Source: Prorocentrum cordatum
Lineage: Eukaryota > Sar > Dinophyceae > Prorocentrales > Prorocentraceae
Direction of reading: 5' to 3'
Assembly (NCBI GenBank): GCA_963575745.1
Contig: CAUYUJ010016358.1
Coordinates: forward strand, 209,204 to 273,203
DNA length: 64,000 bases
A model generated the notes under the pieces. It had not been told where the DNA came from. It did not search any database and saw only the letters and a list, made by a program, of their open reading frames with translations. A program made the translations under genes and the position numbers. Shown here piece after piece: positions 1 to 64,000 of the stretch. Within the stretch, counting starts at the first letter, position 1. Each line of letters begins with the position of its first letter.

Positions 1-582
1 CACCTCTTCCATTCCCCATCCATGTTTCCTCCACCCAGGCTCCTCGTATCTCTCTTTCCTCATTATTCATTTGTTCTAACCACCTGCACCCTCCTCTCAC
101 CCTCCTCTCTCCGCCATCGTCCTTCCTTCATCGCAACTCCTACCTGCTCCGTTGACTCTCCTCGCTCACTTCCTTCATGTCCTCCGCATTCCCGCTTCTC
201 CCTGTTCTCTTATTCCTCCATCCTGGCTGCGTCGCCGTCCTCGTCTTAGTCCCCTTCCTCCTCCTCCTCCTTCGCCTCCTCCAAGTGGCCGTGTAAGGCT
301 TCAAGACCTTTGCCCCACTTCAGAATTCACGAAACGCAAGTCGCAACGGCAGCATCCCGCCATGTTCATGCCTTCAGAGTGCTCAGCGGCGCGTCTTGGG
401 CAGGTAAGCGTTGCCGCCTACAACCCTAACAACGGCACCCGCGGGCGCGCCCAGGATACCGATAGGACCACTCTACGGGTGATAAGGAGGTTGGGGGGGA
501 GGGATAGGCGGTCGATATCTAGCTACCGATACGACCACCCTTCGGGTGATAAGGAGGTTTGGGGGGGGGAGGAACCAACGTC
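1..582. other. pyrimidine-rich low-complexity sequence, no gene seen
   Basis: The first 300 bases are C/T-rich simple sequence. The rest is unique sequence with no recognisable domain in any frame. Open frames here run into the repeat that follows and look accidental. Confidence 0.6.
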
Positions 583-1265
583 TCACTCGATCGGTCTCAC
601 TATCGATCTCACTATCGATCTCACACTCGGTCTCACATTCGGTCTTACTATCGATCTCACTATCGGTATCACAATCGATCGCATATTCGGTCTCAGTACC
701 GATCTCACAATCGATCTCACTATCGATATCACAGTCGACTTCACTAATGATCTCGCAATGGAAATCACAACCGATCTCACTATCGATCTCACAATCGATT
801 TCACTAACGATCTCGCAACGGATCTCACATTCGGTCTCACTATCGATACCACAAGCCCACATTCGGTCTTGCAGTCGATCTCACTATCGATGTCACAATC
901 GATCTCGCAATCGATCTCACATTCGGTCTCAGTATCGATCTCACAATCGATCTCACATTCGGTCTCAGTATCGATCTCACAATCGATATCAGTATCGATC
1001 TCACTAATGATCTCGCAATGGATCTCACAATCGATCTCACTATCGATCTCACGAATGATCTCGCAATCTATCTCACATTCGGTCTCACTATCGATCTCAC
1101 AATCGATCTCACTATCGATATCGCAATCGATCTCACATTCGGCCTCACTATCGACCTCACTATCGATATCACTATCGATCTCACTATCGATACCACTATG
1201 GATCTCACAATCGATCGCACTATCGATCTCACTATCGATCTCACAATTGACCTCAGTATCGATCT
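583..1265. repeat. 12-bp minisatellite, TCTCACTATCGA type
   Basis: About 680 bp of near-tandem copies of TCTCACTATCGA, with variants such as TCTCACATTCGG and TCTCGCAATCGA. The period is a multiple of three and the unit lacks stops, so several frames on both strands stay open (Ser-Ile-Ser-Gln or Asp-Leu-Thr-Ile type repeats). These are not credible genes. Confidence 0.9.
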
Positions 1266-1532
1266 CGCGACGGGACACCAGCGGGACACCGGCGGGACAC
1301 CGCGGGGCCCCGGCCGCCCGGAAGGGAATCATTTGGTCCGGCCGCGCCTCAGCCACACGAGACACCGGCGGGACACCGGCGGGACACCGCGGGGCCCCGG
1401 CCGCCCGGAAGGGAATCATTTGGTCCGGCCGCGCCTCAGCCACACGGGACACCAGCGGGACACCGGCGGGACACCGCGGGGCCCCGGCCGCCCGGAAGGG
1501 AATCATTTGGTCCGGCCGCGCCTCAGCCACAG
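1266..1532. repeat. 87-bp tandem repeat, three copies
   Basis: Three near-identical units, with the marker GGGAATCATTTGGTCCGG starting at 1324, 1411 and 1498 (87-bp spacing). Each unit contains short GGGACACCGGC sub-repeats. The array directly follows the 12-bp minisatellite. Confidence 0.9.
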
Positions 1533-1560
1533 GAGACTTTCTCTCGCCCGCCCACGCAGC

Positions 1561-1616
1561 TTCGCCTCGCCCGCACGGCACGCGCGAACACGAAACCGAA
1601 ATCGATTTCCCGGTAG
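1561..1616. repeat. segment shared with 10077-10130
   Basis: TTCGCCTCGCCCGCACG followed by a diverged stretch and CGATTTCCCGGT. The same arrangement recurs at 10077-10130, in both places just after a 12-bp-period minisatellite. This suggests that the two minisatellites belong to one dispersed repeat family. Confidence 0.65.
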
Positions 1617-1676
1617 GGGGGCTCTCCGTTCCGTTTCGATCTCACCCCCTCACCTCCGATCGATATGCCGATTTGA

Positions 1677-1679
<3 letters not shown>

Positions 1680-1741
<62 letters not shown>

Positions 1742-1770
1742 TAAATATGTATATATATATATATGCCCAT
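1680..1770. repeat. (TA)n and (GA)n microsatellites
   Basis: A TA run, then about 50 bp of pure GA repeats to 1737, then another TA run. Confidence 0.95.
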
Positions 1771-1859
1771 ATAACTTTACATGTATTGCGAAGGCCTTGC
1801 GGCCGATGCCGCCGACCCTGAAGGGGGACGATGAACGACGACGACGACGACGGCGACGG

Positions 1860-2870
1860 CGACGACGATCGCGAGTCCTTGTTGGGGCCTTCCCGGGCCC
1901 TCTTGGGCTGTCCTGGGGGGCCTTTGGGCCGTCTTGGGGCCTTCCCGGGCCATCCTGGCGTGTACTTGGGGCCGTTCTGGGGAGCTTTCGGAGGCAACTG
2001 GGGCCGACGTGGAGTGCATGAAGCCTGGAAGTCGAGCAGGCGACAAAAACATGGGCGATTTCGGGACCTCCTGGTAGCCTCTTGGAGTGGGGAGCTTGAA
2101 ATGTGGGTTGGTTTTCCCCCTCTTCGGCCTCTCTTGGGGTGTTCCTGGGGCTCTCTTGGGCGTTTTCGGTCGGAGAAGGGGGGGGGGATCACGATTCGCA
2201 GGACGCTACCAGGGACCCCGCGGGATCTTCTCCTCCCTCTCACCCTCCCCCGGGACGTCCCCTCTCTCGTTGGGAAGGGATTGCAGTAACGGGGTCCCCT
2301 TCGAGTCGATTATGCTGTTGTTCGATTCTCCTCTGGCTGGAGCGTTTGAGGAGGTGGGCCGAGGGAAGAGGGGGGGGGGGGTCTGGGAGGCTCATGCAGG
2401 TCTCAGGGTGGTGCGGTTGAAAAAGACGACGAAGAGCGAGGGGGAAACAGAGAAGGAGGAGGATGAGGAGGAGGAGGCAGAGGAGGAAGAGGAGGAGGAT
2501 CGAGGATCGGGCTTCGAGTCGATGTTTCATTTGTCATGGTCTTTTTTTGGGGGGCTCTCTGGAAGCCTCCGAGGATTTCTGGGGACATCCTGGAGGCGTC
2601 TTGGGCCGTCTTGGGGCCCTCTTGGGCCGTTGGGGGACGCTTTTGGGCGCCTCTTGGGGTGTCTCGGGGCGATATTGGGGGCCTCCTGGGCCGTCTTGGC
2701 GCGTTGGCAAACGTCAGAGGCAAGAGCGGCAGAATCCTGAAAAAACGTATGGAAATCTACGATTGTTGGCTTTTTGGGGCTCTCGTGGGAAACCTCCTGG
2801 ATGCCTCTTGGGGCGCCTTTGCAGGCTTCTTGGGCCGTCTGGAAGCCGTAAAGGCGTCTTGGACAGATCG
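1860..2870. repeat. degenerate GGGGCCTCTTGG minisatellite in two blocks
   Basis: Blocks at about 1870-2170 and 2550-2860 consist of imperfect copies of GGGGCCTCTTGG and GGGCCGTCTTGG. They are separated by purine-rich sequence around 2340-2510. The same family recurs through the whole window. Long frames here encode Gly-Ala-Ser-Trp-rich repeats and are not credible genes. Confidence 0.75.
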
Positions 2871-3400
2871 TCAGGCGAGTCGGGGTTCTCGTGAACTGTC
2901 TGTGGGGCAAATTTGACCGCACTTGCCCCTTTTTTTGATTTTTCTGAGCTCCGGGAATCCCAGGGAGAGCGTCGTATTTGACCCCCCCCCCTGGGACCCT
3001 CCTCCAGGACCCCCTCCCTAACCCCCCCCCTGGCGGGGGAGGGATCGAAGGGAAGGGGCTTCCCTTCGACTCCATTACGGCGTTCCTCAACGCTTGGGAA
3101 GGGAGGGGAAGAGGACGACAGCCACGACGACAAACGAATGACGGGCTGAGGCGGTCCCTGGGAAAGGGGGGGAAGAGGACGACAGAGACGACGACAAACG
3201 AATGACGGAGACGACGATTCGAACGGACGAAGCCCCTCACACACACCGACAGGCCCCGCTGATTGTTATGTGTATATGAGAGAGCGTGATCCACCGCCGA
3301 CATCCAACCTTTTCCTCCCCCTTCCTCCGAAAATCCCCCCCCCTGCTGGAACCCCTCCCCCCCCCCCCTCCTCCTCCCGGCAAAACCCCCCCGTCCCCTA
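2871..3400. other. G/C-run sequence with a short tandem duplication
   Basis: Dominated by C and G homopolymers. One ~55-bp segment (GGGAAGAGGACGACAG...) is repeated in tandem at about 3098-3152 and 3165-3210. No gene seen. Confidence 0.6.
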
Positions 3401-3414
3401 ACCCCCCCCCCCCC

Positions 3415-4376
3415 CCCCCCCCCTCGAAAACCGGGGGGGGTCACTACCGGTTCGAACCCCTCCCCCCCCCCCCCCCCCTCCGGATCCGGAAAACCGGGGG
3501 GGGTCACTAGGGGTTGGAACCCCCCCCCCCCTCGAAAACCGGAGGGGGGTCACTACCGGTTCGACCCCCCCCCCACGCACCGCCAGCAAACGACTCCCGG
3601 TCCCTACCACCGCTCGCATGACATCCCCCACTGTTGTTCCCAGCACCACTGTCCTCACCACCACTGCCCCGCTGGTTCCACCACCGTCCCTATTGTCCCC
3701 ACCAGTGCCCCCACCACTGTCGCACTGTCCCCACTGTTCCCACAACTGTTCCCACCACGGTTCCACTCTCCCCACTGTCTCCACGGACCCAACCACTGCC
3801 TATCCCCACTGTCCCCTGTCCCACTGACTCCTCCGCTGTCCCACTGAGCTGTCCCACTGTTTCCACCACTGTCCCCACTGTCCCCACCACTGTCCCCACT
3901 GTACCTCTGTCCCATTGTCCCACCGCCGTCCTCGCCGACGCCTTTACCAGTGTCCCCACCACCATTGTACCCTCCACTGTCCCAGTGTTTCCACCTCATT
4001 CCCACTGTCCCCACACCACTGTCCCCACCACCACCGTTCCCACCACTGTCCACTGTCCCCCCTGTTCCCACCATTGTCCCCACCACTGTCCCCACCACTA
4101 CCGTCCCCACCGCTGTCCCACTGTCCCCCCACTGTCCCCACCACTGTCCCGCTGTCCCCTCACCACTGTCCCCACCAACACCGTCCCCACCACTGTCCGC
4201 ACCCCCACTCGGTTTTCGAGGGGGGGGGGGGGGTTCGAACCGGTAGTGACCCCCCCTCCCTTTTCATGATGAGCTGGGGGGGGGGGAGGGGTTCGAACCG
4301 GTAGTGACCCCCCCCGGTTTTCCGGAGGGGGGGGGGGGGGTTCGAACCGGTAGTGACCCCCCCCGGTTTTCCGCCA
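3415..4376. repeat. large inverted repeat around a pyrimidine minisatellite
   Basis: The left arm (about 3422-3565) has three copies of GTCACTACCGGTTCGAACCC-type units. The right arm (about 4215-4376) has three copies of the reverse complement, GGTTCGAACCGGTAGTGACC. The loop (about 3600-4200) is a minisatellite built from CCCCACCACTGT and CCCCACTGT. The structure could form a large hairpin. Poly-C and poly-G runs may be mis-sized in the assembly. Confidence 0.8.
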
Positions 4377-4421
4377 GCAGCGGTAGAACACGCTCTTTCG
4401 TGTATATCGATCCACATGTAT

Positions 4422-4473
4422 TGTGAGTTGTACGTGAATGATCTATGCGCGCTCGTAATTAGTTTTTCGGCTC
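4422..4473 (+). repeat. split direct repeat A1
   Basis: 52 bp, matching A2 at 8934-8985 in 50 of 52 positions. The core is ATCTATGCGCGCTCGTAATT. The first ORF starts 7 bp after its end. Confidence 0.85.
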
Positions 4474-4479
4474 ACGCGC

Positions 4480-4851
4480 ATGAGGCCAGAGGTTGGCATC
4501 GGTCTCTTCGCAGTCGGACTTGCGAGGGAGCTCGCTTTTCTAGCTTCGCTTTCCACTCGACACCAGTGCCCAGACTGCTTCTGTGACTGCCCTCGGCCTT
4601 CGGAGTGTCCGAAGGTACCCGACTGTGTGCGTCCGCTGCCGCTGGAACGTCATCCCGCGTGCGAGGTGCCGCCCGACTTCTTCAACAGGACCAGCTTCAT
4701 CGCACCCACAGACGCCAGCGTCTCCCTTGCCAGTATCGGCCTCCTGGGAGTGCTACTCGGAGCAGCAGTTGGAGGTCTACTCACTCGGCTTTGCTGTCCT
4801 CGTCGTGTTGCTGCCCCTCGTCGTGGAGGGCTTGGTCGCGTTGAACAGTGA
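4480..4851 (+). CDS. YR element ORF1: small Cys-rich single-pass membrane protein
   Basis: 123 residues starting at an ATG 7 bp downstream of A1. The N-terminal half is Cys/Pro-rich (motif CPDCFCDCP at about residues 29-37). A hydrophobic helix follows (about residues 78-98, SLASIGLLGVLLGAAVGG), then a basic tail, so a membrane-anchored protein is likely. Its TGA stop (4849-4851) overlaps the ATG of the next frame (4851-4853) as TGATG, an arrangement suited to termination-reinitiation. A role in particle assembly or targeting is inference. The start is supported by the overlap architecture. Confidence 0.6.
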   Translation: MRPEVGIGLFAVGLARELAFLASLSTRHQCPDCFCDCPRPSECPKVPDCVRPLPLERHPACEVPPDFFNRTSFIAPTDASVSLASIGLLGVLLGAAVGGLLTRLCCPRRVAAPRRGGLGRVEQ

Positions 4852-6248
4852 TGGCGGGAGTCGCGGAGGCTCTGCCAGGTGGCCATGCCATCTACTGGTA
4901 CGAAGGGGACGAATACGGTCATGAACGGATTTTGCTGAGGGAGGTTAAGTCACTGGATGACAAATGTATCTGGGTTGGGGCTTCGCCTGACTTCGATGTC
5001 TATGCGGAGGAGTGGAGGGCTACTGGAGATCGCGGGCCGATCAGAGTTGAAGTGCTGAGGGGCCGCACGGTGCCGAGGGGGCTACCGAGGCCCATCTACC
5101 GTTTCGAGCAGACGGTGCCCTGGGACAAGTTGCTGGAGCTGAGGGCCGAGGCGTTGCAGGTCATGGTCGACGAGGGGCTCGACGAGATCCCGCGCGCGAG
5201 AGGCGGGACGACACGTTTGCGATCAGGAACTTCCGTCGGCCCCGCCTCGGCGCGCGAGGTCCTGCTCCTCCTCTGCCGCAGCCTGTTGACGGTCAGGCTG
5301 ACCTTGCCGCCGCCCCCGAGAGCGACGAGGCCTGGGTCGCGTCGGAGCCTGTCTTCGACGGGGACCAGGAGGTGGCATGGATCGGCACTCAGGTCGCTGA
5401 GGAGTCCGTGGCGCGCAGGCTCGGGAACCGCGGCTTCGCCAAGTTCGGCTCGGTCGTCGCGGCGCTCGAGCGAATCAAGGTGAACGACCTCGACGGCTAC
5501 TTCTCGGGCCGCAAGACCCTGCTCCTGGTGGGCCTGGGTGGCACTCACACGCCTGACGAGCGTGATGGGGGCCCTGGCTCGCCCACAGGGCTCCAGGCCC
5601 TGCGGGGGGCTCTCGTGGGCCCGCAGCTTCTTGGCGCGGGTGAGGAGCCTGACTTGAAGGCGGACGAGCATGTTCGCACGCTTTCGGCGAGGTTCAATGC
5701 TTTCAACCGTAGGGAGCGCGTCTGGGTGGACTCGGTCAAGGAAATGGTCGAGGACGCCTTCTCGGACTGGCCCTTGGATGGTCCTCGCACGTTCCTGTGG
5801 CTGGTGATGTCGTTTGCACAGCTGGCGACGGTGCCCACGTTCTGGCTAGAGCGCCATCTCCAGACGGCGGGCTGGAGCGAGAAGGATCGCTCTATTCACG
5901 AGATGCGGGTGATGGCGGAGGTTTTTGAACTGGCTATCTCTCACGATCAACTTAACGTTGCTTCGCTCGCGGCCTTCGAGAGGTTGGGGCGGAGATGGCA
6001 GGCTATACTTGAGGCTCATGATGAACCCGAACTACGAGATTGATGATAAGTTCTCGGGCTACAACCGCCGACAACAGCTTGCGGCGCCTGCGCTTCGCAC
6101 CTACGTGGCCGAGGAGGTGCGAGAGGAGGCGGAGATCGACAAACAGACTAGCAAGGCCAAGGCTCTGAGGGACGAGGCCAAGGTCGCCCTCAAGCGCGGG
6201 AAGTCCGCAGGGAAGGGCAAGGAGAAGGAGGGGGGCACAGATGAGTGA
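4851..6248 (+). pseudogene. YR element gag-like ORF, two frameshifts
   Basis: Starts at ATG 4851 (MAGVAEALPGGHAIYWYEGD). The natural frame moves at about 5200-5208 (ahead of DDTFAIRNFRR) and again at about 6015-6025 (QAILEAH then MNPNYEIDD), ending at TGA 6246-6248. The product would be about 465 residues. It has an N-terminal domain, a central helical region with DWPLDGPRTFLWL at about 5767-5805, and a basic Lys-rich C-terminus, which fits a nucleic-acid-binding gag. The position upstream of pol, with an 8-bp overlap (6241-6248), supports the assignment. No zinc knuckle is visible. Frameshifts could be real decay or sequencing indels. Confidence 0.6.
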
Positions 6249-7142
6249 GGCCTCCATCCTTGCCAGCAAGACCGATGGTAGTGCGTGCCGCAGTCGCCGC
6301 GCGGCATGCGCGCTGACAGGCGAGAGCGATGCGCAGGGGGCGCGACAGGCGCCGCTGTTTCCGCTCGAGTTTCGCGACCACTCTGCTTCTCCGCCGACGC
6401 GTCTCTCGAGAAGGTACAGGCGGAGAGCGAACCTCAGGAGCCACCAGTCGCGTGAGTTCGGGGAGGTTTTGACGGGCCTCAACTGGCTATATTCCCGAGC
6501 TTCGAGCCCACTCGTTCGCCAAGGGGTGGCGAGCGAGATTCGCGATTTTGTCGCGGGACGAGTTGCCCAACAGCCGCCTGTGCCGCCTTTTTTGGATAAG
6601 AAGGGAGCCGTGCGCGAGCTCCTCCAGAGCAAGTGTGGTTATGGCCACACAGCTTCCACTGTCGTCGAGTTCGGTCGAGCCCTCGTCTCTCTGCCCGAAG
6701 GAGTCCAGGACAGGATGTTGCTTCAGGACTTGGTCTGTCAGGAGGACAGGGAGGCGGTGGTGAACTTTAGGGAGAGCATGATGAGGTATGTGAAGGAAGC
6801 GATGCAAATGAGAGGCTACGGCGAGTATATTAACCCGTATTTTGACCAGAAGTTTCGCACTCGACGGCACGAGTACGTTCGCTTTCTGAAGATGTTGCAC
6901 GGTCGTGGTCTGATCAGGTGGTCGACTACGCCAAAAGAGATCGTCACCCCGTTTTTTTTTTCGAAAAAATGGATGGCAGACAGCGACTTATCATCGATGC
7001 GAGACGCACTAACCAGCTTTTCCGAGATCCTCCTAGTACCCTGCTGGCCACGCCCGAGAGTTTCGCCCGCTTGGAGGTGGAGGGGGGTGTTGAGTTTTTT
7101 GAGGCGTCTCTTGACGTGGGTTTTGGAACCTGGAGTTCATAG
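6241..7142 (+). pseudogene. YR element pol, N-terminal part and truncated reverse transcriptase
   Basis: Frame 1 from ATG 6241 covers a linker and the RT approach region (INPYFDQKFRTRRHEYVRFL at about 6831-6890, then GLIRWSTTPKE). At the T9 run near 6952-6961 the frame moves to continue as FFFEKMDGRQRLIIDARRTN. This is the RT fingers motif with the conserved Lys and RLIIDAR. Translation then stops at 7142, and the catalytic YxDD region is absent; the next recognisable domain is already RNase H. The RT core has therefore been deleted at about 7125-7145. Confidence 0.75.
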
Positions 7143-7447
7143 CTGTCGTTTTCTGGCTCTTGGGGATAATCTCGGTGTCACGCTCAGCTTTGCAAGATCC
7201 AGGGCCCGTGCTTTTCCTCTGCTGGCGCAGGTTCGGCGGGCGGCGGCGCTGGCGCTGTCGCGAAACCTCTTCGCGGCGTTCAGGTGGGCCCCGAGTGAGT
7301 TCAACAGCTCCGACAAACCTTCAAGGGGCCCCGGTCTGCATCGGGGGTGCGCGGTCGAGTTGAGTGTCGCTCCTGATATACGCCGTCTCGCTCGAGAACG
7401 GCAGGGCTCTGTAGCCGTTTTGGCCAAGCAGGAAGTCCCACAATGCT
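7143..7447 (+). pseudogene. YR element RNase H domain fragment
   Basis: Frame 1 encodes SCRFLALGDNLGVTLSFARS, continuing to FRWAPSEFNSSDKPSRG. The D-N near the start and the WxPSExNxxDxPSR signature are typical of the RNase H-like domain of DIRS-order pol proteins. It follows directly on the RT deletion junction and precedes the recombinase. Confidence 0.65.
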
Positions 7448-8503
7448 TTGCTTTTTTACTTGATTGGGCTCGACATGTCCTTGGTGAGGAAGGCCAAGAG
7501 AGCAGCTCCGACGGAGGAGAGGGAAGTTCGTGCGCTTCTTCGTCGCACGGACCCGCTGCCACTAGAGAAGAGGTGGCAGGCTACTTTACAACAGCGACGC
7601 GATCGCCTCCCCTTGCCCGTGCTGCTGGAGGAGGCGGAGAGGGACGCCAGCCGTCTGGGAGCTTCGGACGGCACGACCTGGGAGGAGGATGGCAACCCGC
7701 TCGTGCAGGATCGCGTGCTGAGGCGCAAGATCCACCAAGCGAGGATGGCAAAGGAGCCAGGTATGCAACACGTTTCGGTGCTAGAACGAAGCTCGGTAGG
7801 AGAGCGAACCTGGGCGCAATATCGAAAGCTATATCGAGGCCTGGCGGACTACGTCGACGAGCGCAAGCTGAACACCGACGAAGTGCAGGACTTCGACGCG
7901 GCCATCGTCGCCTTCATGACCCACATGTATATGCTGGGCTACGACGCAGGCATCGGCCAGAAGCTGATCGCGGCCGTGGTGTTCTTCCAACCCCATTTTG
8001 GCAAGCTGGGCGACCTTTCTCTTCCGCGAGCCTGGCGGGCTGCCAGGGGCTGGGCCAAGCTGGACCCTCCACGCAGTCGACAGCCCTTGACCCTGCCGAC
8101 GGTCGCAGGGTTGGCCGCGCTGCTTGCCTACGAGGGGCGCCTGGGCATGGCCATCTGTGCGATCATCGCTTTCTGCACCTACCTGCGTCCAGGCTCTATG
8201 ATGCAGCTCACCAGGGGCTCTCTGGCCCCACCTACCATGAAGGTCGACACCATGTGGCGTGTGCTCGCACACAGGTCAGACCTCCACCAGGTCTCGAAGG
8301 TGGGAACCCAGGACGACACCATCTTGTGGGTCACTCAGGGTTTTGAATGGATGGGCGAAGTTCTTCAGATTCTAGCCGTCGGAAAACGAAATGGGAGCCT
8401 GTGGCAGTTTACCTATCCAGAGGTAGTGCGTGAAATCCGTAAGCAAGGCCGACTGCTCGGCCAAGATATTGTACCTTACCAGTTGCCCATGCGGGCGCTT
8501 CCT

Positions 8504-8539
<36 letters not shown>

Positions 8540-8938
8540 AAGCATCGCAACCTGTACGATGTGCAACGTCGTGGTGGTTGGATGTCTACCAAAAGTGCGC
8601 AGCGCTATGATAAGGCAGGCATGATGATGAAAGACTACGCCCTGCTTCCCCTGGCGCTGCGCTGCTGGTTGGAGGAGCAGGTAGACACGCTCAAGGACTC
8701 GATCCTCAGAGGCCGCGCGGTGCAGCCGCCGCCGCCGCTTTCGTTCAGTGCCCGTGGCAAGCGCGTAGCAACTCCTCCCAACACAGCAAAGTGGGTGACG
8801 CATCATGTTATGGGTGATATGGGTGAAGTATGCGCCGCCGTGCCTCTGCCCACCCACGCTCGTGTGCAGTCAGACTCCAGACGGCGCCGGCATCAGACAC
8901 TAGGAAACTCAGAAACAGAGCGCGGGGGGATCATGTGA
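7448..8938 (+). pseudogene. YR element tyrosine recombinase
   Basis: Frame 2, read from about 7448, where the frame changes from the RNase H part. No credible own start codon is present, so it was probably part of the polyprotein. Tyrosine recombinase features: first catalytic Arg in TYLRPGS (codon 8186-8188) and the C-terminal box RRGGWMSTKSAQRYDK with the nucleophilic Tyr codon at 8606-8608. The H-x-x-R box expected between them is not recognisable. An in-frame (TA)n run at about 8507-8537, coding Ile-Tyr repeats, sits there instead. The stop is at 8936-8938, inside the B1/A2 junction. Confidence 0.75.
8821..8933 (+). repeat. split direct repeat B1
   Basis: 113 bp, starting GGGTGAAGTATGCGCCGCC and ending CGCGGGGGGATCA. 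It is repeated as B2 at 9025-9129 with a few substitutions and an 8-bp gap. It overlaps the 3' end of the recombinase frame and abuts A2. Confidence 0.85.
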
Positions 8939-8985
8939 ATTGTACGTGAATAATCTATGCGCGCTCGTAATTAGTTTTTCGGCTC
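8934..8985 (+). repeat. split direct repeat A2
   Basis: Second copy of A1 (50/52 identical), lying between B1 and B2. Confidence 0.85.
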
Positions 8986-9024
8986 CCCGTGGCCTTACCC
9001 AAGCCGTTTTCATTCCTTCATATC

Positions 9025-9129
9025 GGGTGAAGTGTGCGCCGCCTTGCCTCTGCCCACCCGCGCTCGTGTGCAGTCAGACTCCAGACGGCGCTGGCATCAG
9101 ACACTGAGAAACAGAGCGCGGGGGGATCA
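9025..9129 (+). repeat. split direct repeat B2, right end of the YR element
   Basis: Copy of B1, 105 bp. The similarity ends at about 9129, just before AT-rich simple sequence, and marks the element's right boundary. Confidence 0.8.
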
Positions 9130-9393
9130 GTATACTTATATTAACATATATATATATATGTATATGAATACACATGCAAAAGCTTCAATTCGCATAGAGA
9201 TATACGGATGCCACACATATACATGTAGATCGCAGCGGGTAAACAGGAGTATATCAAGTTTTCAATATATATATATAATACATACATGCATGATTCCGAT
9301 CTGCATGCTTACATGTATACACACGTTCATCTATCGATCAACCGCTCAATATATCAATCAGTCGTTGCATCAACCTATCATATAAAGATCTAC

Positions 9394-9427
<34 letters not shown>

Positions 9428-9545
9428 ACCGATCTTTGAATCCATCAATCCATCCATAGATCAATATATGAACCTAAATGTCTACTAATCTGAATATCTT
9501 TCTACCTACCTACCTCACTATCTATATCTGTCTGCTCATCGACCT
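9130..9545. repeat. AT-rich, TATA-run and ATCNATC simple sequence
   Basis: Several (TA)n runs (about 9147-9160, 9265-9277 and 9400-9424) and imperfect repeats around ATCAATC. No gene seen. Confidence 0.8.
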
Positions 9546-10008
9546 ATGAATCATCAGGACAACCATCCGGACAACCATCCAGACAACCATCGGGAAGACC
9601 ATTTGGACAACCATCGGGACAAACATCGGGGCAATCATCGGGGCAACCACGGGGACCACCAGGGCAACCATCGGGACATCCATCGGGACAACCATCGGGG
9701 CAACCATCGGGACAACCATCGGGACAACAATCGGGGCAACTATGGGGGCAATTATCGGGACAATCAGCGGGACAACCATCGGGGCAATCATGTGGACAGT
9801 CATCGGGGCAACTATCGGGACAACCGTCGGGGCAATCGCCGGGACAAGCATCGGGACAAGCATCGGGACAAGCAGTGGGACAAGCGTCGGGACAATTCTC
9901 GCAACAAGCATCGGGACAACCATCGGGGCAATTGCCGGGGCAGCCGCCGGGACAACCATCGGGGCAACCATCGGGACAACACACGCCGGGACAACCCGGG
10001 AACCACGA
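9546..10008. repeat. 12-bp minisatellite, GGGACAACCATC type
   Basis: About 38 near-tandem 12-bp units. Both strands stay open in several frames; the minus strand reads Cys-Pro-Asp-Gly repeats. The composition is explained entirely by the repeat. Confidence 0.9.
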
Positions 10009-13000
10009 TCGGCCGACGGGGGAGGGCGGCTCCTTTGGCAATCTATGGCTTTTACCCGTGCAGAAACTCGCTCAGTTTCGCCTCGCCCGCACGCGTGACA
10101 CGAACCTGAGACGAATCCGATTTCCCGGTTTGGGCCGTTTCCGCTCACGCGTCCCAGCCGCCGATATTGGATGAGTTGCATGTCGCGACCGTTGTGAACC
10201 TCATTGTGGCCCAGGAGAAGGAGCTGCAGGGCACCAAGGGAAACCGTCGACTCTCTTCTTCCTAGGGCCATATCGAAAGATTGATATTAGGTGCCATGTC
10301 AATAAAGTCTTGTGGGCTGAGCACCTGGTGCACCAACGAGCTCTTCCGCCCCTTCAACTTTGTTGAGTCATATCGGTCCCGAGGGGGGCTGCAAAGACGA
10401 GTAATGTGCGGCAAACTGGAGGGGCAGGCGCTTCGAATGGCTTTCATGTTGTTATACTTTCTGTCCAGTACGCGAATCAAGGGTGAACAGTGTAGGTGTT
10501 TGAACTGATGCGAGCCGACCATAAGGTGGCTCTCACAAGCTCTCGATAGCTTGGCAGGACGATGGAGACCAGTCGTCACGACGGATCTCAACTCAGTCTT
10601 CACCGAGGGGAGTGAGGGAATGTTTTGACCTGTCGGTCATGGCGAAGATAAGAGACTCTCAGCGTTGTTGTTCAAACCTGTTCTTATCTGCACATAGTGA
10701 ATGCAATGAGAGATACAGGTATCGCCTTTGTGGAATCGAACGGAACGACGCGAACATTATATTAGATTCCGTTACCGTATGCCTTGTTGCCGTCAGCGAG
10801 TTGGCGCGCAATTCTCAAAACGAGCATGGGGATATTTCAGCCGCGCAGATGGGAGTGACAGCGGGATCATATGCCACTGGGGGCCGACGTTGGCTGGTCG
10901 AAGAACATCACCCCCATGACCAAGGACGGGGAACAAGAAAATCGTCGCCCATCTACTGCGAGTGCAAGGCGCCTTCGAAGGCACCGACGACCAGGGTTCA
11001 ATAAGGTGGTTCACGCCACAAACTTGGCTATCAGATGGCAGTGAAGGCGAATCAGCTGTTGGTTGAGGCCCCCAAGGCAGGCGCCAGGGCGACCTGCGCC
11101 ACTTCAGAACGCTACGCGGAAAGCCACTCGCACTACGCGAAAGATCTGATGCACTTTCTACTGGAAAGAAGAGCCGTTCGCGACACCTTGTTCTGGGCTT
11201 GCTTTCAGGATTACGACAGCCGGCAGCATTGCCTTATTGTTCGAAGTATTGCTATAAGAAGGCGACTTCGCAGTCACAAAGCACGACGTTGGCGACGCGT
11301 CGAGGAGGACTTAGCACGGGTTTCCGAGGGGGCCAGAGACCCAAATACATTCTTCTGAAATTCATCGCATGGCGAGGCTCGTTGCTTTCGCAGGGCGAGG
11401 ACCACGAAGACGCAGTTATCGACAACTACAGACCAGCGGCAGGGCCCGCGAATGGATCACGAGGGGGCGCGCGAGGTGGCGCTGCGGAGGAAGTGGGCAT
11501 CTTCGACGCAATGGCTCAGATGGTGCACGACCTGCCAGAACAGTTCAACACTTTGACAGCCGACGAGACCGAGGAGGACGCCCGCGCGTTAAAAAGTGCA
11601 GCGCGGAGACTGCGGTTGCGGAGAGCGATGTCGCAGGAGAGTTTCTGTGCAACGTTTTAAGAGTTCCATTGTTTCCCGCCTCGGTGAACAGGCGACGGCG
11701 GCAGCGCAGCCGGGATCTTGTATGCAACATAAACAGGCGAAGACGTCAGCTGCGCCCCCTATTTCACATCGCGGCGTCTGCTTCGTGGGGTTACAGAAAG
11801 TCGATAGTCGCCCTTCTCCTGGGCGCGCCCCGAGGCCTGCGAGATGGGGGGTGCAACCCGGAGGAGGGCGTCGACGGCGAGGGGCTCGTCATGCTCGCGC
11901 GCGCGCGATCGCAATGGCATATCGCAGGAGTCCCCCGGCGCGCGGCGCGCCAATCTGAGTCGAATATTGGATGTATGGGCGTCTTCCAAGCAGGCGGCGC
12001 AGGGCCGCGGCAATCGTTCAGCAGGCGTACTCATGGCCGAGGACAAGAATCAGTCAGTTCACATCAAGAGGCCCCATGGCGCAATGCGCGCCGTCTCCGG
12101 CATCGACCAGGGCAGTCTTCGCGACGAGGTAGGGGGACTTGTCGAGAAATTGTGAAGTTCAGAGTCTCGCCCTCGCGTCCCGCGGCACCTGGCGACGCGA
12201 CCAACGGCGCGCTTCTTCTCCAACATGGCTCGCCTTCCCGTTTATTTGTCGTGGTTTATCTTGGACAGTGGGCGCGGAATCTGCGAGCGTGGAAGACTTG
12301 GGGGCAGCGCAGTTTCCCTTGCCCAGGGCCCCAGAAATGCGCGCGCGTGGGCGACGCAGCGGACTACTTGGACGTAGAACGCAACGCGGGGTCGATCGCC
12401 ATCTCGGGCAAGTTCCAGGACTCAGTCATATCCCACCGCGCGGCTGAGGTAACAATGGCGCAGAATGCGACTGTGAGCGATCAGAAGGATCTGTCGCATC
12501 CTAGCGGGCAGAAATCCGCGCGCCGCGGGGCAAAGTTCTCGCGCGAGCGGTGTCTGGAGGGAAAAAGGACAGCTCGCGCCGGGCACTGGTGGCCACGAAT
12601 GATTCCAGGTTCGCTCTTTCCGAGATGGGGCGTCGACCGACGGCGGGGGGGGGGGCGCGGCGCGACATTTCTGGGCAGCGACGCATTATTCAGGCGGGGA
12701 CGCGGCGAACGCGCGCCGCCGCGGAGCTGATGTATTTCGCGCGAAGACAGGGCCAATGCGAGCGCGCGGCTGGCAGTCCACCCCAAGCTTTCTCGCGGCG
12801 CATGCTAAGACTCTGCTGATGCAACTTATCCCAGCAAAGAGAACCCGCTTCAATTCGCGCGATGTCCAGCCCCCAGGCCCCCCGAAGGCTCCACTGGCAG
12901 CCCCGCGCGACTAGGCGGGAGTTCGAAGGCCCAGATGGCTTCAGGAGCGCCGGAAGAAGGCCGCCGAGCCGCTCGGTTCCTCCGGTGGTTTTCGGGCGCC

Positions 13001-14640
13001 CGCGGGACGACGCGCATGCCGAAATCGACGCGTGCGCGAGCGAGGGCGCGAGTCCGAATGCATGGCGCGAGCAGTTGCATGGCGACGTCAACGCAGTCGA
13101 GCCATTCGACGACGGTGCTAGGCCGCTACAGACGCGCGGCTTGGAGGGGATCTCATTCGGGGGGCGGGGGGAGTTCGCGCCGCGGGGCGCGGGGCGAACC
13201 GGGGCGCGCCACTTCCTGGGCGCCGCGCAGCTGGAGCACAGACAAGAGGAGCTCGAGAAAGGGGCGCCCTTCAAGCGCGCGGCCCTCGAGGGCAGCGGGG
13301 AAGCGCGCGCGGGCGGGCATCCTTCGCGCGCGCTTCGGCCGCGCGCTATTCGATGGCAATGGGGGGCGCGCGCGGAACGCATCTCCTAGGGGGAATGCGT
13401 CGCGCATCCAGTCCGCGTGCACTATGCGGCCCCGGGTGATCCACCGTGGGCTGCGCTGAGCGCCGCGCGCGTCGAATCTTTCATCGAGGCATGCGTCGCG
13501 CAGATCGAGGGCGAGCGAACAGACGGAGCAGTCATTCTGCCAAAGGGCTTCGACTGCCTGGCACGCGAGTGCGCCGGGGTCGGAGACGGCGATCGCCGTG
13601 GGCATCTTCTCACCGGGCATGCGCGGCCGCGCTCGCGCCCGCATGTGTTTGTTTTCCGTCTGCCAGGCTTCCAGGAGGCAATCAATCGAGCACTATGTAC
13701 TGCGCATGCCTAGCGCCCTCATCGACGAGGGCAACCCTGGCGCGAAGCTCCTGCGCCAGTTGGGGAGGGGGGGGGGGGCGGTCGAATCGGGGCGCTGGGG
13801 CCCTGGCAGGTTTTGCAGTCCATGGGCCCAGTGGCGAAGAAAAGAAAGCGGAGGGCGAATCGGGCCCCCCCGCATTCGGGCCACCAGCATTGCAGGGTGC
13901 TGCCGATCATCCGAGCGGTTCCAGCGGCTTGCTCGACCAGCAGGGTTTTTCAGCAGGAGACAGTTCGGCATCTACAACAGGTGCCAGACAGGCAGTTTCC
14001 CGCGGCGCAGAGGAACTATAGGCCAACGGCCAGCATCGAAGAGCGCAATATGTCGGACATTCAGGGCGGGCGCTGGGCTATAACATGTTGACCCAAGACC
14101 GCGAACCTAAGGCCGCCAACCTTCCCGAGGGACAAAGAGCAGGTGCGGGGCACTCTTGCGGACGTGGGCGCCATGGCAGAGGACAAGGGCACCGCTCGCG
14201 AGATCCGCACCCCACCTTGTAGGAGGGCTGGGGCAGTGTAGCAGGTCATACATGGATTGTTTCGGGTCCTCATGTTTTAAACAGCAAGCCTGGTCGTGCA
14301 CCCCGTGGAGCGTTTTGTTAAGACCGCGAAATAGACTTGCGCGCGGTGGCGAGACTGTGCGTGGCCCAGCCGGGTTCGCTGGCGGTGGGAGTGGCCTTTT
14401 GCGCCCCCGCTGCCCAGGGGCGGGCTGGGCAGCGCGCCGTTGCATCGCCTTGCGCCCCGCCCCGCGCGGGGCAAATCAGCGAAGCGTCGGTTGCCATTCC
14501 GCCGTCCCCGAGGCCCCCCCTGAGCAGCGCTGCGTAACGTTTTCGGTTTGTTTCGGGAGCGTGAGCGCCCCTAATCGACGAGATCGGACGACGAGAGCCG
14601 AGGCCCAGAGCACGCGGCAAGTGGTTTCAGACACGTGGAG
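10009..14640. other. GC-rich region without a recognisable gene
   Basis: 10077-10130 repeats 1561-1616. Beyond that, 10160-11660 is unique sequence and 11650-14550 is very rich in GCGCGC. Open frames of up to 453 codons (11369-12730 +) and others of 100-230 codons on both strands exist, but they overlap in all frames, have Arg/Ala-rich composition expected from GC content, and show no domain. 11035-11358 (+) has the least biased composition and might be a decayed exon. I assign no function. Confidence 0.5.
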
Positions 14641-15180
14641 CTCAAACGGGCAAGACAAACATACCAACTCCTCTTCCTTTTCTGGCCCCCCCTTCTGCTC
14701 GAATACCGTTGGCGCATGCGTTGCTGGAGGTGCCAGCGTTGTGCTCCTGTCACGCACCCCCATCCAGCCCCCCTCTCCCTTCGCGTCCACCCCTTCCCCC
14801 CTCCGTCTGTCCTGCTATTGTCCCCCTCCTTCCCTCCTTCCCTCTTCGCCGACCTCTGCTGAGCAGCTGCCGTTGGTGTTGCGTCTCCTCATCTTCGCCA
14901 TTTTCACCACCGGTTCCGATGCTTGCATGCCTTCTCTTACCCCTCTTCTCTGTTAGTGCTAAGCCGTCTGAATTCTTTACGCTTCGCGTATCCCCGCCAG
15001 CCCATCTCGCAGCAGCAGCTCTCGCGAAACATGTCGACAGTTGTGTTTTTCAGGCGTGTGTCCGCTGGGCTCCGTATATCTCCCCTGCCCCTCCTTTCTC
15101 CCGCCTCCTTGTGAATCTTCCTTGTGGGGGGAGCGGGGGAAGGACGAGGCGGAGGAGGGGGGAGAGAAAACGCTCCTCGT
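14641..15180. other. C/T-rich low-complexity sequence
   Basis: Pyrimidine-rich tracts (about 14750-14850 and 14930-15110) between GC-rich sequence and the first large minisatellite. No gene seen. Confidence 0.55.
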
Positions 15181-15900
15181 GATTTGAGTCGTTTGGGGTT
15201 TCTCGTCCTGGTGTGCGTCGTTCGGGCCCTTCTTCCTGGTGTGAGTCGTTCGGGCTCTTTGTGGTGTGAGTCGTTCGGGCTCTTCGTCCGGGTGTGAGTC
15301 GTTCGGGCCCCTCGTGGTGTGAGTTGTTCGGGCCCCTCATCCTGGTGTGAGTCGTTCGGGCCCCTCCTCCTGGTGTGACTCGTTCGGGCTCCTCGTGGTG
15401 TGAGTCGTTCGGGGCGCGCGTCGTGGTGTGAGTCGTTCGGGCTCCTCGTGGTGTGAGTCGTTCGGGCGCCTCGTCCTGGTGTGAGTCGTTCGGGCCCCTC
15501 CTTGTGGTGTGAGTCGTTCGGGCTCCTTCGTGGTGTGAGTCGTTCGGGCCCCTCGTCCTGGTGTGAGTCGTTCGGGCTCCTCGTGGGGCCTCTTGGGGGC
15601 CTCTGGGAGCCTCTTGGGGGCCTCTTGGGGGCCTCTTGGGGGCCTCTTGGGGGCGTATTGGGGGCCTCGTGGGGCCCTTGGGGGCCTCTTGGGGGCCTCT
15701 TGGGGGCCTCGTGGGGCCTCTTGGGGGCCTCTTGGGGGCCTCTTGGAGGCCTCTTGGGAGCCTCCTGGGGGCCTTTTGGGGCCATCTTGGGGCTTCTTGC
15801 GACCTCCTCAGAAGCGCAAATGAGCGCTGCCCCCTGAGAAGGACAAAATGAGCCCAAAACCTTCGTAAAATCAATGATTCTGCTAGGAGGGAAGATAAGC
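15180..15900. repeat. composite minisatellite, copy 1, with tail
   Basis: An array of GTGTGAGTCGTTCGGGC units (15185-15590) passes into an array of GGGGCCTCTTGG units (15590-15790). It ends in a tail with TGAGAAGGACAAAATGAGCC and GTAAAATCAATGATT (about 15800-15890). The same order array-array-tail recurs at 24060-25054 joined to 52629-52810. Confidence 0.85.
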
Positions 15901-16380
15901 GCGGCCCCCTTCAGAAGGCCAAAATGGGCCCAACACCGTAGTAAAATCATCGGTTTTTGCTTCGAAGACGAGCTGAGGCACCAAACCCCCCCCTCCCCCG
16001 GGGCCAGAATCCTCGTGAGGGTAGTCGTTTTTTGGCCCTCCCAGGAGTCGAAAAAGGCACCCTTGACACCACTCGGAACTCCCTCTCCAGGTCCAGGGGA
16101 GGGGGTAGGGGGAGGGGTAAACCCCTACCCGAAGGGGAAGAAGGGTTGAGGACAGAGGGGGCTCGCTAAACCACTCACGCCCTAAGGGCTGGTGGGATTT
16201 TAGCTCTCCCAGAGATAGACAAAGGACCCTCTGACGATCCGCGGAAGGCCCCTTCCAGGTCCAGGGGGAGGGGGCAGGGGGAGGGGTCAACCCCTCGCCG
16301 AAGGGGAAGAAGGGAGGTTGAGAACAGAGCGGGCCCCCTAAACCACTCACGCTCAAAGGGCTGGTGGGATTTCGTTTTTC
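15900..16380. repeat. tandem duplication of about 170 bp
   Basis: Two diverged copies. Each has a CCAGGGGGAGGGGG-type start, an ACCCC..CCGAAGGGGAAGAAGG core (about 16090-16146 and 16260-16315) and an AAACCACTCACGC...GGGCTGGTGGGATTT end (about 16168-16200 and 16340-16372). Confidence 0.75.
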
Positions 16381-17534
16381 GGGGTTTCAGTGCGCACTTG
16401 TCCGGTGGAGCTCCAGTGTCACAGAAGATGCCTCTGTGGCTGCCTCGTCGTCGAGACGCTTCGAATGCTGTGTAGTTTCCTCGTAGCCTCCTTTCCATGC
16501 CTCTGTAGCTTCCACGCGCTCCTGCGTCGCCGAGTTTCTTCTTGCAGCGTCCTTGTCGTGTCGCGGGGTGCGTTTGCGTCACTTCGGTGTTGCTGCGCCT
16601 TGAGACGTGTCTCTGCAGCTTCTCCGTCTCATCGGGGACTCCAGCGTCACCGAATTGGTTCCCGTATTGCGCTTGTCGTTCCAGGTCGTGCGCACGCGCG
16701 CAGAATGTTTCTCTGCTGCGTCCTTGTCGCATCAGGATCTCCAGCGTCGCAGAATGTATCCTTGTAGCGCCTCTTCTTCCAGGGCGGCGTGGTCCCGAGT
16801 CGCCGCGGACGACTCGCCGGGGACGGTTCCATTCGATTCCACGGACGATCGTGCGCATGTAGTTTGCCACGCGCCTGCGCGCGCGCGGAGAGGGCCTGGG
16901 CGCCCTGCCGCCTGCGGGCGACCGCGCGGGTTAGCCCCCGTTGAAGCCCAAAAAAGGCATTTCCACACGCCGGGTAAAGCCTAGAAGGGCTTTCGTCTGC
17001 CTGATCCTTGCCCCCCGCTTTCCTCCTTCTTCTTTCATCGAAGTCAGAACCCCCGCCCCCTATGACGTCCTCCGCTGGCCTGGGTGGTCTACTCAGGTCG
17101 CGGGGGGGGATAGGGGGGGGGTCGTTGCCACGGCTGGTGCCTCGTTTTCATGACGGGGAGGGGGGGGTGCACCGTTCCCTCGGATGGGCACATCCCCCCC
17201 TCCAAGGGCCTCCGAGCCCTCCCTCTCCGTCCTTTTCTTCTCCCTTATCCTTCCCTCCCTCGCGGTTTTCGAAGCCTTTGGCGCCTCCGCCCACCACCCT
17301 TGGGAGTATCCTAATGGCCTCCGGCCCACCCCGCCACCGTGCCGTGCCGGCGGATAAGAGGCGCATGGAGTAGACGAGATGGTTAAAGGGGGAGCCAGTG
17401 GCTTCAATCGGGCGTTGTGGAGCGCGCGCGCGCAGTTGGGTTCTGCAGGGTGTCCCTGGGGGTTGTCTTTTTGTCAGTGTATACAAAGGGGGAAATGTTG
17501 TCGAATTTGGGACGTATGGTTCTTTCTTTTTGCA
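16381..17534. other. unique GC-rich sequence with weak ~50-bp quasi-repeats
   Basis: Imperfect repetition of CTCCAGCGTC.CAGAATG motifs at about 16410-16760, then pyrimidine-rich sequence. No convincing coding frame. Confidence 0.45.
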
Positions 17535-19965
17535 TGCGTCTGGGCCCCGAACGGCTCACGCGAGGACGAGGGGCCCGAACGACTCACACCGCGAGGAGCC
17601 CGAACGACTCACGCACAAGGAGGGGCCCGAACGACTCACACCAGGACGAGGGGCCCGAACGACTCACACCACGAGGAGCCCGAACGACTCACACACAAGG
17701 AGGAACCCGAACGACTCACCCCAGGACGAGGGCCCCGAACGACTCACACCACGAGGAGCCCGAACGCCTCACACACAAGGAGGGGCCCGAACGAATCACA
17801 CCAGGACGAGGGGCCCGAACGACTCACACCACGAGGAGCCCGAACGACTCACACAAGGAGGGGCCCGAACGAATCACACCAGGACGAGGGGCCCGAACGA
17901 CTCACACGTCGAGGAACCCGAAAGAGTCACACACAAGGAGGGGCCCGAACGACGCACACCAGGACGAGGGACCCGAACGACTCACACCACGAGGAGCCCG
18001 AACGACACACACACAAGGAGGAGCCCGAACGACTCGCACGAGGACGAGGGGCCCGACCGACTCACACCACGAGGAGCCCGAACGACTCACACTCAAGGAA
18101 GAACCCGAACGACTCACACCAGGACGAGGGGCCCGAACGACTCACCCAACGGGGAGCCCGAACGATTCACACACAAGGAAGGGCCCGAACGACTCACACC
18201 AGGACGAGGGACCCGAACGACTCACACCACGAGGAGCCCGAACGACTCACACACAAGGAGGGGCCCGACGAATCGCAACAGGACGTGAGGCCCGAACGAC
18301 TCACACGTCGAGGAACCCGAAAGAGTCACACACAAGGAGGGGCCCGAACGACGCACGCCAGGACGAGGGGCCCGAACGATTCGAACGACTCACACCAGGA
18401 CGGAGCCCGAACGACTCACACCACGAGGAGCCCGAACGACTCACAAGGAAGGGGGGCCCGAACGACTCACACCAGGACGAGGGGTGACTCACGACTCACA
18501 CGAGGAGCCCGAACGACTCACACACAAGGAGGGGCTCGAACGGCTCGCACCAGGACGAGGGCCCGAACGACTCACGCCACGAGGAGCCCGAACGACTCAC
18601 ACACAAGGAGGAGCCCGAACGTCTCACACGAGGACGAGGGGCCCGAACGACTCGCACCACGAGGAGCCCGAACGACTCACACTCAAGGAAGAACCCGAAC
18701 GACTCACACCAGGACGAGGGGCCCGAACGACTCACCCCACGGGGAGCCCGAACGACTCACACTCAAGGAAGGGCCCGAACGACTCACACCAGGACAAGGG
18801 ACCCTAACGAATCACACCACGAGGAGCCCGAACGACTCACACACAAGGAGGGGCCCGAACGAATCACAACAGGACGAGAGGCCCGAACGACTCACATCAC
18901 GAGGAGCTCGAACGACTCACCCGCAAGAAGGGGCCCGAACGACCCACACCAGGACGAGGGGCCCGAACGACTCACACCACGAGGAGCCCGAACCACTCAC
19001 ACACAAGGAGGGACCCGAACGACTCACACCAGGACGGGGGGGCCGAACGACTCACACCAGGACGAGGGGCCCGAGCGACTCACACCACGAGGGGCCCGAA
19101 CGACTCACACACAAGGGGGGGTTCGAACGACTCACACCAGGACGAGAGGCCCGAACGACTCGCGCCACGAGGAGCCCGAACGACACACACAACGAGGGGA
19201 CTTCTGGGTGTCTTCTGTGGTTCTCGTGAGTTTTCTGTGAGTCGTTCGGGTGGTTTTCTGCGAGTCGTTTGGGCCGCTCGTTTCCTGGGTTTTTTTGTGA
19301 GTCGTTCGAGCCGTTCGCTCGTTTGCGCATGCTTCTGGGGGTTTTCTGTGAGTCGTTCGGGCCGCTCGTCCTGGTGTGAGTCGTTCGGGTCCCTCCTTGT
19401 GTGTAAGTCGTTCGGGCTCCCCGTGGTGTGAGTCGTTCGGGCTCCTCGTGGTGTGAGTCGTTCGGGCCCCTCGTCCTGATGTGAGTCGTTCGGGCCCCTC
19501 CTTGTGTGTGAGTCGTTCGGGCTCCTCGTGGTGTGAGTCGTTCGGGCCCGTCGTCCTGGTGTGAGTCGTTCGGCCCCCTCCTTGTGTGTGAGTCGTTCGG
19601 GCCCCTCGTGGCGTGAGTCGTTCGGGCCTCTCGTCCTGGTGTGATTTTTTCGGGCCCCTCCTTGTGTGGGTCGTTCGGGCTCCTCGTGGTGTGAGTCGTT
19701 CGGGCCCCTCGTCCTGGTGTGAGTCGTTCGGGCCCCTCCGTGTGTGTGAGTCGTTCGGGCTCCTCGTGGTGTGAGTCGTTCGGGCCCCTCGTCCTGGTGT
19801 GAGTCGTTCGGGCCCCTGCTCGTGTGTGAGTCGTTCGGGTTCCACGTGGTGTGAGTCGTTCGAGCCCCTCGTCCTGGTGTGAGTCGTTCGGGCCCCTTCT
19901 TGTGCGTGAGTCGTTCGGGGTCCTCGTGGTGTGTGTCGTTCGGGCCCCTCGTCCTGGTATCTCGC
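17535..19965. repeat. palindromic higher-order minisatellite array
   Basis: 17535-19195 is built from about 80-bp higher-order units made of three subunits of 28, 25 and 27 bp. Each starts CCCGAACGACTCACAC, and they end CAGGACGAGGGG, CACGAGGAG and ACAAGGAGGGG. After a short junction (19196-19235) the same family runs in the opposite orientation (GTGTGAGTCGTTCGGGC) to 19965. The 80-bp period is not a multiple of three and the unit lacks stops, so all three frames stay open for hundreds of codons. These frames are artefacts. Confidence 0.9.
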
Positions 19966-20190
19966 CTTCGCTGGTTCCTCCGGTCTCGCCTTTGCTGGTG
20001 CCTAGTTCTCCTGGTTTTTTCTGGTTTCCTATCGGGTTTACTGATCGTGCTGGCTCTGGGGATTTCACTATTGCTGGTTCCTGGGAGTCGTGACAAGGGG
20101 CTCGGGTTCACAAGGGAGTGTGACGAAGGCTAGGGTCCACAAGGGTTTTACCATCAGAGGGTCGAAGGGGTTACGATTCCCTAGCGATTT

Positions 20191-20241
20191 TCCGTAGCCA
20201 TTGTGGCCCAAGGCAAGTTGGCCCAAGCCATATTTGGCTTA
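20191..20241 (+). other. relic spliced-leader sequences, tandem
   Basis: TCCGTAGCCATTGTGGCC (20191-20208) continuing CAAG matches the 22-nt DinoSL with two mismatches. It is followed at once by GCAAGTTGGCCCAAG (20213-20227) and CCATATTTGGCTTA (20228-20241), which look like truncated and diverged further copies. Tandem leader relics upstream of a gene are the known footprint of repeated mRNA retroposition in dinoflagellates. The first ATG of the downstream gene is 88 bp beyond. Confidence 0.75.
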
Positions 20242-20328
20242 CTGTTAGCTCCGCGTACCATTTGTGCAGTGAGCTTAGCTTTGACTCACGCTCTTCTTTC
20301 CAACATCTGAGGGCGTGCGACAGAGTTT

Positions 20329-23118
20329 ATGGAGATGCCAGTCGTGGACTTACGTGAGGTTCACGCGCCCTTGCCTCGAGCGGTGCGAGACTTGCAGGGG
20401 GCGATGATGGAAACGATGCCTGCGGCTGGAGACGGCGCGTGCGCCATTCATTCTGTGTGGGGCGAGTGGGAGTGGGGTGAGCTGGTCAAGCGCGACGCTC
20501 GCTCGTTTCTCCGCGAAGCATTCGGTCCCACCGTTGACATCTTCAAATCGAGGCTGTCGTCCGAGGAGCTGCTGGGCGACATGGAATGGGCACTCTGGGA
20601 TTTGATCCAACCCTTTGCGAAGCAGTCGGACCCCTTCGGTGCTCCGCTGCACGCGGGAGATAACGAAGGTCAGCACGTGTGGCACTGCCTTCTGGAATCC
20701 TATTTCGACATTGCTCAGCGCTGCGTTGAGGCATGTCGGGAAGAACTGCAAAAGTTTGAATTGCACAGGGAGCGTGAAACAAGGATAATGCAAGAGTTTG
20801 GTTCTCTCTGCGTCGAAGATTTTCAGGATGTCTTCATAATGCTTTTGATGCGATCCCTGGGGTTGTTGGATAAGTACACGGCAGAAGCATCTGATGAGTT
20901 CTCCGGAGGGCGCCGCCTGAGCAAGTGCGAGGCGCTGTTCGCGGGAACCGCTGGCGCTCGAGAGTGGCACAGAAGTGTCGTTGAAGACGCATGTCTCCAG
21001 AACTCATTCGATTTGTTTTTCAGTAAGATTCACGACGTGGCTGACGGCCTCGATTTCGACGGCGGCGTCGATCTGGAACCTGCAACGGCTTTCGCAGAGT
21101 CTGTGGACAAGGCCAGGGAGTGCAACTACCAATCTGCCGGGCTGCCCGCAAATTTCTTCAACGCTGTCTATCCTGCCTATCTGGAAGCCATGACTACGTG
21201 CGCATATTATTATTATTTCAGTGACATCGAACTGCTTGCGCTGGCGCGTTGCAAGAGGCAGAATGTCGTCATTTTCGTGCACTGCTCTGCGACGCACGAG
21301 TTGACACACGCGCGTTCGCACGTCGGAGACCCGAGCCTTCCGGTGGTCGCCACGTCCCTGCGAGATGACGGCGGACAGGGTGCTGTCCGAACACACTTCG
21401 AGCGGCTGCGGGTTCGCCCGCAGGAGCATTTGCCTGGGCGGGGGAGAAGCCCGGAAGGCGATCGCTCCACTGAAGATGATGGGCACAGAGAGGCGAAGCG
21501 CCCGAAAACCCAGAGTGAAAGAGCCCCGGCACGTCCCCCTGCCGAAGAGAGAAGCCGCGGAGACGGGAACGATGGAGCGGTGGGGCTGCCGCCGCCGCCG
21601 CCTGGGGCGCGCGCTGGGCGGCGCGCGACCGGCGGAAAGTCTGGATTGCATCTGGGGGAGGATTTCGAAATGCATAGTGGATGCGACGCCGGTTGCGACG
21701 ACCACGTCAATGCGGCGGAGAGCCAGGGCGCAGCCTCGGGAATGCCGGCTGTCGCCGCGACTGAAGGAGGCCAGTGCGTCACGGACGTGCTCGATTTCTT
21801 GGGGTTTCAGTGCCCAGGCCATGCAGGAACGCCAGCTGTCGAGGCAACTGACAGAGACAAAGGCATCGCTTCGGGGTCAAGCGAAGGCGCCGGCGAGGAA
21901 TCTGAAAGCGAAGGGGGCGACGGCGTGGAGGAGCCATATTTTGCAGTTGGCACCAACGCGGAGCAGGTCCGTGGAGCGCCCGTGGAAATGGGCGCGATTG
22001 ATGGCCGCTGCCGAGAACTCCGCAAACTCATGCGAGAACGGCCCACGCTGCCGCTGACAGCGGACGGCGCAGTCTTGACAGCTCCCGATATGGAAACTGG
22101 AGTGAAGTTGCCTTTGTACTCGTGTCCTTTCCAGAACAACCAGAGTGGGCCTTGCCGTTTCCACGCGAGTGACCGGGCAGCCTTCTTGCACCATATTGCC
22201 GGGGGCGCCAGGGATCGCACGCATGCCAGCGTGATAAGTAAGATCTGCAACAATGATATTCGCTGGATGACGAACTTGGACTACGTATACGGGGCCATGG
22301 CCGTTGCCGAGCGGGAGCGGTGGCCAATGTTGGGGCTGTCGACAACTCGGCGATCCCTGAACCTGCTCGCGCTTCGTCACAACGACGAGACGACGAGATG
22401 TCTGGCCTGTTTCATACGCGGTCAGCTTCGCACGACGTGCGCGGGGTACCCGCCAGTTGACCTGGAGTCGAGTTCCATCTCCCTCGCGTCTGGCAACGTC
22501 GAGATAAAATATTGGAAAGAGGCGGCTTTCCAGGACGTTGAAAAGAACTTCCCTGGAACCCTGCTCAACAACTGCGGGTTCGATCTATGGCAGAAGCGGT
22601 GCGTGGATGGGGACCTCGCGTCAAGCAAGGCGTACCCGTGGAGAGGACAACAGGTGTTAAGTGAACCGTTGAGCACCTGTGTTGGAAACCAGGAGCGCCA
22701 CGTGTCGCGGTGGGCCGTCCAGTTCAGCCTCGAAGGCAGATCAGGGAAGTTATTCGGGTGCACTGAGGACGTCCGCTGTTTCGCGTGCCCCGACAGACAT
22801 TCGGAGGATTGGGAGGCGCCGCCGTTTTGCAGGAAACTCTGCCCGCAGTGCGAGGTGCCAGTTTGCCGCGACTGCACGGGGAAATTAAGGGATCACGAGG
22901 CGGCATCCTCGTTCCTCGACGGCGGGACCATCCCTATGAGCATAGCGAACGACCATTACTACGGCCACGTGAGTCGATACATTGTGGAGAACGACGTCAC
23001 GTGGCTGGAGTGCGCGGCGTGCTGCACCGTGTGGAGTACGATGTTGGTCTATTACCTGGAGGCCCCGCGCGGCAACCTGATCGACGTCCCGCTCGGCAAG
23101 CCGGAAGCCAGGACGCAG
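20329..23118 (+). CDS. Helitron-like gene exon 1: OTU-like protease and Cys-rich region
   Basis: ATG 20329, 930 codons, uninterrupted. OTU-like features: AAGDGACAIHSVWG with catalytic Asp35 and Cys38, and the C-terminal box GQGAVRTHFERL with the candidate catalytic His356. A region between holds DIELLALARCKRQNVVIFVH, resembling the OTU core strand. OTU enzymes remove ubiquitin; in Helentrons the role is unknown. Residues about 360-560 are low-complexity linker. Residues about 800-870 are Cys-rich (FGCTEDVRCFACP...FCRKLCPQCEVPVCRDC) and probably bind zinc. The donor is CAG|GTGAAG at 23119. The frame stays open past it to 23559, but only through repeat sequence. Confidence 0.75.
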
Positions 23119-23202
23119 GTGAAGGTCGGGCCCCCGGAGACCAGGACAAAAATAAACCAGGACACGGAAAACCAAGCAATCGACATCTTTTCCTGCAGTG
23201 TC

Positions 23203-23320
23203 ACGTTTTTCAGCACCCGTGCAAGTTGTGCTCGCTGCGCTGCAGGACTCGGGTTTGCGTCTGGGTTCGAGGCCTGTGGTCGGGTTTATTTTCGAAATGC
23301 AGCAGTGCAGTGTTTCGTTC
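23203..23320 (+). repeat. intron direct repeat, left copy
   Basis: Runs from ACGTTTTTCAGCACCCGTGC to GCAGTGTTTCGTTCG. It is repeated at 52834-52973 with substitutions and one ~22-bp insertion. The two copies bracket the minisatellites and nested elements in the intron. Confidence 0.85.
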
Positions 23321-25054
23321 GCGCGGGCCTCTTGGGGGCGTCTTGGAGGCTCCGGAGGCCTCGTGGGGGATTATTGGGCGCCTCTTGGGGGACTCTTGGG
23401 GGCCTCTTGCGGCGTCTTGGGGCTTCTTGGGGGCCTCTCGGGGGCCTTTTGGGAGCCTATGGGAGCGTCTTGGGAGCCTCTTGGGGGCCTCGTCCTTCCT
23501 TGTGTGAGCGCCTCGGGCCTCTCACTGTGTGTGAGTCGTTCGGGTTCCTCGTAGTGTGAGTCGTTCGGGCCCCTGGTCCTGGTGTGCGTCGTTCGGGCCC
23601 TTCCTTGTGTGTGAGTCGTTCGGGCTTCTCATTCTGTGAGTCGTTCGGGCCCCTCGTCCTGGTGTGAGTCGTTCGGGCCCTTCCTTGTGGTGCGAGTCGT
23701 TCGGGCTCCTCGTGGTGCGAGTCGTTCGAACCGCTCGTCCTGGTGTGCGTCGCTCGGGCCCCTCCTTGTGTGTGAGTTGTTCGGGCTCCTCGTGGTGTGA
23801 GTCGCTGGGGCCCCTCGTCCTGGGGTGAGTCGTTAGGCCTCCTCGTGGGCGTCTTGGGGGCCTTTTGGAAGCTCTCGGGGCTCCTTGGGGCGCTCTTTGT
23901 GGTCTCTTGGGCGCCTCGGGGGGGCCTCGAGAGGCGTCTTGGGGCTTCTTGGAAGCCTCTTTGGGGCCTCTGGGGGGCCTCTGGGGGCCTCTTGGGGGCG
24001 TCTTGGGGGCCTCGTCCTTCCTTGTGTGGGTCCCTCGGGCCCCCCAGTGTGTGTGAGTCGCTCGGGTTCCTCGTAGTGTGAGTCGTTCGGAGCCCTGGTC
24101 CTGGCGTGCGTCGTTCGGGCCCCTCCTGGTGTGTGAGTCCTTCGGGCTCCTCACGGTGTGAGTCGTTCGGGCCCCTCGTCCTCGCGTGAGTCGTTCGGGC
24201 GCCTCCTTGCGTGTGAGTCGTTCGGGCTCCTCGTGGTGTGAGTCGTTCCGACCGCTCGTCCTGGCGCGCGTCGTTCGGGCCCCTCCTTGTGTGTAAGTTG
24301 GTCGGGCTCCTCGTGGTGTGAGTCGTTGGGGCCCCTCGTCCTGGGGTGAGTGGTTCGGGCCCCGCATTGTATGTGAGTCGTTCGGGCTCCTCGTGGCGTG
24401 CGTCGTTCGGGCCCCTCCTTGTGTGTGAGTCCTTCGGGCTCCTCGTGGTGTGAGTCGTTCGGGCCCCTCGTCCTGGCGTGAGTCGTTCGGGCGCCTCCTT
24501 GCGTGCGAGTCCTTCGGGCTCCTCGTGGTGTGAGTCGTTCGGACCGCTCGTCCTGGTGTGCGTCGCTCGGGCCCCTCCTTGTGTGTAAGTTGTTCGGGCT
24601 CCTCGTGGTGTTCGTCGCCCCTCGTCCTGGGGTGAGTGGTTCGGGCCCCGCATTGTATGTGAGTCGTTGGGGCTCCTTGTGGTGTGAGTCGTTCGGGCCC
24701 CTCGTCCTGGCGTGCGTCGTCCGGGCCCCTCCTTGCGCGTGAGTCGTTCGAGTTCCTCGTGGTGGGAGTCGTTCGAGCCCTTCGTCCTGGTGTGAGTCGT
24801 TCGGGCTCCTCGTGGTGTGAGTCGTTCGGGCGCCTCGTCTTGGTGCGAGGCGTTCGGGCCCTTCCTTGTGGAGTAACTCGTTCTGGCTCCTCGTGGTGTG
24901 AGTCGTTGGGGTCTTTCGTCCTGGTGTGAGTCGTTCGGGCTCCTCGTTGGGCCTGTTGGGGGCCTCTTGGAGCTCTTGGGGCGTCTGGGGGGCCTCTTGG
25001 GGGCCTCTTGGGGGCCTCTTGGAGCCTCTTGGGGCCTCTTGGGGGCCTCTTGGG
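23321..25054. repeat. composite minisatellites, copies 2 and 3
   Basis: GGGGCCTCTTGG-type units at 23325-23490 are followed by GTGTGAGTCGTTCGGGC-type units (23520-23840), GGGGCCTCTTGG units (23845-24020), GAGTCGTTCGGGC units (24050-24950) and again GGGGCCTCTTGG units (24950-25054). Long frames on both strands (up to 557 codons on the minus strand) are products of the repeat. The last block is the LINE's target site. Confidence 0.9.
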
Positions 25055-25072
25055 AGCATCGAGGGGACCTCT
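25055..25072. repeat. LINE target-site duplication, left copy
   Basis: AGCATCGAGGGGACCTC plus T, identical to 52611-52628. The final T may belong to the spliced leader rather than the duplication. Confidence 0.9.
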
Positions 25073-25093
25073 CCGTAGCCATTTTGGCTCAAG
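25072..25093 (+). other. DinoSL spliced-leader sequence at the LINE 5' end
   Basis: An exact match to the 22-nt dinoflagellate spliced leader, TCCGTAGCCATTTTGG followed by CTCAAG. It abuts the target-site duplication, so the leader is the first sequence of the inserted copy. The reverse-transcribed RNA was therefore a trans-spliced, full-length mRNA. Confidence 0.93.
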
Positions 25094-25197
25094 ATGGTGT
25101 GCTCGGGAGGCTTTCAGCCTCCGTGCATTCGCGAGAGCTGCCGCTGCAGCAACCTCCAGTGCCCTTGTGGGCTCGTGTCGGCGCGTGGGGCGCACCG

Positions 25198-26280
25198 ATG
25201 GCGGGCGGCGAGAACGACTGGGAGGTCAAGGGCGGCGGTCGGCGCAACAGGAAGCAGAAGCCGTCTCTGGTGTGGACAGTCGGAGGCAAAGGCGGTGGCT
25301 CGTCCTGGGTGGGGGCGGGCCCGAGTGACACATGGACGTGTGGGGCTTGCGGTACAGGTGCGAACTGGAGTACGCGTACGTCCTGCCGGGCCTGTGGCGC
25401 GGGTCGCCCTGGGTACAAAGGCAAGGGCAAGGTCACTTCCACGCCTGAGGTGGGGCAGTGGTCCCGCACCTCCTTCCCACCAGTGGCGGCCAGGCCTTGG
25501 CGCGCGGCCGCGGAGGCCAAGGCGCCTACGGCTTTGCAGAAGCTGGAGGAGCGCAGGAAGGTCCTGGTCCAGTGCGCCAAAGACTGGGGGGGTGACGCGC
25601 CTCACCTCGACCAGGCGGTGGCCGACGTCGACAGGCAGATCCAGGACGCCAAGGCGGAGCGCACGCAGGCGAAGCCTTTGTCTGGCCAGCTGCGTGAGGC
25701 GCAGGTCCAGCTGGGGCAGATCGACAGGCAGCTTGAGCGCTTGGCAGAGACCGAGAGGAAGGCCAACCAGATGCTGCTCGAGGTCAAGAAGGAGAGGGAT
25801 GAGGCTGCGAAGCGCAAGGAGGAGCTGGCGACCACGATCCTGGAGCTCCAGGGGAAGATTGCGGTGGCGGGCCCAGCGGCCCCAGCCTCAAACCTCGACG
25901 TCATCCGAGTGCAGTTGGAGTGCATCGCCAAGTCCGTCGGCAGCGACATCCAGTCCCTCGGCCTCAATTTTGCCACGCTCGAGTCCCTCCTGGAGGCCAA
26001 GGCTAAGGAAGGGGCAGCAAAGGCTGAGGCTGCTGATACTGGTGCTGCTAAGCAGCCTGGTCAGGCTGACGACGGGGACGGTACAGAGGACGAATCCATG
26101 GGAGACATCGTGGGGGCTGAGGAGTTGCCACCAGGTGTCACCGAGACCGAACGTAAGTGGATTAACGGGCAGGAGCCAGTGCCCGACCAGGAGGAGAACC
26201 CGCACTTGTTCAAGCGGTACCAAGAGGTGCTCATGTCGGTGCATTCCTGCCAGTTGGCCAAGAGGCAGCGAAAAGGGTAG
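25198..26280 (+). CDS. LINE ORF1: RanBP2-type zinc finger and coiled-coil protein
   Basis: 360 residues from ATG 25198, 105 bp after the spliced leader. The frame is open upstream, but no earlier ATG lies downstream of the leader in this frame. A RanBP2-type zinc finger (WTCGACGTGANWSTRTSCRA and the last Cys) sits at about residues 44-64. A long coiled coil follows (about 105-230, rich in Leu/Glu/Lys/Gln: LREAQVQLGQIDRQLERLAE). LINE ORF1 proteins bind the element RNA as multimers; zinc finger plus coiled coil fits that role. The C-terminus is acidic. The stop is 6 bp before the ORF2 ATG, so ORF2 is probably translated by reinitiation. Confidence 0.82.
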   Translation: MAGGENDWEVKGGGRRNRKQKPSLVWTVGGKGGGSSWVGAGPSDTWTCGACGTGANWSTRTSCRACGAGRPGYKGKGKVTSTPEVGQWSRTSFPPVAARPWRAAAEAKAPTALQKLEERRKVLVQCAKDWGGDAPHLDQAVADVDRQIQDAKAERTQAKPLSGQLREAQVQLGQIDRQLERLAETERKANQMLLEVKKERDEAAKRKEELATTILELQGKIAVAGPAAPASNLDVIRVQLECIAKSVGSDIQSLGLNFATLESLLEAKAKEGAAKAEAADTGAAKQPGQADDGDGTEDESMGDIVGAEELPPGVTETERKWINGQEPVPDQEENPHLFKRYQEVLMSVHSCQLAKRQRKG

Positions 26281-26286
26281 CTTGCC

Positions 26287-29200
26287 ATGCGACCTCTTGT
26301 TCCTGGTGCTCAATGGGACCCACCTCGGTTACCCCGAGCGCCGTGGAGAGGCGCGGTCCAGGTGCAGCTGCGCCAGAGCGGGAAGGCCCTCCCTTGGGAC
26401 GACAGCCGCTGGAACCCTGAGGGGTGGGAGGCGGAGTTCGGGGGGTGCGAGAGTGAAGGGCACCGACGGGACGTAGAGCAGATGGATGATGAGCGTGGCG
26501 GGCGCGCAGCAGCGGGAGCCAGCCAGAGGGCGGGAAGTGTGGCCAGGTCCACGCCCGCGGGGCCAGTGCGCGGCCCACGGCCTGCGGCATTGGCGAGGAG
26601 CGAGCACGGTGCCTTGAGGGCGGGAAGTGTGGCCAGGTCCACGCCCGCGGGGCCGTCGCGCGGCTTCGTGCCTGCGGCGACGGCGAGGAGTCAGGGGGCA
26701 GATTCGGGCCAGTGGCGAGGATACGCGAGGGTCCTGCACGACAATCGCATGATGAGGCTTTTGGTTGACAAGGTGAATGACGACAAGCAGGTGGTCATTG
26801 TGTGGACCTTCAACGGCTCGGGATGGGGGACCATCAGAGAGAAGCTCTTGGAGAAGAAGGTGGGGCAGCAGAAGCACATCTACGCTTTCCAGGAGCACCG
26901 CCTGAAAGAGGACCAGTGGGCTGGAGTTACCCACAGTATGCGTCAGAGAGGCTACCAAGTGGGTGGAGCGGTGGCCGTGCCCACGCTAGGCCCCATGGGT
27001 GAGCCAGGAACCTCTGCAGGTGTGGGAATCGCTGTGCCGAACAGGATTGGCATGGCGTATGTGTGTGGGCAGACCAGCTGGGACTGGTCCCCCAGAGGAT
27101 CCCCAGGAAGAGCTGCAGCGGCATGGGTTGCAGTAGGTAGAGGCGGCATAGTGGTCGCGACGGTGTACCTGTGGACGGCCGAGCAGATGTCGCGGCGGAA
27201 CAGGGGGCTGATGGACCACGTGCTGGGGAAGCTGCACGAGCTCAACATGCCGTGGGTGTTGTGCGGGGACTTCCAGAATGCCCCTGCCGTCCTGGCGGGT
27301 TTGGATTCGATCAAGCTCATTGGCGCGACGCTGGTGGCCCCCTCTGCTGCGAGCGGAACTTGTCGGACTGCGAGTGGATGTTCCACAATAGACTATTTCG
27401 TGGTATCGAGGGAGTTGGCAGGCCAAGTGAGGAAGGTGGCCATCCACGAGTCGTGGCCTTCGGCGCCGCACAAGCCGGTGGGGATCACGCTCGACCTGAG
27501 GCCGCAGGAGAGGAAGGAGCGGATTCTCATCACGCCGAAGAAGTTGGAAGGAATCAGCATCGGGCGCGCGCCTGAGCCGCCCGTATACGACGAGGTGGGG
27601 GTTTTCAGCGACGTGGCGGTAGCGACCAGGACCTGGGCTTCCTTCATTGGCAAGCTGGAGCGCGAGGCTTTCGCGCTGCGGGGGCTGGAGTGGCACCCCA
27701 GGCATGAGTGCGCAGGGCGTGCGGACCCACCGCGCTGGAAAGAGAGAGCGATCCTCAGAGGGGGCGGCAACCACCCAGCCCCGCAAGGAGACGCTCTGTG
27801 GTGGAGGTGGCTCGCGCGCTCTTTGCAGACCCTGGCGGGGAATTACGAGAGGCTCAGGTCGTCCTCGGGTAGTGCCCGTGCGCGCCAGGAGTGGTGCATG
27901 ATAGCTAGTGATCTGGAGGAACGCTTCAGGAGCGTGAGCCACGAGTTCAGGTGCGAGCTGGTCGGCGAGGAGAAGGAGCGGTGGAGAGAAAGGTGTACCT
28001 TGCTGGCGAAAGGGCGCTGGCGAGGTGCTGACCAGAAAGCCAGCCTGGACGCGATGATCCTGGAGGCCAAGGAGCGGTCCAGGCGGGAGGACCAGGACCT
28101 GATAAATGAAAGAAGGAGGCAGTGGGCTGCGAAGCTGGAGGAGGCTGCGAAAGGAGCAGCGGGCGGACTCCACAGAATCAGCAAACCAGTGGACATCTGG
28201 AGGCCGAGGAGAGCGAGTACACCCCAAGCTTCGGCAGACCCGTTGCGGGCAGCGGAAGCGGCCCTGGGAGAGTGGAATGCAGTCTGGAAGGTGAACGACC
28301 CGATGCAGGAGCAGGAGCGGCGGTGGGAGACGGAGCCGCGCCAGGAGTTGCCAGAGTTCACGGAGGGCGACTTGGCCAAGTTAAAGAAAGTGGCGCGCAC
28401 CTTCAAGAGAAAGACAGCACAAGGAGTGGACCGTTGGCACCCCTCCATGCTGCTAGGGGCTTCGGACGCAGCGCACTGGACGCTCCTGCAGATCCTGAGG
28501 GAGGTGGAGCGCACGCTCGTCTGGCCGCAGCATGCAGCCACGGTCATTTTCTTCCTGATCCCGAAGAGTGTAGCGGTCGATCGTGCCATCGGCCTCCTCC
28601 CGACCCTGGTGAGGGTGTGGGAGATCATGAGGGAGCCCTACATGATCGAGTGGGCCAAGGCGAACCAGCGCTCTTGGGATTGCACGGCCTTCGGCAAGGC
28701 GGCGGAGGACGCGGCTTGGGAGGTTCTCCTCGCCAACGAGGGCGACGAGGTGCAGGATTCGGACCCGCGCACCCTAGCGACGGTGACGGCCATCCTCGAC
28801 CTGGTCAAGGCTTTCGAGAGGGTGAGCTTGCATGTGCTGTGGGAGCGTGGCAAGGCCATGGGCTTCAACACGGGGGTGCTGGCGGTGGTGTGCTCCTATT
28901 TTGCCATGGCGAGGCGAGTCAACACGGGGGAGGCCATCTCGGAGGAGACGAGGACTGTGGCGACGATCATCGCGGGCAGCAAGTTCTCGGTGGGTTTCCT
29001 CAAGATGGTCATCCAGGACACGATTGACGGTTTGGTAGTGGAGTACCCGCTGGTTCAATGGAGGATGTATGTCGACGACCTGTGCCTCAAGCAGCGAGGG
29101 GCGCAGCAGTGGATCGTGGATAGCTTCCCGTCCGTTGTGGACGACAGCGTGGACGGCTTCGCGGCCTTGGGGCTCGAGTTCTCCCTGGGCGACCAGGGCA

Positions 29201-31764
29201 AGGGGGCGGTCATGGCCAGCACCAAGTGGCTGAGGCAGGCTCTCAAGCAGGATGCAGCAGAGAGAGGGTTGCCCATGGTGCTGGCCTGCCCTTACCTCGG
29301 AGTCGACGTGGTGGCCCACGGGACGGCGGCAAAGAACAAGAGTGGCAAGAGGTTCAAGCGCATGAGGAACAGGGTCGCCAGGCTAAAGGGGCTGAAAGGC
29401 TCAGGCAAAGGTGTGACTAGAGGGATTGGTTTGGTGTACAAGTGCGGCCTCAAGAGATCGGTAATGTATGGGTGCAAGTGCCTGGGCATGCCAGACCACC
29501 AGCTGCAGCAGGTAAGGAGAGCGGCAGGTCAGTTGCTTCCAGGTTCCAGAGGAGCCAAGAGCCTCACCCTGCAGTTGGCGGTGCTGAAGGAGGACCCCAC
29601 CGAGGAGGCCACACTTGCGCCGGTGGTCAGGTGGGCGAGGGCCGTCTGGGAGCAGGCCGTGGCAGGAGACCTGAGAGTGCTCGTTGCAGGGGGCCAGGGG
29701 CAGGCGCAACCCTGTCGTCAGCAGGCCTTCTGTCCTGAGGCGGGTGCTAGGCTCAGGGATGCCCTCGGTGTCTGGACGGCGTTGTGGATCAAGGATCTGA
29801 GGGGCGAGAAGCACCAGCGGCAGGAGGACTGGAGCCAGTGGAGTGTTCCCCTGGTCGCAGAGTATCTGCAGGAGGCAGCGCAGGCAGGCCTCCGCAGTGA
29901 ACTCAGGAGGGAGGCGGCTTCCAAGGCCACAGGTGGAAGCTTGCCCCAGGAGGAGGCTCAGGAGGCGGAGTATCTTGCTGCAGAGGTGTGTCGGCGTGCG
30001 TGGCGGAGGGCGTGCTGGAGAAGGCGTGCAGCCTTCCGTTACCTCGACGCGCTCGACGAGGATTGCCGCGCCCAGGTCATCTCGCAGTACAGGCAAGAGC
30101 AGGTCGCGCTGCAGAAGGTGGTGCGGCGGCTGCTGGTGTCGAGAGGGGCGCAATGTCCCTGGGAAGGAAGCGAAGGAGGCATGCAGGAAGAGGAAGGCTA
30201 CCTCGGTGTCAGCACCATTGAGAGCCTGGTCGAGCTGCTGCTGGTGGCGGGCAGCCAGATGGAGATCGCGGAGGACAAGATAAGCAGGAGGACGAGTGTC
30301 GGCAGTGAGGCTGTCCTCCTGAGCGAGCAGATGAGCAACGCGTGGAGGCAGCAGCAGAAGGAGGTGGGCATGAGCCCGCAGTGGGCCAAGGTCAAAGGAC
30401 CCGCGGGGGCGGTCATCATGTCACTGAGGAGAGCGAGGTGGACCTGGCCGTCGTGGACGGTCTACTGCACAAAGGACGGCGAGATGGTGGACCTCACGGC
30501 GGTGTGCCCTACTGACGTCGGGGCGCTCCTCAGGGCTGACCTGCGCAAGGTGCTGTGGGAGCAGTGGACGGCGCAGCAGCCAGGCATGGAGAGCCTAGCC
30601 CCAGGCCCGAGGCTCCCGCCAGTGGTGGCGCAGCTGGCCGCGCGGGCTTTCCCCGCGCATGCGAAGCGGGCGGCTCGGAAGGTGGTGCTGGCGGGGGCCT
30701 GGACCATGAACAGGCTTGCCGAGGTCAGCATCACGCCGACCGACATCTGCATTGGGTGTGGGCTGGCGGTCGGCACCCCGCATCATCGTTTCTTTCGGTG
30801 CCCCGCGCTGCTCGAGGTCAGGAGGCGAGCGCAGGCGGAGTGGCAGCACGTGGCGGAGCAGCAGGAGGACAGTTTGCTCTGGACGCGTGGGCTGGCGCGG
30901 GACCCCTCGGCGGACTGGGCCCACAGGTCGGTCGACGAGGCGGACTTCCACTGCGACGTCCTCCAGGGGACGGACGCCCTCCTGTCGGGCGACATCGTGT
31001 GCGACGGCTCCAAGCTGGGCACCAGCTGCTGGGCGCAGGCGGGGTGGGCCGCGATGGCCATCGACGCGGGAGGCGCCCCCACGGTGCAGCTCTGGGGCCC
31101 CCTGCCATGCCGCTTCAAGGAGCAGAAGACGGTCAAGAGGGCCGAGATGTGGGCCTTCTTAAAGACCTTGGAGACGGTGCTGCCGCCGTGCAGGATCTTC
31201 ACGGACCACCAGGGCATCCTTGACGGCATCAGGCGGGGGCCGAGATGGTGCTTAAGTTGGGGAAGGCCGCGCGCGGACGTCTGGAGGAGGATCTGGCACA
31301 AGATCGCGGACGTGGGACTTGAGCCAGAGTGGGTGATGCATGTGAAGGCCCACAGGTCCAGAGTGGCCATCAGCAGGCTCGAGGGCTTGGCGCAGCAAGT
31401 GGCCAGGGGCAATGAAGCGGTGGACGCCCTGGCCAAGCGTGGAGCCGCGGAGGACATCGGGCACGGCAGGGAGCAGACCCTGGAGAGCCTGGATGAGAAG
31501 GTGAAGTGGGCCATCCAGAACATCGGTTGGTGGTGCCAGGAGATGAAAGAAGGGTGGCCCGACGTGCCGCCCAGGACGGGGCCGAGCAGAAGGAGGAAGC
31601 AGCAGAGGCCCTACGTCAGCCTCACGAGGCACGAGGTCGAGGTGTGTGGTGCTTGGCTGGTGTGCACGCGGTGCGGCAAGCGTGCAGCTTCGGCCAGGAT
31701 GAGGAACTTTGTAGCCCACCGTCGTTATGCAGCTTATGTCTGTAGTTATACAATGTGCAACTGA
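26287..31764 (+). CDS. LINE ORF2: endonuclease, reverse transcriptase, RNase H (interrupted at 31707)
   Basis: ATG 26287, 6 bp after ORF1. APE-type endonuclease (about residues 195-400): FQEHRL (about 201), CGDFQNAP (D328), TIDYFVVS (D369) and SAPHKP (H395). Reverse transcriptase (about 700-1020): MYVDDLCL with Asp930 and Asp931. A Cys/His motif CIGCGLAVGTPHHRFFRCPA follows near residue 1490. RNase H has a complete D-E-D-D set: Asp1573 (CDGSK), Glu1620 (KRAEMW), Asp1640 (FTDHQ) and Asp1713 (EAVDALAK). The last 19 codons after Asn1807 (FVAHRRYAAY...) are translated from the inserted TIR element. The true C-terminus lies at 51929-52517; joined, ORF2 is about 2,002 residues. Confidence 0.92.
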   Translation: MRPLVPGAQWDPPRLPRAPWRGAVQVQLRQSGKALPWDDSRWNPEGWEAEFGGCESEGHRRDVEQMDDERGGRAAAGASQRAGSVARSTPAGPVRGPRPAALARSEHGALRAGSVARSTPAGPSRGFVPAATARSQGADSGQWRGYARVLHDNRMMRLLVDKVNDDKQVVIVWTFNGSGWGTIREKLLEKKVGQQKHIYAFQEHRLKEDQWAGVTHSMRQRGYQVGGAVAVPTLGPMGEPGTSAGVGIAVPNRIGMAYVCGQTSWDWSPRGSPGRAAAAWVAVGRGGIVVATVYLWTAEQMSRRNRGLMDHVLGKLHELNMPWVLCGDFQNAPAVLAGLDSIKLIGATLVAPSAASGTCRTASGCSTIDYFVVSRELAGQVRKVAIHESWPSAPHKPVGITLDLRPQERKERILITPKKLEGISIGRAPEPPVYDEVGVFSDVAVATRTWASFIGKLEREAFALRGLEWHPRHECAGRADPPRWKERAILRGGGNHPAPQGDALWWRWLARSLQTLAGNYERLRSSSGSARARQEWCMIASDLEERFRSVSHEFRCELVGEEKERWRERCTLLAKGRWRGADQKASLDAMILEAKERSRREDQDLINERRRQWAAKLEEAAKGAAGGLHRISKPVDIWRPRRASTPQASADPLRAAEAALGEWNAVWKVNDPMQEQERRWETEPRQELPEFTEGDLAKLKKVARTFKRKTAQGVDRWHPSMLLGASDAAHWTLLQILREVERTLVWPQHAATVIFFLIPKSVAVDRAIGLLPTLVRVWEIMREPYMIEWAKANQRSWDCTAFGKAAEDAAWEVLLANEGDEVQDSDPRTLATVTAILDLVKAFERVSLHVLWERGKAMGFNTGVLAVVCSYFAMARRVNTGEAISEETRTVATIIAGSKFSVGFLKMVIQDTIDGLVVEYPLVQWRMYVDDLCLKQRGAQQWIVDSFPSVVDDSVDGFAALGLEFSLGDQGKGAVMASTKWLRQALKQDAAERGLPMVLACPYLGVDVVAHGTAAKNKSGKRFKRMRNRVARLKGLKGSGKGVTRGIGLVYKCGLKRSVMYGCKCLGMPDHQLQQVRRAAGQLLPGSRGAKSLTLQLAVLKEDPTEEATLAPVVRWARAVWEQAVAGDLRVLVAGGQGQAQPCRQQAFCPEAGARLRDALGVWTALWIKDLRGEKHQRQEDWSQWSVPLVAEYLQEAAQAGLRSELRREAASKATGGSLPQEEAQEAEYLAAEVCRRAWRRACWRRRAAFRYLDALDEDCRAQVISQYRQEQVALQKVVRRLLVSRGAQCPWEGSEGGMQEEEGYLGVSTIESLVELLLVAGSQMEIAEDKISRRTSVGSEAVLLSEQMSNAWRQQQKEVGMSPQWAKVKGPAGAVIMSLRRARWTWPSWTVYCTKDGEMVDLTAVCPTDVGALLRADLRKVLWEQWTAQQPGMESLAPGPRLPPVVAQLAARAFPAHAKRAARKVVLAGAWTMNRLAEVSITPTDICIGCGLAVGTPHHRFFRCPALLEVRRRAQAEWQHVAEQQEDSLLWTRGLARDPSADWAHRSVDEADFHCDVLQGTDALLSGDIVCDGSKLGTSCWAQAGWAAMAIDAGGAPTVQLWGPLPCRFKEQKTVKRAEMWAFLKTLETVLPPCRIFTDHQGILDGIRRGPRWCLSWGRPRADVWRRIWHKIADVGLEPEWVMHVKAHRSRVAISRLEGLAQQVARGNEAVDALAKRGAAEDIGHGREQTLESLDEKVKWAIQNIGWWCQEMKEGWPDVPPRTGPSRRRKQQRPYVSLTRHEVEVCGAWLVCTRCGKRAASARMRNFVAHRRYAAYVCSYTMCN
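31707..31737 (+). repeat. left terminal inverted repeat
   Basis: CTTTGTAGCCCACCGTCGTT followed by ATGCAGCTTAT. It is the reverse complement of 51896-51926 except at one base (C/A at 31723). Confidence 0.92.
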
Positions 31765-32557
31765 TGTTATAGAATGGACAAGTTAAGGTATAACCAAGAC
31801 AAGCAGCAAAACTCAACTTATAACTTGCATGGCATTTATACCTGCATTATAGAACACATAATTGGTTATATTGGTAGTTATGCCACTTCAAGATAAACTT
31901 GACAACCGTTTTATATTTGGATACATGTAATTATATGTGGAAATATTCCACGTATAAACAGTTATGAACAGTTACGAATAGTTATGAAATCGCGGGAAAT
32001 TTCAACATAGAAAAAGGGGAGGAGGGAAGGGGGAAAACACACAATTGCAAAAACAGATGACGCGCCCGTCCTCGTCGTGGCCCACGATTCGCGAAAAGTC
32101 GTTGTCGTCGTCGTCGTTGTCGTGAGGGGTGGCTTGCTTCCCCTATCCTGGCCGCTCCATGGCATGTATCTCGGGCAGCCAGAAAACCGATCGGCGCATC
32201 GGGGCGCCCGCTATCGGATGCGCCGAAAGGAAGAGTGCTACTGCGGCCCGAGGTGCATGCCGCGGGGCGGCTGGCGGATTACGCTGGCCCTGCACGTCCA
32301 GCGCGTCGTGGCCAGCCGCGCAGGGTCTTAGCGGAGCCCCCCAAATGAGCGTTTCGCTTGACATCCTCGCACGCATGACGTGCTCGCAATGTGATAATCT
32401 TTTGCAAAACAGAATCACGTGCCAAAGCAAGAGCGGATCAAGCGCTTCGCCTGAGACATCTTCCAACAACTACATGTCGCCACGGCGTCGTTTGAGTTGT
32501 AGCTGACCCCCCGCGTAGCTTTTCGGCTAGCAGTTGGCACCGCGGAGACGGCCAGGT
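31738..32557. other. left subterminal region and 5' flank of the transposase
   Basis: 31738-31990 is AT-rich with many GTTATA and GTTATG motifs, ending in CAGTTATGAACAGTTACGAA (31959-31978), which recurs at the right end. 32040-32557 is GC-rich with a short GTC-repeat run near 32100. No gene is recognised; a promoter for the downstream transposase probably lies here. Confidence 0.6.
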
Positions 32558-35144
32558 ATGCCTCCGAAGAAGCGGGCCCGGATTAGGCATAATGAGTTGG
32601 GCGTTTCGCAGGCTGCAATGGCGCGTCATCTAGCTGAGCAGGGGGATGGACCAACTGAGTCGGCCCACCGGCATCGGATACAGCAAGAACTGATAGATTT
32701 GACAAATATTTGGACGCCAGTTGGGCCCGTTGTTCAAGATATAGAGCTGCCCATGTTAGAAGACGGCAGCAAAATGTTGACGATTATCCATCCTGTTGCG
32801 ATGTTATATCACATGTGTGCCTCATGCGAGCAGTTCGCAGTCTTCCTTCGCCAGTGTTGCTCAGGTTTCGAGGGCGATGGCAATTTGTTGTTATACACAG
32901 ACGAATGCACGACTGGCAATCAGCTGAGGCACGACGCTATAGGGCGCGTGCAGACAGTTTACTGGTCTTTGAAAGTGTATCCACACTGGTGGAGATCTCG
33001 GCTATGCGGGTGGTGCGTCTTCACATTTTTGCCGTGCGATTGGCAATGTGCCATGGACGGCGGCTTGTCTGCTCTAGCCAAAATCATTCTGCACAAGTTT
33101 TTCATTGACGGCGCTTCGAACTTTCATACAGGCATCGCGCTGCCGTCCCGACATGGGCCGTTTGTGTTCAAATGTGGGATTGCCTGCTTTATCCAAGATG
33201 AAGCCGCCCATAAATCACTGTGTAGTGTGAAGGGCGCCAGCGGTTCGAAACCATGTTTGAAATGCAAAAACATAACAAAGGGGATTACGCATGAGCCGGG
33301 CGAAGAGTACTGGCGCGATGTGTCCGTTGCAATGCCAGAGGAGTTTGACGAGCACGATAGGGAAAGCTTCAATGAGATGATTGCCAGACTTGAGCGGGAT
33401 AAGTTGGTTTTGGGGAAAGGGCGTTTCCAGAATTTGCAACAGGTGTTAGGAGTGACTTATCATCCAGAGGCTGCCATTTTCGACCCTCAATGTAGGTTGC
33501 ACTTTTCACCGCCAGATCACGTGCATGAAGACTGGATGCACGCGGCAGCGGCCAGTGGGGGTTTTGGACAATATGCGCTGAATTCATTCCTGCTCAAATC
33601 GTTCCAGCATGGCGTGGTCGATGCAGATTTGGACGCGTTTCAACAGCAGATCTGCTGGCCATCGAATCGTGACGCCTTGCATCGAGAATTTTTCAGGAAA
33701 CGAGTCACGCAACCGAATCCAAATAAAAAGGAAGGTTCGAAGCATGAGCCCCATTTGAAATGTTTCGCATCGGAGACGATCCAGGCAACCCAGGCTGCAG
33801 TGTTATTTGCGATTGTCGTCATCATTCCCATGAATATTTTGACATCGGAATGCCGCTGCTTATTCCTGTTGAACCAGATGTTCGATATCTTAGGCGGGGG
33901 CCCTGCAGAAACAAATGGGGGCGCCACGATTCCCCAGACCCCCCCGCCCCCTCAAAAGCATCCCTGGGTTCAGCGGGGCGCCTTCTGGGCGAACTACTGC
34001 GCCCCCATGCTGTCGCGGGCCCCCGAAGGCCAAGGGGACAAAGCGGTCGAACACATCCCGTTGTTGAGGGCCGTCGTGCGAGAGCACCACAAACTAGTAA
34101 CGACGCTGGCGCGTGCCCTCCCACCCCCGCATTCTCTGTTGATCCACCACCCCCCTCGGCACCCCTCCCTGCCCGGACACTCCGCCCCATCAGCATCATC
34201 CTCCGCGTGCATCTGACGCTTTGCTGGCCCCGACCCCCCGAGCCTCACTGTCCTCGCCCATTTCCAGCCCCGCTTCCCTTGCGACCCACGCAGGCGGGGC
34301 GGGGGAGGGCGGGGATGAAGCGGGGAAGCGGGCAGCAGGAGGGGGGGGGAACGAGGGGGCGAGGAGGAATGAGACGATGATGAATAAAGGGGGAGGGGAT
34401 GGGATGGAGGATAGGGGTTTTAGAGAGGACGAAGACGAGGGCGAGGAGGAGGACGAGGAAGAGAGAAGAGGAATCGCCATGTTATGAGACACGCAGGTCG
34501 GACCCGCAAGGGCGAGCGGACTCATTAGGCTCTACGGCCCGAACGTTGCAAAGCCGAAGGTCCATAGCATGTACCATGTGGTTGACATGTTGGAGGCCCT
34601 GGGCGTTAACCTCACTTGTTTCGCGGGGGAGCGCAAACACCGAGAGTTGAAACGCATTACACGCAATAACCGTCCAGGTGATGCGGGGCAGTCCCACATG
34701 GTGAGGAAGTCAGTAGTGAAGTATACCCACGACTTGATAGATGAAACTTCTTTCGAGCCCACCTTCCTTATCGCCCAGTCCGCATCGCCAGAGCACATTC
34801 CAGTGATGCGGGCGATGTTTCGGGAGCTGGGCCCTGTCATTTATAAGGCCAAGAGCGCTCATAGCACGGTTGGCATTTTGAAAATAGGCGATTGCGTTCG
34901 CGGTATCAGCGCCGGCCAAATCTTCGTCGGCCTAGCCGAGTTGTTTCTGTCAGGGGCCCACAACATTTCGGGCGAGCATTTTTTTGTGATTCGCTTGCAG
35001 GCTGCCGAGCAACTCGAAGGGAGGCTCTGGCGCTTCACTGGGACATCCGTTTTCTATCCCCTCGAGTGTGTCAAAGGGGCCGTGCCGTACGTTTTGAAAT
35101 CGGGTGGTTTTCTCCCCTTGCTCCCGATGCTCGAGGCCATGTGA
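32558..35144 (+). CDS. transposase-like gene, two exons (CACTA/KDZ-like, dinoflagellate type)
   Basis: Exon 1 32558-34096 from ATG (MPPKKRARIRHNELG), exon 2 34497-35144; about 728 residues. Motifs: LLLYTDECTTGNQL (Asp115), a Cys pair in VKGASGSKPCLKCKNI, an acidic-aromatic-His box in HEDWMHAAAASGGFGQY, and in exon 2 KPKVHSMYHVVDML...CFAGERKHRELK. An acidic strand followed by a CxxC module, a DWMH-type helix and an ERKH box is the pattern of Tnp2/KDZ-like DDE transposases. I infer the catalytic residues and cannot confirm them. The candidate intron 34097-34496 has GTAACG...CACGCAG ends and matching phase 0 and holds purine-rich simple sequence; boundaries are tentative. It is the first gene inside the left TIR, the usual place for a transposase. 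Confidence 0.65.
34097..34496 (+). other. candidate intron of the transposase gene
   Basis: Begins GTAACG after AAACTA and ends CACGCAG, phase 0 on both sides. It contains a C-rich block then GGGG and GAGGAN simple sequence (34290-34480). The unspliced frame instead stops at 34216. Confidence 0.5.
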
Positions 35145-35340
35145 TTCAGCGGTGATAATTAACGATTGGACCTCCGCTCAAGAAAAGAGAGAGCCCCTCG
35201 CCCCTCGGTTTCGGACCAGGCTCGCCGGTCACCCTTCCACCCCCCACTACCCCTCTGCTTCGGACCAGGTTCGCTGGGTCCAGCGCTGGGTCCGCTACCC
35301 CAATCTCTCACCCTTCCAGAGCCCATTCTGGCTCAAGGAG

Positions 35341-36144
35341 ATGGCAGAGCCAGCCGAACTCCGAGGATATCTAGGACCTTTTCCAGTTCTCGGCACACTT
35401 ACCGACGATGATCGGAAAGAGATTCTGCGCCAGACGGGCGTCAGAGCGTCTGCGCGTGCGCCACGCAAGGGGCATGTTGCAGGCCAGCCACGCGATCTGT
35501 CATTTAATGGCCCTCCTGAGCGGCTCAGGGAAGCGCACGAGATGGCAATGGTGATGATAGAGAAGCACGGCCGCACTGGCGGGAGAAAGACAGCCAAGCA
35601 GCAGCGCCAAGAACAGCAGGAGGCCATGGTGAAGAGGGTCTTGAACGCAGAGCGAGAGTTGGCGAAGGCGAAGCTGCAGATGGAGCAGGTCAGTGGTTCC
35701 AGCAGTGCAGTCTCCAGCTCGGCCGGTTGCGAGCCGAAGAAGATCGATGTCCCTTCCGACACCATGAGGCTGGAGCCGTCGGACGCGCCCATGAAGGTCG
35801 CCACCTCCCGCGCCTCAGTCAAGAATCATCGTCGCATCCCTCATGACTCGACGCCCGTCGAGCCCGAGGAGGCCCGCGACGCGTTCAACACCTCGGTGAC
35901 GGAGAAGGCCTCGGAGACGGAGCCGCTGACTGAGCCCGAGCGGCCCTCGGACACTCTGCTGTTGTCTTGCCCTGTCTCACAGCCGAGCGCTCCCGTCTCA
36001 GGTGTTGCAGGTGACTGGAATTTGGATTTCTTAGAGCCCGTCCAGTACTCCAGCGGTGAGTGGAACTTCGTGCTCGCTGATTACATGCACGACGTTCGCC
36101 GAGAAGCTTGGCGTGAAGTGTGCCCTGGTTGGGATCAGTGGTAG
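35341..36144 (+). CDS. KH-like-domain protein
   Basis: 267 residues from ATG 35341 (MAEPAELRGYLGPFPVLGTL). Residues about 25-80 resemble a KH RNA-binding fold: RKEILRQTGVRASARAPRKG, then LSFNGPPERLREAHEMAMVM and IEKHGRTGGRK. The core GxxG loop is degenerate (PRKG). A Gln/Glu/Lys-rich helix follows (about 80-115), then a Ser/Pro/Glu-rich linker and a C-terminal Trp-rich stretch (GDWNLDFLEP...GEWNFVLADY). It lies 197 bp after the transposase stop on the same strand. An RNA- or DNA-binding role is inference. The frame is open upstream, so an earlier spliced start is possible. Confidence 0.55.
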   Translation: MAEPAELRGYLGPFPVLGTLTDDDRKEILRQTGVRASARAPRKGHVAGQPRDLSFNGPPERLREAHEMAMVMIEKHGRTGGRKTAKQQRQEQQEAMVKRVLNAERELAKAKLQMEQVSGSSSAVSSSAGCEPKKIDVPSDTMRLEPSDAPMKVATSRASVKNHRRIPHDSTPVEPEEARDAFNTSVTEKASETEPLTEPERPSDTLLLSCPVSQPSAPVSGVAGDWNLDFLEPVQYSSGEWNFVLADYMHDVRREAWREVCPGWDQW

Positions 36145-36951
36145 CGTCGACGCGTGCAGGAGTGATTGTGGCCCCAGATTCGTCGGCGTGCCCGAACGAC
36201 GGTGGCCAAAGGCTTTCCGAAGCGGGCCGGGCGCTCGCAATCATTATTTGGATCAATTCGCGCTCACGCGGATCCTTGCTGCGCACTTCGGTGCAAAACT
36301 GAATGATGGCGAGGAGAGGGAGGGGGAGGTGGATGAGGCGGGAGAGGAAGCGGATGAGGAGGGGGCGGGAGAGCGCCTGCGGTGAAGTCGGGGGCTGACG
36401 GAGGAAGGAGGAGGAGCGAGGAGTGCGAGAAGGGGCAAGGAGGAGGAGGGAGGCGGTGAGGAGGAGGAGGGGGGGGCAGAAAAGGAGGAGGAGGAGGAGG
36501 AGGAGGAGGAGGGGTAGGACGAGGATATAGGTAGCGATGAGAGGGGGAGGGCAGAGGGGAGCGGCGAGAGGGAGGAGGGGGAGGAGGAAGAGCATGTGCA
36601 TGATAGGAGTGCCCAGGGGGAAAGGCACCAGGAGGGCCCATTATTTTGTACGGCTGTAATTATACGGTCTAGAGCCTAGGATAGGAATCTTGAAGCGCGA
36701 GCCCTCGTGAGCCCCCCTCGCTCGCTGGCAGGGGTTAGCGTTTCAGCCAGCGTCGCTGCTTGAATTCATGTGCCAACAGAGCCATGATATGTACGAGGCA
36801 ATCAATGGAACAAAAAATACAAAAAACTTGTCACGAACATCAAATGAATAAATGCAGCGGGTGGGGGCTCACGAGGGCCCGCAAGATGAGGCCTGCATTG
36901 GTTTCTTAAGGGAAAGGGCCATGCGGCTGGGCATGATCCCCGTCCGCGCTT

Positions 36952-37011
<60 letters not shown>

Positions 37012-37355
37012 GTCTGTCACCACCCCTCCTTATCCTACATCCTCTTCCTGATTTCGTCGTCGTCGTTGGCCCCGTCGTCGTCGTTGCCCCGTCGTCGTCG
37101 TCGGCCCGCGTCGTCGTTTTCGAGCCCTCGCAGGGCCCAGGATAAGCCGAACATCTTCTCTCAGAATCTGGATCTTTCCCCAAGGCTCGTCTGAATTTGA
37201 TGTGTATACCCGCCGACGTCCAAGGGCGGAAAGGGCGGCGAGCCCTCCCTTGCAAGGGAGGGCTCGCCGCCCTTTCCGCCCTTCCCCTAACGTAGCTTTC
37301 TGGGCTGAGAGAGGCAGGCTCGCCGCCGATCGGTCCGTTTTCGACCTGCCCTGCG
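36145..37355. other. purine-rich, (CT)n and (GTC)n simple sequence
   Basis: GGAGGA-rich tract 36305-36600, (CT)n 36952-37008, GTCGTC tracts 37055-37117 and a small inverted repeat around AAGGGCGGCGAGCCCTCCCT (37228-37247) with its complement at 37253-37283. No gene seen. It separates the KH-like gene from the zinc-ribbon gene. Confidence 0.6.
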
Positions 37356-39529
37356 ATGTCGATTAAGAAGGGTGCCTCTATTGCTGCTGCGGCGGCCAGC
37401 AAGCCGGATGCCCCACGCGCGCCGGCTGCCTCTGCTGCCAAGGCGTCCAAGGACCCGCGGCAGCCCCAAAACAAGGTGGGGATTAGCCTGACGAAGGACC
37501 CAACCATATGCAGCTGCGAGTACCGCATTGTGGGTACCGCTTTCGATGGAGCTCCCTACGGGGCCGCGAACCGTGTGAGGGGATGGGCATGCGGTGGGCG
37601 GGAGGGCGCATGCAAATTCTGCCGTCGGGAACTTCGGTGGAGCTCTCACGGGCCACGAATCGTGTGAGGGGTGTGCCGACCTGGGTGGCGGCACGCGCGC
37701 GCACACACAAGTGTATGTATATAGTACACCGTTGTACATCGCCCTATAGTCCTATTGCCCTAGACCACCATTGCCCTAAAGCCCTATAGCCCTATAGTCC
37801 TCTAGCCCTATAGCCCGGTAGTCCTATAGCCCTATAGCCCTGTAGCCCGACAGCCCTACAGCCTTATAGCCCTACAACCCTATAGCCCTAGCCTTCTAGC
37901 CCAATGGCCCTATAGCCCTACAGCCCCATAGCCCTATAGCCCAATAGCCCCATAGCCTGATAGTCCTATAGACCTGTAGCCCTATAGCCCGACAGCTCTA
38001 TCCCTATAGCCCAATAGCCATATAGCCACATAGCCATGTAGCACTATAGCCCCGTAACCCTAAAGCCCTACAGCCCTATAGCCCTGTAGCCCTGCAGCCC
38101 TCTAGCCCTATAGCTCAGCCCTAAAGCCCTTCAGCCCAATAGCCTATATCCCTATAGCCATATAGCCCTATAGCCCTATAGCCCCATAGCCCTATAACAC
38201 CATAGCCCCCAAACAAATCTGATTGGGTTATTCTCGGGTATCATCTCTGTCAAAACGAGGACCGAACACAGGATGGTTGGGAACTGCAGTTGGGAGGCCG
38301 GCAAACGAGGGGGGAAAGAGCTTGGGGGCCCTGGGCGCAAGGCTCGAAGTGCGCGGCGAGCCAGCGCATTCATGAGGTGCCCTACTTGATGCCCCCAGCA
38401 CACTTCAGAAAATGTTAACTCCTCACTCCCCTCGCATTTCCCCCCTTCACTTCCAACCCGCTCCCCCATCCCCCTCCTCCTCCGTCGCCCGCCTCTCTGC
38501 CGCGGCAGAGAGGCGGGCTGTGCATGTTTTTTGCTTTCCCTGCAGGGCGGCACGAGCGCTGGTCAGCCGAGCGCCTTCGTGATGCCGCCCGGCGCCGTGG
38601 GTGCCTACGACACGGACGCGCAGATCCCAGAGGGCCACCGCCTCTGCAACAACTGCCGCTTCATCTTCACCGACTCCTACGCCACCCATGTGCAGGGAAA
38701 TCAGTATCGCTGCAAGGCGTGCAATCGCCTCCAGAGCCGCGTGCAAAGGATGTGCACCAGCCACAACATCGACTCCTTCGACGTTTTGAGCCCAGAGGAG
38801 CGGATCTCGTTCTTCAGGGAGGCGCAGGATTACTTCGGCGAGGACTTGCAAAAATGCATCACGGAAAGCATCAGCCGCTCCCAGATCAAGCGCGTCACCA
38901 CCAAGTTCAGGACATTTGGCCCCATGGAGTCGAAGTCGGACGCGGCGAAGCGCTACGAGGGGCAGCCTGAGAAGTGGGCCAACATCCTGAAGACGGCGAA
39001 GCAGTTCACGTGCCCGGTCACCCTGGACGAGCTGATCCAGATCCCCAAGTACGAGGCCGAGACGGAGGACGTGAATGAGTGGGAGCAGATGCGGAAGCGC
39101 GAGGCCACTGGTGAGGGCAAGCTCAAGCTCAAGAAGATGAAGCTGGAGAAGAAGGAGGAGGGTGAGGAGCCATCGCCTCCGAAGGCATTGACCAAGGGCC
39201 AGAAGAAGAAGCTGCAGGCGCTGAAGACGAAGTTCGGGAAAGCCTCCATGGACCTCGCAACCCAGATCGCCGCAGCCAGCGCCCCCGAGAACCAGGATGT
39301 TGTGCCCGCGAAGCAGGTGAAGAAGATGCACGAGCAGCGCACGATGTGCACAGAGTGGAGCTGCGCCGACGGCAAGATCGACAAGATGATCAACGCTGAG
39401 AAGACCAAGCACGACGACTTTGCCGACCTCCTGAATGCGGGCGAGAAGGCACTGGAGCAGGTGGACTACATGTGCATGCACGTGGCCAAAACCATCGAGC
39501 TGTCGAAGGATGACGAGGTGGAGGCGTAG
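37356..39529 (+). CDS. zinc-ribbon and coiled-coil protein, two exons
   Basis: Exon 1 37356-37574 (ATG, MSIKKGASIAAAAASKPDAP...), intron 37575-38545, exon 2 38546-39529; about 400 residues. Junction: CGT|GTGAGG and TTTCCCTGCAG|GGC, both phase 0. A second in-phase donor exists at 37665. Exon 2 has two CxxC pairs (RLCNNCRF, YRCKACNRL), suggesting a zinc ribbon, then a mixed helical domain and a Lys/Glu-rich segment (GKLKLKKMKLEKKEEGEE). The C-terminus is helical and acidic (TIELSKDDEVEA). Protein of unknown function; binding to nucleic acid is inference from the zinc ribbon and basic stretch. Confidence 0.65.
37575..38545 (+). other. intron with an 8-bp CCCTATAG minisatellite
   Basis: GT-AG intron of the zinc-ribbon gene. 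About 37740-38210 consists of imperfect copies of CCCTATAG. The 3' end has a good pyrimidine tract before CTGCAG. Confidence 0.75.
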
Positions 39530-40571
39530 ACGTCCGCAGAGCGTGCTAGGCTTGCGAGGCTTGCCAGGCAGAGCGTGCTAGGCAGGATTGCCAGGCACGT
39601 TGGGTTTCAAGGTGCTAGACTTGCGAGGCTTGCCAGGCAGAGCGTGCTCGGCGAACAATCACGATTGTGTTTCATGTATGTCGATGGGCAGCCTCGTAGC
39701 CAGAACGAAGATTGGGATTCGAGCTCATTGTGAGTTCAAACGCACGTGGTACACAATCCTCCCCCTCCTCCTCCTCCTCCTGTTGCCGGCTCCTCCTCCT
39801 CCTCCTCCTCCTCCTCCTCCTCCTCCTCCTCTGGCGGTCCCTCGAGGTTGTCATGCATGCAGCCTCCCATCGGGGCCCCTCCTCGGGCAGGCTCGCCGCC
39901 CTTTCATCCCCTCCCCCCTTCGACGGTGGCTACCATGCACTGGACCTCGGACATCGTCTGGACCTCGGCTTGCTTTTTCTGGACCTCGTCTGGACATGCC
40001 CACGCAGTCCTTTTTCTGGACCCCGTCTGGACCTCGGACCTCGCGTGGCACCCTGCTCAATGACCTTCGGACCTCGTCTGGAACCCCTCAGGGCCAAATC
40101 CAGGCCCGTGTCTGCTCCTCTTTGGGCTCCGCATCTGGACCGTATCTGGGCCGTATCTGGACCGTATCTGGGCCGTATCTGGACCGTATCTGGGCCGTAT
40201 CTGGGGGAGGGGGGCGTATCTGGACCGTATCTGGACCGTATCTGGGCCGTATCTGGGCCGTATCTGGGGGGGGGGGCGTATCTGGACCGTATCTGGACCG
40301 TATCTGGGCCGTATCTGGGCCGTATCTGGGCCGTATCTGGCTCACGGGCGAATCGAGGTCCCTCAGCCCTCACCATGGGCCCCCCCTTGGCCTCCTCCAC
40401 GTCCCCGCCCTTCCCCCAACCCCCCCCCGTCTTGCCCTCCCCCCCCCGGCCTCCTCCACCAAGATGCCCTCGCCTTCCTCCCCCCGCCTCCTCTCTCCTC
40501 TTCCTGGCTGCAGCCCTTGTGGTTGCGAACCTGCTTGCCTTTCCAGTGGGCCCCTGAGTCCGACGGCCCCC
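39530..40571. repeat. 3' flank repeats and CCGTATCTGGG minisatellite
   Basis: 39540-39655: repeats of GCGTGCTAGGCTTGCGAGGC. 39755-39835: (CTC)n. 40138-40345: an 11-bp minisatellite alternating GGCCGTATCTG and GACCGTATCTG. The open frame from 39588 through this sequence is probably an accident upstream of the methyltransferase ATG. Confidence 0.7.
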
Positions 40572-43500
40572 ATGATGAAGGCATTGGCGTTTTCGTTGGA
40601 GTTGCTGGTCGCGTGTTTGGGCATGCCGCATGAATGGCAGGTGCAATCAGCTGCCGACGTCGCCAAGACCCCCAAGCTCCCAGCCTTCGAAGTTTTCTTC
40701 AAGAAGATCCCTGCTCTGGCCAGGCCCCTTCGGATCGCGAGCCCGTGCGTGGGGCTCCACTCGTGCGCCGTGGCGTTGGACGCCATGGGGGTTGATGCGC
40801 GCCACGGCAACGTTTACGACCTGGAGGCTGGGTACTCCAGTTGGTTAACGTCGCTCATGCAGAAGGCCGGCCACGAGGTGGTGAAACTCAACTTGGGGCC
40901 CAAGGACGGGCGGGAACTCAACTTGGGGCCAAGGTCTGGTTCAGCTTAAAGGGCTAGGACGGCGAGGAGGAGGAGGGGGCGGAGAAAGAACGGGAGGAGG
41001 AGGAGGAGGAGGACGGGAAGGGATGGCGACGGACGGGGAGATCGGGAAGAAGAGGATAAGGAGGAAGAACGGGTCTTGCACACTGGTTGGGGGGCCTGCC
41101 ACGACGGGCGCGGAGTCGTCTGAGATGAGCCCCCACCCTCCCCAGGGAAACCATTTGCAGGGCGCAAGCAAGGGCCCCTTGGAAGCGCTCGGGGGTCTCG
41201 GAGTAGGAGGCAGACTGGCGCGGCTTACCCGAGGATGGGAACGTCCTCAACGTGCCCCCGACAAGCTTGGAGATCCCGTGCGACTTTCTAGTCACGGGGC
41301 CCCCGTGCCCCCCTTGGTCTGGGCAAGGCATCAAGAGGGGGTTCAAGGACGCCCGCAGCCGCGTCTTCACCAGGATCTTGCGCTGGCTCTTGTACCTAAT
41401 CCACGCTGGTGGTCTCATCGGGTGCGTTCTGGAGAACGTGACAGGATTCGAGTACGAGCGCGACGGCCGCGTGTCTCCAAAAGACAGGTTTCGGGCATCG
41501 GGACCCTACAACAATAGGCTTTAGGTAGGTAGCACCTTGTAGGCAAGCTAAGGAGACGCTGGCTTTAGGTATGTAGCACCTTGTAGGCAAGCTAAGGAGG
41601 CAAGCTAAAACACCAACTAAAAAGCACGCCAGCTTAGGTAGCTGCAGTGGCTTAGGTAGGAAACTGAGGCACTTGTGGGCCTCCCAGGTTCCTCTTCATC
41701 TTGCGGAAGATGGCCCCAGAGTTCTCATGGAGGTCCGATAAATTATTGGCGCTCGATGCAAATGCTTCGCTTCCACGATGACCCTGATCCCGAGGGGGAA
41801 TATGCTCGTCCCAACTCCCTGTCCTCTCCTCCTCCCCCCTGCCTCCTCTCTCCTCTCGACGAGCCGAAATCCTTCACATCAGTAATTTTGGGTCTCGGAG
41901 CCACAGGGCGGTTTTTCATGTTTTCCATTCGACGTTCCATGAAGCCCGATGTCATTCCGAGGCCGCGCGTCGAACGTTTTCGATGGCGCGTCGCGTTATG
42001 CGATGTCACGTGCGTTGGGGTCGTCAAAGGCTTGCGTGCTTGTTGCGGATCGGTTGATGTGGGCTGGGGTTTCTCAGGATTGTACATTTGCTTTGCGCTG
42101 GGGCGGTTTCGACCCCCATCCCTGGCTGATCCACCCCGCGGGTAACGTCGCAGGAAGAGTTCGATCATTTCGTTCGTAGTGCCAGCGATGCTGTCGCGGA
42201 CATTGACCGCGCCACGGGGGGGGGTCGTCCAGAAATTTCCTACCATATTGCAGTGTTGGTTCTTCGTTTTGAAGAGACACCGCCCCGCGTCATTCCTTCC
42301 GGCCCCCTCCCTCGTCCTCCCTCTTCGCGTATCTGCCCCTGCTCTCCGCGTGTCTCCGTCGTCATCGTCCATCGTCATCGTCGCCATCACCATCATCATC
42401 AGCATCATCAGCATTCTCGCCGTCTCCATCATCAATACCACCACCATCCTCATCAACATCATCAAAACACCCCCCTTGTTCCCCCGCGTCTCTGCTTCGC
42501 CACATCCCCCGCAAGTCTCGTGGCCTTGTGAGGTGCTCCACCGAAGGCCCCATCGGCAGGGTCCTTAGTGCGCCGCCCAGCCCATGTCGGCACGCCCCTC
42601 AGACGCTTCGTGTCCCCATGAGGAGCTCATCGGAGGTCCCGGCGGCAAGGTCCACATGCCGTCGCCCAGGCCACATTGATGACACCCTCAAACATTTCGT
42701 GCCCCTATAGGCAGCTCCACCAAAAAAAGGTCCCAGCGGCAGGTTTCCCAGGCCGCCGCCCAGCATATTTCGGCATACGTTTCACACGCTTCGTGGCCCC
42801 ACGGGGAGCTACACCGACGGCCCCACAGGCAGGGCCCACAGGCCGCCGCCCAGCCCATTCCGTCATACGCTCACAAGCTTCGTGGCCCCATTGGGGAGCA
42901 CCCCCGATGGCCCAAGCGACAGGGTCCACATGCCGTCGCCCAGCCCATGTCGTCCACGAGTGGCGCCCAGCACGGCTCCAAGAGCGCCCCAAGAGGCGCC
43001 GAGTAAGTTGCACCCTCATGCAAATAGTTTTTGTCACTTGTGGGGGTCCTCTTGGGGCCCTCTTGGAGCATTCTTGGGGCCCTCTGGGAGCGTTCTTGGG
43101 GCCTTCCCGGGGCCCCAGTGGGCCCTCGGAGGGCCCCAAGAACGTTCCCCGAGGGCCCCAAGAGGGACCCCCCAAAGTGGTACAAAGAATTCGCGCGAAC
43201 GTGCAATCTGTTGTAGGCCTTTCGGGGCCCTCTGGGAGCTCTCTTGGGGCCCCCATTGGTGGCGCCTTGGGGCCTTGGGATGGCTCCAAGAGGCTTCGGG
43301 ATTGCCCCAGACCGCCACAAGACAGCTCCGAGACGGCCGTCGAGCACCACGGGTGAAAGCAAGTGAGGCTAGGGAACAGGGCCTCTGGTAAGCCGCCACT
43401 GCGCCCCCTGGACTACCCAGACAGCGAGGGGACCTGAAACGCCCTGGGGCTCCAGGGGCCCCAGATTAGTGAAGTGAAGGTTTTTGCCATGCAAGCACCC

Positions 43501-46500
43501 CGAAATTCTTCACTTCACTAAACCGGACCCAGGACGAACTCGCTACGCTCCAGTCCCGCGGGAGATCCAAGACTCCCGCCGCCGCCCGGGGACGTTGCTG
43601 CATTGCGGTGCTCTGGTCACTGTTAATGGCTTCCGCGGGCTGCAGCGGCTCACTTCCATGACTACCCCGACTCACGAATCCAGTGGTTGGTCTGGCTCTA
43701 TGGGTTGGTTTCGTTGTGTCGGTTGATTTTATGCTTGGTTGGCGGTCGGTGGATTTCGCGTTGTTCATTGGTGTCGTGAAGTGATTTGTCGTTTGGTTGG
43801 TCAGTGCCGTTTTGTTGATTCGTGCCGTTTTGTTGGTTGGTGTCGTTTCGTTGGTTGGTGTCGTTTTGTTGCTTGGTGTCGTTTTGTTGCTTGGTGTCCT
43901 TTTGTTGGCCGGTGTCGATTTGTTGGTTTGTTGGTTGGTGTCGGTTTGTTGGTTGGTGTCGTTTTGTTGCTTGGCGTCGTCCTGGCGGCGTGGCCGATAA
44001 TCGGCGGCCTGCAATGGCGCCAGGATTTGTTTCGGGCCAGCCTTGATCGCCCTCATCATTCTCATATTCGTCAGCGTCAGCACTCGTCGCCCCCATCCGC
44101 GCACACATGCGGCCCTGGTACGGCTCTCACGCGGCCCTGCGAAGGCCTTCACTGTGCTCCCCAAAGCTTTCTGAGGGGCCCCCCAGAGGCCCCAAGAGGG
44201 CACTGGAAATTGTCGCTTCCAACTCCGCCAGGCGGAGGTCAACAAGGGTCTCACTGGTGCACTTCCAGGAATCGTCGTTCGATCCTCTTGGGGCCCTCCT
44301 GGGGCCTTCTGGAGCCGTCTTGGAAGCTCCGAGCGGCTCCATGAAGGCGCCGGGCGATATCGCTTCCAATTCCGCCAGGTGGAGTTAGACCAGGGGCTCA
44401 CTGAGGCCCCTTTTTGCGCCCTCCTCTGCCTTTGAAAAAGCCCCGATGGGGTTCTTCAGTGCCGTCTTAGGGCCCCTAAGAGGCCTCCAGTAGGGTATTG
44501 AAGTTATCGCTTCCAACTCCGCCACGCGGAGTTGAACCCAGGGCGGCTCTCTATGGCCCTTTCGGGGCCTTCTTAGAGCTTTTCTGAGGCCCTAAGTGGG
44601 CCCTGGGAGGTGTCATTTTCACGGGCGTTGAAAGTGACACCGCGGAGGGCCCTCTTGGGCCCTTCTTGGGGCCTCTCTTGGGTCCCTCTGGGAGCCCTCT
44701 TGGTGCCGCCCTGGGGCCTTCTCGGGGCCTTCTTGGAGCCTTTCTGGTGCTCTTTAAGTGGGCCCTGGGAGGTGTCACTTTCACGGGCGCTGAAAGTGAC
44801 ACATCGAAGGGCCCGCTTTCCCTCGTAGCGCTGCCCGTGGCCGGGGCATTGTGCAGCGCATCCCTCGTCGAACGTATTTTGTCGGACGCGTGGTCGAATT
44901 CCGCCAGTTCGGTCGAGATGGTGGTCAAGCGGTTCGGTTGCAATGTAGCCATGCGGATCTGAGCTTACCATTTCTTGCCATTTTGGCGGGGATCGCAGGA
45001 GCGTTTGTGTTGTGATCAACTGTGCTCGATATATCCAGCGGCAGCGTTTCATCCCAATATATTATTTTGAAAAAAGTCAGCAGGGGCCAAATTGCTGATG
45101 TGAAGCAACATAGGTCTCGTATCCTCGACCACCACCCCGTTCTGTATATCCTCCTCCTCATCCTCCTGGCCCCCCCCCGCTTCCACCCCCCAGTCAGCCC
45201 TCTCTTTTCTTCCTTCCGCCTGTTAATTCCGCTCCGATAGCCGTTTTGGCTGAAGTGACGGGCCTCGGGCCACGCCACGCCAACGCAAAGCCAGCCAAGG
45301 CTTCCACTGAAACGTTTCGATGACATCCGCATTTTCGGATCGCTTCCCGACGGAGCAGGAAATCGACGCAGCGATCGCCATGGACGATTCCCTGGCCGCC
45401 GAGGCGGGCCAGCTCGAGCTCGCAGAACGCGAAGCTCAGCTCGCAGAACACGAAGCTCAGCTCGACCACTTCTATCGCCAGTGCTACGGCGAGACCCCAG
45501 AACTTCCCATTGCAGCGTCACCATCGCCGCAGGAGGTATGGGAGGTGATCGCAGTGAGCGACGACAGCCAGGGGGCCGCGCTCTCAGAGCACGCAGACCC
45601 GCCTGAACAGGCGAACGAGATGCAAGCTGAGCTCGCTTCCTTGATCGCCCTGGCGCTGGTGGCTACAAAGGACACGGTGCTTTGGCTGCTAGACCATTGT
45701 GCAGCGAGGGGCACGGGCGATAATGCCAATGCTGACGATCCCCGCCAGCGAGACCGGAGCCGGTCGCCGAGACTACCGAGAAGCGCGTTTGCTGCAGCAG
45801 ATCCGTTTGCTGGAGCATGCTCGGGAGAGACTCCCGAGGATATCGAGAGCCCGTCGCGGTACAGCGAATGGCTCGCGCGCAAGCGCCCTCCCGTTCTCAA
45901 CGATGGCGAGGAGCCTCAGTCTGAGGCTCCGCCTCCAGCAGAGGCTGTAGAAATGTAAGCTTGCGCGTGTCGCCTTGCTGTAGCCAGCCTCCATCTCCTC
46001 TCACCCTCTCCCCGCACACACACGCGCGCGCAATTCGGCGCGCGTCCACGATTACAAAGTTCCCGAGTGAGTTTTACGGGGGAAGAGGAGGAGGAGGAGT
46101 AGCGGGGCTGGGGTCAGGAGAAGGAAGGGAAGGAGCGGCAGGAGGGACGGTAGCCTTCTCCTTCCACTTGCACCCCCCTCCCCTCGCTTTCTCACCCCAT
46201 CCCCATTCCTCGTCCCATGGCCGGCCCCGCGCGCCTTGACCCGCAGTGTCGGGGCGGCGGCTTACTTCTTACCCCAGAACCGCAGCAGAGTCTTCACACG
46301 AGGCATGCGGAAGAACATCGTCCCTGCTGTCCCGAAGCCCCTGCCTCCATTCGGCACCCGTCAGTTGCGCGAAGTTCTCGGCAAGTTCCCCCCGATCGAT
46401 CGCGAGAGCCTCACCGAGGCTCAGAAGGAGAACGTGAAGGCCCAGGAGGAAAACGTGAAGCAGAAGTTTCTCGATGACGAACTCTCCGAAGATGACCTCG

Positions 46501-47096
46501 TAGTGATTTCGACCGATCGCGCCATCGACGGCGTCTACACCCCTCCTTGCTTCCCCAACTTCTGCCCCACTCTCACAACGCGTAATTTTTATCTGTTCGT
46601 CATGAGTGTTTCAGATATCCTGAGCGAGGTTCCTGATAAGGACCGCTCGTTCTTTAGATTCCTGCGCCCGACGGAGCGACTTGCGCTCCAGGGCTTGCCT
46701 CCTAGCGCCGCGCTTCACATGCCCAGCCATGCGGTTGCGGTCAAGGGCGCTGGGAATGCGTTCCCGCCGCCGCTTATAATGGCGGTGATGCACCCAATGA
46801 TCGACGCGCTGCAGCAATCGAGCTTTGACTTGGGGAGTTGGCCCCGCGCTCCTAGGCCCGGCTGTGCTGAGCTGCCAATCTACGATCGGATCGAGCGCCT
46901 GCGCATGGCCCCATTGCCTAAGAAGGCGAAAGCCAAGGCAAAGGCGAAGGCCAAGCCAAAGGCGGCAGTGCACCACAAGCCAGCAAGCAGCAGCAGCAGC
47001 AGCAGCAGCCAAATCCTCAATTCGAAACCTGCGGCTTGCAAGCGCATGCGGGTTAAAGTGGAAGTCAGCTTTGAGAATTCTGATGCTGACGAGTGA
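40572..47096 (+). CDS. cytosine-5 DNA methyltransferase, four exons
   Basis: Exons 40572-40904, 41234-41487, 41688 to about 41775, and 46278-47096; about 497 residues. Motif I variant RPLRIASPCVGLHSCAVALD. Motif IV TGPPCPPWSGQG with the catalytic Cys codon at 41306-41308. Motif VI LENVTG (41429-41446). Exon 3 holds FLFILRKMAPEFSWRSDKLL. Motif VIII QNRSRVF begins exon 4. The target-recognition region is VPKPLPPFGTRQLREVLGKF onward; then motif IX RFLRPTERLALQGLP and motif X VKGAGNAFPPPL. The tail is Lys/Ala-rich with a Ser run. Junctions 1 (GA-AG, phase 0) and 2 (GT-AG, phase 2) fit exactly; the donor of intron 3 is uncertain (41775 or 41778). The expected product adds methyl groups to DNA cytosines. 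Upstream exons are possible. Confidence 0.85.
40905..41233 (+). other. GA-AG intron of the methyltransferase
   Basis: Joining CCCAAG|GACGGG to CCCGAG|GATGGG yields GPKDGNVLN without a break. Both ends carry AGGA, a short direct repeat across the junction. It is 329 bp with purine-rich simple sequence inside. Confidence 0.75.
41488..41687 (+). other. GT-AG intron of the methyltransferase
   Basis: GACAG|GTTTCG and TCCCAG|GTTCCT, phase 2, joining DR to FLFILRK. It contains a tandem duplication of about 50 bp (TTTAGGTAGGTAGCACCTTG at 41520 and a near copy at 41563). Confidence 0.75.
44610..44802. repeat. pair of GTGTCACTTTCA hairpins
   Basis: 44772-44802 is GTGTCACTTTCA-cgggcgc-TGAAAGTGACAC, a perfect 12-bp stem. 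44610-44640 is the same with one mismatch. The two are 162 bp apart, each followed by GGGCCC-rich minisatellite. Confidence 0.8.
45233..45255 (+). other. relic spliced leader
   Basis: TCCGATAGCCGTTTTGGCTG followed by AAG matches DinoSL with one inserted A and two substitutions. It lies 65 bp upstream of the ATG at 45320. Confidence 0.7.
45320..45958 (+). CDS. small acidic protein, probable retrogene inside the methyltransferase intron
   Basis: 212 residues from ATG 45320 (MTSAFSDRFPTEQEIDAAIA). Residues about 25-52 form a Glu/Ala/Leu coiled coil (AEAGQLELAEREAQLAEHEA). A hydrophobic helix at about 105-122 (LASLIALALVATKDTVLWLL) and an Arg/Ser/Pro segment follow. There is no intron, and a spliced-leader relic lies 65 bp upstream, which together suggest a retroposed mRNA. 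It sits on the same strand inside intron 3 of the methyltransferase. I do not recognise the family. Confidence 0.55.
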   Translation: MTSAFSDRFPTEQEIDAAIAMDDSLAAEAGQLELAEREAQLAEHEAQLDHFYRQCYGETPELPIAASPSPQEVWEVIAVSDDSQGAALSEHADPPEQANEMQAELASLIALALVATKDTVLWLLDHCAARGTGDNANADDPRQRDRSRSPRLPRSAFAAADPFAGACSGETPEDIESPSRYSEWLARKRPPVLNDGEEPQSEAPPPAEAVEM

Positions 47097-47774
47097 GCGC
47101 GTGCGAGCTTCACTACAGAAGAGCCCCATGGGCCATGGGGCCCTGGGGCGCACCCTACCGCTTTACGCACGCACGCAGAAGCACGAATACACGCACACGC
47201 ACACACGCACACGTGAAGCATGCTCGCGCTCAGACTTTTAAAGTTTTGCCGATGTGGGCCGCACAGGGCATTTCAACGCTATCTAGCGCAGGAGAGGCTC
47301 GCCCTCCTTCGCTTCGCAGTCGCTTTATACAACGTTGCCGCCGAGGAAAACACCCCACGAGCCCCCTCTGGTGCCTTCGTCGCCCCTGCCCTCAGTGCCG
47401 TCTTATCGGGACTTGCAGGGTCTCTGATCCCGAGAGCTCCCCCCTCCCTCTCATTCTCCTCCTCCTCCTTCACTTTTCTCAGCCTCCTCATCGTCGTCGC
47501 CCTCCTCCTCGTCCTCTTCACCCTCTCCCTCCCTCTTGCGTCCTCTCTCTCTTCTGATTCCTTATCATCATCCTCTTCCTCTTCCTCCTTCATCCCTCCC
47601 TTCCAGCGCGGGCCCCGAGAACGCCTGGCCCGCCCGAGCGGGGTGAGCATGAGGGGGGGGGCAGCGGTGGAAGGTGGAGGAGGGAGGCGGGAAGGTGGAG
47701 GAGGGAGGCGGGAAGTTGGAGGAGGGAGGCGGGATGAGGCGGGGGCGAGCATAACAACCGCCATCCTATCAAGT
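47097..47774. other. intergenic, C/T-rich and G/A-rich simple sequence
   Basis: CACACG run near 47190, CT-rich block 47440-47600 and four copies of a 21-bp GGTGGAGGAGGGAGGCGGGA repeat at 47670-47740. No gene seen. Confidence 0.65.
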
Positions 47775-47790
47775 GCCATTTTGGCTCAAG
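47775..47790 (+). other. truncated spliced-leader relic
   Basis: GCCATTTTGGCTCAAG is identical to the last 16 nt of DinoSL, 56 bp upstream of the ATG at 47847. A 5'-truncated leader is the expected relic of a reverse-transcribed mRNA. Confidence 0.75.
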
Positions 47791-47846
47791 ACTCGGATCC
47801 ACAACCCTGCGTTAAGGCCCGATCAAGGCGCCAATTTCTCCGCGAC

Positions 47847-48994
47847 ATGGCGCAACCAACGTCGACGATGGCCGACCACTTCCGAGCCGTGCTGCACTTC
47901 CTGCGTGCCAACATCGACGCCAGCGGGAATGATCCTGACAGGGTCGCCCCGTTGGCGCAGTCGGCGAAGGCGTCCCTCTTCGAGTGCCTGGGGAGAGTGC
48001 GCAGTCTGAACTTCAACGACGCGGCCGACTGCATCGCCCTGCTCTCCGACAGCTCTTTCACTGCACCGCAGAGGGCCGAGATCACCGATGCCGTGAACGT
48101 CAAAGCCACGCACGTTGGAGCGACCGCGCCGGGCGGCCGCAGGGCGAAGGCCCAGGTGTTCTTCACGCTGCAGCACTTCATGACTAACCGCGATTGGGTT
48201 CAACTCGGAGACGCCGCCATGCCAACCAACCAGAAGTTACGCGTGATCGCGAGGAGGTTTGAACGCCTCGGTTGCGTGTTCCCTACTGAACCCACGTTGA
48301 TCCACGCCGTCGGGATGTTGTTGCTGCACAACAACAGCGGGGACATCAACAACGTCGATCCGACGAACGCTTGGACCCTGAAGAACGACCTCAAGAACAT
48401 CCTGCAGCAGGTCAGAGCCAGGGTCAGGCTGGCGCACTACGGGCAGGTGGCCAGATTCCCTGACAACCCGCACATGCTGCACCAGATCTACCCGCACATC
48501 TTCGAGAGCGTCTACGAGTCCGACCCGCCGGCGCCGAACCAGGTGAACGAGATGCTGCTTCACCAGCTCAGGCGGGAAGGCGAAGCCACAAAATGTAAGG
48601 AGGTGGATGGAGGGAGCTAGCAAAGTAGCCAGTGAAAGCGAAGGGGGGTGGAAGGGGGAGGGAGGAGGGACGGGGAGGGGGAAGGGAGCGGGGGAAGGAG
48701 GGCCATGGCGATTTCAGGTGGCGAGCCTACCGATTTCCACCCTTTGACCCCCTGCCCTCAATGCTGATCGTCTCGAACGAAACGCTTGTTCGTCGAAAGA
48801 CGATGGGAGTGTGCAATTTTTGAGAGGATGTCTCAAGCAAAACTGCGACTCTGGGGAATCGGCTAACAATAGATGTCTGAAAGTTCGGCCAATGAACGCG
48901 CCCCTCAATCTCCTTCCCTCCACCCTCCCCCCATCCCGCTCCATCCCCCCTTCCTCCCTCTCGCTCTCCTTCTCCCACCTTCTCTCTCTCTCTA

Positions 48995-49038
<44 letters not shown>

Positions 49039-49950
49039 CCCCTCCATCCTTCTCCCTGCATCCGCCCTCCTCCTCCTCCTCATTTTTTTGCGAGCGTTTG
49101 GCTTGTCGATTCCTTCAGGAACCAGCTGCCGTGCCGCAAGACCCACACCGCAATCGCCAGCCACGGCAGGATGCTTGCGATCACCGACGGCCGCACCAAC
49201 CACCCGCAGCAGCAGAACGCACTCGCCCAGCTCGCTATCGGCCTGATGGCCGGCGGTGGCGGCGGAGAGATTCCTTGCCTCCCAGGCTTTCGCTTGACCC
49301 CGCTCGGCCAGGATATCGCCAGCGGCCGTCGCCAGCAGCCTCCAACGACGCCGGCTACCGTGGCGGCGCCTGCAGCGGTCGGAGACGCAGCCGCGGTGGC
49401 GCTCGCGGTGGCGCCCGCGGCGGGGCCCGCGGCGGGGGCGCCGCTGGCCTTGGCGGACGAGGACGGCATCGAGGTCGCGGCCGCTGGCCTCGAGGATGCT
49501 GTTACCCCAAGCCCGAAGCCCAAGGCCGGCAAGGGCTCGGGCGGCAAGGTCAAGATGTCCATCGATGAGATGGCGGACTCGTTCGCCAAGAAGCTGAAGA
49601 AGGACATCGCGCAGCCAGAGAAGCTTGTCCCAGCCGCCGGCTCCGTGTGCAAGCGCCCTGCAGCGGCCCCTGTCATGAAAAAAGCCAAGCCAGCAGCGGT
49701 CTCTTCGGACACGGTCATGACAAAAGCCAAGGTGGGGACCAGCAAGAAGGTGTGGCCTCTGAAGTACCCAGGGGTTCCCAAGGCCGAGAAGGACGCGGTG
49801 ACGGTGGGAGACTTTCGCCTCATGACGGACATGAAGCGGCAGCAGTGGCGCATCAGGAAAATTGGAACGCGGCCAGACAAGGCCTTCAGCTGGAAGGTCG
49901 ACGGGGCCGCGTCGTGGAAGCGCATGGCTGAGTATTGGCAGAATGCTTAG
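47847..49950 (+). CDS. two-exon protein of unknown function with spliced-leader relic
   Basis: Exon 1 47847-48571 (ATG, MAQPTSTMADHFRAVLHFLR), exon 2 49119-49950; 518 residues. The junction CTCAG|GCGGGAAG and TTCCTTCAG|GAAC is a GC-AG intron with matching phase 2, giving MLLHQLRNQLPCRKTHTAIA. Exon 1 is helical (about residues 1-240) without recognised motif. Exon 2 has a Gly-rich stretch, an Ala/Pro linker, KMSIDEMADSFAKKLKKDIA and a Lys-rich region (KRPAAAPVMKKAKPAAVSSD), then a compact C-terminus (RQQWRIRKIGTRPDKAFSWK). It could be a DNA- or chromatin-associated protein, but that is a guess. Last gene before the right TIR. Confidence 0.6.
48572..49118 (+). other. GC-AG intron with (CT)n
   Basis: GCGGGAAG...TTCCTTCAG, 547 bp. 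It holds a purine-rich block (48640-48710) and a long CT run (48980-49035). The unspliced frame would instead stop at 48620. Confidence 0.7.
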
Positions 49951-51759
49951 GCTGGTATCCCTCAGCTCTAGAGGCAGGCTCGCCGCCGAAGCCGCATCCG
50001 TCGCCCTGTGCGATGGCGGGATATATCATGTTTTTATGCATTCGATTTGGGGGGGGCCGCCGTGCATGAGCTGCGCAATGATCTTATTCAGCCTCCGCTC
50101 TCAACCTCTCGACGCCTCGCCTCGTTCGCTCGCAGCGCCATGCCTGGCCAAAGCCACAGCTGCTGGGATGGGCCCAGCGACTCAAGAGGGGATTCCAACC
50201 GCGCAAACCATGCGCAACCTGAGAAACATAAAACAACTACAACATAAAACAAACAAATCCATGCATCCATCCATCACCGCCGCTATCCAAGTATCATCGT
50301 CCTCCTCCTCCTGCACCCCTTACTACAGCCAGCGCTGATGCCCCATCCCCTTCCTGCTCCTCTTCATGGCCAGGCTCACTGGCCACCTCCCCTCCGTTTC
50401 CTGATCGCCGTCAGCCGCCCCTGCGACCTGCGCGACGGCGACAGCGATAGACTGAGGAAACGACGGCGATCAGGAGACGGAGGGGAGGTGGCCGGCGAGC
50501 CTGGTCACGACAAGGAGGGGGAGAGGAGGACGGGAGAACCCCCCTTGAGCTCTCTCTCCCTCTCTCTCTCTCAGTGGCTGGCGAACCTGGCCACAAGGAG
50601 GAGGGGGAGGAGGACGAGAGAAACCCTATTGAGCTCTCTCTCTCTCTCTCTATCTCTCTCCCTCTCCCTCTCTGCTGAGCGGCGCACTGACAAGTGCACG
50701 TCTGTGTGAGGGGTGCGCCAAGATGGATCGTCGTGGAGCCTTTGGGGCTCTTATATGGCCGTCTTGGGGCCCGTATATAGGGCGTCTTGGGGCCCATATT
50801 TGGGCGTCTTGGGGCGTTTGGGGCCCGTCTATAGGGCATCATGGGGCCCTTGGGGCGTTTCGGGCCCGTCTATAGGGCATCTTGGGGCGTTTGGGGTTCG
50901 CTTGCCATGGGCATCTTGGGTAGCCCAGGCTTCCGCCTTGCCGCTCCCTGGGTCCGCAAATGGGGGCTCCCACGGGCGGGGGCGAAGGTCACGACCCCCT
51001 CCCCTCCAACGCCAAGTGCTGGGGGGGGGAAGGGTCGTGACTGCCCGTCCCAACCCCTCCTTCGCGGATCCCGCTTTTCTCGGGGCCCATATATGGGCGT
51101 CTTGGGGACCTTATGGGCATCTTGGGGCCTACTGGGCATCTTGGGACGCCTATAGCCCAGGTTTCCGCCTTGCCGTTCCCTGGGTCCGCGAATGGGGGCT
51201 CCCACGGGCGGGGGCGAAGGTCACGACCCCCTCCCCTCCAACGCCAAGTGCTGGGGGGGGGAAGGGTCGTGACTGCCCGCCCCAACCCCTCGTTCGCGGA
51301 TCCCGTTTTTCTTGGGCCCGTCTTGGGGCTCTGCGTGCCACTGGGCATGCGCCTATGCGCCATGTGGATGTATACTGGCGGCCCAATACATAGGCTCTCG
51401 GCCCTGCACGTCCCTGATCGTTGGGTCTGAGACCCAACGATCTGCGTGAGGGGTGCAATATCCATAGGCCTTCGGCCCTGCATGTCCAGACTCCACGATC
51501 CGTGTGATGGTGCCAGGGGCACGATCCGTGTGAGGGGGGCGCGTGGACGGGGGAGCAGGAGGCAAGTTCCTGCATGGGTTCGCGCCCACAAGTTCCCGCC
51601 CATAACTCCCCGCCCACATGTCGGGTTGGTTGGCGCCCGTCCGCGCGATCGAGCGCGGTGATGCTAAAACATACCGTTCCCCGCGCGTCGTCAAAACATG
51701 TGATGGTTTCTCGCCGCGATCGAAGATGCGCTTCTCTCGCGCCGACATGCGTTTTATGA
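49951..51759. repeat. right interior of the TIR element: repeats, no gene
   Basis: 50440-50690: two diverged copies of a GGCGAGCCTGGTCACGACAA-type unit with CT runs. 50725-50905: units of GGGGCCCGTATATAGGGCGT type. 50920-51085 and 51150-51315: a ~165-bp direct duplication (GGCTTCCGCCTTGCCG to TTCGCGGATCCCG). 51417-51440: hairpin CGTTGGGTCTGAGACCCAAC. Frames here mirror the repeats and none looks coding. Confidence 0.65.
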
Positions 51760-51895
51760 AAACGCCTAAACAGTTACGAGCGGTTATGAAACAGTTATGA
51801 ACAGTTATAACTCTTTTATACCCAGATATAGGCAACTATAACTATTCATAAACAACGTTATAAATAGTTATCTTGTAAGTGTGCCTAACTAAGTT
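51760..51895. other. right subterminal AT-rich region
   Basis: AT-rich, with CAGTTATGAACAGTTATAAC (51793-51812) and GTTATAAATAGTTAT. The CAGTTATGAACAGTTA motif is shared, in direct orientation, with the left subterminal region at 31959. Confidence 0.7.
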
Positions 51896-51926
51896 ATAAG
51901 CTGCATAACTACGGTGGGCTACAAAG
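51896..51926 (-). repeat. right terminal inverted repeat
   Basis: ATAAGCTGCATAACTACGGT then GGGCTACAAAG, the inverted copy of 31707-31737 with one mismatch. Confidence 0.92.
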
Positions 51927-51928
51927 AA

Positions 51929-52610
51929 GAAGCTGTGGGCCTCCGCTTGCGCACCCCCTCCCTGGCAGGCGGTGGGCCACCAGTCCAGCGAGGAGAGGGG
52001 CTCGCTGGAGGCTAGAGTGGGAGCCGCATGCGCACGGAGGCAAAGGGCGGCAAGGCAGGGGGCGTCCACGGCTGCAGGGCGTGGGGCTGGCGGCGCTGTG
52101 AGGGCGGCGGCGGCCTGCGCTGGCGCGGCGGTGGCGGCGGCAGCTGCAGGCGGAGATGATGGAGATGACGGCAGTGCTGCGGGGAGGTCACCTCGGAGGT
52201 CGAGGTCGCCTCGGAGACGCAGGGAGGCGGCGGACGCGCCTGTCCTCGAGGGCCCGCCGTGCGCTGAGGAGGACCTCAGGAGGGCGCGCGTCGTGGAGGT
52301 CGTCGGCCCCTACGTCGTCTGCCGCGCGTGCGGGGCCCACTCGGCGGTGAGGAGGGCCAACTTGGGCCGCGCCTGCCCTGGGCCCCTGCCGCCGCGAGGG
52401 GCCGACGGAGGAGCGGACTCCAGGAGGAAGAGGCGGGACCGCATCCTCCGCGGCTGCCACCCGCAGACGGGCAGGCCGCTCCTCGCCGAGATGGTGCCCA
52501 CGAGGAGAGGTGGGTGAGGCCGCGGGCCTCGCGGGGCCGCACTGAGCTCAGTGTGGCAAGCCTCCAGCGTGGCGGAGTCCGCGGCGCTGGATCTGGGGTG
52601 AAAAAAAAAA
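51929..52610 (+). mobile_element. LINE right part: ORF2 C-terminus, 3' UTR and A-tail
   Basis: 51929-52517 continues ORF2 in frame after excision of the TIR element (KKLWASACAPPPWQAVGHQS). It encodes an Ala/Gly/Arg-rich linker and a second CxxC module (VVCRACGAHSAVRRANLGRA then CPGP), followed by RILRGCHPQTGRPLL and stop TGA 52515-52517. An 83-bp 3' UTR leads into A10-11 at 52601-52611, directly followed by the target-site duplication. Confidence 0.88.
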
Positions 52611-52628
52611 AGCATCGAGGGGACCTCT
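52611..52628. repeat. LINE target-site duplication, right copy
   Basis: AGCATCGAGGGGACCTCT, identical to 25055-25072. Its first A is also the last base of the A-run. Confidence 0.9.
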
Positions 52629-53051
52629 AGGGGCCTCTGGGGGGCCTCTTGGGGGCCTCCTGGAGGCCTCTTGGGAGCCTCCTGGGGGCCTCTTGGGGCT
52701 ATATTGGGGTCTCTGGCGATCCCCTCAGAAGCGCTAGTAAGCGCTGACCCCTGAGAAGGACAAAATCAGCCCGAAACCTTTTTGTAAAATCAATGATTTT
52801 GCTAAGAAGGACGAGGAACGCGGCCCCCTCAGAACGTTTTTCAGCACCCGTGCAAGTTGTGCTTGCTGCACTGCAGGACTCGGGTTTGTGTCTGGGTTTA
52901 GAGGGGTCTTGCAGGCTTTTGAGGCCTGTGGTCGGGTTTATTCTCGAAATGCAGCAGTGCAGTATTTCGTTCGTGCCGCCGTCTGGAAAATTTGGTTTCG
53001 AGGGGCGTTGGGCGTCCGGGTCCAGCGTGTCCGGGTCTACGGGGCCCTGAG
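52629..53051. repeat. rest of the composite minisatellite, tail and right direct repeat
   Basis: GGGGCCTCTTGG units (52629-52715) continue the array broken by the LINE. They are followed by the tail GACCCCTGAGAAGGACAAAA (about 52745-52764) as in copy 1, and then by the second copy of the ACGTTTTTCAGCACCCG sequence (52834-52973). Confidence 0.85.
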
Positions 53052-54167
53052 AAGGGCAATCTCTTCAGCTTCTCCATGCCGTGGGACGATATCGAGAGAT
53101 GTTGTCGCGAAGCGTCTCAGCACGCCGAAGAGATCCACGGGGGCCGGCTGAGGTTGCTGCAGGATGCTCTCGGTGTGCCACATTCGGAGGAGACGTTGGC
53201 GATGCTGGTGAACGTGCGCATCAAGGGGGGCAGCAAAGACCTGGCGCAGCACCTGAAAAGGCTCACGTTGCGCATTCCTGCAATGCAAAAGTTGATCGAG
53301 ATCATGCGCGACAGCGGCTGTCCAGGCTATGGCAACAACGGCCTGAACTCATTCGACAGAGCGGCAACCCGCCCCCACGAAAGGTACTCTCAGAAATACG
53401 CAGATAAATACGGGGAGGCGAAGTTCATCCCGCAGGCAGTGCAGGATGCGGTACAACAGCTAGACGGGGCCAAAGACTCCATCGTTCAAGACAAAAGTGG
53501 CGACGCCTCCAGAGCCGGCAAAACCGGTAGAGGATTTCGTCTCTGTGTTGAGCCCGTCCTATATCGTCGCTGAGCGGAGCACCAGAGCCGAGTCGAACAT
53601 CTGAGAATTACAAGTCCGTGTTTGCAAGGTTCGGCGATGTCGAGATCCAGAGCGGGACGGACCTGACCAACCAGCATGCCGCTTGGTACCTGGGCATGGC
53701 GTTTCCTTTCACGCTGCCGCGTGCCGTTGGCGGATACGACGTCCCGAACCAACCTCGTTGGCGTCGACCAGAGACGAGAGATCTCCCAACTCCTCGTGGG
53801 CTTCTGCGCAGTTGGCTCGAACCGTCAGTGGGCGTAGGCCAGCGGAAACTACCGAACGCTCATTTTGCGATGGGGCCAGCGACCACGGTGAGGTTGTTTG
53901 ACCTCGCGCGCGGCTTGCCGCAGCGGATAGAGGGCCAGTTCCGACGCACTTGGGGCTTCGCGCCGGCCTTGTGGAATCTATATTTTCGAGAGCGTGTCAA
54001 TCTCGGAGCAAGCCTGAGCATCAAGCGAGGGGAACGGTTGCAAGGCCAAAGCGCCGAGAGCATGGAGACCGACGCTGCCATAGCCGCTGCGGATTTACTG
54101 CAGAAGCTCGAGAAGGGTTACTACGCGTTACCCGATGGCAGACGCCGCAAGATCAACAATGATGCCA
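53052..54167 (+). pseudogene. Helitron-like gene exon 2, Helitron-like N region, two frameshifts
   Basis: Begins KGNLFSFSMPWDDIE. The frame moves at the A4 run 53493-53496 (VQDK to VATPPEPAKPVEDF) and again at 53601-53602 (SNI, then ENYKSVFARFGD). Conserved segments include QHAAWYLGMAFPFTLPRAVG and GGYDVPNQPRWRRPE, and FRRTWGFAPALWNLYFRERV. These resemble the region N-terminal to the Rep domain in Helitron proteins. The donor CCA|GTAAGC is at 54168. Confidence 0.72.
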
Positions 54168-55107
54168 GTAAGCTGATTCTATAGGCTTACGCCACATCCG
54201 CCGACCCCTCATCTTGGCGGTTTGCCGGCTCGCTTGAATCGGGCTGGGGAGTCGTGTAGGGGTCCACGATGACCTCTCTTGGGGCCATGTGGAATCCGAT
54301 TGGGGTCATCTCGAGGCCCCGGGGGGCCCATCGGAAAAGAAAAGACGCTAATGCAATCTGGCATCGTTCTGGAGATGCCCAAAGGGTAGAAGCGTTGGGT
54401 TGGGGCCCGTATATTTCTTGCTGGGGGCCGTTTCGATGTTGTTTTGGGGCCTCTTGGGGGCCTTTTGGGGCCTCTTGTGGGCGTCCTGGGGGCCTCTTGG
54501 GGCCTCTTGGGGCTTTCTGGGGCCGTCTTGGGGCGGAGGGCTTGGATTGTCGGTTCGGGCTCACCCTCTTGGGCACCTCTTGGGGCCGTCTTGGGGCCCT
54601 CTTGGGCTGGCTTGGGGGCCTCTTGGGCCGTCTTGGCGCCCTCTTTGGCCGACTTGGGCGCCTCTTGGGAGCTTCTTGGGGCGGTCTCGGGGTGCTCTGG
54701 GACCGTCTTCAACGCCGTGAAGGCGGACAAGTAGTATATGATCTAAGTGTACGTTGCCCCATAGGAATTCGACGATTTTCGGCGCTGCGGTTCTTCTGAG
54801 GACTGCTGTTGGGGGCCTCTTGGGCCGTCTTGGACGCCTCTAGGCTCGTCCTGGGGCCATATTGGGCGTCTGGGAGCGCTCGTTTGGCGCCTCGGAGCTC
54901 TCGTGAGCCGTCTTGGAGGAGTCTCGGGGCCTTCTTGGCCCGTCTTGATCCCCTTATGGGCCCAACAGAGCTCCGTGACGCGCTCGTCGTGGGCCCAGGG
55001 GGGGGGGGGGGGGTCGAATCTCCGGTTTGGGATCCCAGGGAGGGGTTCGGAAGGGGGAACTATCTCGCACGCCTAGAAACCCACAAGGGGTCGGCGGATT
55101 TTTGCAG
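54168..55107 (+). other. intron 2, GGGGCCTCTTGG-rich
   Basis: GTAAGC...TTTTTGCAG, phase 1 on both sides, 940 bp. It is mostly GGGGCCTCTTGG-type units (54410-54700 and 54805-54960) plus a G-run at 55000-55012. Reading through it would stop at 54184. Confidence 0.85.
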
Positions 55108-57063
55108 TCGGCCTCGGCAACCTGCAGCGGCGACTCTTGGCTGACTTCCGCTTTCGATGCCGCGCCATTCCAGGCGCGCAGGAGATTCGGACGAAGATTG
55201 GGCACCTGGGGATCTGGGCTTGCGTCAACTACGGGAATTCCATATTCTGTATTATTTCCCCGGGAGAACGGCATACTTATCTAGCGCTCAGGCTCAGCAG
55301 ATACCGCCAGGACGATCCTTTCGTTGCAGGCGAGAGCAGGAGGCAGAAGTGGGCAAAGAGCGATTCGCCGAGCCTGGAGCCGTCGCCAGAGGACGCGTTT
55401 GAGGTGAACATTCTTGGATATGACACGCGTCGCTTGTTCCTCGCAGAGGACCCCTTGGCCGCCTCCAACGCACTCTTCGTGCAGATCCGCACGGTCTTGA
55501 CGACGATGCTCGGAGTGCGCATGCGCCCTCGCTGTCCGCAGTGCTCTGAATCTGGATCGCCGTGCCAGGACGCCCTCGGCAGCAACGCTGAAATCATGGG
55601 AGGCATTGCAGGGCGCGTGGACGCCTTGTTCGGCGCCGTGGAGGCTCAGAAAACGACAGGGGGGCTGCATTATCATTTTCATGTTCGTTCAGCGCCTGCA
55701 CCAGTTCGCCACGCTGAAGGAGATCGCCCAGAAAATCGAGGAAGGTCTCGTGAATGCGACGGAACTGAAGCATTTCCTCTGGCAAATCTGCTGTGAGAGA
55801 AATCCCGACGTGGACCAATTTGCTAGAGAGAGAACTTCGCTGGAGCAGAACTTCCCGACATACTCGGAGTCGTCCGAATGCTCTGGATCGCCAGCATGGG
55901 GGGCATCAAATTGGGCCGATTGCCTCGGTCCTTGTATGATGACGCGAGAGCCGGAGTGGGCTCGTCCGCGCAGGGGGCTCCAGGGGAAGCTCAGGGGCTC
56001 GGCCTGAATTGCGACGACGCCACCTTCAAGGAGAAGTTCAACGGCGCTCTGCAGTATTTCATGTGTCGTTGCCAGCACCACATACATCGACTGGTGATGG
56101 ATTCGAAGACCAAGCAGGAGAAGCGTTTGGTGCCGAACGCCTGCGCTTCCAAGAAGAACAAGAGAGAGTGCAAGCACGAGGCGCCGCGGACCAACAGAGT
56201 GTCCCCCGAGTGGATGACGGCGCCGCTGCTGGTTTGCAAGGGCATTGCCAGGAAGTTCACGCTGCGCACAAGCGGAGTCCGAAATTGGCTGGGGCAAACT
56301 TTCGGATTGCGCAATGAGGAGTGGCTGAACGGGTGCATGCCGGGCCTGTGCGTCGCTTTTGCAGGGAGCAACAGTGACGTGAAACCGAATGACCGACTGC
56401 CGATCATCGAGCAAACGCATGAGACTTGTTGCAGGAAGAAACGCTGCATCATGAAGAAGCAGAGTCTGGGGAGAGCCACTCGAGCAACTCAGCGCACGCA
56501 GGTAGTGACGAATGGATATTTCGGGGGGTACATTGGCAAGCGACAGCCCGCGGGCACGTTGGAGACCAAGAAATGCGTGGACAAGCTGTTTACCTTGAGG
56601 GCGAAGATGCAGGGCAGGGGCAAAGCGGCGCAGCTCAGAGCAAGCAGCGGGAGGCTGATAACGGAACTCGAGATGAACAGCACGTACCGCGGCGCCGTGG
56701 AAGTCTGCAACCTGTGCTGCAATCTGGACCTGAGGGGCGTTCTGAAGGCAGAGTGCATCCGAACGTTTGGCTCGCAGGCGATCGATGGGCGGTCGTGGAT
56801 GAACAGGTTGGAGACGTCCCAGAATTCGTCGCAGATGAAGGACACCAGCGTGACGACGTACGTCCCGCCGGCTCGCAAACCGAACATGCGGACGGACCGG
56901 TCGAGAGTAAACGACTTCGACGCCTACGCATATCGTCCTTTGGAGCACCCTTGGAAGTTGTTGTCCGCGTACGAGTTCTTGCGGCAGTGGAGGTGCGAAC
57001 CACTACTGGTTCCGACGCACTACTTGAACCGCAACCAGCCAGCACGAACTGCGTGGACAAAAG
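55108..57063 (+). pseudogene. Helitron-like gene exon 3: Rep (HUH and two-Tyr) nuclease
   Basis: Starts IGLGNLQRRLLADFRF. Conserved run GTQ/GAQ-EIRTKIGHLGIWACVNYG and SPGERHTYLALRLSRYRQDD. HUH motif GGLHYHFH (His codons 55668-55676), which matches the G-x-PH-x-H metal site of Rep nucleases. Two-tyrosine motif NGYFGGYIGKRQ with Tyr codons 56517-56519 and 56529-56531, the nicking tyrosines of Y2 Rep proteins. Cys-rich pieces (RPRCPQCSESGSPC, CRCQHHIHR, CKHEAP) flank them. Frameshifts at about 55674-55680, just after HUH, and in the G6 run 55899-55904. The exon ends ARTAWTK at 57063. Confidence 0.8.
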
Positions 57064-57274
57064 GATCGGGGGGGCGCAAGACCCGGGTTTGCCAGGACTC
57101 GGGTTCGGCATCATTTTTTGACGACCGCGACTCGGATTTTGACGAGGGGGAGTTTTGTGGGATGTCTGCAGCGGGAGGCCGCGTCAAAATGCAGGCTCGG
57201 CCTCGTGATTTGTTTGGCGACCTCGTGGGGGATTTCCGAGTCCTCCGTGCCCGGGTCTTACGTCTCCCCGAAAG
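57064..57274 (+). other. GA-AG intron 3, 211 bp, between AAAGGA repeats
   Basis: AAAGGA occurs at 57060-57065 and 57271-57276. Excision of one repeat plus the insert restores AWTKGGQQLIRSKQYKDG. The intron begins GATCGG and ends CCGAAAG. The insert changes frame by one, so it cannot be coding. Confidence 0.75.
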
Positions 57275-58658
57275 GAGGTCAACAATTAATCAGGAGCAAG
57301 CAGTACAAGGATGGGGAAGTCGCCGCCAAGCCTGGAGAGCATTACATAGCAGTGACACCCGAGGCCGACGAGTATTTCGTGTTTCCGCAGGACGCAGGTG
57401 TCTTCTGCCATTCATGGGTTCTGGTCAGGAAAGCGAGGCCGGACGTGGTGGTCATCGAAGGCTTGCCCATGCCCAGCGTGCACACAAGTTCTACGTACAA
57501 CGCTCAGTATTGCAGTGTATTTTTCCGTCCCTGGACGCTCTATGGAGGAGACGTGACTGTGCCTCACCTGAGTATGTTGGGGATGGAGTTAACGGTACTG
57601 CGGCATTGGCAGGAGGCCCAGCACCAGTCGCCCCAAGTTCGAGCTTCGTGTAGGCTGACCAGGAAGACAGCCTCAACAGGGACGCCATCGACGTTGGACA
57701 GCGCATCCTGGAAGACCGCCTGGGACGAGTACGTGCGCGGGAACGTGGTCAGCCAGGCAGCGGCGAAACTCATCCAGAGTTTCCTGCTGAATACGATAGC
57801 GTCGTCTGGCAAGGCGGCAGATGAGCAGAGCGAGGCAGATGCGTCGGAAGAAGAGCAAGATATGCCTCCGCTGAGCCTCCCTGGTGGAAAGTTTCAACAA
57901 CTGCTACAATCGGCTAAAGAAGAGGACAGCCTCGGCGAGAAGTGGACCGCCTCGGCGAAAGCGAAGGTGAAAGCTTCGGAGAACAGCCGAGTGAAGAAAA
58001 GTGCCGACTGCACGAGTATGAACAATGCCACCGCATCGGAGAGCGAGCGTGGAAGACGGAACCCTCCGGCGTCGAGGCTGGAGACCGTGCATGTCCGGGA
58101 CATATCTTCGAGGATGCGCACCAGGACCACCTCGCAGCTCTATCCGCAAGTGGCACGAGCCAGAAGCCACACGATGCTCCCTTCGACGAGAAGCGGGATG
58201 CTGCTGCTTCGTTCAACCCTGCAAGGAATGGCTTCACCAGCGTCGACAAAGCGTTTGCTTCCATACTGGCGAGCTCGAAGATCCCGAACGAGAAACAGCG
58301 CCAGTTTCTCGAACACTTTGTTCGACGTTTGAAGATTGAGTGGCTGGAGAAGCAGCAGGGCAACGTGAACCAGAATTCCGAGGAGCCTCTGCTGGACGTA
58401 GTGCACGGATTTCCGGGCACCGGAAAAAGTGCCGTCATTGGCTGGATGCGGTACTTAATGGAGGAAGGTCTCGGTTGGGAGCACGGCGTTCAGTTCGTGT
58501 GCTTAGCGTTTCAAAATGCCATGGCGGCGCAGATCAACGGCCACACGGTTCACCACTGGAGCGGCATCCCGGCGCGGAACGACGACGGGAATGCCACGGG
58601 CGACAGGCACAAGCAGTCCATGAAGTGCGGGGCCCTGCGCGCGATCATCATCGACGAG
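57275..58658 (+). pseudogene. Helitron-like gene exon 4: helicase N-terminal half
   Basis: GGQQLIRSKQYKDGEVAAKP to a linker, with one frameshift between about 57960 and 58000. The frame then reads through VHGFPGTGKSAVIGWMRYL (Walker A, 58407-58430), VQFVCLAFQNAMAAQINGHT, HHWSGIPARNDDG and RAIIIDE (Walker B, DE codons 58653-58658). The motif set is that of PIF1/RecD-like SF1 helicases. The exon stops immediately after the Walker B Asp-Glu. Confidence 0.82.
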
Positions 58659-59405
58659 GTCCCGAGGGCACCGAACGAGTCACGCCATGGAGTACATCGT
58701 TGTGTGCCTCGACGTGGTGTGAGTCGTTCGGGGTCCTCGTGTGTGGATTGTTGGGGCTCTTCCTCTTGGTGTGAGTTTTTCGGGCCCTTCGCCCTGGTGT
58801 GAGGCCTTCGAGCTCCTCCTGGTGCGAGTCGCGTTGGAGTTCGTGGTCGTGTGAGTCGTTCGGGCCCCTCGTCCTGGTGTGAGTCGTTCGGGCTGCACGT
58901 GGTGCGAGTCGTTCGGGCTCTTCGTCACCTCCAACGGCGGCGTCTGGGCAAATTCTGATAATTCTCGAGTGCGCCCCAGGGGTCTCCATGTTTGCAAGAC
59001 CTGTCGAGGTAATGAGCATAGCTCAGCGCACACTCAAGAAGAGATATGTTCTGGTGTGAGTCGCTCGGGGTCCTCGTGTGTGGATTGTTGGGGCTCTTCC
59101 TCTTGGTGTACGTTTTCCGGGCCCGTCGCCCTGGTGTGAAGCCTTCGAGCTTCCTGGTGCGAGTCGCGTTGGAGTTCGTCGTCGTGTGAGTCGTTCGGGC
59201 CCCTCGTCCTGGTGTGCGTCGTTCGGGCTGCACGTGGTGTGAGTCGTTCGGGCTCTTCGACACCTCCAACGGAGGCGTCTGGGCAAATTCTGATACTTCT
59301 CTAGCGCGCCCCAGGGGTCTCCATGTTCTGCAAGACCACTGGAGGCAATGAGCATAGCTCAGCGCACACACAAGAATATATATGTTCTGTATGCAACATT
59401 TCCAG
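58659..59405 (+). other. intron 4, duplicated minisatellite segment
   Basis: GAG|GTCCCG...TTTCCAG|GTGAGC, phase 0, 747 bp; AGGT occurs on both sides. Inside are two tandem ~320-bp units (about 58720-59035 and 59048-59365). Each has GTGTGAGTCGTTCGGG units, then CTCCAACGGNGGCGTCTGGG and GAGCATAGCTCAGCGCACAC. Confidence 0.85.
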
Positions 59406-61918
59406 GTGAGCATGATGTCCGCGGAGCTTCTGGGCACCCTGGAAAGAGTGGTCAGTGGCGCTGTCCGTGCCAGGGGCACGTACAAGAAGAGGGCGGGGGA
59501 ATTGCATCGCGCCTTCGGGGGAGTGAACGCGGTCATGTGCGCTGGTTTTTGGCAGTTGCATTCCGTGACGGGCACCTTCCTGGCATCCAACCCCCTGGAC
59601 GTGCCCGCAGGGTGCGCGCACCGCGCGTTGGAGCTGTTCTGGCAAGACGGCGTCGATCGCGTGCGATCCTTGTGGCAGTTGACCGAATTGATGAGGTGTG
59701 ACGATGCATGGTGCAACTCGTTTCTGGGCCAGTGCAGAGTTGGAAATCTCAGCATGGAGGACTACAGCTACTTCCACGGGCTCCCGACGTTGACGTCCCC
59801 GAGCGCGGGTAACTGCGTGTGCAACGACGACGTGGTGGACGACCCAGTACTGGGCCCGTATCGCAAGACTTGGGGGGAGCGCTTCACCGGAGGGTGCGCC
59901 GACATGGCGGCGCTTCTGAACTCGCCAGAGGGCGAGTGCGAAGAGTGCCGTGCGGAGCGAGGCAAGAGACACAGAGTTCTAACCGACGCGGACTCGCTGG
60001 CGCCAGAGCTTCGCATGAACCCATTCTGCGGCGCACCTGCTCTGCGCACTTTCAACGTGCCCAGGTACTTCGCGACGAACCTGCGCGCGAGGGAGTTTGC
60101 CAAGCAGAAGAACGTGCAGCTCTCGTGGTGCTACGCTCGAGATGTGCCGCTGCATCCAGGAGATCGCGATCTGCCGAGAGAGATGTTGGACGAGAAGTTG
60201 TTCTCCTGGCTGAAGAGGCACGACCAGGAGACGGGCAACATTCCGAGCATCTACCCATTGGCCAAAGGCATGCCCATTCGGTTGACGGGCAACGTCGATC
60301 GAAGCAGACAACTCTACAGGCACCGAAAGGGAGTGATTTACGGATGGACTCTGGCGCTTGATTGCAGTCCCCAGGAGATCGAGGGGGAGTTCGTATTGGA
60401 TAGGTTGCCCTTGGTTATCTATATCCATTTCCCAGAAGCACAGTGGAGCATAGGGGAGCTGCCGACGGGCGTATACCTATGAAGCGGAGATCCAGGACCT
60501 GGAAGGTCAACAAGCACACGGGCATCGAAGCCCGACGCACGGGGTTCCGGATTCTCCCCGACTTCGCTTCCACCGCTCACATGATCCAGGGGGCGACGTT
60601 GGAAGCGGCATTCGCGGACCTGCAGCATTGGTCCAGCAGGGCGTCCATGACAGCTCAGATTGCTGCCTACGTATGCTTGTCCAGAGTGAAGCGATTGCCA
60701 AACATCTGCGTCATGCAGCCGTTCTCGACTTTTCTGTTCGGCCTCGGCAACCCAGTGGGGCCCGAGCGACTGATGCGGAAGCTTTCTGGCCAGATCACAG
60801 CAGACGAGGCGATCCATGAATGGAGCGCGCTTGATGACGAGGCGGCTGAAGCGGAGAAGGTGGACCCCATGGCGAGGAAGCACCTGTGCGCCTGCTGCTA
60901 CCTCAAAGGGAAGCAGGAGTACATGCTCGACGCCCGCGACTTCGGCATGAAAGCAGCCGCCGACTTCTACGAGAAGTACGCGTCGCAGGGGAGGTGGACG
61001 AGATGCATGGACTGCGCGCGCGAGGTCGGCGCAAGGCCTCCTCGGGCTGCGCGGGCGGCCGAGGAGTCCCAAAGAATGCCCGATGGAATCGCTGCAAGGA
61101 CAGACCCGCCAGATCATTCAATATGCAAGCGGTGTGTGGAACGTGATTACTGGAAGAAGAGCCTGACCCCGCAGAGCCACGGGTGTGCTGCTTGCAAAGA
61201 TGTTTTTGACGAAGGCGTGTGGGGCGCGGCTATTATGAAACATCATCGGTATGACGATAGAAACCTCGTGTGCCCGGGCTGCGCACAGCGAGGGTTCGCA
61301 CCCGGCAACATCGACGAGCACCAGTGCGAAGATTGCTCGGAGCATTTGGGCAGCCTCGCGTTCGACAAGTACGTGCTGTACAACGCGAAGAGGCGGGGGC
61401 AGGCCCGCGTGGTGTGCCTGGACTGTCAGACGAAGCTGCGGTGTGGGAAATGTACAACGGCGTATGAACTGAAGTACTGGTCGAAGTCTGAACGCAAGAA
61501 TCACACGTCTTCGAAGGGCACAATTTTGGTTTGCAAAGCATGCCGTGCGCTAGGATTCGACCCGACGGATCTGGAGACGTACACGTGCCAGAGGTGCACT
61601 TGCAGGTTCGGCGCCCAGAAGTTCAACCAAACGCTACTGAAGCATCACAAGTATCACAATCGCATGAAGCTACAGTGCAAGGAGTGCGTCGCTGACGTCG
61701 AAGAAAGAGTGCGCCACCTGCGCAAAGCACTGCAGAAGAGCCAGCGAAAGTGCAAGTGCCAGTGCCGCATTCGCCAGGACAAATGCCCGCTGACCCCCGT
61801 CTTTTTCGGGGAGAAACGCTGGCCGGGCAGCGACGGAGCGATATCCGCCGACGACCGCAAGTTCTTGGACGAGTTGCAACCGATGCCAGAATGGTGGAGC
61901 AGAGCCTGGGGACGATGA
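59406..61918 (+). pseudogene. Helitron-like gene exon 5: helicase C-terminal half and zinc cluster
   Basis: Starts VSMMSAELLGTLERVV, completing DEVSMMS of the helicase. VNAVMCAGFWQLHSVTGT is motif III-like; RKTW.., ATNLRAREFAKQKNVQLSWC and MPIRLTGNVDRSRQLY follow. A one-base loss near 60477-60479 (after TGVY) shifts to MKRRSRTWKVNKHTG, STAHMIQGATLEAAFADLQ (motif V) and AAYVCLSRVKRLPNICV (motif VI). The last 350 residues (60868-61900) hold about ten CxxC pairs (CACC, CMDC, CKRC, CAAC, CPGC, CEDC, CLDC, CGKC, CKAC, CQRC, CKEC), a zinc cluster. Stop TGA 61916-61918. Confidence 0.82.
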
Positions 61919-62009
61919 GGTACGGCGCGGAGGCCGTCGGCCCAGACGTGTTACTGGGGGCGCTATCCCTGGGTAGAGTGAGACTGAAGACGGGATGTTG
62001 CCTCAATGG
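61919..62009. other. 3' flank of the Helitron-like gene
   Basis: Short unique sequence between the stop codon and the tandem repeat. No terminator or hairpin identified. Confidence 0.4.
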
Positions 62010-62985
62010 ACTCGAGGGTTTCTCTGCGCTTCTGAATTCTTGCAGCCGACATGCTTCGGAGAGCATGGGATCGTGTAGGAGGAGCGGAGATTCTCGGCGT
62101 GGACGTTTAGATGCCCCGGTTTCTCTGCGCTCCTGAATTATTGCAGCCGACGTGCTTCGGATAGCGTGGGATCGTGTAGGAGGGGCGGAGATTCTCGGCG
62201 TGGACGTTTAGATGCCCGGTTTCTCTGCGCCCCTGAATTCTTGCAGCCGACATGCTTCGGAGAGCATGGGATCGTGTAGGAGGAGCGGAGATTCTCGGCG
62301 TGGACGTTTAGATGCCCCGGTTTCTCTGCGCTTCTGAATTCTTGCAGCCGACGTGCTTCGGAGAGCATGGGATCGTGTAGGAGGAGCGGAGATTCTCGGC
62401 GTGGACGTTTAGATGCCCCGGTTTCTCTGCGCTCCTGAATTCTTGCAGCCGACGTGCTTCGGAGAGCATGGGATCGTGTAGGAGGGGCGGAGATTCTCGG
62501 CGTGGACGTTTAGATGCCCCGGTTTCTCTGCGCTCCTGAATTCTTGCAGCCGACATGCTTCGGAGAGCATGGGATCGTGTAGGAGCGGAGATTCTCGGCG
62601 TGGACGTTTAGATGCCCCGGTTTCTCTGCGCTTCTGAATTCTTACAGCCGACGAGATCCGGAGAGGCTTGGATCGTGTAGGAGGAACGGAGATTCTCGGC
62701 GTGGACGTTTAGATGCCCCGGTTTCTCTGCGCTCCTGAATTCTTGCAGCCGACATGCTTCGGAGAGCATGGGATCGTGTAGGAGGAGCGGAGATTCTCGG
62801 CGTGGACGTTTAGATGCCCCGGTTTCTGCGCTCCTGAATTCTTGCAGCCGACATGTTTCGGAGAGCATGGGATCGTGTAGGAGCGGAGATTCTCGGCGTG
62901 GACGTTTAGATGCCCCGGTTTCTCTGCGCTTCTGAATTCTTACAGCCGACGAGATCCGGAGAGGCTTGGATCGTGTAGGTCGAAA
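62010..62985. repeat. ~101-bp tandem repeat, about ten copies
   Basis: The unit runs from GTTTCTCTGCGCTCCTGAAT through TTGCAGCCGACATGCTTCGG and GGGATCGTGTAGGAGGAGCG to GGCGTGGACGTTTAGATGCC. Marker positions fall at about 62020, 62120, 62220, 62320, 62420, 62520, 62620, 62720, 62822 and 62920. Two units (ending near 62675 and 62975) share a GACGAGATCCGGAGAGGC variant. Confidence 0.9.
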
Positions 62986-63200
62986 GCGCGCTCCGATGCT
63001 CGTTCGGGCCCTTCTTCCTGGTGTGAGTCGTTCGGGCTCTTCGTGGTGTGAGTCGTTCGGGCTCTTCGTCCTGGTGAGAGTCGTTCGGGCTTCTCGTGGT
63101 GTGAGTTGTTCGGGCCCCTCATCCTGGTGTGAGTCGTTCGGGCTCCTCGTGGAGCCTCTTGGGGGCCTCTTGGAGGCTCTCGGGGCCTCTGGGGGTCCTG
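62986..63200. repeat. composite minisatellite, copy 4
   Basis: GTGTGAGTCGTTCGGGC units (63000-63145) followed by GGGGCCTCTTGG units (63150-63195), the usual order. Confidence 0.8.
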
Positions 63201-63490
63201 ACGGATGTAGGGTTGCTCCAATGGTGGATGTGCCACTACACATTTTCCGTGGCGCCTCAGGTGGCTTGTACTGTAGGACACAGCTTGCTGGTGGAACGTG
63301 TACTACACTCAGCTGGTCCACGTACGCTTCACGTATGGGTCTACTATAGGAAACAGCTTGCTGGTGGCACTTGTATTGTAGACGGCTGAAGATCGCGCTG
63401 TAGTTCGCGGGTGCTGGATTCTGCATCTGTGATGGTGTTTGTTATCTTGTTCTGGTGAAAGTGCCGGTTATTCTACTCAGTTTTAGTTCA
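63201..63490. other. unique spacer with a 32-bp direct repeat
   Basis: ACAGCTTGCTGGTGGAACGT (63281-63300) and AACAGCTTGCTGGTGGCACT (63351-63370), each preceded by CTRTAGGA. No gene seen. Confidence 0.6.
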
Positions 63491-64000
63491 TTGGTGCGAA
63501 GAGTCGTTCCGGCTCCTCGTGGCGTGAGTCGTTGGGGCCCTTCGTCCTTCCTTGTGTGATTGCTTCGGGCCCCTCATTGTGTGTGAGTCGTTCGGGCTCC
63601 TCGTGGTGTGAGTCGTTCGGGGCCCTCGTCCTGGTGTGCGTCGTTCGGGCCCCCTCTTGCGTGTGAGTCGCTCGGGCTCCTCGTGGTGTGAGTCGTTCGG
63701 GTCCCTCGTCCTGGTGAGACTCGTTCGGGCGCCTCCTTGCGTGTGAGTCGTTCGGGCTCCTCGTGGTGTGAGTCGTTCGGGCCGCTCGTCCTGGTGTGAG
63801 TCGCTCGGGCCCTTCCTTGTGTGTGAGTCGTTCCGGCTCCTCGTGGTGTGAGTCGTTGGGGCCCCTCGTCCTGGGGTGAGTCGTTCGGGGTCCTCGTGGG
63901 GCCTCTTGGGGGCTTCGTGGAGGCTCTTGGGGCCTCTTGGGGGCCTCTTGGGGGCCTCTTGGGGGCCTCTTGGGGGCCTCTTGGGGCGAAGAAGGCCTCC
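63491..64000. repeat. composite minisatellite, copy 5 (runs off the window)
   Basis: GAGTCGTTCGGGC-type units to about 63893, then GGGGCCTCTTGG-type units to the end of the window. Confidence 0.85.

Follow-up and report, generated by a model that had tools for sequence, protein, structure and literature searches.

A 20.2-kb element occupying positions 31707–51926 of a 64,000-nucleotide stretch of DNA (the window) of the bloom-forming alga Prorocentrum cordatum is best explained as a complete, recently moved and probably autonomous cut-and-paste DNA transposon, whose accessory genes include a C5-methyltransferase. The probability of this explanation is put at roughly three in four, and its structural part is held with high confidence. 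The evidence supports a transposon with terminal inverted repeats (TIRs), a transposase-like gene and a C5-methyltransferase of its own, inserted in a LINE.

Ends and insertion site of the element

The element is bounded by the predicted 31-bp inverted repeats, the left one (31707–31737, + strand, beginning with CTTTGTAGCCCACCGT) and the right one (51896–51926, − strand) being identical at 30 of 31 positions. The window was scanned for inverted 31-mer pairs having an exact 12-base seed in common, lying 5–40 kb apart and matching at 28 or more positions. The scan returned 7033 pairs, and exclusion of low-complexity words left six pairs of 2-kb bins. In five of these the best pair was the GAGTCGTTCGGG satellite, while the sixth, comprising seven overlapping pairs, was the 31-bp TIR, the only such pair outside one satellite. 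The sequence TTTGTAGCCCACCG, with up to two mismatches allowed, was found only at the two ends of the element (0.24 matches expected; two matches reached in one of 100 shuffles). The termini read CTTTGT...ACAAAG, and the TIR pattern had no matches among viral contigs.

The host is a LINE whose ORF2 (+ strand) runs from 26281 to 31706 before the insertion and, as recognized by frame restoration in silico, from 51929 to 52517 after it. It shows weak matches to endonuclease, reverse transcriptase and RNase H (E 0.00015–0.00033), all of them under the Pfam cut-off. The element was removed in silico together with a duplication of 0–8 bp and the length of the LINE frame was then read. With 2, 5 or 8 bp the frame stays open to codon 2004, 2003 or 2002, respectively; with 0, 1, 3, 4, 6 or 7 bp it stops at codon 1835–1866. 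Among the frame-keeping lengths the flanks match for 2 bp only (AA/AA); a 1-bp match (A/A) is also present, but the frame then stops. The target-site duplication is AA (31705–31706 on the left, 51927–51928 on the right, no strand), the only one combining matching flanks with a restored frame. The expectation that removal of the element rejoins one LINE ORF2 is thereby borne out, in that the interrupted LINE becomes a single 2004-codon frame once a copy of the AA is removed as well.

The GC content, taken in 50-bp steps, is 0.26–0.44 in the left 350 bp and 0.24–0.48 in the right 200 bp of the element, and 0.66–0.72 in the adjoining host DNA. Subterminal tandem arrays are located at 31953–31988 (TATGAACAGT unit, + strand, detected by TRF and by motif count) and 51769–51808 (AACAGTTATG, + strand). 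According to TRF they have one 10-bp unit in common, the right unit being a rotation of the left one in the same orientation. The motif AACAGTTATGA, with up to two mismatches, occurs 13 times in the window, a number reached in none of 100 shuffles: three in the left array, five in the right array (one on the opposite strand) and five elsewhere. The GC steps, TRF and the shuffles together confirm AT-rich subterminal zones with common motifs. Subterminal repeats are a feature of CACTA elements, and their presence here is a likeness to EnSpm/Plavaka transposons.

The putative transposase and its affinities

The transposase gene has two exons on the + strand, 32558–34110 and 34529–35144, which joined at putative splice sites encode 722 residues without an internal stop. 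The second exon shows 32.5% identity with the C-terminal part of a related protein, P0002, and a relative at 88% identity stands for 12 member sequences. The first exon encodes D114, D213, C232xxC235, D324, H327 and E405 (residue 1 being the one that follows the start Met), and these D/D/C2C/D/H/E positions, which include the putative catalytic residues, are identical in all five aligned proteins. The C232xxC235 pair, located between the second D and the last E, is present in all five rows. H322 and H327 form an H(4)H pattern in two of the five rows (the window protein and P0001), H320 is found in four and H327 in every one.

The window protein matches nothing in Pfam at E ≤ 1 and nothing in the PDB; Pfam profiles run on the five aligned rows gave two weak, unrelated matches, and the AlphaFold model (pLDDT 40) was unusable. 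The viral search with the transposase alignment returned 18 pattern matches, based on one or two short peptide patterns, and no confirmed relative. The element thus contains a transposase-like gene, as had been proposed, in the form of an open two-exon gene that has relatives and whose acidic residues are invariant, but which matches no known transposase family. Its product presumably works as a transposase.

A tie to KDZ transposons had also been suggested. It is not supported, given the absence of a Pfam match and the duplication of 2 bp, as opposed to the 8 bp reported for the KDZ element Zisupton in the consulted sections of PMC12730594. As judged from the alignment, the order of residues appears nearer to that of the EnSpm/Plavaka (CMCT) clade than to anything shown for KDZ. 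The same sections describe for this clade the order D..D..C(2)C..H..E, an H(3-4)H, termini that are mostly CA..TG with TGT..ACA in PlavakaA, and a duplication of 2–5 bp (PMC12730594). The element is similar to EnSpm/Plavaka in its D..D..C(2)C..H..E order and to PlavakaA in its 2-bp duplication. Unlike these transposons as described there, it ends in CTTTGT..ACAAAG and not in CAC..GTG or TGT..ACA, its transposase is without a Pfam match and H(4)H occurs in just two of the five rows (PMC12730594). The comparison was made with Pfam profiles and published trait descriptions. Since no Pfam similarity to EnSpm/Plavaka transposases was detected, the element is not filed as a member of this group, only as working like one. 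Most likely, a DDE-type transposase with EnSpm/Plavaka-like features would bind the 10-bp subterminal arrays and cut at the CTTTGT...ACAAAG ends, and the element would insert with a 2-bp duplication, its accessory genes, including that for a cytosine-5 DNA methyltransferase, travelling with it.

The methyltransferase and the accompanying genes

The methyltransferase gene consists of four exons on the + strand. Exon 1 (40575–40904) encodes a motif I-like SPCVGLHSC, recognized by alignment with relatives and lying outside the Pfam match; exon 2 (41234–41470) contains motif IV GPPCPPWS and motif VI ENV; exon 3 (41686–41757) contributes a short segment (APEFSWRSDKL) ahead of motif VIII; and exon 4 (46245–47096) contains motif VIII LPQNRSRVF, motif IX and motif X GNAFPPP. 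Joined at putative splice sites they encode 496 residues without an internal stop. The spliced model matches PF00145 over residues 123–396 (4e-19, 69.6 bits, cut-off 22), and the separate exon pieces match it with 36.5 and 28.5 bits. The best PDB match is M.HaeIII, with GPPC, ENV and Q.R.RVF within the significant stretch and QG and GNA aligned only in a weak one (2.9 bits). In the alignments to M.HaeIII and to relatives PC, ENV, RxR, QG and GNxxxP are all present, which we take to be C5-methyltransferase motifs IV, VI, VIII, IX and X, with PC catalytic. The predicted methyltransferase with these five motifs is thus confirmed; it belongs to the C5 cytosine DNA methyltransferase family and its gene is apparently intact, the enzymatic activity being a prediction from sequence. 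The viral search with its alignment gave 11 pattern matches, again to one or two short peptide patterns, and no confirmed relative.

A reading of this gene as split in two by a 4.7-kb gap was dropped because the missing short exon 3 was found. When four of the five relatives served as query, the score of the real sequence was equalled in none of 200 shuffles; for the fifth, P0009, it was equalled in 17 of 200, and the best match lay elsewhere. The last intron, 4.5 kb in length, contains a separate 212-codon open frame of unknown nature (45320–45958, + strand, GC3 0.66). Several tandem and inverted repeats are located inside the element at 42.5–45 kb and 50.4–51.4 kb.

All six described genes (transposase, KH-like, C2C2, methyltransferase, helical and basic) are on the + strand, which agrees with the original prediction that the interior genes are co-oriented. 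The “KH-like” gene (35341–36144, 267 residues) has four relatives, 88–90% identical across about 84 N-terminal residues and 68–72% overall; the assignment of a KH domain was not supported, as neither Pfam nor the PDB gave a KH match. The C2C2 gene (38582–39529; 315 residues from the chosen Met, the start being uncertain; GC3 0.89) has a relative, P0034, at 73–78% identity. Of the claim of a zinc-ribbon gene, the gene itself and its four cysteines, conserved in both sequences, hold, and the likeness to a zinc ribbon was judged by eye.

The helical protein gene (47847–48620, 257 residues) has relatives at 87–88% (P0032), 99% (P0033) and 38–39% (P0010) identity. Its predicted model has a pLDDT of 63, and fold searches returned nothing at E ≤ 0.001 in the PDB (221 matches with E ≤ 10) or among viral models (192 with E ≤ 10); the viral search with its alignment gave 121 matches to one or two short peptide patterns and no confirmed relative. 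The coding region of the basic protein follows at 49100–49950, with an uncertain exon start. In P0033, from a 134,363-bp P. cordatum contig, the helical and basic genes form one gene model at 99% identity, with 4 substitutions per about 500 aligned residues relative to the window, the joint excluded. In P0010, from a 211,545-bp P. cordatum contig, a methyltransferase is followed by the helical protein in the same order as in the window (47–48% and 38–39% identity, respectively); in its gene model the exons with motifs IV and VI are missing, and Pfam gives no match. The two genes thus lie side by side in two diverged loci.

This recurrence bears on whether the transposase and the ends alone belong to the element, the methyltransferase and the other genes being host fragments caught by chance and serving no function in it. 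In line with such an origin, a search of the protein database found no relative of the methyltransferase above 49%, although the transposase, KH-like, C2C2 and helical genes have relatives at 68–99%, so that other copies may be without the methyltransferase; a GC3 of 0.59–0.67 in the transposase versus 0.70–0.89 in the remaining named genes, with 0.66 for the intron frame, also hints at separate origins. Chance capture is nevertheless unlikely, given that the methyltransferase and helical genes adjoin in a second, much diverged locus, that the helical and basic genes recur jointly at 99% and that the methyltransferase motifs and frame are preserved across four exons.

It could also be that a smaller transposon was enlarged by nested mobile elements, the methyltransferase being part of one of them. 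The internal repeats and the extra open frame in the intron would fit such a composite, and fixed nested insertions are described for giant Ectocarpus transposons in the portion of PMC12477816 consulted. Within the element, however, no other TIR-like pair (at least 28/31 at 5–40 kb spacing) was found, a Pfam scan of ten + strand interior pieces detected no reverse transcriptase and no other transposase, and the main genes are co-oriented, which makes nesting very improbable compared with a single transposon and its accessory genes.

Known methyltransferase carriers and the possible role of the enzyme

The following comparisons rest on the consulted parts of the cited papers. The virus-integrated Mariner-1_OLpv codes for a Cyt_C5_DNA_methylase protein alongside its transposase and an endonuclease (Bao and Jurka 2013, PMC3627910), and is similar to the element as a DNA transposon with both a transposase and a C5 cytosine DNA methylase. 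Unlike the element, which is 20 kb in length, resides in a host genome and has a transposase of a different family, Mariner-1_OLpv and Mariner-2_PGv are Tc/mariner transposons found in viruses, with three proteins including a nuclease (PMC3627910). Sola1-1_Ec32 of Ectocarpus (21.5 kb) is likewise a giant algal DNA transposon with an accessory DNA methyltransferase, and its authors propose that proteins of this kind attach to the transposon encoding them and modify it; Sola1-1_Ec32 differs in belonging to the Sola superfamily and in having ParB and an N4C/N6A-type methyltransferase, on the opposite strand (PMC12477816).

The giant EnSpm elements described from red algae (Petroll et al. 2025, as cited in PMC12477816) and the Plavaka giant repeats of Amoebidium, the genes of which have hits only in dinoflagellates or red algae (PMC11244446), are similar in their large size, accessory genes and broad transposase group; the consulted text of these two articles names no C5-methyltransferase for either. 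Fungal EnSpm/Plavaka-type elements also carry accessory DNA-modification genes, TET/JBP, which are demethylases as opposed to the methyltransferase found here (PMC12730594). Within dinoflagellates, SymbioLINE-Dnmt and SymbioDIRS-Dnmt3 are mobile elements with C5-methyltransferases; set beside the element by description, they are retrotransposons with intronless DNMTs, unlike a DNA transposon with a four-exon gene (PMC5890265).

The claim that a large DNA transposon with a methyltransferase as cargo appears new is too strong as worded, being preceded by Mariner-1_OLpv (PMC3627910) and by giant algal transposons with other DNA methyltransferases. The part that stands is narrower: within the literature covered, to which most subscription journals and Petroll et al. 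2025 did not belong, a DNA transposon of a host genome carrying a C5-methyltransferase was not found.

With a profile of the family, M.HaeIII (1.3e-19) and M.HhaI (about 1e-13) rank above DNMT2 (1.4e-6) in the PDB. This order speaks for DNA as the probable substrate and says nothing for the element as the target. The enzyme might instead act on RNA or on host DNA, as a counter-defence or host-beneficial gene; tRNA enzymes (DNMT2) are among the weaker matches, and the CpG level of the element is scarcely below that of the flanking DNA. Such a target is improbable, the ranking of the bacterial enzymes arguing against RNA.

For the element the CpG observed/expected ratio is 0.86; the flanks have 0.93 and 0.99, the LINE has 0.77, and the AT-rich ends exceed 1. 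The ratio gives no clear sign of CpG decay as a trace of self-methylation, the element being only slightly below its flanks, and so lends no support to the proposal that methylation by this enzyme could serve to conceal the element or to mark its ends. A self-marking function is put forward tentatively. Guided perhaps by the helical or the C2C2 protein, the methyltransferase would mark the element's own DNA, and this could modulate the binding of the transposase or protect the element against silencing by the host. It is more doubtful that a self-marking module, made of the C5-methyltransferase and its helical partner and possibly directed by the C2C2 protein, has been retained across deep divergence in a lineage of giant dinoflagellate DNA transposons, where it would methylate the transposon's own ends and control movement or recognition by the host.

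Methylation is usually a weapon of the host against transposons. An element with its own cytosine methyltransferase suggests that some jumping genes, besides being silenced by the host, bring an epigenetic tool of their own. Its well-defined ends and clear insertion site make the use of methylation by a transposon for itself testable. A DNA transposon of a host genome would thereby join the retrotransposon and viral carriers of methyltransferases, and the element may account in part for the unusual methylation seen in dinoflagellate genomes.

Ends of the element and its insertion site

The two 31-bp ends of the element (31707–51926) are identical at 30 of 31 positions, reproducing the match count of the original prediction. 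A scan for 31-mers in inverted orientation, 5–40 kb apart, that agree at 28 or more positions and have a 12-base seed in common returned 7033 pairs before low-complexity filtering; removal of low-complexity words left the element's end pair and bins whose best pair was one satellite. The target duplication is AA, as judged by comparing the flanks and checking the frame of the host LINE ORF2 (26281–31706 and 51929–52517). Excision of the element with one AA rejoins this ORF, as had been claimed, into one open frame that runs for 2004 codons from the stop before it; read by eye, this also completes a C-terminal cysteine motif. Duplications of 0, 1, 3, 4, 6 or 7 bp break the frame; with 5 or 8 bp it stays open, but the flanks do not match. 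Open LINE sequence to either side of the element makes a recent insertion likely. The first 350 bp and the last 200 bp of the element are indeed AT-rich with a shared motif, a 10-bp unit arrayed in tandem at both ends in identical orientation.

A 167-bp direct repeat (50921–51087 and 51153–51319, 95%) lies near the right end. Around the LINE, a satellite of 25–28-bp units (GAGTCGTTCGGGCTCCTCGTGGTGT) occurs in both orientations (15172–15586, 17546–19958, 23497–24949, 58707–59389 and 63000–63899), and 62017–62979 is a tandem array in which a 101-bp unit is overlaid by a higher-order repeat of 300 bp (matches of 92% and 96%). The GC content of the window, 0.61, is near the 59.7% given for the P. 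cordatum genome in PMC10666404, in keeping with this species or a very close relative as the probable source.

Putative transposase

The joined exons of the putative transposase (32558–34110 and 34529–35144) contain 722 codons without a stop. Four database proteins match exon 1 and its in-frame continuation with 88, 41, 43 and 26% identity, and the database protein P0002 also matches exon 2 (32.5%). Residues D114, E115, D213, E214, C232, C235, D324, H327 and E405 are invariant in all five aligned proteins. Their order, D-D-C(2)C-H-E, recalls the CMCT clade, for which it is described along with H(3-4)H in PMC12730594. As H(3-4)H was found in two of the five proteins and the transposase had no match in Pfam or PDB, it was not assigned to this clade. 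Its GC3 is 0.59–0.67 (32558–35144) versus 0.70–0.89 for the other named genes (35341–49950), which hints at separate origins or at differing selection on codon use. The inferred introns 34111–34528 (transposase) and 40905–41233 (methyltransferase) start with GC and GA, respectively, rather than GT; such starts are known from dinoflagellates.

Methyltransferase and linked genes

The four joined methyltransferase exons (40575–40904, 41234–41470, 41686–41757 and 46245–47096) give 496 codons without a stop. Two pieces each exceed the Pfam cut-off unaided; the remaining parts, including the short exon 41686–41757, were placed by comparison with relatives, and the putative first exon, with motif I, by relatives alone. 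The spliced model matches Pfam with 69.6 bits (E = 4e-19), starting at residue 123, which supports the predicted methyltransferase. Its best solved relative is M.HaeIII. In a tree of the window's enzyme and the 27 proteins matching it at E ≤ 0.001, 20 rows (P0005–P0023 and the window's) separate from eight (P0024–P0031), with support of 100/100 and the bootstrap not settled; the label “bacterial-type” for the eight is ours, three of them bearing such names. Branch order among the 20 is mostly not resolved. The nearest row is P0010 (49% over 235 columns), from P. cordatum, and another of the 19 relatives, P0011, is from Gymnodinium catenatum by taxid. The 4.5-kb last intron holds an open frame of 212 codons (45320–45958, GC3 0.66), the first half of which shows a base periodicity like that of coding DNA; it has no match in Pfam.

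P0010 repeats the order of the window: methyltransferase N-terminus (47%), methyltransferase C-terminus (48%) and helical protein (47847–48620; 38%). Its gene model has no Pfam match and lacks the motif IV and VI exons, which may mean that the model is faulty or that the gene has decayed. In P0033 the helical and basic (49100–49950) proteins are joined, with four substitutions over about 500 aligned residues, leaving out the joint residues and two gaps (14 and 13 columns); it would represent a second copy or another allele. Both are from P. cordatum by source name, and one matches the window at about 99%. A search with pieces of three genes recovered seven proteins, two for the helical, one for the C2C2 (38582–39529) and four for the KH-like gene (35341–36144). 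Against such a linkage, methyltransferase relatives in the protein database did not exceed 49%, so this gene may be missing from elements closely related to this one, or introns may hide it from gene callers.

Proposed role and precedents

In EnSpm-type elements the transposase binds subterminal repeats and cuts at the TIRs, and that of the element would act likewise. The methyltransferase would mark the element's own DNA. This role is favoured by analogy, because terminal methylation can block transposase binding, as discussed in PMC3627910, and because PMC12477816 proposes self-marking for its ParB-methyltransferase. The CpG observed/expected ratio, 0.86 in the element versus 0.93 and 0.99 in the flanks, does not support self-methylation, though little CpG decay would be expected in a young insertion. 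Methylation that hides the element or marks its ends, as first proposed, stays a hypothesis.

The claim of novelty has to be narrowed. DNA methyltransferases have been described on retrotransposons, unlike the DNA transposon here, both in dinoflagellates and in a charophyte (PMC5890265), in virus-integrated Mariner elements (PMC3627910), and in giant algal DNA transposons, where the enzyme is of a different type from the C5 enzyme of the window (PMC12477816). The literature searched, seen in part, reports no giant DNA transposon with a C5-methyltransferase from a dinoflagellate genome. Methyltransferases on mobile elements are already known, and what would be new is a C5-methyltransferase in a giant DNA transposon of a dinoflagellate.
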